Shown here one piece after another: positions 1-64,000 of a DNA stretch of 64,000 bases. This DNA is from Nereocystis luetkeana (taxonomy: Eukaryota > Sar > Phaeophyceae > Laminariales > Laminariaceae): positions 7,225,207 through 7,289,206 of the forward strand of contig JARUPZ010000020.1 of NCBI GenBank assembly GCA_031213475.1, given 5' to 3'. A program made the position numbers and the translations under genes. The notes under the pieces were generated by a model. That model had not been told where the DNA came from. It ran no database searches and was given only the letters and a program-made list of their open reading frames with translations. The first letter of the stretch is position 1, and each line of letters begins with the position of its first letter.

Positions 1-22
1 CTGAGAACAAGCCTCTGATCGA
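1..22 (+). CDS. Possible 3' end of an upstream exon of the giant gene
   Basis: Bases 3-22 read ENKPLIE and then meet a possible donor (GAG|GTGCAG). The frame continues as coding-like sequence for eight more codons before a stop at about base 45. The exit phase is 0, which matches the entry phase of the exon at 688. The fragment is too short to be sure of. Confidence 0.2.
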
Positions 23-687
23 GGTGCAGGATGACCGCTTCATATAGCCTTTACTATGCTGCAGTAACCTTTCGTCGTCGCTTTTACTCGTATTGAGGTT
101 GGGGTTTATGGGGGTCCTCCGCTACGATCAGCCGGAGACTCTTACCCGGGACTACTCTAAGACGGCGGGGTTGATTCGATAGCAACCAATGCGGTACCTC
201 CTCGCAGGCTGTGGTTTTCTCCGGTAAAATACACTCTGCAAAAAAATATCTCGCACTAACTCCATGTGTTTTGTCACCAAAACAACGTGGGTGCAGCAGC
301 AGCAGTTGTAAGGGAGGTTGAGGCATTGCAGGCTGCTCGATATTCGTGTTAGCTGGCGCTGCGATAACTGACGCAGCAGAAACGAAGATGAAACCACTTC
401 ACCCGGTTACCCGAAAAAAAATAGCTGCATCCGCGCCTGCTGCAGTTACGCTTTTACGCGCTTCAGTAAAACCAACTGCTTCGATGCCATCCTCTAAAAC
501 CCAAGCGGTGCCGAATGAAGCGCCCTTTGGTGTTGTTTGATATCACATCTTGACGTCGATACCATAGTCAAGCCGAAATATTGCCGAATTTATAACCCTT
601 GGTTGCAGGTTACTATGTTGGCTTCGCCTTTCGATTGGTTAACGCACATAAAAATAACGGGTCATCGCTCGCGACCTTACGTTCAAG
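23..687 (+). other. Probable intron or 5' region with no recognisable gene
   Basis: This is AT/GC-mixed sequence with short open frames only and a small CAG run near 295-305. The frame 346-540 (64 codons) has no recognisable motif. The stretch ends at the acceptor TTCAAG before 688. Confidence 0.3.
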
Positions 688-904
688 GTAAAATACGACG
701 ACGGCGAGGTAGAGCTAGGCATCGAACCGTGCCGCCTACGCAAGCCGGAAGAGGCCCACCGCGGAGCTGCTATGGGCGGCGTTCGGGCAGCGACTGGGCC
801 GGACTGGGAACACCCGGCGGTTCGCCCAGCGATGGGTGCCAGAGTCGCCGTGCACGGGTACCCCGAAGCGCAGGTTTCCAAGCTAGTGGTTGGCATGGTC
901 GGAG
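688..904 (+). CDS. Exon: Tudor-like strand motif
   Basis: The frame opens with VKYDDGEVELGIEPCRLRKP, the pattern of a Tudor/chromo-like barrel (V-x-Y-D-D-G-x-x-E followed by a conserved R-L-R strand) found in many protist chromatin and scaffold proteins. The rest of the exon is Gly/Ala-rich and ends GMVG with donor GTAAGG at 905. The same frame is open upstream to 658 (IARDLTF), so an acceptor further left is possible. Phase 1 at the donor matches the acceptor at 1777. Confidence 0.55.
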
Positions 905-3900
905 GTAAGGAGAGAGCATTCCCCATCGGCAGATGTTTAACTTTTGAGCACAACACACAAGCATTTATTACCGACGGATGCTCCCCAAGCGGCAGATGTT
1001 TAACTTTTGAGCACAAGCACAAGCATTTATTACCGACGGATGCTCCTCAAGCGAGGAGCTAGCCAACATGGAACGATTGTGTATTTTACATTCATCATTT
1101 TAGTGCTCGTCAAGTACCTATCAGTAGCCCATTGTTCGTTGTATGGATACCTATCAACGGCCCGTTGTCCGTTAGGTATCTATCAATTGCTCATTCTCGT
1201 CAAAAACACCTTTCAATAGCCCATTCGGTCTTGTATCGGGCTTAGCGTATTATATACATATATATCAAAATAAGGTTGCTGGGTGGGTATAGCGTGTCTC
1301 AAGGGAGGGGTCTCATAAAATATACCAGGTAGGCATTACTCCTGTCATACCACGCGTCGTTTGTGGTCTTGGACGAGAGGAGTGGAAGAATTTTGCATAC
1401 GTTATATTTCATGGCTGTAAAATTAAATGTGGTTGAGACATGCGGGTGTTGACCGCGCAAAATCGCTCGTAGCATAATTATATTGCCGACGTTCTTGATT
1501 GGTTTAAGTTGTCCGCACGAGAACCAAAACGGGGATATGCATATGGATGCACGGTGGAGTGCATCAATGCATGAGCCGACGCTACTGTAGTTTCAATGCA
1601 TGAGCCGACGCTACTGCAGTTTTTCACTGGATCCCACGCCTATTGAGGGGACCTGCACGATGCCGCCATATGAGACATGTTCTAGGCCGGGCTGATGTAG
1701 TTAGTGCTCTGGTATGTCCGATAACCTTTATCTTGACGTTCGAATCATACTTATCGCCCGTTCTACTCTGGCGCAGTCGATGCTTTCGGGCCTGCATCCT
1801 GTGGGCCTCCCGCCCCACCCAACCGATCGGGATTAGTCGCCGCCCTCGAAGCAGTTCGAGGACGAGCTGCTCAAGCCGCCGCGGCCGCCGGTGACAGAGC
1901 ACTCTGCGCCCACAACAATCACGTCGATCGTCTGTCGTCGTCAGCTGCCCTAGAAGCCGCGCTCGAAGCGGCAGATCTAAGCGACAACGACCTCCGGGAA
2001 CTCGCTGGTGCACTCGCCATGGAAGCGTCCACCTCCTTCCTATGTTTGCAAGCGACCAACCAAGAAAAGCGGTGTCGACTAGCTTGGGCCGCTGTGGCGC
2101 TGTCGCTAACTCGAACGCAATGGCCGCCGCCCCCAGCACCGTCGCTAACGGCAACATCCCCAGCATCGGACCAAAGAAAGGTCAAGGTCCACGACGCGAT
2201 CGGTCAGTTGCGTCGCTGGAGCGGTCTACGGTTGGCGGTACCGTGCAAGCACATCCTTTCCGGAGGCGAGGATGGCGGCAACAACAACAACAACAGCCGC
2301 GCTCAGGTGACGTGCCTAACCTACTTACCTCTGGCGATGTTATTGGCGTCGGGGTACTCCGACGGCAGAGTTCGCTTGTGGGACCCCTGCGCTCGAAGAC
2401 ATAAAATCGCTCCGCCGCCACAGGACGGAAGAGGTCGCGGTAGCGACGAAGGTCGTTATAAAACCCCAGGCATCGGGGGTGAAGGGGGTTGCGCAGGTCG
2501 GCACATGCGCATCTGGCCGGGGATTTACGTGAACGCCGCGGAAGAGTGGACAGAGGGCGGGGTTACGTTCGGTTGCATCGCAAATTTCGGCGCCATGGCT
2601 AAAGTGCCGCGCCGAGACGAGAGCGGTAGTGATGGCGGCGGTTTCGTGAAAGTGAAAGCATTGCACTCGATCGTACTGCCTGGGGGCGGCGCGGACTCTC
2701 TTGTTGTGTGCGATTTGGAGGGTGCACGACTTTCGCGAAGGATGGATGAAGCGAAACCGTGGGATCCGACGTCGGCCGGTGAGTGCTTTCCTGGAACGAA
2801 GACACTTGACCACCGCGAGACGAACCCCCCCCCTCCCCCCCCCCGCCCATTCTTTTGACGAGGCGCATTAAATCCGGCCCGAGAGTGAAGTTATCAGCAG
2901 CAGCGATGACACACTAGCGCACGATCTCCGTTGAAAAAATGTGGACTCGACAGACGGAAGCGACTTGTAATGTGCCGTGTAATTGTTCTAAATGCACGTT
3001 CTTTACCCGGACGAATACGTTTTGCGATATGTATCGTTACCTTAGATTCACCTTGATTCTTCTTCAAGGAAGCGAGCATATCATGTTATCTTGCTTACGT
3101 CACGCCCGGGGTTAGCTGAGCGCTTTCGGTTTTTTGGGCTTGACTTTTCTGTGAGAGTGCATTGTGGGTCTTCTCGAAGTCGTCAATTTCGAGTCCGAAT
3201 GTATATTCGTATTGACGACGTTTTGCACTTTCCAACTCGACGAGAGTTGACGACGGGGAAAAGGGCTTAGGTTGGTCTCGCGACAACAGTGCAAGGCACG
3301 TATTGCAGGATTAGGGGGACTTGCTATCAATTAGTGAGTGGGCTCGCGCGAGTCCCATACTACCCGGGGGAGATGACTCCCCCGGGCGGCTATCTCCACC
3401 ACACCTGCTACTCTCGGGGGTCAGGTCGGGTCAACGGGCCCCAGCGCTAGGGGTAACAGCAGCTTGTTCTGATGTTACAACGGGAGCTATGGGTTAAAAG
3501 ACACACGACACGAATTTTGAACTTGAAAGTGTGGTGGGCTTAAGCTTTATTTTTACCAATCTGCCGGAGGATAATATATATATATATATAATATACATAT
3601 ATGTGGTTCCATATCTGATTTACGGCTAGGAGGCAACGAGAAAAGAACCGGGAATATGAGAATGCGATGAAAAAATATGAAAAAGAAGAATACAGTGTTG
3701 CGACCGAGGGATCAGGTACCGTATCATCAATCCACCCCCAAAAAAGCAAGGAGAGCTCTGGAAGGCAGTTTTTGAGTAGAAACAAATACGTGGGAAGCCT
3801 TTCGGTTATGAACCTCCAGAGTCCGGATCTGCTTCTCGGCCCCATTGAAAAATGTGCAGCAAAAGTGCGGCTGGTTTTTGTCAGGCTGGCGGAACAAATC

Positions 3901-6900
3901 ATGCGGAAAACCACCCGCTCTCCAAGCTTCTTTCTTCCCCTAATATTTCTCGTGACTGCGGCAATTGCCCCAGGAATCGGCGGCGGGTTTTTCTACCTCA
4001 CCTGCTCGGGAGAAGTGTTAGCCCTGCCGTCTCCCACGGGCTTCGAGGAACGCTACGTTCTGCTTGACGACGCTCCCTTTTTCGAAGTGTCGGGGCCGCT
4101 TGGCGCCCAAGGGAAAGAGTGCGCGGCTCGCTTACGAGGGGTGTTCCGGGCTCGGGCGGGGGTGCTGCGGGTGGCGTACGCTGCATCCGTTAGGCCGCGG
4201 TCTGTGGAGGCGATGGCTCAACAGGTGAGGGAAATGGCACCTGCGCGCACATACCTGTAACGTAAAAAAATCGACAACTAAACCGGCAGAGGATACACAA
4301 GAAGTTAGGCATTTAACTGGCTTGCCGTTTTTGCAGTACATGTACAAAACCTCTGGGTACCGCCTGCCACTCTGCCTGGAAATAGTCATATCAATAGCCA
4401 AGCGGTCCTTACATATTCGGACAGAGTGGTATACACCGTAGTGCAGCGCCAACCGACGATATTCATTAAGGTGGTGTTTCCCGGTGTACTGCCGACTTGA
4501 CTACGTTGCATATTCATGTATGTATCCGTCATAGTTTAACAAAGTTGGTGAGGTACATACGAACAAGTCGCGTTGCACTGTTGTCATGAATTCGAACCGA
4601 GGGGGTCCTTTGAGAAAGCCATTCTGCGATGTAAAGTGATTATTCGGCCCAGCAGTGGTTGAATACTTAAACGATAGGCGTGACTTTACCGAGAGCGAGA
4701 CGTGACGTCACTGACACCAAGCCGTTTCATTTCTCGCGATCTTTGGCGATATTTTACACGACGTTTCGATGTCCAACCAGCCGAAACCGCCGCATAATCC
4801 TGGAGGTGCAGGCACAGTCGTTGCAAGCAGTCGCTTCGCCGTGCAATGAGCACAGGTGGCCGCAAAATCCCCCTCTATGTCTTCGCTCGCGCTCACGCTT
4901 TTATTCGCCCCCTTTCTCCGCCCGAACCCCATTAACCCATCATCCAGATGAACGATACGGGTGTCATCGCGAAAACCCGTCGTGTTCTAGACGGCCACTT
5001 CCCTGGACAGCGTTTCGCCGTGTTTTACAGGGAAGGAGACGGCCCCGACCGGGACGTTACCGACACCATCCCCCTGTTTGATAAAGAGGCATTTACTGCT
5101 GCCTCCATCCTGGGGGGTGGGGTCGAAGACTATCAACAGTACCATGAAGGTAGCATCGCCTCGGGAGACCTCGGACGCAGACGGAACGACGCCGGTTTCG
5201 GGCCTGGGGCGGGTTCTCATGCGGGCGTCGGCAGCAGTGAGATATCCGACTCGGCTGAGTTTCTCCGTGTTGAGGTCGCCGGAAGAGGCTACCCCGACGG
5301 GCCCATCGCGGTGGTGACTTTTTGGGCGGTCGGCAGGGTGTCTCTGCGGGTTGAGGCGAGGTCGTTCGATGAGAACTTGGGCGAGGATCGTCAGGCAGCC
5401 GCGAAAGCCGCGTTTTTGGCGTCTTGGACCTTGAAAATGCAGGTGAGAGGGGAAACGATTGTCTACGTTTGATAGAGCCATATTTGGGTTGCTAGAACAA
5501 CACACAAACGTTAGGTATGAATATAATATTAATATCGCTTTTAGCAATGTTCACACTGCCGGTATAAGTGTGTAGTGTTCATTTAGAGTTTGCAGATTAT
5601 TTGAGGGGTTTGTTTCTGAATGTGTAAAGGGGATGTGTCAGACACATATAAGAAGGTATCTGAGTGGGTGGATTCATTGATTAATACTAAATGTGGGTTA
5701 ATGATTTATATGTCTTTTGAAGACGATATCGTCGAGCGGCGCGTGCGACCCCTGGGACGCTATGGAAATATGCCTCTGTATAACTATACCATCCCTCATT
5801 GCACGAATAACTTAGCGTCTCATAGTCAGTTGCTCTGCAAGACACACGTGCTGAAAGGCCGGAGGAGATAACGATAGGGAACGGCACTTCCTTTTTCCCT
5901 ATTTGTTCATCTTCTCTCGCATTCCCCGATCGTCCTGAACCCACTCCGCCCACCTCCCGCTCTCCTACCGCCCCCCCCAGCACTTGCGAGCCCTGTGCTC
6001 CAAACGTACATTCGTCGCGAGAAGCCGTGCCAACGCAGAAGCCCGCTTCATACTTCGAGTCGGCTCGGGACTACGACTGTGCTCCCTCGACCGGGCCTGC
6101 GGCGAGGAGGCCACCGACAAGGCCGGGGTCGTGGCGCTGCGGCAAGCGGTGGCAGCCGCTCTGCGCCTACCGTCGCGTTTCCCCTTCGCATCTGCACATG
6201 GCCGTGGCGGCGCTTATCTCCAGGCGGCAAAGGTTGGACAGGGTACCGTCGCACGAACTGCAAAAAAAAACGGCGGCGGCGATGCAGTTACTTTGAATGG
6301 ATCGAATCGTAGCATGGTTAGTTGCGCTGCGTCCAATGCGAGGAAAAGTGTAAAAAAAACATCGCAGCCGACCCTTTCCAGGGCGCCGTTTCTTTCCTTC
6401 GAGTAGTATCGCTATCCATTGAGGTGTATCCGAATTTAGGGACAAATGTTGGAGCCACACCTTTGATAAGATGCAGTTGTATTTTCGATTGTAACTGATT
6501 TGCTTTGACTTGAGTTTTCCAAGGCGTAGTCGCTGGGGAACGTTTGCTTTTGACCTCACCGATGTCCTGGTGGGATTGACGCTTACTACGACGCAATTTG
6601 GGTGGGATGTCTTGTGTCAAAATGCCACTACCTTGTGACAGCTACCGAGCGAAGAATATGTTTCACGCGTTTTCAAGCACCCTCGTGCTTACTGATCAAC
6701 GACCCCCCCTCGCCCCCTACTCCGTCTCGAAAGGGATGCGTGGTCAATGATCAGATGACCAAGGCAAGCAACGATTAAGGACTCCCCCCCCCATCCCTTC
6801 ATGTACCGATTGTTTCGTCCCGTTTCTGCTTCGTGGGTATGCATGCATATGAATAAGGTTGTTTGCTTACATATAAACATGGGACACACTCACTTTTCTA

Positions 6901-9900
6901 TTTCTTCTTGTGATCACGTCTTCAGCTCATTCGAACCCGTTCCTCGGCGTCTTTTCGCACCGCAGTGCTTGCTACCACTGAGCTACGAACATCGGTCGGA
7001 CTGAGCTATATACGTTTAGCTGTTCCGCCACAATTGGAGGCTGCCCCGTGAGCACCACGGGTCGAACGTACGCCATCTAATGTATTTGGCCCGTTCTACC
7101 CCCCCCATTCCAATGCAGGTGTTGCGGTCTCTGCGCAGTGCGGAGGGGCAGCACACCGGAAGTGGACGAAGCGGGGCAAGCCCAAAGGCTGACCTACTCC
7201 GGCAAAGCTTAAGAAAAGCGGCGTGCTCAGAGACAGACCCAATCGCTCGCCATTTCCTTCGGTCTGTCGTGACGCCAGCCTTCGAGGTAAGGCTGTAGTC
7301 CTTTCTTCCGTACTCGTAGCACCGCGTACGCTATCCGCTATATATAGCGATATATAGGGGTTTGACAGTACTTAATGCATGTTGCGACACACGTATCGCT
7401 TTATTATGTTTTATTCAGTTGGTAAGCTCTACACCCCCCCACCCAAACCAGAGCTGAGAAAAGTGAAAGGGTAAACCCGACGAACAACGTCATTGCCTAC
7501 TATAGGCGTACAGACTTCGTACACGAAATATATATATATATATATATATATATGCCGAAAAATACTTCAAATACACCAAGTATATATATATATATCCCGG
7601 TGATACTGGGTAATTTCCTCTTTTATTTTTGCAATGGTCGAAGAGCCCCCAGCGCCCAGAAATCTTGTTTTGCCCAAAACATGATACTTCCCCTTGTCGT
7701 GTGTCACGCATAACGTGGCCTACCCGTTGTAACGCTGGGAGGAGATGGCGTCACAAGGACTGGCGCCGCAAGGAACCTTACACACCTCGGATAGATCATC
7801 TACATATACATGATCTAGTTCCCCCCCTGCCGCCGTGAGAGGTCGTTCACGACCTGCATAGTACGGATTCCCAAGACAGGAAACATGGGGCTAGATCATG
7901 AGGATTACACCGGTCCCGCCCGGCAGCATGAGCTGGATGATACAGATCAGGGGTCTATCTAAATGCCGAAATATCTAGATCGTCAACTGTGGGAATCGAT
8001 GATCTGTGCGAGGCGTGTACCTCATATGTGGTCAAGGGATGTGAACATAAAAAACGCATCGGTTGGCGGGGGTTGAAAGGCATCAATCGCGGGCTCAGCT
8101 CCAGGCCTTTCACAACGTGGGGAGAGGGAATAAAGGACAGGAATACTTCAAAGTCCGGCCGAACTACCATACGTTTGGTTGCGGTGGCTAAAGCCTATGT
8201 ATATGGCACACAATTAATAGTGGTGGGCAGCAGAGGAGCATGTTTTTGCTTCACCTATTGGTATTGACGCTGATAGCCAGTGAAAGGAGTGCCAGGCTGT
8301 TTAGGGTGGAGGCTCCCTCGCTATTTCGTCGTAATGTTCTATGTTATACCTGGTATATTTTATGGCTTGCATTTGGGATGTTGTCTCCCGCATTTAGCCG
8401 AAATCGAGAGCAGTGGCGGTGCAAGGGTAGTAGCACTGATGTAGAGGCGCCCGTGCTACAACAGCTTCCCCTCCGCTTGTTTGGCCGCCTCGTCTACGGT
8501 AGGTCTTCCGAACAACTCATGCTGAAAAACGTCTTGCAGTTTTCGTCTGTATCGGCAGCACCCGGTCTGATAAAAGGCTGATCCTCCCATACAATCGTCA
8601 GGACCATTCCCACGCTTGGCCTGACGCGAAGCTCAGCCAGGATGTGCTACACCGCGCGGCGGCATATAAACAGACAGCTCTCCCCCCTGTAATCGAGACT
8701 TTTGTTTGGTATCACTCTTGCCTGCATTGTGCAACGCCGAAGTATCTTTGTGGAAAACCAGACAACTTATTAGTTAATACTAAATACCTGGTGCATAAAA
8801 AACACCTCAGTTGTGAGATCGAGAAAAAATGGTCGAAAGTAATATTATCAAGCTGCGTATGGTGTTATCTGCTCCTTTCATTCGTCGTACAGGAAACTCT
8901 TACGGGGACTCGGCGCGAAGGGAACAACGTCGGGCGGCCGATCCAGTGGGGCGGCTTGCGGGCGGCCCTCGACGCTTCCATCGACCCCGACCGGGCAACA
9001 ACGGAAGAAGCTTACACCCTCCTCTTGAGGTTAGGGCAAGTCCCCACCTGTCATGGGGTGCTAGAGGCTTTTGCACGGAAGGCCGAGGAGGGCGCGGCGA
9101 GCCAGCGCATGCCGCCCCCAAACGGTGCAAGCTTGCCACGTTTAAGATATGGAACCGAGGGGAATTCGGCAGCTGGGTTAGCAGGAAGCACACCGCATGA
9201 TGCTCGGGTGAGCCCCGCGAACGAGCACGACCAACCCGAGCGCGACGACTCCTGGGTTGACAGGCCAAGCCTTTCGCGTGGTGAAACGTCGTCGGTTCTT
9301 CTAGGATCGGGGGAAATAGCCACCCTCGCGGCAGAGCTCGACCCGTTGAGAAGAGTCGACCGCGCGTTTGCCGCACTGGAAAAAACTTTCGGGGACGAAA
9401 AATCTAAAAAACCCAAAACAGCACAGCGACGTTTCTATCGTTCTCCGTTACACGGCTATGCCGCAGCCAGGCGTTACCGCGGTTGGCAGGACAAACTCGG
9501 GGCGATGGGCAACGCCCTCGCGACAATTCGACTCCGGCTCGGTCGACGGGGTCAAGAAGTTCTGACAGAAGCGCGAAATGCAGTACCACCGGAAGTTGCT
9601 AGACCACAAGCCGAGGTCACAGCGGAGGAACTCATGGCAGAGGCGAAAGCATTGGTGGGTAACCCAGCGCGGCGGCAGACTACCCTAGGCAATGGGTCCG
9701 AACACCGCGGTCACGTTCTCACAGCTCGAGTGCAACTATATTCTCCACTGCCGGACCGGTCGGGGAGAGCTATTAGAGCATTTGATGGATGGGGGTACTA
9801 CGAGCGTGCGGCGAAAATTCCGAAGACCGGTGCCCGTGACAGTAAGCATACCGGGGAAGCCGTTGCGGTGTTGGAGGTCTCGCCCGAGCCGGGGAGGCAG

Positions 9901-12900
9901 GTCTTAAACACAAAGACGGGCCATGGAAGGGCGTTTGGCGAGAGCATGGCCCTCACAGTTTCGCTCCTGTCGGTGCCCCACTTGCGTGAGCACCCCGGAC
10001 TGATGAAGTTTCATCCGGAGGCAAATGTGCTTGTGGATGGAGGTGACAGTACCGCAGGTGGAAGCGGAGACTGCGCGGCTGGGGGAACTGCTCCCTTGCG
10101 CATCGTGTGCGAGCGTCTAGAGGGGTGGAGGTCGCTTCGTGACGTTATCCTCCAGCACGGACCGCTAGCATCTCCTTCGGCGATCGCTGTTGGAGAGGAC
10201 AGTGGGCTGCGCGTGCTGCGTTTATGGGGCAGGCAGTTGGCAAAGACTCTTGAATGCCTGGCGTCTAAATCACTAGTCTTGCGGGATCTCCGGGCGTCAA
10301 CGGTTTTCGTGTCTCCGGATGGGTCGAAGATCAAGGTTGTGTCTTTTTCAACCTTGGCGACCGTAACCTCGGAAGGCGAGGTATCCCCCGAAGCGCCGTC
10401 TCTTGACTACAACATCCACGGCCCATCAGAACCCTTGACTCCGCCCGAGGCTCTTGCGATAAGGAGAAGCATGTCGGGATTGTCTCGCGACGTCCATGAC
10501 GGAGGCGTGTTTGACAAACAGGACGTCAGGCGCGATGACACACTTGTTTTGGCAGGTGATGAGGGATCGGGGGCCTTTGGTGCAACGACCGCCTGGGATA
10601 CGTGGACGTTTGGTGTGCTTCTTTTCGAGCTGGCCTTCGGGGTATCGCCCCCAGCGTTCGGCACGTCTCTCGGCTCAGCAGTAGCGGCGCTTACAGAGAT
10701 CGCTGTCGCTAAAGACGCCTCGCCCCCCAAGCTTGGCGAGGTGGCACGCGCCATCGAATACGATTATTTGTCAGCCCTTGAAGGAGGCGTTGCGGGAGGG
10801 AGTACTGGGGAGAGGTTCCATGCCTTTCCACCTTTGACGAAAGCGAAGGGGCGCACGCCCCTTGATGCCGCCACTGGAGTGCGGAATCTCCAGGCATCCT
10901 CCGCCGAGAGAGAGCCGGTTCCACCCCGCAGTTATCTTACCCAAAAGGGGTCAAAGGCTGTCGAAGGCTTCCGGCGGGCTTGGGTCCGGCGGCAACTGAA
11001 GATGGAGGAAAGCGGAGCTGCGGGCGTGGTAACATGGCAGACGTTTCAGGAGAAAGTAAAACGCCATCTCGACGCTTCGGTAGCGGCGGTTGCGTCGTTG
11101 GTGCCTCCGCCGGCGAATGGGAAAGTATTGTCGCAGGGTGGCGACGACGGAGGGGGGGGCAGGCTAGCGCTTGCCGATGACCATGATGGTACTGCGATCT
11201 CTACACAGACGATGGCAGGGGTGGGGGCTGTCGACAGAATAATGGCGCGCCTGTTAGCAGAAGATCACAAGGGAACAGGATGGCTGCCTTTTCGCGTAAC
11301 TCTAAGGGTGGTGAGAGAGGAGCTCCAGCTGTCGTTTTCAGCGAGAGAAACCGAGTTGATCGCTGCTTGCCTTCAGGATGGAGCTCCGGCGCACCAAGTG
11401 GACAGCGGTGACACACAGGGCCACGTACGTCAAGCAGGCGATGTTTTCTACGCCCCACTCTTGAATGTTCTTCTCGACAGTTTGACTCCTCTACCTGAAC
11501 TCCAAAGACATCGTGCGGGTCAGGCGTTACCTCTTCCCATCCCGGCTTCCTTTGAGAACCTCCTGAGAGCATGCTTGGAACCGGACCCGGACCGTAGGCC
11601 GCGTCCTGGCGACCTTCGATATTTGACGTTTTTGCTTGGTGACGATTGCACGGACGGCCACGAATCGCAGAACGATGGCGATCTTTCCGCTGCATCTGCT
11701 TACATGAGCGGGTCTGGGAGCGAGTTTTCAGCAGTATGGGCGTTACGTGAGCGCGTTGAACGCGCTATTCACGCTTGCGAAAATGCTGGTCTGAGCGATG
11801 TGCCTATTGATGCTGGCGCTCTTAGGAAGGGCGAGGCCGTGGGCAAATTTATTCGTCGTTGCTCGACAGCGGGAACTGACAGCCGACACAACGGCCCAGT
11901 GCAGACGTTCGGCGCAGGGGAGCTTGCCAAGGCGCTGAAAGAGCTGGAGCGTCTTGTGCACCGACAGCCGGCGCATAGTTTCGTCGATGACCCCCTGCAG
12001 GCACGGAGGATGGCGCGAGGCCATACTAAACTTATCGACGAAGTTTTCGAGAGCGGAGTTTTGGTGAGGGCATCGGCCCTCGCTCTCCGATTCCAAAATC
12101 GAGAAGAGGTACGTGCTTTCGATTTGAAACGTACGTGTGCTACGATACCGGTGCGCCTGCGTTTCCTGAGGCTCCTCGTTAGAACACATTGAGAGCTGCG
12201 CCCGCATTTCTGGGGACGAGGTACTTGGGACTAGTGTGGGGCGCATAGTGCCGGAGAAGAAAAAAGGGGTTAAGGACCTCTCCATCCCACGTAGTACAAC
12301 CTGACTTTGAGACAAGCTTAAGGTGTCGAACCCGACAAACAATCCAATTGTCATCCCAGTCTGTTCATGAATATAACAAACATTAGGAATCTGACACCAG
12401 GTATGAGAATAGTAAGCGGCGTATATTCCCGGGCAAGTATTACGGGGGACCATAGTTGATAGGACTTTGTGTCTACCGTAGGTCCTATTTAATATGGTCC
12501 CCCGCAATAGTAGTGAAACACGAATGACATTCCAACGATATCGGGTACCCCCTCAATTGAGGAGCCCCGTCAGTCAAAAACACTTTATACCCTAAAAATG
12601 CAACGTACCCCTGCCCTACACGTTTCACGATTTCACCCCAACTCTTCTCCACCTCCTCCGCCTCGAACGGCTGGATGCGCTGCGGCTTGTCCCCCCACGC
12701 CCTCGTGGGGCCGGTCACACTGTCAGTCGGAGGCCGTAGGCCGCGGGGTTCCCGGCGTTGGCTTCGTGGAGGGCGATCCCCACAAGACGATCGGAGCCCG
12801 GGTGCTCCTAGCTCTGGCCAGGGTGCTGGAGGAGCTGCTCCTGGACCTGAGGGTGGCTGACAGCGCCGTGAGACCGTACGCGGACGTCGTCTTGCGCTGT

Positions 12901-15900
12901 CTGGTTACGCTCTTCCTTGCGGAAGAGGGGCTCCTAGCTGTCAGGGTACGTACCGGTATTCGCACCGTGACGCAAACCCCCTGAGGTCGTCCATGCGAAC
13001 ACTGATGGGTTACCCCCAGGGTGTGATGACCGAAGCTTCTCTACGGTAGGTTAGCTTCAATGCGCAATATAAGGCTCTATGCTATTGGATTGCGTAAATA
13101 TCAAAGTAGCGTGCGTGTACCCCACGACGCCGTTTCTGGTAAAGCGCTCACACGTCCGGTAGAAGACCACGACAAAGATCATCTGGATCCTAACCTGCCG
13201 TTATGAGATATTGTGCAGGATACTTATAGTACAGATCCAACCCATGAAACCTGTCTTGTATCATGCAGATTATATTGCTCCCACGCGGTAACATGAGCTA
13301 GATGACACAGATTATTGATATGTCTGCCCTGAAAAACATCACGCCGCCTATTGTGAATCTCTTTCACCCCGGCTTCCCCGCGTAGTACGGTCGGATAGGC
13401 AGGTCACCGGCAGGGAAGCCGTCCATTGCTGGAACTCCCACAACGTCGGGGATGCGAAGCCATGAAGGAGTGTCTCACTGGCGGCCGGCGATCCCGAAAA
13501 TATTCGAAGGTCTCCTGGTTGAGGCGGTAGGGGAGACAGGTGAGGGGGGGGCATCCTATCCCGCGATTCAGCGATATATTCGTTGGTGCGGAATGGCGTC
13601 TCATAGCATTGGAGCGGGAACTTACAGCAACGGGGATGGCGACAGTGACCCGGAGGTCCTGTGGGAAGATGGGGGCGTGTATTGCGATTACGATTGTGGC
13701 GGTGGCGGAGGCCGCGAACGCAGGGGAACGCAGACGGCCCCCCGTGGAAACAACGAAGGCTGGAATAGCTCCTCTGAAGACGATGAGGACGACGATGACC
13801 CAAGAACCACGATTCAAGGAACGAAATCGTCACGTGTTGGCGTCGGGAGCAACGGACTTGTGCGCTCGCGTCGTACGCCCATGTTCGTACGCGCACCTGT
13901 ATATTTTGCCGAACTCCTGGCGCTGGGGAGGGTTCTCTCTGCGATTCACCGCATTCCTCGCGGTGCCAAGGGCGGCGGCTTCACAGGTACTGCCGACCGG
14001 GCACGCCGACAGGCTACGGCTTACTGCCTTACCGTTGTGCGGATGTGCTGTGACGTGGACAACGGAGGCCTCGACAAGGCGGAGCCAGCTTGTTGGATGG
14101 GTGGCGGGCGGGAGCTAGACGAGGACGCCACAACTCTGCAGCGGGCGCAGATGATGGTGGACGTTCGACTGGCGGAAAAACTGGCGCCTTGCCTGCATGA
14201 CTCGAGTCCTGAAGTTCAAAGTGATGTCGTACGCTGCGCGCTATCGGCTATCAGAGGCGGGCACGCGCGCCTTCGATGGATTTCCCTCTCCGCTTGCGAA
14301 GCAGAAGGCATGGATCCGAGAGCACTTCTCGCCCTTGGATTCTGCACGACAGTGTGGGTGTCGGCACTTGTGGCAATCGCCCGGGGTCGCGGCACTCCTG
14401 CCGTGGGATCCGCGAATCCAAGCCGCTCGGCTCGAGAGGCAGAAGATGGTATAAGAGGGGCGGCTCTGCAATGCCTGCGGTACATGGCTGCGGCGGGGGA
14501 CCTTGCAACGCACAGTTGGCGGGGAGCCCGGGTGGTGTCCGTTCTAAAGGTGGCAATTACCCGCGGCGGCCCCATGTTGGATGGGTGGAACGCATCGGCA
14601 AAGGAAATGGGCCGTAGGAACGCTCAGAATGCGACACCGAGAGCACCTAACTTCAAGGCGTGGAAGGATGGCGTCCTGGACGTGCTGCAAACTCTAGCGG
14701 AAAACGGCTCAAGCGAGACCCACTCTACGTTGTGGGCTCAGGGTGGGCAGCACATCTGTTTAAACATCTCAGACTACGTGTCCTCGGCGGCGTTAACCCC
14801 GAAAGGCGTGGCCTCCAGAGCCGTGGAGCTGCTAAGAGGGGGTACTCTGAACGAAATCGAATGCCTAGTGCAACGTGTGCGGTCGATTCTGGCGACGGCG
14901 GTTCGAATAGGCGATCGCGCAGTCCTGGGGTATGGAGACGACGTTACGGTAGAGGTTGGTGCCACGATGTCCTTAGTCTGGGGATGGATGCAGCGCGCGT
15001 TGGTGCAGCTGACGCGGGACGATCCTGGCCACCCTTCGACCGACGCTCGGGTGTCTCTAGTGCGGGAGTGTCTAGGTCTGATTCGCTTTGTTCTATGTTC
15101 GCCGGCGTGTCGGCTTGCCCAGTGTGAAATACATCCCGATCTTGCCGTCGAAATATCTCGAGCTGCTGGTCGTTCATCGTCCGCCAAAGGTAGCGCAGAA
15201 CCCAACAGTCTCAGTGACCGATCGGCGGACGAGAAACATGACGTTTCCACAGCATTCGATATCGTGGCGGCGCGCACTGGGTTGGAAACAGCTGTTCTCC
15301 TCTTGTCGGCAAAAGGTCCGGCGGCCCTCGATCTTTATCGAGCGCACCCCATCCCGTCCCTGACGGTGGGAGCGGCCGACGTGTTGGCCGATGCGCTGGC
15401 CTACGGGGATCGGGAAATCGTCGCGTCTATGGAAAACTCGGGGGTGGGTTTGCGCCTTGGATTAGCGATCGAGACATCGACAAGGCTTGTGCGGGAGAGC
15501 CGTAGGCTCGGCGTGGAAGAAGTTCACTTGCTTCCAACGTATCCCGGAGGAAGGAGGGCAAGAATGAAGCTGCTGGACCGCATCTTGTGGAGGGCGCACC
15601 GCAAGCTTCACGAGCAGGTGATCGTCTCCGGGTTGGTGGATCTTATCGTGTCTAACCTGTTACCTGATTGCGCCACGACTGACATCATCAGCATACGGCT
15701 CCCAGCGAGCTTCATGCGCTACAATGACACGCCTCTCGTCAGAAATGAAGGCATAGCCCTCTTGGAGCGGGTAGTCGCAAGGCGTCACCACTGCCCTTCG
15801 GTCGCCCGGGAGATGGCAAGGCAAACCGTGCGACACCAGGTTGCCTCTGCCGAGTTCGCCCGTCTACAGCGGTACCGGCATAGGTCCATACGGGCTGGAG

Positions 15901-18900
15901 TCAGCGCGTGTTTGCGGTGCCTGGCGCGACTTGACAACACACCCGTCGACAACGCTCTGACACGCGCGGGCGTTCCACAACAGGCCATCGTCAGTGTTCG
16001 CAGAGATCACACGGCCAGCAAGACCCGTCGTCAATGGTCTCGGTGGATCCGGCACCACGCCCAAAGTGGGGTGACACTCGCTTTAAGCGTGAACGAAGTA
16101 CCTTCTGTCCGGACCGTGATTAGGCCGTCCGATACAACGTCCTCGGATGATACGCCCTCCGACCGCGACAAGCTGCAGACGCATTTTCCCGATGACTGTA
16201 GAAGCGCTGCAACACGACGACCAAAGCCGACCAGCCAAGAGCTGGACGCTGCGACGGACGCTGCGACAAAGTTTGAGAACCTATCAACGATCGAGGCCTA
16301 CAGGCAAGCGACCGCGAGTCTGTCTTCGATTGCATTGCCATCCCTTCGCGCGCCTACCGTTGCCGCGCGTACTCCGTCTCCCAACCAAGAAGTTGAAGGG
16401 CCACCACAACCGAACACCACGAGGGAAGAAGGAGCCGTGCTTACGATCGAAGGAAGCCTCTCGACGCTTTCAGTTCGTGGGCTGATCGCGCTTATCGCCG
16501 CAGAACTGGGAGCCGAGGAGCATAGCATACGTTTAATCGAGGTCGGCGGGGTCTCTGCTGCTCTCCGTCCAAATCCTGCCGCACCCGCTGCCCCGCCGGC
16601 CGAGGACGAATGTGTCCTCAAGTTATCGCTGCCCGCGGCTCTGGCGAATCGTCTGCACACGCGCTGCCTTGGCGGTGTTCTGCGGGTCCCAGGACTCCTC
16701 TCTTTGGAGGTGAGAGAGAATCATTCGATGCCTGGTATCGTAGGGATGAACCTGCAGAGTACATATTCTGAGGCTCCTCACTTGACAAGCTCCCTACCTC
16801 AACCAAAAGAGAACTTTCACGAACGGCGAAATATCGTATGCGTGCTGTATCTCGATGAATACTCTCATGGCCAAGGTATACGTACAACGAAGAACTATAA
16901 AACCCAGAAACGGTACTATTGGGTAGTTTCTCAGTTTAGGCGCCCCTTCAGGCAACGGTACTATTGGGTGCAGTAGCTTCTCAGGTTAGGCGCTTTATTC
17001 AGTCAATGATACTATTGGGTAGTTTCTCAAATTAGGTGCCCCTTTAGTCAACGGTACTATTGGATAGTTTCTCACTTCAGGCGCCCCTTCAGTCAATAGT
17101 ACTATTGGGTGAAGTAGTTTATCAGTTTAGGCGCCCCTTCAGTCGACGATGCTATTGGGTGAGGTAGATTCTCACTTTAGGCGCCACTTCAGTCAACGGT
17201 ACTATGGGGTAGTTTCTCAATTTAGGCACTCCTTTAGTTAACGGCTCTATTGGGCAGTGTCTCCGTTGAGACGCCCCTTCAGTTAATTATACGGTTGGGT
17301 AGTTTCTCCGTTTACGCGCCCCTTCAGTCAACGGTACGATTGGGTACACTCTCAGCTTAGACGCCCCTTCAGTCAACGGTACGATTAGTTAGTTTCTCAG
17401 TTTAGGCGCCCCTTCAGCCAACGGTACTATTGTGTACGGTAGTTTCTCAGTTTAGGCGCCCCTTCAGTCAACGGTACCAACGGGTAGTTTCTCAGTTCAG
17501 GCGCCCCTTCGGTCAACGGTACACAATTGGGTACGGTAGTTTCTCAGCTTAGACGCCCCTTCAGTCAACGGTACGAACGGGTAGTTTCTCAGTTCAGGCG
17601 CCCCTTCAGTCAACGGTACTATTGGGTACGGTAGTTTCTCAGCGTAGACGCCCCTTCAGTCAACGGTACGAACGGGTAGTTTTTCAGTTCAGGCGCCCCT
17701 TCAGTCAACAGGACTATTGGGTACGGTAGTTTCTCAGCTTAGGCGCTCATTCAGTCAACGGTACGATTAGGTAGTCTCTCAGTTTAGTCGCCCTTTCAGT
17801 CAACGATACTATTGGGTACGGTAGTTTCCCCACTTAGGTGCCCCTTCAGTCAAGGGTGCGACTGGATAGTTTATCAGTTTAGACGTCCCTTCAGTCAACA
17901 GTACTATTGGGTACGGTAGTTTCTCAGTTTAGGCGCTCATTCAGTCAACGGTACGATTGGGTAGTTTCCCGGTTTAGGCGCCCCTTCAGTCGACGGTAAG
18001 ATAGGGTAGTTTCTCAGTTTAGGCGCTCCTTCGGTTAATATTACGATTGGACAGTTTCTCAGTTTAGGCGCCCCTTCAGTCAACGGTACTATTGGGTAGT
18101 TTTTTTAGTGTTCAGTGGGAACGGGTTTGGCCGAAAAGTGTCACCCCTATCGTAACACTCATCTTTCAGAATACTTGTACGTAGACGAAAGGAGAGTTAT
18201 GCATCAGTTGGGCCTTGCTGCTGAAATACTGAGTGCTATTTTATCATTGTGAGGGAACTTTACAGCACAGCTGTCCCAATGATCGAAACTATGTACCCCG
18301 TTGACAGCGTTGAGGTTTCGTAGCATTCCACTCGCCGTTAGGCGTGGATTTATTTGTGGCGAAATGGTAAGTTATGCAGTGATAGTAGTCGGGGCACGCT
18401 GGTTTTAGACCAACCACAGCAGAAGAAACAACGCTATTTATTTGTGGATCTCCGCTAAAACAGACATTAACGCTTAAGCACATGCATCGTGCGTGCGGAT
18501 AGCACGGAGATAGAGGCCGTGAGGGGCAATGCTCCCACACCTGACGAAATTGAGCGATTTCTGCTTATCAAAGTCGATCACGCCGCGGGGTACCCCAAGT
18601 ATTTCAAAACATTTTTGTTGACCCTGCCTGCGCCTTCACGAAAACAAGGCTACAGGAACGCTGTACATTATATCTGCTCATAAGAAAACAAAATATCGGG
18701 GTCTAATCTACAATAAAGCAAGCAGGACGACGGTGGTTGGCTTCTAAATCCTGTTCCTACCGGCTGCCCCTTGATGCAGTGAGCACTTGACCCCCAACAA
18801 ACGCGTGTACAAGACGGATACGTTTACGTTAAAGACGATCCTTTGAGCCGCGGTTTTAGGGATGCAAAGTAATATTATTATTATTTGCAGATATTTCTGT

Positions 18901-21900
18901 TGTCGTCAAGGCCTGGCGTATCGATTCCTCACTGCCCATTCGCCTGTCTACCTCCGCACTGCAACCTGTGTCTAGATCGAAGGAAGGTACAAGCTGGCAT
19001 GGAACGGAGAAGAAATTGTTCCGAACGTCCCAATCCCGCCGTCCGGGGAAACCTCACCAAAACTTCCTTCTTTTAACGACAAAGAAGAAGAAGAAGAAGA
19101 AGAAGAAGAAGAAGAAGGAGGGTCCCGGACCGCTTTCTTGCGCCCACGCAGTACCAATAATGTCGATCCTCCACTCGCAGTGGCTGAGGCAACCAAAGAG
19201 TTAGGCCACGCAGCTAGCCCTTTGCCATCGGCAGGTGACGCGAAGTTCTCTTGGCTGGGGCATCGACCGCTGAGAGCAGCCGCGGTCGCGAGATTGGACG
19301 GTAACGATGTCAGCGGCGCTTGTCCTCGGAGTGGTGTCCACAACACGACCAGTAAAAACGACGTTGGAGCGACGTCGTCGTCGTCGTCCTTATCTCGTGC
19401 AGCAGCTGCTGCTGCTGCGTTGGCGTTGAGTCCACACCGACCAGAAAAACAGGGCGCGAACCGCCCACTCCCGCTATCCTTTGCCCGCGAGCAGCAGCGC
19501 GCGCGCGTTGCAACCGCACTCGATCGCATGGGAGCAGGAGTGATAGAGGTGCGTGAAGCATTTCAAAGGTGGGTGCCGGGAGCTGGGATTCCTGGCATCG
19601 GGCCTACAAGCGTCGAGAGGGGGCATAACAGGCAATGGGCGAAGTCGGGAAGGGGGGTACCCTCCGTTTCGGCCGAATCACTCGTCGGAAGCGGCAAGCG
19701 CGGGGTCAGTATTCCGGACTCGGCGAAGGTTAATCTCCCTGAAGCACCATCAACGATGGGTGCTGCCGATCTGAATGGAGGCGTTTTGCGCGCAATGCAG
19801 GAGCTCCGGCTTCCCCTGGAAATCGCGGCAGCTTTCTGCAAGAAGACCGCCGGAGGGGCAGAAGCGGCGCCAGCAGAAGAAATGTTGTTTTCTGAGTTCG
19901 TTTCACGGTACGCCGACGCGGCGGGGCTGCTGGCGGAATCGTCGGCCCGCGATCGGAAGGGCGGAGAGGTATGGGCCGAAGGGCCCGGTGGAAGGTGGGT
20001 GGTGGTTTCACGCGAGGAGAGCGAGGGCGTCCGGCGAGTTTTTGACGAGCAAGCGGCAGCGCAAGGAGGGCAAGAAACCAAGTCGGACGATGGAGGTTAG
20101 TGGTGGATAAAAGCTCTGCTCTTGCGCTACGCACGAGACGCGAGTATAGGGGTAGCGCCCACTTTTTTGTCTGAGACCTTCTCCTCACTTAAGGAGGTCT
20201 ATGCCTCGAACAAAACATCCGACTGTGATTAAAAAAAATGCGAGCTACCGCTGTAGGTCCGATGCACAACGCCATCTAGCGAGATATGATAGTAGCAAAT
20301 TTCACATCGGGGCAGGTGCCTACGGTAAAGGTACAGTAGCTCCTGATGATGATGATAGTATCACATTTGCACACCTCCCTGAAATCCTGCCAGCGGTCAC
20401 AAAAGCAGGCTGTAACAAAAAAACATATCGATGGGAAGAAGCTAACGAGTACGAAATAATGCGCACGGTTCCTAAAAGTATACGGCTCCTCACTTCAAGA
20501 AGTCTCTATTCCATCTTCATAAACGAGCAAAAAAAGAAATCAGCCTGAACCATCCCATTGCCTGCATACGTATATACAACGAGAAAATAGTGTGAGGGAG
20601 ATGGGGGGGGGGGGGGGATCCAATTCCAACGAATATCGAGGAAGTTACTCGGACAAAAAAATGAGTTTCTATTCACTCAGTCAGAAATCTGCTTGGACCG
20701 AAACGTGCGCTCACCTCTACTATCGTGCACAGCGCGGGGTCTCGGGTCCATATTGGTTGGGTATACTTATTCAGTTGCAATGGTTGAGGCGGGAGCCCTA
20801 TCAGGGTATGAAATTGGCTTGTGCTTGAGAACAACGTGCGGCCCTCACCGTGGCAGTGTTCCTTTTGCTTTTTTCATGGGGACATGTGGTGCCTGCCATA
20901 GGCAAAGGTCTGTTGAGGTTTTTGTTGTTGTATGTGTAAGGCTTCGAGTGCGGGGGGGGGGGGGGGGGGGAGGAACTAAGGGATTAGTTGTCAGCCCCGG
21001 GAATGGGCAAACTCCCACGATGAATATGTGCGAGTCCGAGGACACAGAGAAGAACCAAACGTGTGTGAGTGTATTTTACCGGAGGGACGGGTGTTTTGAG
21101 CCATCGGCAGCAAAAACGGGAATGTGTGATGAATATACTGATTCGCGCACATCGCGTCGGATTTTTTTTTGTTTGCGTGTCATGTCTACCTATAAGAGTC
21201 AAGTATAGCGACGAACGTTCTGTCAACTCGTATGGAGCACATGCTGGAGGTTTGCCCCACCTTGCGCTGAATTCATGGTTTTCGCTAAAGGTTGAACACC
21301 GTTGGCATGCCATCAGTTATTTTTCTTTTCTGCACCTGACAACCACCTACCGCGCTCTGCTGTCCCTTCTCCCACGCTGTCAGGGTTCGTTTCTGAGAAG
21401 AGCCTAGGCAGAGCCGACACCATCCTTGCTCTTAAGGGCATCCGGCCTGAAATTGCTGACGGCAGCGCGATGAAGAATTATTTCGATGTTCGTGGCCGAA
21501 TCATCGACGAGATTTTCGATGGCCGCGTTTCGTTTCAGGTTCGACGACAAACAGAATAGAGCGCTCTCGACAACGACTTTTTTTTCAAGCTTTCGCCAGT
21601 GTTTGTCTCCGGCAATCAATAGGGTAAGTTTCATTAGGTATGCCGTTCATCGCCATTATATATATACCAAGGTATTACCATTGTGGCCGCTGACTTCCTC
21701 CTGTTTACGTTTGAAACATGACGCATGCAAGGCTGACAAGCCCATATCGAGGGGTTCATCAAAACAAGAAGAGCACACGTCACGAAATGGTCAGAATCAC
21801 CCACACTATGTAAGGCGTAGTGGTGCTCTGCATCCACAGATTTGGCACCCTTTTCACTTTCCCCTTTGAAAAAACTGCGTTGCCCACTCCTCCCACCCTC

Positions 21901-23513
21901 CCCCCCCCTTCCGACCGATCAGGAGTTTGTCAGGGCGATCGTGCATCTCAAGCCGGCGGCGGTAGCTGCAGCGACGGTATATCCCGACGGCGCCGGCAAA
22001 ACAACGCCAGTAACAGCCTCGGTGCTCACCGGTGATCAAAACGCCTGCTTGGACACAGGCGCTCCTGGCCCACCGTCGTCGGTAGGGCGTGTGCTCAGCC
22101 CGACGGGGTACTTTGACGGCATGCCCGGCCGTGTTCTAAGCAGACCGACAACACGCCAGCAGTCGCACACGCGGTCCTTCTCCGACACCGAAGAAACTAT
22201 GCACTCACAGCAGCTGAAGCAGTACGGACAAGGTGTGAAGGAAGACAAGACCGCGGTTGAAAATGAAAAACGTATGTTCAAGCTGGGAGAAAATAAGCTC
22301 CCCGGGGGAAGGCTGGCGACGGCGGCGGCAAGACTGCGCCGAGAGGAGCGCGAAGCGAGGGAGGGGGAGCGCCGCGCGTGGGCTCAACGGAAGACGAGCA
22401 CCACCAAGCGACGCGCCCCTGCTTCTTCTTCTTCTTCTTCTTCGCCGCCGCCTGTCCCAGGTGGGATATTGAAGTATTCGCCACAAGCGGTGGCGGCGAT
22501 ACCGCCTTCGGCTGGTCTTTTGTCGGGAAGGAGAAGTGAAAACAACTGGGGTGGAGGTGGCGGTAGAAAAACGGAGGAAGCGCCGCCCGCACAACGTCGC
22601 GGGCGAGAAAATAATTCAGCCGGCGGCGGCGGCGGCGGCGATGCTGGGACGGCAGTGGTGGCGACCAGCGGCAGGCAGAAGAATCAAAGTGACAAGGAGG
22701 AGGACGCGGTTTCTCGAGCTTTTCGTCGCTATGCGGAGGACCGTGATCTAGACCGCGGCCGCCGTGATCATCGTGGTCTCGACAATCGCGATCTCGACAG
22801 TCGCGGTGATGGGCTTCTCTCGCAAAAATCACCGTCACCACACACCCCACCCTCCGCGATTTCATCGCCGGCACAACAACGGGGTACGCGACGTCGACAG
22901 GGGGAGAAACAAGAAGGCTACGGCGGCGGCGATCGATCCTTCTCAAAATGGCGGCGGCGGGAACAGCGGTCTTTACCTCAAGAGGATAAAGACACCGTCA
23001 GGATAATTTTTGGAGAACGTGGAAGCGACCAGGGTGGTAGCAGCTCCGGGGAAGGAGTGAATACGGTGGAAATACGCGGAGGGGATGAGGGCGGGGGACG
23101 TACCCGACCATTCGGCGCAACAGCGTTCGGCAGGGGTAGAAAAGTGGGCCTAGAAAGGCAAAAGAGGCGTTCAGAGCGAGGTGGGGGTTGGGAGGGAGCG
23201 TGGGACGGCAGTCGCGACACGGACACGGGGCAGGGGCAGGATAAGGAGGAGGAGGAGGAGAACGCTGTCGACGAGTTGGAGCGAAATAGAGCTCTTCGGC
23301 AGGCTTTCGACATGTACGATCTGAACGGGGATGGCTTCATCACGTACCTTGAGGTGACGGCACCACTACTGCACAATTCGGACCGATCACCGATCTCTCC
23401 ACTGCAGGATCTAGATCTTTAGGGCAGACGTATTCCTGATCGGTATGATCTGGCTCATGTTGCCTTGTGGGAGCTGTAACATAAACATACAAAATACACT
23501 GTATTGATAGTAT

Positions 23514-23546
<33 letters not shown>

Positions 23547-24544
23547 CTCACATTAACTCTCTGACGAAGGAGTCCGTGGTCACACAAAGTTGCTGGAGCC
23601 CTAGTACCCACTGCCAAGTAGTAGGTAGACCGATCGCATAACGCTGACTGCGATGCTTTTGCTTATTCAACAGCCTCCATGCTACTGAGCATTGGCTAAA
23701 TAGACTGCAATATTCTGTACCGGTGGTCGTTATAGAACAATTTATCACGACAATAGGCTGATGTTGCCTATTGCTCAGCACATAAAGCACAAAGTCGAGC
23801 TTCAAACGCGCCGGGCCAGATACAACGACGCAAACTTTCGCACATTACCAGACGCAACTAACTGTAACACCTACAGTAGCTACCCAATTACTAGTCGGCG
23901 GCGGCCAGCTCATAACTACTAGTGGGCGACTTGTAGTTGGCCAACTATCAACATAGTCGGCGGCATATGGTAATCCAACCAATAACAAGCTGGCGACTTA
24001 AGTTAGCCAACTAGTAACTTAGTCGGCGAAATAAAGTCAGACAAATCATAATTAGTCGGTGACTTTTAGTCAGCCAACTCATAACTAGTCGGCGACTTAT
24101 AGCCAGCCAACTATTAATCAGTCGGCGGCCTATAGCCAGCCAACCGATAACTAGTCGGCGACTTCTATCAATAGTCAGCCAACTCATAACTCAGTCGGCG
24201 ACTTATAGTAAGCCAACGCGCAGCCTCAATCGGCAGGGTACCGGTATCTCCGTAGTAGACTCAATGTGTCGTTTCTTCGTTTTTTTAAAGCACCCACCCG
24301 TCCGTTTATTTTTTAACTCAATATAATACTTGGATCCGGAATGACGCAGCTGAAAGCGGTGCTACGACGGCGAGGAGGGTGTGCTTCGGACGTCGAAGTT
24401 CGCGCATGGATCGAGAAGCGGGACACCTCCGGGACGGGGGCCGTTGACTTCGCGGATTTTTCGCGGGCGTTCGAATTATCTTCGCAGTTTGATACCAACT
24501 ATAGCAACAGCGACGACAACAACGATTGCAACAACACCTGTTAG
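688..24544 (+). CDS. Giant multidomain protein (Tudor-like, WD40, pseudokinase, helical repeats, EF-hands), 5' partial
   Basis: Exon blocks are 688-904, 1777-2778, 3974-4224, 4948-5442, 5981-6232, 7119-7286, 8893-12108, 12727-12945, 13572-16709, 18976-20095, 21384-21538, 21923-23353 and 24350-24544. Each internal edge is a GT donor or AG acceptor, and every junction joins in frame (phases 1,1,0,0,0,0,0,0,0,1,0,0). This gives 11,859 nt, or 3,952 residues plus TAG. A few sites (the acceptors at 1777 and 13572 and the donor at 6232) were chosen among alternatives partly because the phase fitted. Domains in order, numbered from base 688: Tudor-like motif ~1-25, WD40 blade ~245-285, pseudokinase ~1100-1710 (with insertions) inside exon 7, ARM/HEAT-like helices ~1870-2700, linkers, and an EF-hand pair ~3870-3930. 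I infer a cytoplasmic scaffold with Ca2+ input; no catalytic activity is predicted. No signal peptide or membrane segment was seen. It could instead be two or three genes, for example split before 4948 (exon opens with ATG) or before 8893. Confidence 0.55.
927..1052 (+). repeat. Tandem duplication, 63-bp unit x2
   Basis: Two almost identical 63-bp copies (927-989 and 990-1052) begin CGGCAGATGTTTAAC and end GATGCTCCyCAAG. They lie in the first intron just behind the donor at 905 and differ at a few bases. Confidence 0.8.
1105..1230 (+). repeat. Degenerate tandem repeat, unit about 43 bp
   Basis: About three copies of a unit resembling TACCTATCAATAGCCCATTG follow the 63-bp duplication in the same intron. 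The copies have diverged at several positions. Confidence 0.55.
1566..1623 (+). repeat. Tandem duplication, 29-bp unit x2
   Basis: Two adjacent copies of a unit starting AATGCATGAGCCGACGCTAC lie in the first intron, upstream of the acceptor at 1777. They differ at one or two bases. Confidence 0.75.
1777..2778 (+). CDS. Exon: WD40 repeat region
   Basis: A pyrimidine-rich acceptor (TTCTACTCTGGCGCAG) precedes the exon. The frame has an Ala/Leu-rich helical lead (ALEAALEAADLSDNDLRELA), then a clear WD40 blade: VTCLTYLPLAMLLASGYSDG followed by RVRLWDP. Further down, RHMRIWPGIYVN and SLVVCDLEG look like degenerate blades. The pair W-D after S-D-G is the WD signature. A N5 run encoded by (AAC)n interrupts the loop before the blade. 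Only one blade is convincing, so the rest of the propeller is either very diverged or lies outside the window. The donor is CCG|GTGAGT. Confidence 0.6.
3566..3602 (+). repeat. (AT)n microsatellite
   Basis: A simple TATATATA tract lies in the intron between the exons at 1777-2778 and 3974-4224. Confidence 0.8.
3974..4224 (+). CDS. Exon: possible last propeller strand of the giant protein
   Basis: The acceptor GCAATTGCCCCAG leads into IGGGFFYLTCSGEVLALPSP, whose alternating hydrophobic pattern resembles a WD40 or beta-propeller strand pair. A helical, Arg/Ala-rich tail follows and ends VEAMAQQ before GTGAGG. Entry phase 2 and exit phase 0 match the neighbouring exons. No named family was recognised. 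Confidence 0.55.
4948..5442 (+). CDS. Exon of unknown fold
   Basis: The acceptor CATCATCCAG directly precedes ATG AAC GAT. The exon therefore opens with Met in phase 0 and could alternatively be the start of a separate gene. Its 165 residues have acidic segments and alternating strands (RFAVFYREGDG, PIAVVTFWAVGRVSLRVEAR) and end FLASWTLKMQ before GTGAGA. I do not recognise the domain. Confidence 0.55.
5981..6232 (+). CDS. Exon of unknown function, Arg/Ala-rich
   Basis: It follows a C-rich polypyrimidine tract ending CCCCAG. The frame HLRALCSKRTFVARSR ... VALRQAVAAALRLPSRF is amphipathic and helical. Two donors are possible (AAAG|GTTGGA at 6233 or CAGG|GTACCG at 6243); the first gives phase 0, which matches the next exon. 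Confidence 0.45.
6690..6800 (+). repeat. Copy of a dispersed GGGATGCG repeat with C-rich tail
   Basis: It contains CTCGAAAGGGATGCGTGGTC and ends in a C9 tract near 6785. It is related to the copies at 41830-41925 and 54783-54880. It lies in the intron between the exons at 5981-6232 and 7119-7286. Confidence 0.6.
7119..7286 (+). CDS. Short exon, 56 residues, unknown function
   Basis: The acceptor is the pyrimidine tract CCCCCCATTCCAATGCAG and the donor is GAG|GTAAGG. The frame VLRSLRSAEGQ ... RHFLRSVVTPAFE is phase 0 at both ends and is probably helical. Another small exon could lie between 6233 and 7118 (a possible acceptor is TCTTCAG near 6925), but none was secure. Confidence 0.5.
7527..7596 (+). 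repeat. (TA)n microsatellites
   Basis: Two TATATATA blocks lie in the intron 7287-8892. Confidence 0.8.
7775..8025 (+). repeat. Dispersed GATC-rich repeat copy
   Basis: It shares ordered blocks with 13160-13345, 41408-41605, 49060-49320 and (inverted) 49800-49935: CCCGGCAGCATGAGCTGGAT, then CAGATCAGGGGTCTATCTA, then ATCTAGATCGTCAACTG. It is intronic and has no coding capacity. Confidence 0.6.
8893..12108 (+). CDS. Exon: pseudokinase domain with EF-hand-like insertion
   Basis: This large 1,072-codon exon is bounded by CGTCGTACAG and GAG|GTACGT. A kinase-like fold is recognisable: an N-lobe candidate (EAVAVLEVSPEPG), a hinge (IVCERLEGWRSLRDVI), a catalytic-loop counterpart SLVLRDLRASTVFV near 10272-10312, a DFG counterpart VVSFSTLA near 10335-10360, an alpha-F segment TAWDTWTFGVLLFELAFG near 10588-10645, and a closing block EPDPDRRPRPGDLRYL near 11580-11628. 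The HRD His, catalytic Lys and Asn, and DFG Asp positions are replaced, so catalysis is unlikely. Between alpha-F and the end lies an insertion with EDHKGTGWLPF (near 11260), an EF-hand-like loop. The N-terminal 300 residues are helical. Confidence 0.7.
12438..12509 (+). mobile_element. TA-flanked MITE (72 bp)
   Basis: The inverted ends TATTACGGGGGACCATAGT and ATATGGTCCCCCGCAATA flank a short loop. It is the same family as 36326-36433, 48281-48412 and 50972-51080. The duplicated TA at both ends is the target duplication expected of Tc1/mariner-type MITEs. It sits in the intron 12109-12726. Confidence 0.7.
12727..12945 (+). CDS. Exon: helical-repeat segment
   Basis: The acceptor is GTCACACTGTCAG and the donor AGG|GTACGT; both edges are phase 0. 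The 73 residues contain LLALARVLEELLLDLRVADS and VVLRCLVTLFLAEEGLLAVR, Leu-rich amphipathic helices typical of ARM/HEAT solenoids. It probably starts the solenoid continued in the next exon. Confidence 0.6.
13160..13345 (+). repeat. Dispersed GATC-rich repeat copy
   Basis: It contains CCTAACCTGCCGTTATGAGA, then CAGATCCAACCCATGAAACC, then GGTAACATGAGCTAGATGA. The order is the same as in the copies at 41408 and 49060. It lies in the intron 12946-13571. Confidence 0.6.
13572..16709 (+). CDS. Exon: long helical (ARM/HEAT-like) region
   Basis: This is a single exon of 1,046 codons. After an acidic, Gly-rich start (SEDDEDDDDP) the frame becomes a run of Leu/Ala-rich helices, for example VYFAELLALGRVLSAIHRI, ALQCLRYMAAAGDLATHSW and LVDLIVSNLLPDC, consistent with an alpha-solenoid. 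Residues near 16440-16550 (GALTIEG-like strand, then LSVRGLIALIAAELGAEEHS) could be a small alpha/beta module. The donor is GAG|GTGAGA. The frame stays open upstream to 13452 and beyond, so other acceptors (13419, for instance) are possible. I infer a scaffold or protein-binding role; no specific family was recognised. Confidence 0.65.
16905..18101 (+). repeat. Intronic minisatellite, ~45/50-bp units, about 25 copies
   Basis: The unit includes AGTTTCTCAGTTTAGGCGCC, then CCTTCAGTCAACGGTAC and TATTGGGT, with or without an extra ACGGT. Short and long forms alternate in parts, which suggests a higher-order unit near 95 bp. The array fills most of the intron between 16709 and 18976. Confidence 0.9.
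18976..20095 (+). CDS. Exon: poly-Glu linker and helical segment
   Basis: The acceptor is ACCTGTGTCTAG. The frame starts IEGRYKLAWNGEEIVPNVPI, then has an E-rich tract encoded by (GAA)n (19081-19117), an Ala8-type run near 19400, and helical segments such as LRAMQELRLPLEIAAAFCKK and EMLFSEFVSRYADAAGLLAE, which resemble a degenerate EF-hand pair. It ends DDG before GTTAGT at 20096 (phase 1). If that weak donor is not used, the frame stops four bases later. Confidence 0.55.
20605..20618 (+). repeat. poly(G) tract
   Basis: A run of about 14 G lies in the intron 20096-21383. A second run of about 18 G lies at 20952-20970. Confidence 0.9.
21384..21538 (+). CDS. Short exon of the giant gene
   Basis: The acceptor CCCACGCTGTCAG has a good pyrimidine tract. 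The frame FVSEKSLGRADTILALKGIR continues to GRIIDEIFDGRVSFQ. Phase 2 entry matches the 20095 donor. The donor CAG|GTTCGA is weak, but phase 0 fits the next exon. Confidence 0.5.
21923..23353 (+). CDS. Exon: low-complexity linker and first EF-hand
   Basis: It follows the acceptor CGACCGATCAG and runs 477 codons. Most is charged and low complexity (S8 run near 22420, G-rich runs, Arg/Asp/Glu repeats with DLDRGRRDHRGLDNRDLDSR). The last 25 codons are LRQAFDMYDLNGDGFITYLE, a canonical EF-hand loop with D1, N3, D5, F7, T9 and E12 ligand positions. The donor GAG|GTGACG falls exactly after Glu12. Confidence 0.7.
23512..23545 (+). repeat. (GTT)n microsatellite
   Basis: About eleven TTG/GTT units lie in the intron that separates the two EF-hands. 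Confidence 0.85.
23878..24222 (+). repeat. Intronic minisatellite, unit about 36-40 bp
   Basis: About nine diverged copies of a unit like CATAACTAGTCGGCGACTTA plus TAGTCAGCCAACT fill the middle of the intron between the EF-hand exons. Confidence 0.85.
24350..24544 (+). CDS. Terminal exon: second EF-hand and stop
   Basis: The acceptor GAATGACGCAG leads to LKAVLRRRGGCASDVEVRAW and then IEKRDTSGTGAVDFADFSRA. The loop D-T-S-G-T-G-A-V-D-F-A-D has acidic or oxygen ligands at 1, 3, 5 and 9 but Asp rather than Glu at 12, which usually lowers Ca2+ affinity or favours Mg2+. The tail is Asn/Asp-rich and ends with TAG at 24542-24544. Confidence 0.7.
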   Translation: MKAVLRRRGGCASDVEVRAWIEKRDTSGTGAVDFADFSRAFELSSQFDTNYSNSDDNNDCNNTC

Positions 24545-24655
24545 GGTTGTCGCTTGCTTGTCGCAGTTGCTTTTTGTCGCAGGTTGCATGCTGTCATGCA
24601 TTTCGCACTCCTTCCCGATTGTGCTCAGTTGGGATTTTCTAGCGCTGCTCAGGGG

Positions 24656-24775
24656 TCATGACCCGACTCGCGAGTCGGGTCGGGTCGGGCGGGGTAAGGT
24701 GTTCGGGTCGAGTCAAGAGGTACTTGAGTTCTCACGGGTCGGGTCGAGTCGAGTCGGGTCGGGTCGGGTTAGGTG
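24656..24775 (+). repeat. GGGTC pentamer repeat
   Basis: Short GGGTC/GAGTC tandem blocks are separated by a unique stretch, just behind the stop of the giant gene. Nearby CGACTCGCGAGTCGG is palindromic and could form a hairpin. Confidence 0.7.
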
Positions 24776-25399
24776 ACCCCATCCCAACCGACCCGCGAGT
24801 TTTGACCCGGCCCGTGAACAGCCCCGGGATTTTCGCTACCCTCTTTTGGGGTAACCGCTTCGTAGCGACGTTCTAAAAAAATGTCTCGGAAGGAAAAATA
24901 ATACAGATGGACGGCGCCGGGGAGAGTCAGACGATGCTGCAGCGTTATTTTAGCATTGTGGCAGTAGGTGGGGTGTATGCTGTCATGTTCTCCTCCACAA
25001 TGATTTGTTTATTGAGCGAGATGTTCTGCTCCTCCTTTTACTGTAGGGGCCGATCGGCAGCGATAACATCGTCGTGTCGGAAGCCAACGCACAAATGTCG
25101 ATTAATGGGCCAGGAGCCGGGAAGGTACTCAGCGTATAGGATCCCTGAAGTGTGTCACCGTCGCTTGAGACTGCTGTAGCATAGATATACTTACAGCAGC
25201 ACTCGTATCCCCTGTGCGTTTGTTTCATAGAATTTTAAAAGTATTATGATGATGGCTGTCCTGTAGTTTCAACAGGCGGCAGAGGTCGATAGGTATCCCT
25301 AGGGTGCATGTGATGGCTCCTTCTGTTGATCTGCATGTTTGTGCTGGCGGTGACTCGTAAGGTTCACTGTTCTTGGTCTCGAAACAGATGATTGGGTTG

Positions 25400-26330
25400 T
25401 GTCCTTGGGCCGTAAACCTGCGTAAAACACCCCACTGTACCGCTTTGTGGCATTTTACGAATCCCTGGTTTTTGAGCTGTTGCCGTTTTCCAGTAAATGG
25501 TGTACAGGGGAAATATATCGTAGTTTCGAATGCCTTTTTGTGGACTTGGCAGTGCCAAAACGTGGCGTTTACCAGGAATTTATCGTGAAACGATTTATTC
25601 CTGCCCCTTTAGGCTAGGCCTTCCTTTCTTGTTTTTAATGTACGTTGTCGTTCAGAGGTGTGGAAGTGGGTTTTGAGGAGCCGCATCTCGGACTCCATGC
25701 TCTAGCTCGGGGAATCGGGGTTTCCTTGAATTTCCCACAATTCTGGATATACGGTTCATCAAAGTGGGCTAGTGTTATGGTACTGCTTTGATATTGGCTG
25801 AAAGCCCAGTAATTACCTGGGTTCAGGTATTGGGATCGTATTTGTAGTACCTGGGAGGCGTATGTTGGATGGAAAAATTCCAGCGAGGCTCGCGCCTTGC
25901 CCTCAGTATCCACGCGCACGAAAGGGATAGAAAGCTGCTCTTCTATCTCTAGCAAACACACGTGAGTCCCAACGAGCACCTCCTTAAAAGGAATACAAAG
26001 TGCTCCGACCTTGATCTTAACAAAACGTACCGGTGTGCCGACTTTGGCATCTTACACCAAACGGAGACTTTGTTTGAATGGTGATTTTTTCAACGGAACC
26101 GATAATTTTGAGCTTTTGCCGTTTGCCATCAAACGGTATACCAGGTATCGGGTAAACTACCGAAACACTGGGGATATGTACCCGACGTTTCGGTTATTGT
26201 TTCGTGGACTTGCCCTGCCGATACGCGGAATTCGTGCCGTAAAGCGGCGTTAAACGCACCGGTACCGCCTTATGGCTTTGTATACCAGACGGAGGCTTTT
26301 GGAATTTTGGTGATGGCCAACCCTGCTGTA
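25400..26330 (+). repeat. Three diverged copies of a ~200-bp repeat
   Basis: Blocks near 25415-25580, 26030-26250 and 26245-26320 share the order GTACCGs, then CTTTGTGGCATTTTAC-like, then TTTTGAGCTkTTGCCGTTT, then TTGTGGACTTGsC. Identity is low, so this is an old repeat. No function is evident. Confidence 0.4.
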
Positions 26331-26366
26331 GGTAACTGTGATCCAATCGAGAACACACAAACCACG

Positions 26367-26606
26367 ATTTCCTCGCAGAAAGAATCCTGACGACATTTTT
26401 GCATCAAGGGAGGCACATACATTCGTACGAAAAAATCTGCATTTCCTGGCAATGGGAGTCCTGAAAAGATATTGCATCAAGAGCGGCACGCGTATACAGA
26501 TAACAAATTTCCTGGCAAGACCTGCGAAGATGTTGCTTCCAGACGAATTTTCGCAAACAAAACATGAACATAAACTTTCCTCGCATTAAGAGTCCCGAAG
26601 ATATGA
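26367..26606 (+). repeat. Tandem repeat, unit about 65-75 bp, 3+ copies
   Basis: Each unit starts TTTCCTsGCA, continues with a CCTG/ACCTGCGAAGAT block and has a TGCATCAAG-like centre. The copies are diverged. Confidence 0.6.
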
Positions 26607-27515
26607 AATGAGTAAGTAAATCGTATCACTATAATACTGGACGTATCATCGACTTCCTTGCCAAGCCGCCGTCGCCATCTACCATTTCAGGGCCATTTCA
26701 GGGCCAACATCATTCTGGTCCTATCCTCCCGCCCCCCCAACCCGCCCCACCCCTCCCCTCCTCTCCCCCGTGCAGTACCAGGTATACAACAGGGTTTTAC
26801 GTCGCAAGCAAGCGCGACAACGAAACCATCCGGACAGGATAACTCACACAAAAAAAGACAATCGACCCCCCCCCCCCCCCCCTCCCCCCCCCTCATCTAC
26901 TGAGGCGTCGAACGATCCCTCCCCCCCCCCCCAACTCGTGACCCACAGGTACGCAAGAAAGTTGCGAAATCAACACACGAAAATTACGAAATTACAAGCA
27001 AAAACAAGGCAGGTAGTATGGTAGGTATGCACGATGGCTCTAAACAATATGAGTGGAGCAAAGTACACTGCGAGTCACCGACGACGTCGTCAGCCGCGGG
27101 CACGCGCTCCCACCCACCCGCCTACCGTCCAAGGTACTTCATAGGTGCAACCAAGCACCATTTTCTTACTCCTCTCTCTACCTCAGCGAGAAATACCCCC
27201 CCCCCCCCCCCCTCCCCCAATCGTTCAACATCCCACCCCAACCCATCCGACACTAGCGTCGAATATATCCCACCTTTTACCCCAACACCGCTTACCCCGC
27301 CTAGCCCCCGCAAAGGGGGCCTGAAATTTCCCGGAAATTTCCCCTCCCCCCGTCATTCCAGACAAAAAATCAGCAAACAAAAAATAAAAAAACAAGAAAT
27401 AAACATGACGAAAAAAATGACGTTAATAACAGTAGTTCGTAGTGCGTTCTGAGAGAGCTGAGCTGCCTTGTATTGCTTTGGTTGCCCGTGCCCATTCGAT
27501 GCACGTGGTGGCTAG

Positions 27516-27546
<31 letters not shown>

Positions 27547-28548
27547 CGGTGGTATATCGGGACGAGACGTTCATAGGGGTGCTACTCTCGTATCGTTGGG
27601 CGAAATCGCTTCCCCCCCCCACTGTCCTCACCCTACCCGTTATCTCTACGGCAGACAAAAACAACAGCAAACAACAATCTCAACAACAACAACGGCGATA
27701 GCGAACGACGACAGCAAAGCACCATCAATGGGGATTCGTTTATTGCGGCACACTGGCCCGAGTCTACTTCCGTCTTTTCTTTTTTCATTCCGGCCCTCGC
27801 TGGGTGCGTAAAACTACTCGATGCGACACAGCGCACAGCCAAAAAACATTTTCAACATCCGCACACAAACAAAAACGAACACGATCACTCTCTACGCCTT
27901 GTAGGGGGGGGGGGGAGGGGGGGGGGGGGGGGGGCGCCGCCGCAGCTGGTGCCCAACACGATACCGCACGCTGCCCGATACCGCAAGCCAACCGGCAGGT
28001 ACCGTTCAAATCTATCCATCATGCCCACACGCAAAAAAAAAAGGAAAACGGACTTCAGCCACGGACTTTACCCCCCCCCCTCCCCCCCCCTATCCAAACC
28101 CTCAGCCTCAAGCCCCCCTCCACCCTAACCTCCCACCCCAACGCCACTCGAGAGCCCTCTCGACCATTTACAGGAGTCGCTTCGCCCCGCCCCGCCTCTT
28201 CGCTCCCACTCTTCCCTTATCCTTGCTGCTTCTCCAGCCTAAGCCCCCCCCCGCCTCCAACCACCAGCACCCCCACTCTCCGACACGGGCCACAACCATC
28301 ACCAGCACTCGATATTGGCTACTCCGCTGCTTCCCCAGCACTAGCCCCGCCGCCGCCACCATCACCAGCACCAACTGACATGGGTCACGACCATCACCAC
28401 GACTACCCACCCACAAAGGCCACCACCATCAGCACCACCACCCACGGGCAGGGGCCGCCAGCGCCCACCCGGCACGGGCCGCCTACACAGCCCACCCACC
28501 CACCCACCCACCGACGTCCTGTGGTGGCGCGGGGATAAGCAGCCGTCC

Positions 28549-28692
28549 CTACCAAAATTTGTTAAGGACCATCAGGACGACCGATACGTTGTCCAGCGTG
28601 TACCGCTCGTCGATCGCCTTGCGGGTCAGCGTCTCGCACGCGCGCTGGGTGTCGCCGTGCAAGCGCATCTCCTCTCTCACGATATGGACAAC
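28549..28692 (-). CDS. Last PP2C exon
   Basis: The acceptor GACGCAACAG leads to [20 protein letters not shown] and ends [14 protein letters not shown] plus TAG (28549-28551). DN is the metal-binding Asp-Asn of the final PP2C motif. Joining to the previous exon restores [15 protein letters not shown], as in other PP2Cs. Confidence 0.85.
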   Translation of the reverse strand, partial: VVHIVREEMRLHGDTQRACETLTRKAIDERYTLDNVSVVLMVLNKFW

Positions 28693-31600
28693 CTGTTGCG
28701 TCAAGGTTCGCCGGGGGAGGGGCAGGGTATTTATTTATCATGCATGGCCGTAGTCGTATGACCAAGAACTCTCGCATCCCTTCAACACCGGGGCGGAGCA
28801 GGGGGAGGAGGGGGGTGGGGAAAAAAACGCCATCATGATCGTGGCTATACCTAGTATATATACGGCGCGCGGGGAAAGGGGGGGGGGGGGGGGGGGTCAG
28901 TCAAGGCGTCAAACGGCGGTCTCCCACTACCCCCCGAAATACTTGACTACATCTTTGTTTCCGGGGATACGTTACTCCACTCGATCAGAGTCAAGAAGAC
29001 ACCAAGCAAATGTTGCTGCACATCTGTGTAGTATGAATAAATGTCGAGCATGTTATGGTAGTAAGAAAGGGCTGACACACCTTGAACAGATGATCGATTT
29101 TTCCAATTTCATTGTCACGATCGTTCAGGCGGCAGATACAATTCCTCAACTGTACGATCTACAGTACGTACATAGCCCTCACGCCGCCGGGTGGGAGCAC
29201 GTATGTAAAACCTGCATGATCTCGTAGCGACATATTTCTGTGGGTTTATATCCGTGCTGACGCAAACATACCGCACAGCATTCTCAAAGCGGCAGCATAC
29301 GTACGTACGGTAGCAGCTAGGTGCTCTACAGGCAGATTGTGCTGTTTTGTACATACGCAACATACTGCACGGCATCCCTTAAACAGCAGGTTACGTGAGT
29401 ACGGTAGAAACTAGACGATCTGCGATGTACATCATGAGGCATCCGCACATCGTGCAAAAGGAGCTCATCCATGACATCTTTTCTCACACCTCATTGCTAC
29501 CGACTAGATCGTCTACTGTTAGGGGTGGGACTGGAGGCCTGTTTTGACCCAAAAAAGCGGCAGGCTATTCGAAACGACCAGCCAAAAAAAATAAAAAAAA
29601 ATCTGAAAAAGTAAAACTACCAACATACCCCCAAGAACTTGGTTTTAGTGTACATGGATAGTGAACTTTGTATACGATATTTCTCTGGGGTGGAGATGAA
29701 TTGGATCTTGACGTCGTACAGACACCTCACACAGGCCCATACCTTCCGGATGATTTGCTCGTTTTAGCACAGGAGTACAAATTGACGAATTTATAGAGTA
29801 AAAACTGCGGAGAAACATGTTTTTCCCTGTGTTTTTTGCCTCAGACTCCATGAGTGCTTTTGAGTAGTGCGCAGACTCAAGTATACCCTACATTGGGATG
29901 TGTGGCATACAGCAAAACAAACCCCGCTCGAATCGACGCAGTATCCGTAGAGAACGATTCGACAAAAAATCGCCCCTTCAGTCACTTTTTGGGGACCACG
30001 ACAATCAATTTCGTGATGGGTAATTCGAAAAAAACAGAAGGAACCTCGGCCAAGCGCAAAAAAAAAAAAAAATGCCCAAGCGAACCGGGAGGCATATCTG
30101 CAGCGTACGGGTCGTAGTGTCCACGAGGCGGCGGCGATCGTGTCCGGAGCGAATGCTGTTATCCGCCGTGGCATCGCGGGGGCGGAGGTCAGCCGCGACC
30201 GGGTTAGATGGCTGTAGATTGGAACATCTTGCACCACAGCAGCAGCAGCAGCAGCAGCCGGGTCAGCAACGCCAGCAGCCGCACCAGGATCAGCAGATCC
30301 ACCTTCACCCCCACGTTCACGCGCCCGTTTGTGCTCTGATGCGCTGCTGCTCAAGCACTCGTCGTGGTATTTTTTTTGTGTGCTTCTCCGCCCTTCTCGA
30401 GCCACACGCTGCAGCTCCTCTCGTACCATAGTACCCTGGTATCTGGTAGATGATACCAAATGATGAGTTTTTGTTGTGGCGCTTACTCTTTGATAAGCGC
30501 TGATTGGTTAATATATTAAAGATCATCTTTCCCCCCTGGCATTTTTTGTGACTTTTTTACGTCTAAAAATATTTCAGTCCCACCCCTAACTGTAGATCGT
30601 CATCTGTCCGAAAGCAGATATATATATATTTACACTGCTTTAGAGAGATAAGAAAGGGGCTCATCAAAATCATGCGAAGCACCTTTTTCGTTCTCTCACC
30701 TCATTGCTACTGAAAACGTCGAACAGACCATCGCAGGCAAGCAGGACAAACTCGTCCTCCGGCGTGATTCGACACGACAGCACCTCGGGCTCCGCCGTGA
30801 TCAGCGCATCATTCGGGTCCGTGATGGGAGCCCTCCGCGCGGCCCCCGACGGGGGGGGCGGGGGCGGCGCCGAAGGCGCCGCCGGCGGCGCAGCCGCTGG
30901 GGCCGCCGGAGCAGCTACTACGGGAGGCGCAGTGGCTGCGGGCGGCGGGGGCAGGAGCAGTTTCGCGCTGCTCATGGAGCCCCGGCACATGGTCAGGCGG
31001 TTTCGGGCGGTTGGGGACAATTCTGAGCTCGCCCCGCCGCTATTGTGGTTATCGTCGTCGTTGCTGGTGTCGTTGTCGTTGTCGATGTCGTTGCTGTTGT
31101 CGTTGTCGTTGTTGTCATTTTCGTCGTCTTCGTCTTCGTCGCCGTCGTCGCTGACGGGCTCCGCCAAGGCCAGGAGCGAGGCCACCTCCTCATCGTCGCC
31201 TACTTTCAAGTAAGGGCCGTTTTTATCGAGAAATCACAAGAAAAAAAAGGCAAGAGAAGCGCAACAAAACAACGAACAAAAAAAGTTGAGTTCTCCCCTA
31301 TCGAGCGGAAAAGGGTGTACAGTAGAAGCAAAGTCACTACAGAAAAAATAGTTACGTGTTCGAGGGAAACCCCATCCGGAAAATAGTAACAAGATGTAAA
31401 ACCAGGGTACCAGGTACGTATTACAGTATGCACTGGGATGTGCAAGGGTCACATTGTTAAATACCTGGTACACAAGTACCAGGTACAACACTGAGTGGAA
31501 ATATAAGGACAGTTTAGACAATAATAAGAAAACCGAGCGGTCACTACATTTCACCCAGAGAGTGGTACCAGGTGTATCACAAATCCTGCTGCTTTGGGTC

Positions 31601-34600
31601 CGATACAAACAACCCAAAGACAGCGCCCGAGCGTGCCACATGAACGGAAACTCGGAAGTACGCACGGACGGGGCGTTGACGCGAACCATCTAAAATCAAG
31701 CATTGTATTTTCATGGAGTGCGGGTTTTGTTATATACCGAGGCGTTCATTTTCGCTTTTTGATGTCTACGTTTGTACGAGCCCATACCCGACCGGGTTCC
31801 AAATTTGAACTACAGCATGTTGGCGGACCAAATACATAAATCAGGCGAAATACATACCTGGTACTAAAGTAAATGGTGTCTTTTTCGAAACACTGTACTC
31901 GTGCTCAAAGAGCAAAAGGCGCCCTCGATAACCTTAATGTTTGGGGGACCTGGAGGGTTGAGTCATTGTTCGATTGTCGGATACTGCTGTAGTCGTCGCT
32001 CTCACCTGCAGCCGCTTTTTCGGCGAGCTGCCGCTGCCGATGTGCCTCGTCGTTCTCTCTCAGCATCGCCTGTACCGCGCAGGAGTTCGAGACGGAGAAG
32101 GGGCGGCTTTTACTTTTCTCTTTCAATTGTTTTCGGTCTTTTCAGACCGGGGCATTTTCTCTCTCCACCTCTGCTAACTACTGTGAGAGTAGCGTCTCGC
32201 TCACACGCAAGACAGAGGAGCACACACAGCCATCCCACACGAAGAAACACCCGCGAGCACGAAATACGGAGAAGGCCGGCGCAAGGATTGCAAAACGAGA
32301 TGAACACGCAAGCCACAGAAGTACACAAAAATACGCGAGACTCAAAGAAACACGTACCAAGCACGCGAGACAAAACACAAAAGCAGACGCAAAAACACGC
32401 AAGACAGACAAAACTCTTAACACACACAAACACCCACAGAACACGCAAGACAAAAAAAAAGCGCGCGAAGCACGCAAGACAAAGAAACGCCCACATAGCA
32501 TGCAACGGAGGGGAGCTTACCACGCACTCGTACAAAAAAGGCCGACAAGACAGTGCTACGATACGAACATGACTCAGCAGATCTTACCCCGTACACGACA
32601 AAATGGTTGACACACACCGTGTACAAGGTAAAGGGGACTACTGTAGCGCTAACCAATGGTCGATGACTGGGTCTGATTGGCTTGGCTTAGAGTTGAACTT
32701 ATTCGCCTCGTACAAAGTGACCCTCTACCTTTTTCTCGCGTATCAGTCCGACCCAAAATATAAAAGTCCGACTCAGAACAAACTTCAGGATGAGAAAGGT
32801 ACATGAAACGGAATTTAGTTTGCAGGCTTAGTTGCCGAGCGGCTTGCACCCCGAGCCGTTCCTTCAATACGCAGCTATAAGCCATGGGTAGCAAGGCGCG
32901 ATGGAAAAAACGGGGACGGATCGACCCCCCCCCCCCCCCCCCCCCCTCCCTCCCCCCCCGCCCTCCGCGGACACCCGGGGTTTTGCCACTACTGTGTTTT
33001 TTTTCAATGTAGCAAACTGCGATGACTGATCCCGAACCCTAACCTAACCAATGTTTGGAGATGAGTCCTCCTCGTCTCGTACACGGGCGTTTGCGTGACC
33101 CAATCTATCGAACACCGGGAAGTGGTATGCTCTACTGCCAGGCAATACAAACGAAGCACGAACAAACAAACATAAGCAAAAAGGCAAAACTATCCCTACA
33201 GCACATACGCGCGCTCCAGCGGCGCACCTTGATGCCCATCTTGAAGGCGCGATCGCCAAAGGCGCGGGACACAGCCAGCTCGCCCATGACCCGCTTGTGG
33301 ATCACCATCCCCCCGGCGAGCTTGATGCGCTCCATTTCGTCGGGGCGGTTCGGCTTGTGGTCCTGCGGCCGGGACAAAGGTAGTAAATCGTCACATGGCC
33401 CTTTCCAAGATGCCTATTTTTATTTCCATGTCCTTGATCCCATTTATTGTTACGTTCGCCCCTTTTTTTTCTGTCTCCCTCCCACTGCAGCTGTAACGCA
33501 GATCCGGGTCCACATGGCAAGCAGGCTCTCCTCCCCCCTCCCCCCACCGCGGTTCGTTCGTGCCTCGCATTTTCATCGCGAAAACACTTGCAGTCCTTTC
33601 TTCCCTCGACGACTCGCGTCGACATTATCGGAATTACAAAAAGGTCGTCCTTTCGCGACATTTTGTCGCGAAGGGAATATACGTCGAAATCGCCACTAGT
33701 ATTGGTTCGTTTAAAGCTATATCTTAAAACACAACATAGAACGAAAAAAACGGAAACGAGATATAATACCATATATATATATTATATATACGTATGAATG
33801 AGGTGGGGAGTTCGACTCGTTCGGACTGGCCGGACAGCCGTATGATCCATTACGCCATATCGACAGCTTTACCTTCGACACCAGCTCGGCGCGGCCAGCG
33901 CGGCAGAGGATCGTGCGACTGTCCCCGACATTGAAGCTGTAGAAGCGATCGCCGAGGATCATCGCAGTCGTCGCCGTGCTGCCACAGGACTGCCTGGGGG
34001 CGTTCACCAGAAACTCCTCGTCCGTTGCCAGGAAGGCCCGGCCTACCACGCCCTCGATCACCCTACGACAGGGTCGGACAGGATAGGAAAGGAGACGACA
34101 GGATAGGACAAGGCAGAGGACAGGACAGGACAAGGCAGAGGACAGGACAGGACAGGACAGGACATGGCAGGACAGAACAGGGGAAATGGCAGCGAACAGG
34201 ACAGGACAGGGAAGGGCAGGGCAGGACAGGGCAGGGCAGATGATCGTTGTTCGCTCGTAACGAGTCAAGCGGGCGCGAGGAAGGGGGTGGGGGGCGGGTT
34301 GGCCTATCCCGCTACTACCAAAAACACCCGGTTCGCATTTGCAACAAAGGGCTGTCCATCTCGACGTTCGACAGTGTCTGCGGCATTCAGTACCCCTTCA
34401 GCAGGGTTTGTCGCTCCAGGTGGAAGCAAAAGGAGTGACGTAAACACGTGGGCACAAGAATGGTGAAGAGAAGGTGAATGGAACTGCACATGAAACTGAA
34501 CAAATAATCAGCAACGTATTCAAGTTACTCTAACTTCACGACAAATAGTACCGGGAATCACAGACAAAACTACGAGCTTGTTTAGGGCTACCGCCTCCCT

Positions 34601-37600
34601 CACACCTGTCAACTGCCGTCGTCGTCCTCTGCCTCTCCTGCCATACGCTCTCGCGGTAAACCGCCCCACCCCCCTCCGCCGGCAAACCAGCCGTCGCCAT
34701 CGACCGCGAAGGCTCCCCGCCGGGACTCTGCACGCCGCTGCGGCTCCCCGTTGGTGGCGGCGAAGCCATGCCGCTCTCCCCTCGCTCCTCCGCCACTGTC
34801 TGGCCAACCACCCTATCGCCGACTCCCCCCCCGGCAGCACATGAATCAGCGCCATCCATCTCTGTTCCAACCCCCCTCGCGGCGTCGCCGCCCGCCGCCG
34901 GGGTCGCGCCAGCACTACCACCGTAACCGTGCATATTTCCCGCACCTCCGCCTGCCGCGTCATCGGAGCTCAGCCTCCTCGCCGCGGCGGCGGTGGCGGC
35001 GGCCGCGGCTGCCGCGGCAGCTCCACCGCCGCCACCGCCTCCGCCTCCACCCCCGCATCTCGGCGAGGACGATGAAGCTCTCGCCCGGTTCGCCTGCATC
35101 GCCCTCGCTCCGATGAGCCACTCCTCCGGGAGGCTGGGCGCGCTCGACACGCTCTCGCTGCTCGGGGTCGACTTGGGAAGCGAGGAAGAGGACGCCGCTA
35201 TCGCCGCCTGCGCCGCGGCCGCCACCACCGCCGCCTCGGCCACCGCCGTCGCCGAGGGGGGGGCGTGGTGGTCCCGCCGCGGCGCTTTCCCGCCGCGGCT
35301 CGTCCCTTTCCCCGAACCCGCCGGAGCCGGAGCATCGCCCGTCACCATCCCACCTTCCCGGTTCTCCTCTTCCAGGGTGTCCGAGCCCACGCCGCGCCCT
35401 CGCACGGGACTACCACCACCGCCGCCACCGCCGCCGCCCCCACCACCCCCATCACCGCCACCACCCTCGCCACCACCACCACTACTACCACTGCCAATCG
35501 CGGTCCCGGACAGGGAAGAACGCGCCGCCACCGCCGCCGCCGCGTTCGACGAAGACGGAGGCGGAGGCAATGGAGGCATCCCCGACCCTCCGCTGCTGCT
35601 GGAAAACACGGGGGGAGAAGTCCACCCCCCCAGCGACCGGCAGCTCTCGTTGCCGCTGTCCATGTCCACACAGCGCACGGCCTCGCCGCCGCCGCCGCTC
35701 CCGAACATCTCCGCCCGCTCCGCCGCCCTGTCTTCCTGGAGCGCGCGGGCGATCAGCGGGGTTGACTCCTCCAACACCTCCGCGATCGCTACGTGCAGGC
35801 GTTGCCACAAGAAGGCGCTTGTCTCGTACCCGCCGTGCCCGTCGTAAACGGCAAGGAAGGTCTGGGGCCCTAGCCCTAGGGCCGCCAGGGATTCCACTCC
35901 CATGTCCTGCGGCGCGGCGCAACCGGACAGAAGAACGAGCAAAGCAGAGGAAAATGAGGCTAGGAAGGAGGCGGTGTGGGGGAGGGGGCGCCGGTTGGGC
36001 GGCGGCGGGGGGGGGGGGTTCCACCCCCATGTCGTGCGGCGCGCAACAGGGTAAACATGAGAATATCGGGTCAAGGAGGCGAGGCAGGAGGCGGTGCATA
36101 GGGGGGAGAGCGGGGAGGCGGTGCGAGTTGGGAGGGGGGTAGTAGGGAGGGGGATGGGGGCGGGGGGAGGGGGACTATATATAGCACAGTATTTAGGCAT
36201 AAATATCATACCAGCAAACATAGATTTTACAGCAAATTATCTAAGTATGTATATCGCGATCTGTCCTACTTGTTTTTTCATTCACCACTCTGTCCCGAAA
36301 CACAAGGGACGTTTGGACAACACAGTATTACGGGGGGCCATAGTAAATAGGATCTGCTGTACCCACAAAAACCTCCATATTTCCCTATTTTTCCTAACAA
36401 ATGTTTGGTCATATTTACTATGGTCCCCCGTAAAAATACTGTAATACACAAACGATTCTTACGTCTTGTGACAGAGTGGTAGATATCTAGCCTCACCTGT
36501 ATGATGACACTCTTGTCCTCCATTGTCTTCCTCGTCCCCTTGTCCTCCCACACCCCCCAGTCGAACCTGTTGATGCTGAATCCCGTCCGCCCGATGAGGA
36601 TATGGTCGCTCAGCTCCAAGCGGCGGCTGTTCGCGTACGGTCCCACCAGCTGACGGGATAGAAAGAGGGATAGGAGGGGGGGACGGGAGAGAGCAACCGA
36701 AGAGACGAGGAGAGAAACGGACAGGGAGAGAGATACATATCCCGGATAAGCTATTGATTCTCTCCCGTCACTACTTGAAGAAAGAACGTCTTGGTGGGAG
36801 CTGGGCTCGTGGCTGGTCAAAAGCGAGGCCTACAATTTGGTCGGGGGTATGGGACCGTTCGAGAACTTCCCCCCTTCCGGTTCTGGGTAATACGCAGGTA
36901 GTACTCGCATCGTCACGGACATGCATCGTGGGAAAAAGCGACAGACCCTGTTCGCTCACATGCCTCTCTCGATCACATCATTACACTGCACGCAGCAGCC
37001 CGTATAGCCAAGAGGCAAGCAAAACAACGAACGAAAAACAAACTGGCCGAAGAAACTCATCGTCCGTCCAAGGTTTACATTACAACCCGTTGGACCTCCG
37101 TTAACGACCCTACAATACCTCAAAAGCAGTGGGTCTCCGCATTGTCGTTGCTCTAAATAGGTTATTATAGTTGACCCCGTTCGGGCAGTAGGCCCCGTTT
37201 TCGACCGCAAGTGCCTTGGAATCAGAACCAGATGCCGCTCTCGCCAGCTATAAAACATGCGTCGGAATCAGAATCAGATACTGCTCTTGGCCGGCTTTGA
37301 AAGCGTGCCTTGGAATCAGAACCAGACACTGCTCTCGACCGGCAATAAAGTGTGCCCTCGAATCAGAACTAGATGCTTGCTTTGGCCGGCAATGTCAAGC
37401 CGTTTTGTCTCTAAAATACTTTAGAGACAAAACTAGGAACATATTGCCGGCCAAAGGCGTGCGTTCATGTTTCTGTACTGCAATGCACAAGTACATGGGG
37501 TCGAGTACGCCCCCGCCTCAGCCAGCGGCGACACACCAACACAAGTGAAACACCTCGCCGACCCCGCATTTGTCAGTACGGGAGAGGGAGGGGGGGGGGG

Positions 37601-40600
37601 GGGGGTGCCTGCTCTGAGCCCCTTGGGGGAAATCCAGCCCATGATCCGAGCAAAAATCGTCGCTACTTCTAGCGGCCGGGTCCAGGGTGGAAAGAGAAAA
37701 CGCGGCCAGCGCTACGCGGACGCTAGCGGGCTTCCTCTGTCGCCTGAGTTTGAAAAATATTTCGCAGAATGTGCGAGGCAGGGCTGAGGCAAGCGTAAGG
37801 AAATTTGGGTGAGACAAGTACGTATCCGACCAGTGGTCTATTAAGAGCACACACAACAAAAATACTGTCCAACGACCGCAACGAAGTATGGGCGAGACCA
37901 CGGGTCGACGCGGGAGGCCTCATCCAAAAATCCAATACTTACATCAAATGATCCCGGACATCGAGTCAGAATACTATTAAATACAGGAAAATCCAGCCCC
38001 TGATCCGGGCAAAAAAAAGGCGGGCATAGCGGTATGCACAATGCTGGTCGACAGACACATGCCGGACACCCGAATAGACCAACAACCCAGCCTCCAACCC
38101 AAGAATAAAAAATGAAACACAGTAAACGAAACAAACGCCTCCACAATACAATACAACCCCTGGAAACATACAAAAAAAACGCCCCCACACTACAACCTCC
38201 AGTAGTCACACAGGGACGACGCACCTGCACGTATGTGCCGTTCGTGCTCCCGACATCGCACAAGAAGTACTCGGCCGCCCCCTCCCCCCCACCATCGCCT
38301 CCACCATCACTGCCGCCGCCCGTCGAAGATAGGGCCTCTCCAGCAACTCCAAGATCGGAAGAAACGCGTCTCCCCGTCGTACCGTCCATCTCGTTATCGT
38401 TGCCATGGCCACTACTGCTACCGCTACCGCCCCGCCCCCCCTCCCTGCCCCCATCCTTCGGCGAGCCAGACGCGCTAAGGCGGCGGCGGTGGTGGTGGTG
38501 GGTATAGTCGCACTCTACGGTGCTGTGGTTGCGCGATAGCTCCCGGTCGGCGATGCTGTTTTGATTTTCGATTTTCGATTTCGATGGCATTTTTTCACGC
38601 AGACGGAGGCGTCAGGGGGGGGGGGGGGCGGAGTGGGCAGGGGGGATTGGTTTGGTCTCGGAAGCGCTAATCGATGGCGTGCATGTGAACGCGAATGAGG
38701 ATGAAAAGGGGCCGCATAAGGGTGGGGGGTACTCATGTTGTGCATGTCCGTAGTCGAATGTCCGTAGGCCCTCACATCCCTACAATGCCTGGACGGAGCA
38801 CGTCAGGTTTTCACCGACCAGGCAAACATCGCTAGACCCAAGCGCGAAGCGCCGTGAGGTGTTCGGCGAGTCGCCATGAAGGGTGAGCGAGCTGCATGCT
38901 ACCGAGAACTGCTTGTGCCTCTCAAGCTTTCGGCACACCTTGTGCGGCGTACTACCTTGGGGCATGGATGGCAAGCGTCGAATGGGGGGATATACATAAG
39001 GTGGATAGGAGCGTTACGAAAAAGAACAAAGAAAATAATTTACAAAAAATATTGAGACACCATATCACACAGCAACGTTTCGCATTAACGTTGACGTGCA
39101 ACCCATCAATCAACCATTGAAGTCGTAACTACTGACGTGCAGTCCATAGGAGACCCATGGATATTCCGATAGTCACAAGCTCAAAAACATCAACCCTTTT
39201 ATTAATAGTGTTGCAATGCACAGACACACCTCATTTACTCTAATCCCAAGTAAGTTGTGCCCAAAACGGGAGTACAAAAACAGTTCCACAGGAGCCAACA
39301 TTCGTGTTATCACACTGGGTGATAAGATAACACACCCCCCTGGGAGCACACACATGCAACGGAAATGGCGGCGTTAAAAAGAAAATCTCCTCACGACCCT
39401 TCCGCAGGCACAACATCGCTCGGCATTTGCACCCTCTCGAGAAAAACCTGCGTGGAAATTAGTCCAGGGAGGGGGGTGTACAATATTTTGCATCTTACAC
39501 GGGTATATAATCATATGCTCCGCACTGATTATCCGACCCTACTCTTTCTTGCGCGGCCTCTTTTCTGATGGGAGGGCCGGTGGCGCGTGTAGTGGCAGTG
39601 GCAGCAGTGGCGCCGCCAAGCTAACCTTATCGTGTTGTCCACCGCGCGCCCTATCGACGCCCCCTCCCGTTGTATTCTCCGCCTCTCCCCCTTCAAAGGC
39701 CCCGCGACGATTTCCAGAAGCATGCCCCGCTCCTCGTCGATCTCCCTGTGGTCAACCATCGTGCAAGGAGGAAAACAAAAGAAACATAGCAATATATATA
39801 TTATTTGACAAATGATGAAGTGAGGGTATAGAGTTTACTGGCGCATGCATACTAGGAACGGCATGATGCTGACAAGTCTTTCCCGGTAAAATACCCAGAA
39901 AAAAGGCACGCTCAATGGTCTATATATTCGAATTATGTAATCATAGAAGTTGTACCTGGTATTGTTTTTAATTCATACCAGGTACCCTGACATATATACT
40001 AGTATATGCAAATCTACGTTACCTATTAAAAAAAAAACACGAATCAAATGAAAAACGAGAGCTTTTAGCGCCTCTACGCGTACCGCATACCAGGGTACCT
40101 CATTTATTATACAGTAGAAAGAAAACTGTACTTAGGTGCCAGGCTCTCGCAGTAGAGCGTACCACATTTTCTACATTTGGTCTGATTGGCCAGGGTGAGG
40201 GCTAGGGCCGGTCTTATTTGGCTCGAAGCAGGCGAAAAGTGGTAAGCGACCCCCCTGGTCTCGACCCAACCGTTGAACGGATCTTTTCTTGTCCCGTGCA
40301 GGTAGGTCCCAGCATTCGCTGAGGGTATGTGTGATACCTGGTACCTGATACCCGACACTATGATATGTAGACATCTTCATCTTCTTCATGTTGCACGACC
40401 GCTGCTGTTGCTGCTGCGGGTCGTTCGTGTAACACAATGCAACCAGTATGCCCCAAAACCTCTTGCTGTGGTAGTCGGCCCCGTATGCTGTCCCGCGCAC
40501 AAGTATATACCCAACGCAGCAACAAGACCCTTCGAATACCGCACACCTCGGAGAGACCATCGATCATCACTCCATGGACTACATATACGTTTTCAGGGTG

Positions 40601-43600
40601 GCAGAGAGGCTTCCTCATCTGTGCCAGGCACGATGTACCACTGCTGTAGCATAACTTTGCGTTGCCGGGTGCGAGCCGTATAACCTGCGTGATATACTGT
40701 AGGGCATGGTTCCTGTGATGGATCTATCTGCACTATACACAGATCCCGCACACTATTTGACAACAGTAGGATAGGCTCTAGATGACCTACTGCTGTAGAT
40801 CGTGATCTGCTCGAATTGCGGGTTGCTGATAGGCGAGACAGTCCCCTCGCCAAACTCTCGCGTTCGCCGTCCTTCGCGTGGGATCAGGGCGGTCGTCTCT
40901 AGCCTCTCCCATACCGAAACTTGGCGCGTTACTGCGCCATGTATACCGAGCTAAGAAAACACAGCCCCATGGATGTCGAGACGAAGGTGTCCGTTATAAT
41001 GTCATGTTTACAAAAAGTCAAGAGCAAAAAAAGCGTACAACACTGTAATCAACGACACAGTTACAGTAGGAGATTGTATACCATTCTGTCCAGAGGTATG
41101 AGGAACGTTTGTATCGGATATTAATATGCGTTCGTTGATTGTATTTTGGGACGGAGTGGTACCCCGGTAGAGTTAATGGGGGAAATGCTTGATTAGTTCG
41201 TAAGAGAGAATCACACGTTTAGAAGTCTTCACACGTCGGGAAGAAATATTTATTGTAGATCACCTCTCATCCATAGATCATCTAGAGATCAATCAAATAT
41301 AATCTGCAGAACATTCATGGATCATCTAGAGATCATTCATAGATCATCTAGAGATCATTCATGAATCATCTACAAGTCATTCATAGATCATCTACAGATC
41401 ATTCATAGACCCTAACCTGCCGGTATGAGATGCCGTGCAGGAAGGATTTGCCCAGGAAAAATGTCCTACAGCAGTACATCATGCAGGCCATACGGCTCTC
41501 ACCTCGTACCTCGCGCTAGATCATGCAGATCAGGGATCTATCTATCTGCCTTGAAGTATCTAGATCATCAAGTGGGAACCGATGATCTGTTCCATGGGTG
41601 TACTACGATTATGGGCGGAAAACGCAAGGACCGTTTAGACATTACTATGAAGACCAAGCAGTCCCACCCTCCCTCCTTTTCTCCCTCCCTCTCCCTCCCT
41701 CCCGCCCTTTCTCCCTCTCCCCCTCTCCACCCCCTTTCCTTTTTCTCTCTGTCTCTCCCCCGTCATACGAAATGCGTGATATCAAGTACCCCCTCCCCCC
41801 CTATTTTCTCTTGCCCCCTCCCCCTCCCCCTCTTGCTCCGTCTCGAAAGGGATGCGTGGTCAATGGCCTAAATGACTAAGGTAATCAACAAATGAGTACG
41901 CCCCCCCCCAACCCCCCCCCCCCTCTCAACCAGACCGCCTCCGCTCACTTGGTATGAAAGACGCTGTTCCCCGCCGAGAACATAGACCCTTCCTCCAGGG
42001 GCCACTCCCTCACGCCGCGGCCCGAGCCGATGCGGATCGACGCCGCGTACGGCATCCCCTTATCTTCCACGTGAAAAGCCCCACCCTTCCACACGATGCT
42101 CGCGTGGTCCGACTCCCCCATGCACTTATCGTTAGGTATACAGACGTCATTGTCGGGGCCTCGGCCCACGGTCGCCCCCCCCCTCCCCACGGCGAAGCGA
42201 GACGAGTCGTTCTCTTCTGCCACCGTCGTGAACTTGAGGATTATCTGTGACAGCGATCCCGGGGCGGAGGGCGCCGCGCTCACGGGCGGCCCTGCTGTGA
42301 GGAGGAAGGAGGAAGGCAGAGCACGATTTCAGGGGATGCAGCGGGCGGGAGGGTTTAGCGTTTAGGGGACGTGAGGATTTAGGGGGTTGGGATTGGGAAT
42401 ATCAGGGGATAGGGGACGGGAGGGGTCAGCAAATAGGGGAAAGGAGGATTCAGGGAATAGGGGACGGGGGGTTTAGATGATAAGGGGTGATAGTTCAGGG
42501 AATAAGTGGGGGGGGGGGTTGCGTGTGATTCAAGGAATCGGGGGCGGGATGATCCCTGGAGCGGAGGGCGCGGCGCTCACGTGCAAGCCTGCTGGCGAGG
42601 GAGAGGCAGTGCACGATTTCAGGGGACAGGGGACGGGGGTGTTCACGAGGTGAGGGACGGTAGGATTCAGGGGACAGGGCATGCTTATAATTCAGGGGGT
42701 AGAGGGCGGGGTGACCCGGAGCGGAGGGCGTGGTGAGCATGGGCGGGCCCGCTGGAAAGCGGGAGGCAGTGACACGATTTCAGGGGATGGCGGGAGGGTG
42801 GAGGGGACAGGGTACGGGAGGATTCAGGGGAAAAGGGACGTGTATGATCCAGGGGATACGGGACGGGTTGACCCGCACCGGAGGGCGCGGCGCTTACAGG
42901 CGGGTCCCCACTGGGAACGGGGCAGTCTGATTCGAATAATAGGGGGGGGGGTGACCCTAGAGCGGAGGGCACGGCACTCAGGGCAGGCCCCCTGGGAAGA
43001 GGAAAGCAGTGCATAGTTTCAGGTGGTATAGGACGGGAGCAAATAGGCGCAGATGATTCAGGGGATAGGGGATGGGATTCAGGGCAGAGTGGACGGGATG
43101 ACGCCGAGGCGGGGGGCGCATCACTGGCGACAGGGCCAACTGGGGTGATGGGGAGGGAGGGAGAGAGGGACGGAGGGAGGGAGGGTGGGTTGTGCTGCGA
43201 CGGCCGCTCGACTCATGCCACCACTGCTATCGCCGCCACCACGATCGCTACGGCCGCTACCGCTACGGCTGCTACCGCTACGGCCGCTACCGTTACGCCG
43301 CTTCCACCAGCCCCACCACGGCCACCACTACCGCCACCACCACCACGTACCGCTACCGCTACCGCCAGCCCCACCACCACCACCATCACCGCCGTCGTCG
43401 TGGCCACCACCACCACCACCACTACCACAGGGTGGTACCCAATCCTCGCCTCCTAAAGCTAGAAACTCCCACAACAAACACAGTACTCACCGGCCGCATC
43501 GCAGCACCGCCCTTCCTCCTCGCCCTGCGGATAGCCCACCGCGTCATCCCCGCCGCCCCCCTCGTCCTCCCCCTCCTCTCCCTCCTCCCCGACCCGACCT

Positions 43601-45836
43601 CCGCCTCCCTGCGCGCGAACAACTCCGTTCGCGTCAGATCGCGCGTACTGGTCCCCGAACCTTTGGATCTGGTCCATGTCATCGTTGTCGTCGCTGTAGC
43701 GCTCGAGGGCGCCCGAGGAATCGGCCAGTTCGGACAATGAGGTTGGCCCGTCGCAATCCTTTGGAGATCCACCCGACCGTGCGTGGAACGAGGAATCAAC
43801 AGCAGCAGAAGAAGAGCGGCGAGGGCGGTGCCGACGAGGAGGGCGGGTGGGGGTGGGGCGGGGCGCGATTCGGAATATAAACCTCGGCACGCGGAAGGGA
43901 TGGGATACCAACGGTTTCATCCGTAGAAGGCGCAGCAAAGGAAGGGACGGGAATCGGGTTACAGCCGTCACCTCAGACCCTACCCTCTGGGATACTCCCT
44001 GTGCTGGGCTACGGGTCTGAAAGCATCGGGTGGCCAAAAACCGACAGGCATACACGGACGAGTCCAGACAGACAGACAGACAGACAGACAGACAGGCGAT
44101 GAAAAAAAAACCCAGACGAACAAGAGCGGTAAATGCTTTCCACAACTTCTCCTACCCCTGTTTCACAAACAAAACAATCAGCACGCCGGCCAATACCAGA
44201 TAGTATGCGACATGACGTGAACACTGCCAACAACCAGTGCACCTGACTTCCAGGAGCAAAAAAAAAACAGCCCAGGCTGCAACGATTCGGCCGCCAGAAC
44301 TGCGGGTGGTGCGCACGCCATCACTCCCCCGAAAAAACTGCCGGACGCATTTGTTCTCGGGCTAAGTGGCCGCATACCGTTTTATTGCATATTATATGTG
44401 GTGCGCGGGCAATAACGGCGCACCAGCAGCCACCAAAGGGCCTCGACTAGTCAACGCCGGTCAAGTCTCCATGGAAATGTCAGGGGCGATAGAACCTCCA
44501 CCTGAACCCCAACCCCCGTCGCTCCCAACAACGTGTCTCTGGTGGGCCTGGGCCGTCAACACAGATCGAGCCTTCAGAAAAGAAAAGAGGAACATCACAA
44601 CCCCCCTCCTCTACTTCCCTGCCTCCTTGGTGCAACCAACGTCTGACTATGTAGTCGGTGAAAACCCGACGTGCTCCGTCCCGGCATTGTAGGGATGCGC
44701 GGGTATGAAGTCACACGATTATGTACGGCCATGCATGACAAGAGTAGCCCCCACCCCCTCCCGCCCCCCTCCCCTCCTTTTGTCCTCTCCCCTCCCTCAC
44801 CCGCCGCCCGTCTTGCGGCGGTCCAGCACCCTCACCCCCTCCGCGGAGCCACCGCTCTACGTGTGAGCGCGGTCTCGGCTCTGCAGACCGACAAAATGCC
44901 TCCAATGGGCCTGAGCCGTCAACCCCGATCCAGTCTCCATCGAAACACCAGGAACACCGAAACCACTCAGGAGAGGGCAAGGACATTGGTGGCTTGGTCG
45001 AAGCAGGGGGACACTCACAGCTTCAATCGTGCGCGCCGGCAGCGCGTGTACACACCAGTAAATATACCATACCTAGTTTTACAGCGTGACACCATATAGC
45101 CTAGAGGCCGTACGCTGGTTTCACAGGCTCCCTCCCCCTCCCTCACCCCCCCCCCCCCCCTCTCCCCAGCCTTTAGGCGTTCCAACTCGCCAACCTCGGG
45201 CGCTACGCGTGCGCGGTCTCAGCGTATCAACTGAATACCTCTGACAGAACCCCCAAAGGACGTTGATACCTCCAACGGAACCCCCAACGGATATTGACTG
45301 TCAACAACCATCGAGTCTCCATCGAAATGACAGGAACACTGTCGTAGGGATGCGATGGTCCATGCTCACACGGCTACGGCCATGCAGGACAATGATTACG
45401 CTCCCTCGACCCCCTCCTACCCCTATATGCCTTACGGCTACGGCCATGCATGACAGGAGTACACCCCCCCCTCCGCTTCCTTTCCCTTACCTCCCTACAC
45501 CCTTCTGGCGCTCACCTCCTCTGCAGAGCCACCGGTTCTAGGTCCTAGCTCCTCAAAGCTCGCTTGGTCCAGCGAACCCCCCACCGACCGGCTGCTCATC
45601 TCCAGCACACTGTGCTGCGCTTCGATTGCCCCGGCCGCCGCTCCTCCATCCCCACCCTCTCCTGTCCCGTCCTCGTCCGAGTTAGCACCGCCGCCGCTGC
45701 TGCGCGGCAAAGCTTTCGCCCCACCCCCTCCTCTTCCTCCTCCTTTTCCTTGTTGTTGTTGCCTTTGTTGCTGCTCTAGTCTATCGGCGGCGGCGGCGGT
45801 GGCTTCCGGCGTTTGGTTCGCCGCTTGCTGCTCTTC
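28549..45836 (-). CDS. Protein phosphatase 2C with two N-terminal FHA domains, 5' incomplete
   Basis: Exons in coding order are 45836-45516, 43758-43491, 42291-41949, 39745-39626, 38555-38225, 36649-36497, 35906-34606, 34062-33873, 33362-33228, 31185-30700 and 28692-28549. All edges are GT-AG and all phases match, giving 3,792 nt and 1,263 residues plus TAG. Order of parts: Gln/Gly/acidic linker (~1-200), FHA1 (~205-310), FHA2 (~315-510), PP2C (~500-1263). PP2C enzymes are Mg2+/Mn2+-dependent Ser/Thr phosphatases; the FHA domains would bind pThr-containing partners and target the enzyme (inference from the families). All main PP2C motifs are present: [43 protein letters not shown] and DNVSVV. 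No signal peptide is seen. The start codon lies further upstream and was not placed. Confidence 0.85.
28725..28800 (-). repeat. GGGATGCG repeat copy near the last acceptor
   Basis: On the minus strand it reads GGGATGCGAGAGTTCTTGGTC and then CGACTACGGCCATGCATGAT, followed by a C-rich tail that becomes the polypyrimidine tract of the acceptor at 28693. Confidence 0.65.
29520..30588. mobile_element. Non-autonomous TIR DNA transposon, 1.07 kb
   Basis: The ends are perfect 14-bp inverted repeats, TAGGGGTGGGACTG at 29520-29533 and its complement at 30575-30588. ACTGT directly abuts both ends (29515-29519 and 30589-30593), which fits a 5-bp target duplication. The TIR resembles hAT-like ends, but hAT normally duplicates 8 bp, so the superfamily is unsettled. 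Internal short frames show no transposase motif. A CAG8 run lies near 30239. It is inserted in the last intron of the phosphatase gene. Confidence 0.7.
30700..31185 (-). CDS. PP2C exon with Asn/Asp and Ala/Pro insertion
   Basis: After the acceptor before 31185 the frame reads [20 protein letters not shown], then a run of N/D repeats, an A/P-rich stretch near 30850-30960, and then the conserved PP2C core [20 protein letters not shown] and [17 protein letters not shown]. The metal-binding Asp is in ACDG. About 115 low-complexity residues are inserted between the AVSRAFGD block and the PEV strand. The donor is GAG|GTGAGA. Confidence 0.85.
32200..32505. repeat. Degenerate repeat with CACGCAAGACAAA-like units
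   Basis: About a dozen imperfect copies of a CACGCAAGACAA / ACGCGAGAC motif lie in the intron 31186-33227. Confidence 0.55.
32927..32955 (+). repeat. poly(C) tract
   Basis: A run of about 20 C, then C-rich sequence, lies in the phosphatase intron. It is a poly(G) run on the coding strand. Confidence 0.9.
33228..33362 (-). CDS. PP2C exon with DHKP and AVSRAFGD motifs
   Basis: The 45 codons encode [20 protein letters not shown] and [21 protein letters not shown] and SRAFGD are diagnostic of PP2C. The acceptor is CCGGCCGCAG and the donor AAG|GTGCGC; both are phase 0. Confidence 0.9.
33440..33625 (-). mobile_element. 5'-truncated SINE fragment
   Basis: It matches the body of the tRNA-headed SINE at 59570 and 63621 on the minus strand, with shared blocks GAGGGAAGAAAGGACTGCA-like, GATGAAAATGCGAGGCACG-like and GACCCGGATCTGCGTTAC-like. 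The tRNA-derived head is absent. It lies in the intron 33363-33872. Confidence 0.6.
33873..34062 (-). CDS. PP2C exon with GSTA and VGDSR motifs
   Basis: It encodes [19 protein letters not shown] and then [20 protein letters not shown] plus [23 protein letters not shown] and N-x-GDSR are PP2C core strands. The acceptor is CCCTGTCGTAG and the donor AAG|GTAAAG. Confidence 0.9.
34063..34245 (+). repeat. GGACA pentamer repeat
   Basis: ACAGG/GGACA units with AGGCAGA variants fill the start of the intron directly behind the acceptor of exon 34062-33873 (TGTCC repeats on the coding strand). They probably serve as its polypyrimidine tract. Confidence 0.8.
34606..35906 (-). CDS. PP2C exon with YDGHGG and a ~350-residue low-complexity insertion
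   Basis: The acceptor GGTTGCGCCGCGCCGCAG precedes [20 protein letters not shown] and then [20 protein letters not shown]. Asp-Gly of YDGHGG binds the first metal. After [17 protein letters not shown] the frame enters a ~350-residue Gly/Ala/Ser/Pro-rich stretch with long G and A runs, and it rejoins the fold in the next exon. The donor is CAG|GTGTGA. Confidence 0.85.
36326..36433. mobile_element. TA-flanked MITE copy in a PP2C intron
   Basis: The left end is TATTACGGGGGGCCATAGTA and the right end TACTATGGTCCCCCGTAA; the inverted ends enclose about 70 bp. It lies 60 bp inside the intron from the donor at 36496. Confidence 0.7.
36497..36649 (-). CDS. Exon joining FHA2 to PP2C
   Basis: Its 51 codons encode [20 protein letters not shown] (last FHA2 strands; LxxGDxIxxG-type) and then [21 protein letters not shown]-x-R-K-x-M-E-D is the first PP2C motif, whose Glu-Asp helps bind metal. 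The acceptor is CTATCCCGTCAG and the donor CAG|GTGAGG. Confidence 0.9.
37585..37606 (+). repeat. poly(G) tract
   Basis: A run of about 17-20 G lies in the intron 36650-38224. Confidence 0.9.
38225..38555 (-). CDS. FHA2 core exon
   Basis: It encodes [18 protein letters not shown], then a His4 run and a Gly/Ser-rich insertion of about 60 residues, then [18 protein letters not shown]-x-H-S and S-T-N-G-T are the phosphothreonine-binding signature residues of FHA domains. The donor is CAG|GTGCGT. Confidence 0.9.
38690..38840 (-). repeat. GGGATGCG-type dispersed repeat
   Basis: On the minus strand it contains CGTGCTCCGTCCAGGCATTG, then TAGGGATGTGAGG, CGACTACGGACATGCAC and a C-rich end. The same order is seen at 44640 and 54975. 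Confidence 0.65.
39626..39745 (-). CDS. FHA2 first exon
   Basis: It encodes [20 protein letters not shown] and then [23 protein letters not shown]-x-x-D-N-T-I is the FHA entry motif with the phosphate-contacting Arg. It joins in phase to TK on the left and SIADRE on the right. The donor is AAG|GTTAGC. Confidence 0.9.
41270..41410 (+). repeat. Tandem repeat of ATCATCTAnAGATCATTCAT
   Basis: About six imperfect 24-26-bp units adjoin the GATC-rich dispersed repeat at 41408. Confidence 0.75.
41408..41605 (+). repeat. Dispersed GATC-rich repeat copy
   Basis: It holds CCTAACCTGCCGGTATGAGA, then GATCAGGGATCTATCTATCTG and ATCTAGATCATCAAGTGGGA. It lies in the intron 39746-41948 of the phosphatase gene. 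Confidence 0.65.
41830..41925 (+). repeat. GGGATGCG repeat with C-rich tail
   Basis: GTCTCGAAAGGGATGCGTGG is followed by GTCAATGGCCTAAATGACTA and ends AATGAGTACG plus poly(C). It lies 20-120 bp from the FHA1 exon donor. Confidence 0.65.
41949..42291 (-). CDS. FHA1 exon
   Basis: After [20 protein letters not shown] the frame shows [38 protein letters not shown] and [11 protein letters not shown]. The Gly-Arg and the S-x-H triad are kept, but the usual N-G of S-x-N-G-T is replaced (PYAAS). FHA1 may therefore bind phosphopeptide weakly or act structurally. The donor is CCAA|GTGAGC. Confidence 0.8.
42292..43145 (-). repeat. Intronic array with repeated splice-acceptor modules
   Basis: Besides a TTCAGGGGATAGGGGACGGG-like filler, modules resembling the FHA1 exon start and its acceptor recur at about 42551-42600, 42711-42760, 42869-42910, 42951-43000 and 43099-43140. 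The unit spacing is about 85-300 bp. Confidence 0.75.
43206..43440 (+). repeat. CTACCGCTACGGC / CACCAC repeat
   Basis: Simple trinucleotide-like repeats lie in the same intron, upstream (in coding order) of the acceptor array. Confidence 0.75.
43491..43758 (-). CDS. Acidic linker exon of the FHA-PP2C protein
   Basis: [20 protein letters not shown] leads into an Asp-rich stretch ([20 protein letters not shown]) and a Gly/Glu-rich tract. It is low complexity and probably disordered. The acceptor is GGATCTCCAAAG and the donor CCG|GTGAGT. The phase fits both neighbours. Confidence 0.75.
44640..44870 (+). repeat. Repeat module including a copy of an exon/donor edge
   Basis: A GGGATGCG repeat (44640-44760) is followed by a C-rich stretch and CTCACCCCCTCCGCGGAGCC (44835-44854). 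The last block mirrors the true exon end at 45511-45530, CTCACCTCCTCTGCAGAGCC. Confidence 0.65.
45337..45480 (+). repeat. Second copy of the intronic repeat module
   Basis: GTCGTAGGGATGCGATGGTC is followed by two ACGGCTACGGCCATGCA blocks and a C-rich tail, which runs into the true exon edge at 45511. Confidence 0.65.
45516..45836 (-). CDS. Most 5' secure exon of the FHA-PP2C gene
   Basis: It encodes [20 protein letters not shown], a Q/G-rich tract and [20 protein letters not shown], and ends GGSAEE before GTGAGC. An in-frame stop just 5' means the exon starts at an acceptor (GCAG or GCAGCAG). The sequence is low complexity and likely disordered. Codons before this exon were not placed. Confidence 0.65.
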
Positions 45837-45889
45837 CTGCTGCGCTCACGCGAACCAAGGATTTTTTTGGCGGCGGCAAGACAGGGAGA

Positions 45890-45948
45890 GGGATAGGGAA
45901 GGAGGGGAGGGGGCAGGGAGGGAGGGAGGGAGGGAGGGAGGGATAGGT
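45890..45948 (+). repeat. (GGGA)n tract
   Basis: GGAGGGAGGGAGGGAGGGAG simple repeats lie upstream of the secure 5' exon of the phosphatase gene. Confidence 0.85.
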
Positions 45949-46373
45949 GTAAGACAGCTAACTAACAGAGAAAAGAGGAAACGGGGTGCACACAGAACAG
46001 CACGAAACGAACACGCTAAATAGAAAGAAAGGGCAACACCCACCAGGTGTATACTGGTACGTGGTAACCAGCAGCACATGACAATGAGATGTGTGCATCG
46101 ACACGAGCGAAGCATGATGACACTTTTGAGCTGATGCCCTCTCTTCCCCTCACAGACGGGTGCGTGACCAGACAGCACTCGTCGTTTTCTAAGGCCGCTA
46201 CGTACACCATGGGCCCAACCAAACCTGATCGGAAACATACTACAGAGTAGAATTCTGTCGTTTTCAAGGCCGCTACGTACACCTCGAGCCCAAAGTGAAA
46301 TGAAAATTATATCGGTCTAACCGGGAAAATAAGCTCCATTTGACGTTGATATCATAGTCAAAACTAGGATTAC

Positions 46374-46572
46374 CTTCCCGGCCAGACCGGTAATATTTTC
46401 CAATACAGCATCGGTGAGACGTGCGCAATGTTGTAGCAACCCAGCGCGGCGGGACCCGGGGCTGCTGGATTTGGCGATGGTGCGTACATCGAGCACGGGC
46501 GCTGTACGTGTATGCACTGCAACGACTTGTACCGCACGCTCGCAGCACATGTACCGCAGTTCACTCGCCATA
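46374..46572 (-). CDS. Candidate first coding exon (unanchored)
   Basis: The ATG at 46572-46570 in context CTCTCTATGG begins MASELRYMCCERAVQVVAVH, and the frame runs to ITGLAGK with donor AAG|GTAATC. The exit phase (1) does not fit the exon at 45836 directly, so an extra exon would be needed. It may be the start of the FHA-PP2C gene, or no exon at all. Confidence 0.25.
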
Positions 46573-47549
46573 GAGAGAGGGTTGAGGAGGGTTGTTGAGG
46601 CTGGCGGTCCTCCGGGTTTTGCGTACTCGGTGCACGTACACAGCACCCGGGCCCAGAAAGGGCTTCTTTTGGAGATTCACGTAGTCAAAAACTGACACCA
46701 CTCGGGTGAACATACAAGGATCGTTTAGACCCTAGAATAGTATCGATACCAAGCGTTCCTTAAATTCACGTACAGAGCGGTACGTTTTTAACGACTGCAC
46801 TCCTGTCACTGCAGCGACTGCGGCAGGTTGTAGATGGTGTGCAGGTATACACACCGGGAGTGTAAAAGCGAGGGTCCGTGGCAACAAACAGCTCGAGTTC
46901 GTGTCAGCGGATGAAGAACAATAAACAAAGAAGACGGGGGCGGGATTTCTTGTCATGAGCTTGCCAGGCATCGGCGACGACGCGACGGCCAAGGAAACGA
47001 TTTAATTTTCGAAGAGAGGGAAGAGAGCCCCGCATAACCGTCTAGGGACCCCGGGATTTTGGTCAGTCACGACGAAAAAAAGGCGGTGATCAAGACTGAT
47101 CAAAGTCAGGTGTAAAGCAATAACAGGCACTGCTGTAAACCAGGTATGGCACGTACGATGCAATACAGATACCGGTTTAGCACATTCTACATGTCGGGCC
47201 GTATTATTGTCGTTCCTCTACGAGTGCTACTGCAGTCGGAAACCATAATATGCCGTGCCGTGTCCGTGTCGTGTCGTCTTGCTGTCGTCGCTGCTGCTCT
47301 GCGAAAATAGTTATCACACCGGTGAAAACTACAGTTCAATGTGAGGGACACAACCCGCCGACGAGACAAAATACGGCAACAACACAACATACGCCAAGAA
47401 AACGACGAGAAATTCGAGATTCGGGTCCGTCCAGCACGGGATATCCGGCAACTGGTACGTACGATACAGATTCACATCAGAGGTTCACGTACTCATAGAG
47501 CAGTACGCTCTCATCACTATTGTAACTATTAATACTCTTGTGAACATAC

Positions 47550-47638
47550 TTAACCCCTTTAGAACCGCAGTCCCGTTTTGGGGACAAACTATTTGAAATT
47601 CGGTTGGTTTGTCCCAAAATACGGGACTGCGGTTTAAA
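47550..47638. mobile_element. TTAA-type MITE copy
   Basis: TTAACCCCTTTAGAACCGCA opens the left end, and an inverted CGGGACTGCGGTTTAAA closes the right. The right CCCTTT block is lost. Confidence 0.65.
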
Positions 47639-48280
47639 ATTCCCGAGGGAAGGAAGGAATGCCAGCATGCCAATGCCAGCAAGCAGCCTTCACAGTTTTT
47701 TTTTTCCCACCTGGTACCTGGTATTCACTGCCATAAAAATGGTTGCAATCAGTCACCCCAACTATACACTCTTTCAGGACAGCGTTCCCATTGTGGCGGA
47801 CAAAAAAACACTTGGAAGTAGAGCCATACTCAGATTTCTGCAAAGCGCTAAACAGCAGCAGAAAACGGGTGAATTCACCCGTCATTTTCGCTGCACCGTT
47901 GCGAAGTACCAACCCAAGCATGCACGCGGGTACACGTGCAAATCCTCTCGCCGGGTGGGCCGGGTTTCCCTGTAAGAGTACGTAGATCTCGTTCTCTGCC
48001 ACGAAAAACATCCTACGAGTTATTTCTTTATACTGCTGTAAACAACAAATCCAAGGCCGACGGGATTCCTCAAACCCCTTCTTCCCTGTTCACTGATACG
48101 AGAAACATCCAACTCTGAACCCAAGCAAGTTTCAAAACCCTTCCTTTTCATCGCGAACCAAAAAAAGTCCAACAAAAAAAATCCAAATCGCCATCACGTC
48201 CCAAAAAAATCGGTGAGGCAAAAAAAAGGGTTCGTTGTCCCCCACACCAGTAGCTATTTTCACCAACAACTCTGCGACAA

Positions 48281-48412
48281 CCTACTATAACGAGGGGCCA
48301 TACCTGGTAGTAAATAGGACCAACACTGTTGGTAAAAATATCGGAATATACCTGGTATAGGTTTTATTGTGTACCGTAGGTTCTATTTACTATGGTCCCC
48401 CGTAATACTGTA
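48281..48412. mobile_element. TA-flanked MITE copy, left end degraded
   Basis: The left end, ACTATAACGAGGGGCCATA, is diverged. The right end, TTTACTATGGTCCCCCGTAA, is intact. The interior holds a TACCTGGTA pair. Confidence 0.6.
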
Positions 48413-48602
48413 GTCACGCCGACCTGAGCCCTCCAAACTGACTGACCCTGACTACATAACACCAACACTGTTAGAAAAAAGATAGGAATATATACCTGGT
48501 AGGTTTTATTGTGTACCGTAGGTTCTATTTACTATGGTCCCCCGTAATACTGTAGTCACGCCGACCTGAGCCCTCCAAACTGACTGACCCTGACTACATA
48601 AC
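48319..48602 (+). repeat. Tandem duplication, ~142-bp unit x2
   Basis: Units 48319-48460 and 48461-48602 are nearly identical, starting ACCAACACTGTT and ending GACCCTGACTACATAAC. The duplication includes the right half of the MITE, so it arose after the insertion and is recent. Confidence 0.85.
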
Positions 48603-49059
48603 TAGCCGTCGGCAGGGAGGGCCGACCAGGCACCCTGACCCCACGCGATTTTACACACCGAAATCGGGGTTTCCACCAGAAAGGCCACACCACTACATCT
48701 CCAAAATAGAGTAACAGCTTCCCAAAAAATTCGGCAGTTCGGCGGCATCTCTACCTAAGAATCTAAGAACACTATTAATAATCATCGTTCGTATGTACGG
48801 GTTCTGCCCCCCGGGTCTGCTCGACGTCGTTGAGAAAAAAGAACGGTTTCTTCTTCTCGCGAAAGAAAAGTCAACCAACGGGCCAGGCACAGTCAGAACT
48901 CAGAACGTATTCCCCAGTAAAAGCTAAAGATGATGCAAAAGACGAAGGGATCGCTGCTGCTGCTGCTCCTGCTCCAGGACAACAACGGAACTACGAAAGC
49001 GTTCAGCTTTAACCACAGCCCCAACGAGCGTCTTACATGAAGAAAATACTTGGCACGTC

Positions 49060-49320
49060 GGAGAGATCACTATCCATCTGCCTACCGCCGTAGATCGTCT
49101 ATTGCCCATAACACGCCTTCAAGAGATGCTGTGCAGGACCTGTGTAGAGAACACATCCAACCCGGGAAACAAGCCTTGGATAAAGCAGAATATACGGATC
49201 CCACCCAGCAACATGAACTACTGGCTGTAGATCATGAAGGTCAGGAATCTCAACTGTTTGCCCTCAAAGGTCTAGATGATGTAGCGAGTATCGATTATCT
49301 GCCAGAGGTGTGGAATAGTT
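49060..49320 (+). repeat. Dispersed GATC-rich repeat copy
   Basis: It shares AGATGCTGTGCAGGAC, CATCCAACCCGGGAAACAAG and CCACCCAGCAACATGAACTA with the other copies, followed by GTAGATCATGAAGGTCAGG. Confidence 0.6.
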
Positions 49321-49799
49321 GGTTCCAGTAAGCCCCTTAGCCCCCGTATTTATAGCTCTTATCTCCGGCTGTCTTTCGGCGAACAAATATAGAAACCCCC
49401 CGGAGGCTCAAAGCAGCCGCCCCCGCCCCCCCCCCTCATCCGCCTGAACGGTATGATGCTGACCTCCACTGTTCACTGTAAATAATTAAATTAGCTTCAT
49501 AGAGAGGGGAGAGCGCCGTGGTGTCACCGCAGCAACAGCAGGGGCAAAAGAACACAAAACATCTCCGCCGTTACTCGTGCTCGTAGTCTATAAATATTCA
49601 TACAAGTCGTACCAGGCATAATACCAGCCTCGAGAACAAGGAAAAACAAAATGCCACAGGCGGAGTAGCACTCGTACAGCGTACGTATACCACGGCAGTA
49701 AGGAGGTAAGCCCTTTCGGGCCATGGTTAAAGTAAAAAGCAACGAAAAAATGACGATTAATCCCCACTAATCCGCATGATCTAGGACATGATTCCTGAG

Positions 49800-49935
49800 T
49801 TGCATTAATATCTGTGCCACGTATACAGCTCCTGCGCAGCATCTCATATCGGCAGGTGAGGATCTGGATGATATATCTGATCTACAGATCATGACCCATC
49901 TGATCTATATATCATGATCTATCTGTCCGAAGTGC
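49800..49935 (-). repeat. Inverted copy of the GATC-rich repeat
   Basis: CAGCATCTCATATCGGCAGG is the complement of the CCTGCCG-ATGAGAT block of the other copies. A tail of GATC/ATCATGATC units follows. Confidence 0.5.
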
Positions 49936-50173
49936 GAAAAAGTACTCGTACGTCATGCAAACACGAACGTTGGTCCAGGCGGGATTTCTTGCTTGCGTTG
50001 CTCACCACACTTCATGAAGATGGCACCCGAACTTCGCGTGTGTCCCTGTAAATATAAGCCTCCTTGACGTACTATTAATACGAAGTACATACACTGCTGT
50101 AGTACTGTTGTACGATAAAAAGGGTCGAGCTCGCACAGGGGTGCGCGGTCGTTCTTCAGCTCTAGTTTACCCT

Positions 50174-50270
50174 CAACCCCTTTTAGGACTGCAGTCCCGT
50201 TTTGGGGACAAACAACTTGAAACATGAGTGGGTTGTCCCCAAAGCCGGACTGCAGCCCTCAAAGGGTTTA
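50174..50270. mobile_element. TTAA-type MITE copy
   Basis: CCCCTTTTAGGACTGCAGTC at the left is inverted as GACTGCAGCCCTCAAAGGG at the right. Flanking TTAA is imperfect (TCAA/TTTAAA). Confidence 0.7.
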
Positions 50271-50314
50271 AACTTGAAACACGAGTGTTTTGTCCCCAAA
50301 ATGCGACGTCAAGC

Positions 50315-50412
50315 TTAACCCCTTTTAGGACTGCAGTCCGGTTTTGGGGACAACCCACTCGTGTTTCAAGTAGTTTGCCCCCAAAACGGGACTGCAGCGC
50401 CAAAAGGGCTAA
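50315..50412. mobile_element. TTAA-type MITE copy
   Basis: TTAA and CCCCTTTTAGGACTGCAGTC open the left end; ACTGCAGCGCCAAAAGGG and CTAA close the right. A partial third copy lies between this and the previous element (50270-50314). Confidence 0.7.
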
Positions 50413-50971
50413 CGAACGGTAAAGGGCACTATTAATATTAATATTAATAAAAGTCGAACATGTATACTCGTAGTTGCGGGAGGCTCTGCGTACGTATAGG
50501 CGAGATCTTTCCGAAAATCTTGTTGTTCTGTGTTGGCGACCACCCTTCCCGTTCTTAAAAACTGGCTGAAAAACGATCGCACCCATGTGCGAACTCAACG
50601 CTCCCATATCCTACCTGGTACCAGTGTTTTTTATACGAGTATAGGTACTGGTATTTTGTCTTGTTTTTTTTTGCTTGGCTTCATCTTCTTTTTTTAGGTT
50701 TTTTGTCTGCTATTAATAGTCTCCTTTTTGCTTCCCTGGTGTCCGCAGTGGTGGAGTGCGTATGCTTGTTTTTTGCTTTTTTGCCTCTGTTTTACTACCG
50801 AGGTATTTCTTCCACTCCAGAGTTATTGGAGCCTGTCCTGCGACCACCACGGACTGCATTGTATTGTGAGTTAATGTGAGAACAACAAACAAAATAAAAA
50901 ATAAAAAATGGTGAAATCTCCTGTACTTCTCCATGTATACCCGGCACCTGGCCCCCAAATGTGAGGATATT

Positions 50972-51080
50972 TATTACGGGGGACCATAGTTAATAGGACC
51001 AAATACTGTTGGTAGAAATGGGTAAATATACAGGTTTTTATGTATACCACAGGTCCTATTAACTATGGCCCCCCGTAATA
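50972..51080. mobile_element. TA-flanked MITE, best copy (109 bp)
   Basis: TATTACGGGGGACCATAGTT is inverted as AACTATGGCCCCCCGTAATA. The inverted ends extend to about 28 bp (through AATAGGACC). Confidence 0.8.
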
Positions 51081-51446
51081 GTCCAAACGGTCCATATTTT
51101 TATATTTCAAGGGCAGAGCGGTAGATGATACCACTTGGAACGGAAATATAAGGGGCGTTCACAGATTAATATGAAGATCAAGCGGTCCTCATATTGCCAA
51201 GACACCCAAAGGCTATATCATCAATATATACAACACGATACTACCGTACCTACAAAAGTAAGCCAGGAATAAATATACTGCTGCTGTACTACTGATGTAC
51301 CACTGCCGTACCGGGTACATCGTATAATATCATACCTGGTGTATACCAGGTATACCTTTGTACTATTAATAATATGTTTTGATTTCGTGTCCATTATTAT
51401 TAATAATAGTCTAATCAGATACCCGGTACATAAAACCAGGCATATG

Positions 51447-51632
51447 TGAACGAGGGAAGAAAGGGCTGACGTCTTCTCGAAACGAAAAAAGCAGGGCCCC
51501 AACCGTACTGAGAAGGGGGGGAGGGGGAGCCTGCTGCTGGGATAAGCTATGTGACCCCCGGGTCTGAGCTACGACCACAGGGAGAGGAAGAAAAAGGGTG
51601 AAGAAAATAAATGGGAAGAAAAAAAAGAAGAG
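51447..51632 (+). mobile_element. 5'-truncated SINE fragment
   Basis: It matches the SINE body from GAGGGAAGAAAGGGCTGA through GCTATGTGACCCCCGGGTCT to the A-rich tail. The tRNA-like head is missing. Confidence 0.65.
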
Positions 51633-52269
51633 ACCCCCCCCCCCCCACCCCCTCTTTTCGAACATGTCAAAATGGGAAAGGAGACGGCCGAAAAGGATAG
51701 AGAAGAGCTGTTGGCTCCCATCTCCTCACCATCTCCAGAGCGGAAGGTACAACGGACGCCTCCAGCCTCGAGGTACAGCAGAACTAGGCGATACTGCACT
51801 GACTGACGTACTGGAGGCACTGACTGATGTACTGACTACTGACTACCACCTGCTCTGTACTGACCGTCTGCTGCTGTGGCACAAAAACAAACCAAAGTTG
51901 ATACCATGGTACCTGGTACTGCTGGTGTACAGCGTTATTATATCGTACCAGTACTTGCTCTGGACGCGACTACGTACGTACGAAATGAAAATATCTCAAA
52001 ATGCGACGAAAATGCCTGGAATCTGGAATAGTTTTTATGAAACCAGTTTGAAAAGTTATGTAATTGCATTGTCGTGATGTTGTCACAAAACATGAAGTGT
52101 TGAATAGAAAACAAACCTGTAGGGTATAAAATGACCTCATATTACGCGTTGGATGCTTAATCTTATGGGAAGTTAAGGTTTACTGAAATATTGAGTTTTC
52201 GATACACCGCTACAAACGTGTTTTTGCCTTACATCCCTTGAAATCCTGGTGTTACAAATGCAAATACTA

Positions 52270-52367
52270 TTAACCCTCTTAGGACCCCAGTCCCGTTTTG
52301 GGGGCAAACTACTTATAATTAAAGTGTTTTGTCCCCACTTATGGGAGTGCGGTGCTGAAAGGGTTAA
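52270..52367. mobile_element. TTAA-type MITE with intact TTAA on both sides
   Basis: TTAA (52270-52273), then CCCTCTTAGGACCCCAGTCC, and at the right GGAGTGCGGTGCTGAAAGGG and TTAA (52364-52367). The 90-bp element fits a non-autonomous piggyBac-type transposon. Confidence 0.75.
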
Positions 52368-54204
52368 TAAACGAGAGCTTCCATGATGAGTATCAAAACA
52401 TCGAAATGGCATCGATTCGTTCATTTGTTCATCGGTATCGTATCGCACTCAATTCCGATATCGATACCCAACACGAATACCGGTGCCATCAATGCTCGTC
52501 CCCGTGACCGACTGGCCATTTCAGCCTGGCAGAACACCTGGCTGGTAAATACGGAAATGCCACTCTGCCCCAACAAAAATAGGATCGCTTGTACACTAAC
52601 ATTATAATCCAAACGGTCCTGGTATCTCGGGACGGTGGTAGCAACCAAGCGAGCACCACTACCGACACACCAAGGTAGCAATCACACTTGCAGTAAAACA
52701 CGAAACCCACTAAACCGCCTCGACGAATTCCAAAGCAGTTCTTGAAAACGGGGATAGTGGAAACAAACGTGCAAACGCAGAACGATAGAGCGATGCATCT
52801 TGTGTATGATAAGATCTCGACGAGACGATGTTTTTCCAGAGCGAACGAACGTTTCGTTCGTGTCTCCCTCGTTTAGAATAAATTCGGACAGGAAGTCATC
52901 TCAGGGGCGATGTCATCTTCTATGCTACCATGCAGGGCAACCTACACCCATTAGTAAGTAAAGCCTTCACCTTCGACAAACCCCACCATCCATCTTGATC
53001 TCCACCTCATGGTCTAGATCTTTCGGGGTAATTGATTTGCACGATCGATATCAAATTGACGGATAAGGATGGCACGGCTCGTACCAGGGACCAGGTACAC
53101 GACACGTACGTATTCTACTGCTATAAACGCTTAAGTGTGCTGAGCTCAAGCTATATTGTTACCAATCCGAAGGAGGATTTTTAAAAAGGTACCACAGGTA
53201 CATGCTATTACCCGTTGGGACCAGTATGATACGATTATGATATTACGGCTACATATTTGCCCGTTGGGATCTGTATGATACTGCCGCTTACTGGCACGGT
53301 CATTGTTTGCCCGATGATATCTGTATGATTCGGCTCTTGCTCAAGTTGTGTCACTGCAAATGTAAGATCTCGTATACCAGTATATGAACACAACAAAAAA
53401 ATAAGACGAAGCTGTGAAATCGAAAATTCACTCACAACTCGCATATACTCGTATTAATAATAGTCTTCGCAAGCTTGGTGTGATCATTCGATCGCGCTTT
53501 TTACGGGGTGTGTAGGTTTTCAGCGGTTGACTACAAACCATAAAGTTTTGAAAACAACGGAATCGCTACGAGTACCTACTATTAAAAAGTAGCTGGTATG
53601 CCCATAAAGGCGGCTGCTGTAGTTACGGTATACTCATTGTATACAAGTACATGTACGATAGACGGTTTACACGTACATCTATCGTGATCTGTTGGACGTG
53701 TGTTTGAAATATCAAAACGTTGGAACTCAGAACACCGGTGAGTGTCGAAGAAGGATGGCGCATCGTCCCGCCGATATCAACGGCAACGACCATTCATTAT
53801 AAGACAACCGGACACGAGACACTGGGTGCGCTTAATGTCCATGGGTGGAAATGACGGTGTGAAGTGTGAAGCCCCCTGGGACCCCGAGATATCGACCAAA
53901 ACAATGCTAACTTTGGTGCTACTGACCGCCTGCTTGCAGCAGCAGCGCAAGAGTCCAGCAGTCCGGCTAGAAGGTAGGATGATGTCTCGCTCGTGCCGTA
54001 CGACTCCTTGCATTGTAACTCGGACACCAATTTGTATCACCCCCCCACAATCACGCCGTAACGACTTGCCGCGATCGTCACTCACAACCGTTAAATTGCC
54101 GCTTCGTAGTCCCAAAAGGGAGTTTTAGAATGTCAAAACGCACACACATCAAAACAAACTTACTGGATACCAAAAAAACGTAATCGCATCGTGGGAAACA
54201 CAAA

Positions 54205-54298
54205 ACTCTCGTTAGAACCGCAGTCCCGTTTTGGGGAAAAACCAGTCAAATTTCAAGTAGTTTGTCCCCAAAACGGGACGCGGTTCTGAAGGGGTTAA
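54205..54298. mobile_element. TTAA-type MITE copy, left end short
   Basis: GTTAGAACCGCAGTCCCG at the left is inverted as CGGGACGCGGTTCTGAAGGGG plus TTAA at the right. Confidence 0.7.
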
Positions 54299-54641
54299 CA
54301 AGTAGTACCTGGTGTAAAATACGGGCGGAAAAATCACGTCCATCACATTTATGCTCTTGCTTCCCAGCTCATTGCGGACCAGTAGTCCCCCGTTCGACAA
54401 CCATCTGGACTGAAGACAGTCTCACTCACTGCTGATCGATTTTTATCGTGACTTGATGGGTTTGAGTAAAAGCTGGAATTAAAGGTTATTAATAGGCATC
54501 ACGACAGTTGGGTAGTAAAAGTTGAATTGAAGGTGTTTCGGTAGATACGCCCCACAAGGCTGACTGCACGCACGTTTTTTCCCGACGCACCGTTTAGAGT
54601 TACGTAGTGCGGGTTGAGCTCTGCAGGGGCGAAGGGGTCAT

Positions 54642-54742
54642 AACCCTTAAAAGACCGCAGCCCCGCTTCGGAGACAGACTACATGGAATTTGAGTGTTGT
54701 GCCCCCGAAACGGGACTGCACTCCTATTAATAGAAGGGTTAA
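54642..54742. mobile_element. TTAA-type MITE copy
   Basis: AACCCTTAAAAGACCGCAGC at the left and GACTGCACTCCTATTAATAG plus AAGGGTTAA at the right. A TATTAATA word sits inside the right terminus. Confidence 0.7.
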
Positions 54743-54782
54743 GCCAACACCCCGTCAAAGTGACCATATTAGGAGTAGGAAT

Positions 54783-54880
54783 TGTGGTCCGTCTCGAACG
54801 GGATGCGTGGTCAATCAAACGACTGAGGCAAGCGCCAAATGAGTACGCCCGTCCTCCCCCCCCCCATCCCACCCGCCCCC
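54783..54880 (+). repeat. GGGATGCG repeat with C-rich tail
   Basis: GTCTCGAACGGGATGCGTGG and CAAATGAGTACGCCCG are followed by poly(C). It is closely related to 41830-41925. Confidence 0.65.
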
Positions 54881-54974
54881 CCTCCTATTGATTCGACGCT
54901 GTCATGCATATGGAAGAAAGTCCGCCTTACGAGTCTTGGTAGGATGCAGCTCATCATCATGCGACCCGCCTAGC

Positions 54975-55115
54975 ACCTCACGGCGCTTCGCGCTTGGTGC
55001 AAGCAATGCCTGCCTGGTCGATGATACCCGATGTGCTCCGTCCGGGCATTGTAGGGATGCGGGGGGCCATGGCCATACGACTGCGCCCATGCACGATATG
55101 AGTACACCCGAACCT
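54975..55115 (+). repeat. GGGATGCG-type dispersed repeat
   Basis: GTGCTCCGTCCGGGCATTGT, AGGGATGCGGGGGGCC and CACGATATGAGTACACCC occur in the same order as in 44640-44760. Confidence 0.65.
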
Positions 55116-56004
55116 CCTCCCGGGCGGAGGGGGGTCTGCGGGAGACGCCTCCGGAGGATCCTTTTGGAAGCGCCGTCGGGGTCAAAATATATATTTTCAC
55201 GGTACGTTTGGTACTACAGGTAGGTGTTATTTGGACTACAGGAAGGTGCCATTTGGCGCACGGAAAGTATGATACACCAAAAAGACTACTGTACGAGGAA
55301 GCCTTCTGACACCAAAACACACCGCACCTTTCACAATAATATATTCTATAATGTGATAAGTGCAAGTGTGGTGAGCTTAACCTTACTTGAATCATACCAG
55401 GTACCTGGTACATGCACATGTCACACATACGAACATACCGGTACGATGCAGGGGGGGGAGGGGTATGGCCGAAGAACTCAAATTGCACGCTGGTACAGAT
55501 AGCGGCCCCTCTTTAGTGCCGCTATGCATCGGTCAACAATCACGGCACTATGGCGACAACCGGCACTACTCCGCACACTACTACTGTCACACTGGTTACT
55601 CCCATCGGTGCCAAGCGAGTTCACCGGTATCGAAGAGGGGGGTCGGCACTACCCAACCGGCACTAAATAGGGACCACCACTGCTGCTATACACGGGAAAA
55701 ACGGAAAAAACAAATGTCTTCCCGTCGGTGTGTCCTACTGCTGTACACACGACCCATGATGTCGAGTGCGCCCTCGAACTCGTACGAGGGCTTCTGAGTT
55801 GTGTCGTCGTGTCCTCCCACAACGTCTATTTTTCGGTGGCAACATTGAAATGGACGATATCTACTTGGATGTTCGATACGTTTGAAGTTTTAGACTGCAT
55901 AAAATATCTGGTAATGCACCGCTCTTTGGTAAAGAGGAGAATTGCATCAGCAGTAAGATTCTCGTATTAAATTATATACTTCGTATGTGCGTGTGTGTAT
56001 ATAT

Positions 56005-56044
56005 AGTGGTAGTATTCATGGTAGTATTAAAAGTAGTACTCGTC

Positions 56045-56078
<34 letters not shown>

Positions 56079-56110
56079 AAGTAGTATTAATAGCAGTATT
56101 AATATACCTG
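56005..56110 (+). repeat. (GTA)n microsatellite
   Basis: About fifteen GTA/TAG units are interrupted by TATTAA words. No coding capacity is evident. Confidence 0.85.
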
Positions 56111-58662
56111 GTAGTAGTTTGCACGTACACGAGAGCCATAAAAATATGCCAGAGGAATTAGTATGCAAAACTAGCACAAAAGGTATAAAAAAGAGGCAGA
56201 CAATCTCAGCGCCCCGCGTGGCGGCAACCAGCAGAGCACGAGTATCATATTATTAATAACACATTTTTTTGCATTCGGATTCCGTCCGCTCGAAAGAAAG
56301 TATTACTGAGTATTATACACCACGACCACCAAGAGAAACAGGCAATCAACCTGGAGTATACACGGACGAGTACCCCAGGTATCATAGATGTCACATATCA
56401 CAGCAGCATCATACTCGTATGCTCCAACATGAATGTAGCTCAGAATGTACCGCAGTCAAATTGCGAGATATGACTCCCACACACTCCGAAGTATATACTC
56501 GTAACTCTGAAAACCTACACACCCCATAGAAAGCGCGGTCAAATCTTCACACCAAGCTTGCAAATATGAGTTTTGAGTAATTTTTCGATTTCGCACTTCG
56601 TTCTTTTCCTTTTTTCCCTTCAACAGTAACAGCAGTATCACGTAATGACCATATTACATCGAGTCACAAAAAAAGACTCCCCGGGAAATCATCCAGCAAC
56701 ACAGGCCAGAGGCCAAACCAACAAAAAAAGAGAACGACACGTATATATCATACCTCGCCACCTCGCTATCATATCAAGACTCTGGACGGCAATGTAAGGA
56801 CCATCATGTCACGGAGTTTAAACCCCAACGGTCCTTACAGCAGTTGCCGAAAAACCAAAATTGTTCTGGGTGTAGATACGAGTGATATCATATCAGACTC
56901 AGTGTTGGACGGTACTATACGAAAATAATACCTGGTAATCGATACGTACGATTTTTAGACTCGATATACCGATACTTTTGTTCAGTGTCATCATAAACAG
57001 CACGGGGATGCCAACGGATGATGGAAAATGGAGGGCAAAACACGTTCGATACCATCTACTGTAACAAAAACCGAAACCACTATGTACCGAAATATAAAGA
57101 CCTTAATACTTCTCTTTTGATATAAACGGTCCTGATCTTGCGGAATAGAGTGGTATTCCGATATATCAAAACTTTCCATACGCTATCCTACACTAATCTT
57201 ATCACAATTATTGCTTAATAGAAGGACTGCCGACTGATGTACCCCGTGTCTCTTTCTTTTACGATTACGAATGATCTGACTTTTAAGGCTCCCTGCCGAC
57301 TGTATTGTCTGCTCCAGCCGCGGGAGACAAACACACCAATCATCAAAACGGAGAACGTCGAACTCGGAATTGCGCATCGAGAGAGCGACTATCGTATTTT
57401 GCAGCACATATCGTAAGCAACGTTGTACGAGTGCCCGAAAGTACTGACTACTGCTGTACGTCGAGGTCGGTTCCATGTCACTTGCCAGAAAAGTCGTAGT
57501 ATTAAAATACATTTGGTTTGGTGCAAGCGGTAGCAACGGCGTACCGACTGCTATTGATTACGTTTACCAGGTACAACTTATTCTATACGATGAGGTATTC
57601 ATAGTGTACCAGGACTATTTAGTAATTAATACTTCATTCAGCAGTAATTAATCTCTTAGGGCTGTTCCGATACCACACCCGGTGAAAGCACGAAAATTGC
57701 GACCAGGGCCAAGAGACTGTTGCATTGATGAGAGTTTTACAAACAGCAGCAGCATCACACTCGAATAGAGTGCGATACGACCGCATGGATGCATCGACAC
57801 AAGCCAAAACCGAAAGAATCCGATACCGGTATATCGGAAGAACATATATCGTACACATTGCAAACGCAACGACATCGATAATATCCGCGTAACCTATATC
57901 GCAAGATGAGCATATTATTAATAGCAATTAACGCAGGAACACCGGTATGTATTCATACAGTTCGTGTATACGAGATGTGTTGCATGGAATGGGAGGGGAG
58001 TAGGCCAGCGGGGGCCAGGCGGGAAACCATTTTCTTGTATGTAGGTGGTCCCCTGAAAATCGTTAGTTTATCGTATTCTGATCGGCCGAAAGTCGTTTTA
58101 TTAGTTTTTTTTCTACCAATTTTTCGCCGCACTCTCCGCTACTGCAAGAAGCACATCACGCAGCAGCGCCGCGCGTGCAGCCGTATGCAAGATACAAGTG
58201 GCAACATGCCGTGAACGCTCATAAAAACCTCGATGTGAGGCAGCACCAGACACACACCCCAAGGCCAGGGGCACAGACCACAGAGTTATTAATAGTATAG
58301 AGGAAGAAGCTGCGCTGGCCGAAATCTGGGGGCCCGTGCGGGCAAGAAAATATACGAGCATGTAATCAAATCATTATAACGACACGCGGCACACACACTG
58401 GTTGGACTTGTACGAGTACAGAGGCTACCTGCTGTTGTTGCCGTTGCTGCTGCAGCGTGTCGCCGTACGGTTCAGGGGCCATCGGAAGGGGGGGGCGTCG
58501 CGTAATGCCGGGCGGAGCGCACAATTGAGGAAGAAGGAAGTACCTGGTAGGGGAATTTAATACCAAGTACCTGGTACGTATCAACGTACGACCACCCACT
58601 CTGCGGAATTGTACCGACTGTTGGGCTATATATAGATACCAGGTAGGATCATTAAGGGGTCC

Positions 58663-58769
58663 TTAAGCCCTTTAGAACTCCAGTCCCGTTTTGGGGAAAA
58701 TCTAGTCAAACTCCAAGTAATGTTCCCCCAATTGTCCCCAAGACGAGAATGCAGTCCTAAAAGGGTTAA
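58663..58769. mobile_element. TTAA-type MITE with intact TTAA on both sides
   Basis: TTAA (58663-58666), then GCCCTTTAGAACTCCAGTCC, and at the right AATGCAGTCCTAAAAGGG plus TTAA (58766-58769). The element is 99 bp. Confidence 0.75.
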
Positions 58770-59569
58770 ACTTACGTCCAGGGTGGTGCGTGGTGCGTAT
58801 CGTTCAGCCGCGTGAATGACGTGATACTGGGGCCTTAATAACTAATGTGCTCCAACGATCAGAGTTGATTTTAACACCCTTGATAGTTCTTGACGCTACA
58901 GAGTGCATTTCGAATGAGTGTATTTACAAGGCGAGGTTTCCTTATTAAGCGCTCGCGGTAGCGTCGCTGCAGAGGGGATTTTCACGGGACAAAATATGCA
59001 GAAACCTCGAAACTTTTCAGCCATCAGCCACCCGTATCGAAACTACCTCCGCAAGCCTTGGATTTTTTTTTTTTTGTTCCCCCCTATGCCCAATCCCCTC
59101 CATTGAAAGGGTGCCAGGGAGGATGTATCCCCAGAGCGATCACGGCGGTGTCTGATTCGAACACAGAAAATGTATATGAATAGTATAAAATGGCTTACCG
59201 TACGAGTATACACAGACAAATACTGCAACAACAAAACAACAATACTCGTAGCACGGTATTTATTGATACCATGTTTATCACAGCAAAGATTCGTACCACG
59301 TGTACGTAGCAAATATGGACCACAGGTAGAGCGTCAGTCGACTAATAATAATGCAGAATAAAACCAGTATTATTAATAGAGCAATACGAAGTTTTCGCCT
59401 GTCCAGGCACCCTTGTGACGAAAAAGCAACCACTATTAATACCAGAATGATACAACCACTACACTTAGTAGGACTGCTGTGAGTTGGCTGCATTTCCCGG
59501 ACGACCAAGCCAGCAAACTACAGCAGAATTGATCATGTTTTAGTCGACTAGTAGTCGGCTGGAGCTATA

Positions 59570-59914
59570 GCCGGTCGCCCCGGTGGTTCAAGTGGTTAAC
59601 CTCGAATTCTACTTGTTTGAGTCCTGGGTTCGAGCCCCAGGAGGGTCGGACTTTGACTTTATTTGCAAAAATAAAAAAAGGGATTCAATTGTTGAGAGCG
59701 CCTTGCAGCGTGGGTAGGCACAATTCGATGCGAGTCGACGAGGGAAGAAAAGGCTGAAATCTTCTCGCGATAAAAAATGAAGGCACGCACCGTAGCGGGA
59801 AGGGGGGAGAAGAGCCTGCTATGTGACCCCGGATCTGAGTTACGAGTTGGAAGGAGAGAGAGAAGAAGATGTGCGAAGATAATGAATGGGATGAAAAAAA
59901 AAAAAAAAAAAAAA
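59570..59914 (+). mobile_element. tRNA-derived SINE, near-full copy (345 bp)
   Basis: The head carries a Pol III A box, TGGTTCAAGTGG (59584-59595), and a B box, GGTTCGAGCC (59627-59636), 31 bp apart as in tRNAs. A 240-bp unrelated body and a 21-bp poly(A) tail follow. A second copy is inverted at 63621-63964 and is about 95% or more identical by eye. No target duplication could be defined. It is non-coding and would need a LINE for mobility (family knowledge). Confidence 0.8.
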
Positions 59915-61644
59915 TGTCTTCCATGTCGAAATACTCGTATTACTGCTGTATACTGGTATAAGTACTACTGCTGCTGTAGTAGTACCGGCCCCGCATATGA
60001 TACTGATAAGAGCGTTAAAAATAATAGTACCAGGTAACTCACAAGAAAGTGAGCCTGAAAAAATGAAACAAAATGAAAGGTCTCAGCCTGCTGCTGTACC
60101 ATGTAGTAGTCAGTAGTCAGTGAAGTGCCTACCAGGTATGTTGCCTCGTTCCTGTCGATGGCCTGGGCCCTGGGTCCAAGGCACCATTCATTGTGCAACT
60201 CTTCGAGTAGAAAACACGTTTTCTCGAGGACCAAAAGTAAGCGCAACATAATAATTTGAATTTTCGCGCGCGCCCACAATAAGAAAGTCAGCCAAACCCC
60301 GCCGTTCTCGACAAAGGGACAGCTGCATATAATCCTGGTAGGAGAAACGCCACCAGCCAGGTATTGCCATTGACACCGGCACCGGCGATAGCTCTATCTC
60401 CTTCTCTGAGCGAGTGGTCTCATGGGGAAACGCACGTCAGACAAGACAACCAAAAAAGCCTTGCAAAAAGAGTAGGGTTGTCCCCCAGATTGTTATGGGA
60501 CCTCTGCAAAATGGAACCCAAATAGTCGGATAGTTAGCACCGCTGCAACTCACTATGAATACCAAGCTGGCGGGTTAGAGTCAAGCAGCTCACAGCTCTA
60601 CCAGGTACCAATTAGTGTAGGGGACTTGCCTTTCACGGATGTCGGCCAAGGGGCGACAATACAATAGTAGTGTGGTCAACCGATTTTTTTTCTCGAAAGC
60701 ATCTGATATGTACCTGGCACAGAGTATACACCAGTACGTACGTACCAGGCACGTACATAAAGTCCCAAGTACCAGGTAGCTCGAATGATGTTCGTAAGTA
60801 TCATACCTGGTATGCTGCGATACGTGTGAGATGGGTGTAACTCGTTAATCTTACAATACACAAGCAGCAATCAGCATCAGCAAGCCGGTATTTGCGTGTA
60901 CATGAGGCGCAGACTGCTGTTCTTCAAAACCTCTTCAAGAAGGCGATGACAACAATAACAATCCAAGGCTTTCATCCGTGGCGCGTTTCAACGGAAGTTA
61001 CGGGGCAGAAAGGAGCCAGCAACCGCCTTGGGAATCGTATAGCAAGGCCCCCGCAAATTCGACCACTGATCAACCACCCCCTGCCTCCAAACCCACCGCA
61101 CCCGGCGCCGTCGGAAGGCCGGAGCCAACCCACCCAAGGTCGTGGTGGTGGTGACGGTGGTGGTCTCGCATTTTGACTACAGCAGTAGGGAAAAAAATGA
61201 AGCGTGAACTTGTCGTGATGAAGGGGATTTTGATTTGAGCGCTTCTTGCAATGGCTGTGCATGAGAGTTCAAGAGAGGCTACTGCTGTGCACCTTGTGGT
61301 GGTCGTGGTGAAAACGACACACGGAAGAAAACAAATCAATCTATATACACACTCTTCTCCTATTGAAGTTTTTTCACGGCAATTCTCTCACGTTGTTGCG
61401 TGGTACTGCTACAGAACAGCGTCATCCATAGCAACTGGCTGGCAGCTGTCAAGAGAGTGGGACGCGCCGCACACAAAATTAACCAACACAACAGAAGGAC
61501 CAAACCCCAAAACCCCGTGCGAGAGAACAGCGGGAAAATAGCAACTGGAACTACTGTACATACCTGGTAGAAAATACTCCACCACACGGCAAAGCCCGCA
61601 CACAGACACACAAGCGTACACAAGCAACACGGACACGCGTGTAC

Positions 61645-62208
61645 CTGGAGAGCTCTCTTCGACACGCCGGGGCTGATGAGCCTCGCCCCCACTCTCCCAA
61701 GCCTCCCAGAAATAGACGAGGCCCACGATGACGACCACGAGGCTGATAGCGACGACGACGCCGACGCAAATTTAGGGCCGTTCCTGGCACCCAAACCGGC
61801 TTCTGCCTCTCTCACGCCATCAATGTTGTCGTTGTGGGAAATTTCGGCTGCGAACGCGGAGCATTCTCCTTCTCCTGCCTGCGATGCGCGAGGGCCGAGG
61901 GCGGCACCTGCGGGTCCAGATGGGGGGGATGTCGCGGTTGATGATGATGATGTCGCTGCGGTTGCTGCTGCAGCCGCCGCCGCTGCTGCCGCAACCGCTG
62001 TGGATGACATTGTTGCTGGGGGAGGCAGGCACCCGGGGGCGCTGAAGAACTGTCTGAAATTGTTGTTTTCGTCGCTTTGGAGCGCGGACGCCAGGGCGCT
62101 CGACGACGAGTCGTCCATCGCCATGAAAGCGGCTGGGGACGGCGATGGCTTGGTTTCACGCGTTGCGAAAGCTGGACCGTTTGTTCTCGGGGTCCGTGTT
62201 TCCATTCG
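61645..62208 (-). CDS. Candidate exon of an unplaced minus-strand gene
   Basis: A good acceptor (TGTCCCTCATATCCCGCAG) and a donor (CAG|GTACAC) bound 188 codons in phase 0 at both ends. The frame has RMETRTPRTNGPAFATRETK, an Ala12-type run near 61965-61995 and LGARNGPKFASASSSLSASW. The Ser/Ala-rich composition matches the homopeptide style of the other genes. Neighbouring exons were not established; a continuation near 61190-60990 and a start near 62910 are speculative. Confidence 0.35.
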
Positions 62209-63620
62209 CTGCGGGATATGAGGGACAGCAAAGCAGGGGGCTATTCTGAGCACGTGTTGTTGGGTGGTGAGGTGGAGGGAACGGTGAGGCGGTGGGACGA
62301 AGCGGAAGGGACCAGAGGGGCGAAGCAGGAAGACAAAAGATTTGTTTTTTAGATTTTGTTGGGCTTTCTAGGAAGAAAGGGTGCATCGAACAGAAACTAG
62401 CATGCACCGCTCTGCAAGGCGGAGGTTTGAGCAAGGGGAGGCGCCAGCAGCGCGACGTAATGACCCTCGCAGAGGGAAACTGGCTTCCCGCGTATTGAGC
62501 GGCGCAGTCCGGGATGGCGGCAGGACGAATCGGCTCGTTTGAATTCCAGTGTTTCTTGCCACACCCCCAAGGGCAAAAAAAGACAAATCTAGTCAGACGG
62601 TCTCGCGGAGCTGCGGCCGATATGCTGACGTCAAGCAGCACCCCAACGGGCATCTAAGACACAGGGCTGCGGCAGGAAAAAAGGTGTATCGCCCCCTGAT
62701 CCGTCATCGCTAACTCTCCTCTCACCTTCGTCGAAGCAAAGCTGTGAAATATTACGGCTGAATGGCAAGAAGACAACATGTGAGAGAGATGACAGGCGTT
62801 TCGGGGGAGGGGACAGAACTGGCAAAAAAACACCCGAAATCACTTCAATGCTCCAACGCAACCCACCACTGAGGCCTCTTCAAATGGTTACCTCTATCGA
62901 CCGCCATGGTCCCGGCCACACCGAGGTGAGCGCCAAGGAAGGGGCCTGCTTGGGTTGTGTTGATGAATAGCCGAGAAAAGTCAAGGAAGTGCTGTTATGC
63001 AGTGTGTCCCCGACCTGGAGTGACTCTTTGCTTTGCTTCCTTCCGAGTCATCCCTGCCATCTCTCTAGTCACGCGCGTTCTGAAGGTCCGCTCACAGTCT
63101 CGTCAGCCCACCCACTAAGGGTGCTAGTGCACACCATACCATGTCAGTCGTTTCCCTGTGTTCCACCTCCGATGGCTCCCGTTAGTTCTCGGTATCCCCG
63201 TCTTCCGAAAAAATCACTATTAATATAATACTCTCAGACAACTCTGCTGTCTGGGAGAGGTGTACGTACCCCTGAGGGGGTCAGACTCCAAAAGCATCAA
63301 CGAAGGAAAAGTTGCTGGTACGGCAGGATGTACTCTCTTGGCATCGCACGAACCCTGGGTCGCATCCGACCTATGAATAGAGCACCCCTTTTCATGAGCT
63401 CCACATCACCACGCGTGCGCCGTGCATCGATCCCGCCCCTACCCTGGCTACGGCCGAGAGTGCCGCCGGCACGCCGACGTCTGCCGCCATAGACCTTTTT
63501 TCCATGACAAAAAAAGTAGGCGGAACCTGTCTGAAACAAGAAGAAAAGACGTGACTGCAGCTATTAAATACAGAATACGAGTACAGCAGCAGTGTAGTAC
63601 CTCGTACTCGTATTACGTAA
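62209..63620. other. Stretch without a confident gene
   Basis: A minus-strand ATG in strong context (GACCATGGCG) near 62912-62910 is followed five codons later by a donor-like GTAACC. A 16-bp block with acceptor TTTCACAG and donor GTGAGA lies near 62727-62742. These could be the 5' end of the gene at 61645, but they are too small to call. Confidence 0.25.
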
Positions 63621-63964
63621 TTTTTTTTTTTTTTTTTTTTCTCATCCCATTCATTATCTTCGCACATCTTCTTCTCTCTCTCCTTCCGACTCGTAACTTA
63701 GATCCGGGGACACGTAGCAGGCTCTTCTCCCCCCTTCCCGCTACGGTACGTGCCTTCATTTTTATCGCGAGAAGATTTCAGCCTTTTCTTCCCTCGTCGA
63801 CTCGCATCGAATTGTGCCTACCCACGCTGCAAGGCGCTCTCAACAATTGAATCCCTTTTTTATTTTTGCAAATAAAGTCAAAGTCCGACCCTCCTGGGGC
63901 TCGAACCCAGGACTCAAACAAGTAGGATTCGAGGTTAACCACTTGAACCACCGGGGCGACCGGC
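63621..63964 (-). mobile_element. tRNA-derived SINE, near-full inverted copy (344 bp)
   Basis: The poly(T) run at 63621-63640 is the tail. The head with B and A boxes lies at 63964-63880 on the minus strand. Its sequence is almost the same as the copy at 59570, so the family was probably active recently. Confidence 0.8.
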
Positions 63965-64000
63965 TAATGGAATTGCGTAGCCCACCAGTACTATGCAGCA

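Follow-up and report, generated by a model that had tools for sequence, protein, structure and literature searches.

A candidate calcium-responsive scaffold gene of the kelp Nereocystis luetkeana that would combine WD40, pseudokinase, helical and EF-hand parts

Results and Discussion

A chain of thirteen coding blocks

In a 64,000-nucleotide stretch of Nereocystis luetkeana DNA (hereafter the window; contig JARUPZ010000020.1, positions 7,225,207 to 7,289,206; negative coordinates lie upstream of its first letter), thirteen coding blocks chain on the forward strand from position 688 to position 24544. On balance we consider it probable that they form the 3′ part of one gene that starts upstream of the window, and that the product is a non-catalytic, Ca2+-responsive scaffold. 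Docking surfaces would be provided by a WD40 propeller, by a pseudokinase that carries a large insertion and by a long helical solenoid, and a calmodulin-like pair of EF-hands at the C-terminus would allow Ca2+ to alter the shape or the partners of the assembly. We favour a scaffold because the kinase residues are lost, because no enzyme domain was recognised in the scanned pieces, and because three kinds of docking surface would be combined with an EF-hand pair. The parts are known modules for whose order we found no match; as they are of known kinds, the surprise lies in their combination and in the size of the product, not in a mechanism.

AG precedes all 13 blocks and GT follows the first 12, the phase is the same throughout, and the only stop is that at 24542-24544. 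In this respect the chain agrees with the original prediction, in which blocks with GT-AG edges ran in one phase to a single stop; the predicted product of 3,952 residues, however, becomes 3,980 residues when counted from 688. Coding potential was evaluated with a gene finder written for this analysis, which combines codon log-odds, generic splice-site matrices and dynamic programming. Given that circularity with the window's own open reading frames had to be removed, its codon table (1,656 codons) was trained on exons outside the window only. Trained in this way, it scored window positions 1-26000 at 635 bits on the forward strand versus 38 bits on the reverse strand, and 30 dinucleotide shuffles of the same sequence gave a mean of 7 and a maximum of 20 bits. 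The two longest blocks are open over 1,072 codons (8893-12108) and 1,046 codons (13572-16709), for which the probability of a single frame remaining free of stops at their own base composition is 1.4e-17 and 4.2e-16, respectively, without correction for how many frames were inspected. The exon chain is real and above chance; that all 13 blocks lie within one transcript is what their sequence would suggest.

The exon edges were largely reproduced. Of the nine edges named in the original prediction, eight (688, 4948, 7286, 8893, 12945, 13572, 20095 and 21384) were recovered by a gene finder partly trained on window open reading frames, which terminated at 23422 rather than at 24544 and ran on upstream of the window. 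The outside-trained version recovered six (4948, 7286, 8893, 12945, 20095 and 21384), using ATG 772 in place of 688, acceptor 13386 in place of 13572, and an exon 25047-25139 in place of the end at 24544, so that this last edge was chosen by neither run. For the main chain as drawn by the program, joining outscored splitting at all 14 introns, with margins of 0.7 to 20.8 bits that depend on penalties set by the analyst. The weakest were the introns at 12946-13385 (0.7 bits), 23354-25046 (2.3 bits), -3525 to -450 (4.1 bits) and 24-687 (4.6 bits); of these, 23354-25046 is the program's own last intron and not the EF-hand join described below, and -3525 to -450 is not the join supported by a WD40 repeat.

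The kinase exon, the helical exon and an upstream exon at -9.5 kb are each present in one copy in the 465-Mb genome. Paralogues that might guide the placing of exon edges were found neither for the kinase exon nor for the -9.5 kb exon (for each, two other rows, both at E >1), nor for the helical exon at a limit of 0.001. Searches of the kinase and helical exons against viral contigs, and of the helical exon against prokaryote genomes, yielded pattern matches (4, 456 and 594), none of which was confirmed; this says little, since an algal gene is not expected in such collections. Rfam at its gathering thresholds gave no match in the window, and the window holds no tRNAs.

The 5′ end and the putative WD40 propeller

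The first block (688..904) lies behind a weak acceptor and encodes only the latter half of a Tudor-like repeat (VKYDDGEVELGIEP); it is very probably not the true start of the gene. Position 688 has no start codon, and the first ATG in frame, at 772, would remove the Tudor-like strand YDDGEVELG from the product. Further upstream, exons with WD40 sequence chain in one phase through 688 to the stop, for a total of 15 exons and 4,174 residues; -2630 is again an acceptor and not a start. Among these exons the in-phase join -2538/-465, outside the window, assembles a WD40 repeat with an E-value of 4.8e-10, as compared with no match and 0.0021 for its two halves alone (Pfam), and it was selected by the gene finder in none of the runs. 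Because 688 lacks an ATG and the upstream WD40 exons chain in, in phase, the gene very probably begins upstream of the window. The chain had been proposed to start at 688 and to encode a whole protein, and on both points the prediction has to be revised, 688-24544 being most likely the 3′ part of a longer gene.

The Tudor-like assignment of the first block holds in part. The frame read from 658 matches a profile built from the genome's own Tudor arrays (20.4 bits, E 4.5e-5), but what is present is half a domain, and Pfam gave no match to it either joined or alone. Starting at 688, the exon scored 12.9 bits against the same profile, and joined across 23/688 it scored 13.1 bits. As the score gains nothing, the 23/688 join, which has poor splice sites (raw scores -0.4 and -0.1), was not counted as evidence. 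No AG acceptor was seen between 658 and 688. The better Tudor score of the 658 frame prompted us to consider an AT-AC (minor-type) intron at 688, for which the one donor-like site, at 246, is unconvincing.

WD40 propellers usually comprise seven repeats. The second block of the chain (1777..2778) contains a blade near 2300-2390 (Pfam WD40, E=9.9e-7) and, by eye, a further blade-like stretch, and the third (3974..4224), which has no profile match of its own, contains what appears by eye to be the last one. By eye there are thus about three blades in the window and about four in the upstream exons, two of the seven being supported by a profile, and seven are reached only when window and upstream exons are combined. 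The next three blocks, at 4948..5442 (no Pfam match), 5981..6316 and 7119..7286, have no domain match; the last of them is joined to 8893 with an advantage of 15.9 bits. From 1777 to 7286, all exon edges are those of the gene finder.

Upstream sequence and the extent of the gene

How far upstream the gene extends was considered in relation to what precedes the WD40 exons. About -49238 to -43964 (contig C20 near 7176000-7181200), the forward strand holds a predicted exon of 5,275 bases with 22 tandem Tudor-like repeats, two of which match Pfam Tudor_5 at 7e-16. Between this array and the WD40 exons, forward-strand exons at about -39609 to -18050 encode PUB domains (2e-15 and 3.6e-12) and EF-hands (2.2e-9 and 5.2e-7; Pfam). 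Of the genome's 12 PUB rows, two are in this upstream region and the remaining 10 on different contigs. By eye, the -9.5 kb exon resembles an EF-hand, but it had no Pfam match. Two further candidates were discarded: a Tudor-like reading by eye of an exon at -11960 failed both our own profile and Pfam, and a C2 match (1.4e-4) in the region around -57 to -50 kb, obtained with two guessed residues at the joins, disappeared once computed residues were used.

All of these exons might belong to one protein of about 8,000 residues (a sum over gene-finder predictions) encoded over about 74 kb, from -49 to 24.5 kb, and including the 22-copy Tudor array, the EF-hands and the PUB domains. Such a protein would be a mega-scaffold tying Ca2+ sensing to PUB-domain adaptors, which are of the p97 type. 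We regard it as improbable. The region from -70 kb to 27 kb does score 1,948 bits on the forward versus 361 bits on the reverse strand, its own exons having contributed in part to the codon table, one gene-finder run chained -39609 to 23422 in 44 exons (6,426 residues), and the Tudor-like piece at 688 has counterparts in the array. Stricter or otherwise altered penalties, however, split the region into several genes, including upstream of -3.7 kb; the exons predicted in the interval from -17.7 to -12 kb are all short (32 to 222 bases) and score poorly as coding sequence; and a paralogous Tudor array elsewhere in the genome reaches a stop of its own. That second array gene (contig C35:1472727-1488587, minus strand) has 21 repeats by pattern, with the stop after the array. 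In exons upstream of it, a SAM domain is predicted (2.3e-5) and an EF-hand pair matches weakly (0.0041, below the cut-off); the gene finder placed these exons in a gene separate from the array.

An internal kinase-like domain that has lost key residues

We return to the gene of more limited extent that we favour, and to its WD40-distal part. The 8893..12108 exon consists of an unmatched N-terminal part, a kinase-like domain with approximate limits, set by eye, of 9718-11646, and a possible start of the solenoid. It matches the profile PK_Tyr_Ser-Thr at 3.5e-6 and 26.9 bits (cut-off 23.1), summed over stretches of which the best covers 78 residues, and the profile Pkinase at 0.0026, under its cut-off; the similarity is centred on the catalytic loop. 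Against PDB the exon matched weakly (best 0.06), the best 60 of its 83 matches all being kinases. The sequence thus matches the fold profile of the kinase superfamily, but not the residues of active kinases. By eye, VAVL stands for VAIK, LRD..T for HRD..N and SFS for DFG, so that the VAIK Lys, the loop Asn and the DFG Asp are missing and the HRD Asp alone is retained of the active-kinase residues, while the motifs DTWTFG (helix F), PPE and RRP are kept. Given the loss of these three residues, the domain is most likely catalytically dead, as judged from its motifs. Relative to the usual spacing, an insertion of about 270 residues separates the helix F motif from the last helix. An AlphaFold model of the kinase region computed without an alignment had a mean pLDDT of 33 and was unusable.

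The helical region and a possible division into two genes

The kinase exon is followed by a short helical exon (12727..12945, gene-finder edges), solenoid-like by eye, and by the long helical exon 13572..16709, whose 5′ edge may instead be 13386. The long exon had no match in PDB and, in Pfam, matched neither ARM nor HEAT, with only a sub-cut-off hit (0.1) to an unrelated family. A single-sequence AlphaFold model of 13875-16094 was all-helical at low confidence (mean pLDDT 42). Since neither database matched and the model is of low confidence, to call this region a solenoid is a guess, if a reasonable one. Of the order WD40, pseudokinase, solenoid and EF-hands put forward in the original prediction, the succession itself is borne out, with profiles for the WD40, kinase and EF-hand parts and a pseudokinase assignment made by eye; the solenoid, in contrast, has no profile or fold match.

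Acceptor 13572 is uncertain: acceptor 13386 is also frame-compatible and was preferred over it in three gene-finder runs, and the join from 12945 to 13386-13572 is the weakest inside the chain. Because this join is nearly tied with a split, the helical and EF-hand part could be a second gene on the same strand, a WD40/pseudokinase gene then ending near 12984 and a helical/EF-hand gene running from an ATG in the 13386 frame to 24544. The stretch 13386-13572 is open and does contain an ATG in frame, the join 12945/13386 beats the split by only 0.7 bits, and of the four blocks in that stretch one is coding-like, at +7.0 bits, as against -0.6 to -1.0 for the other three. Against such a division, the 12727-12945 exon ends with a GTACGT donor and its helical sequence reads on, by eye, into the next exon, the solenoid seems by eye to begin already in the last part of the kinase exon and in the following exon, and the remaining joins in the window, as drawn by the program, are favoured by 2.3-20.8 bits. 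We consider two genes unlikely, and describe the rest of the chain as part of a single gene. The intron between 16709 and 18976 contains a 1.2-kb tandem repeat (45/95-base unit) at 16909-18102, about half of its length.

C-terminal EF-hands resembling those of calmodulin

Downstream of this intron, the 18976..20095 exon encodes low-complexity, acidic sequence and then, by eye, the first half of a pair of degenerate EF-hand-like motifs that continues in the 21384..21538 exon (both with gene-finder edges) and across 20095/21384/21923; Pfam gave only E=0.19 for it. The 21923..23353 exon encodes a charged low-complexity linker followed by the first half of a canonical EF-hand pair (DLNGDGFITYLE). 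Its donor at 23353 was used in two gene-finder runs, whereas two others continued to a stop at 23422. The second half of the pair and the stop lie in the last exon, 24350..24544, which was first spotted by eye; neither this exon nor the end at 24544 was selected in any gene-finder run.

The join 23353/24350 completes the EF-hand pair. The match to EF-hand_7 improves from 5.4e-5 for the single exon to 2.9e-15 for the joined sequence, and the best calmodulin alignment passes through the join without a gap; on the frame of the 21923..23353 exon alone, EF-hand families matched at 3.8e-5 to 2.2e-4. By both profile and calmodulin alignment, the pair belongs to the EF-hand superfamily. Its first loop is canonical, with the ligand residues (by eye) D.N.D G.I...E, and from these residues the C-terminal pair is predicted to bind Ca2+. 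The last intron also contains a 33/66-base array at 23918-24217.

Comparison with known architectures

Several known proteins share some of these parts. Vps15 (PIK3R4) has an N-terminal kinase, HEAT repeats and a C-terminal WD40 propeller, and the product described here would resemble it in uniting kinase-like, helical-repeat and WD40 parts in a single chain. It differs in order: here WD40 precedes an internal kinase, and EF-hands are found at the C-terminus. Exon pieces 3′ of the kinase gave no WD40 match in Pfam, and the architecture is not that of Vps15, as had been proposed from the opposite order of the domains. A BEACH domain, as in WDR81 and GFS12, was not among the Pfam matches listed for the scanned pieces; a neurobeachin propeller model matched one WD40 piece weakly.

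Some of the other resemblances are to proteins of cilia and flagella. ULK4 and STK36 (Fused) have an N-terminal kinase or pseudokinase followed by ARM repeats, and are not known to have WD40 or EF-hands; the product described here would likewise place a pseudokinase before armadillo-like helices, but its kinase is internal, after the WD40 exons, and no ARM profile matched. In WDR49, WDR64, EFCAB8 and CFAP251, EF-hands and a WD40 propeller occur in one protein, but these proteins are not known to have a pseudokinase or long solenoid. Given that its parts resemble axonemal proteins, a flagellar role, in the structure of the flagellum or in its sensing of Ca2+, is a serious rival to that of a signalling scaffold. 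Its domain content recalls CFAP251, WDR49/64, ULK4 and STK36, as a resemblance only. The WD40 repeat as query matched 555 PDB sequences, including the dynein assembly factor DAW1 (3.6e-26 and 5.5e-24), and the EF-hand pair matched 7jts_t, which we take to be a calmodulin chain from an axonemal complex. Both, however, are non-specific, as they sit among many generic WD40 and calmodulin chains, and no axonemal chain was found among the best 60 of the 83 PDB matches of the kinase exon or the 3 of the propeller region, the helical exon having 0; moreover, the kinase of ULK4 and STK36 is N-terminal. We rate a flagellar role as rather unlikely. ULK4 is described as a pseudokinase that acts with STK36 at the cilium (PMC10721220).

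The scaffold that we favour would combine WD40, pseudokinase, helical solenoid and an EF-hand pair, a combination for which there was no description among the literature matches listed. If the gene model holds, this combination, in which the pseudokinase carries a large insertion and the EF-hand pair is calmodulin-like, would extend the range of domain combinations, and would imply that the lineage evolved very large scaffolds linked to Ca2+ by shuffling common modules. Calcium-dependent protein kinases (CDPKs), described for Phytophthora, have EF-hands C-terminal to a kinase domain (PMC3019232), as is the case here; CDPKs couple the two in a compact protein, whereas here the kinase is degenerate and the EF-hand pair follows about 2,200 residues further on. 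The Phytophthora kinome table lists kinases with EF-hand (3), WD40 (1), HEAT (1) and armadillo (1) domains, their co-occurrence being left unstated in the table (PMC3019232).

Sequence downstream of the chain

Beyond the stop at 24544, the minus strand of the window contains open frames at about 33720-38611 that are PP2C- and FHA-like by eye, those at 34539-36236 and 37844-38611 having no Pfam match. Nearer to the chain, a convergent neighbour on the minus strand (window 30673-31233) encodes a piece of a PP2C phosphatase (1.4e-9).
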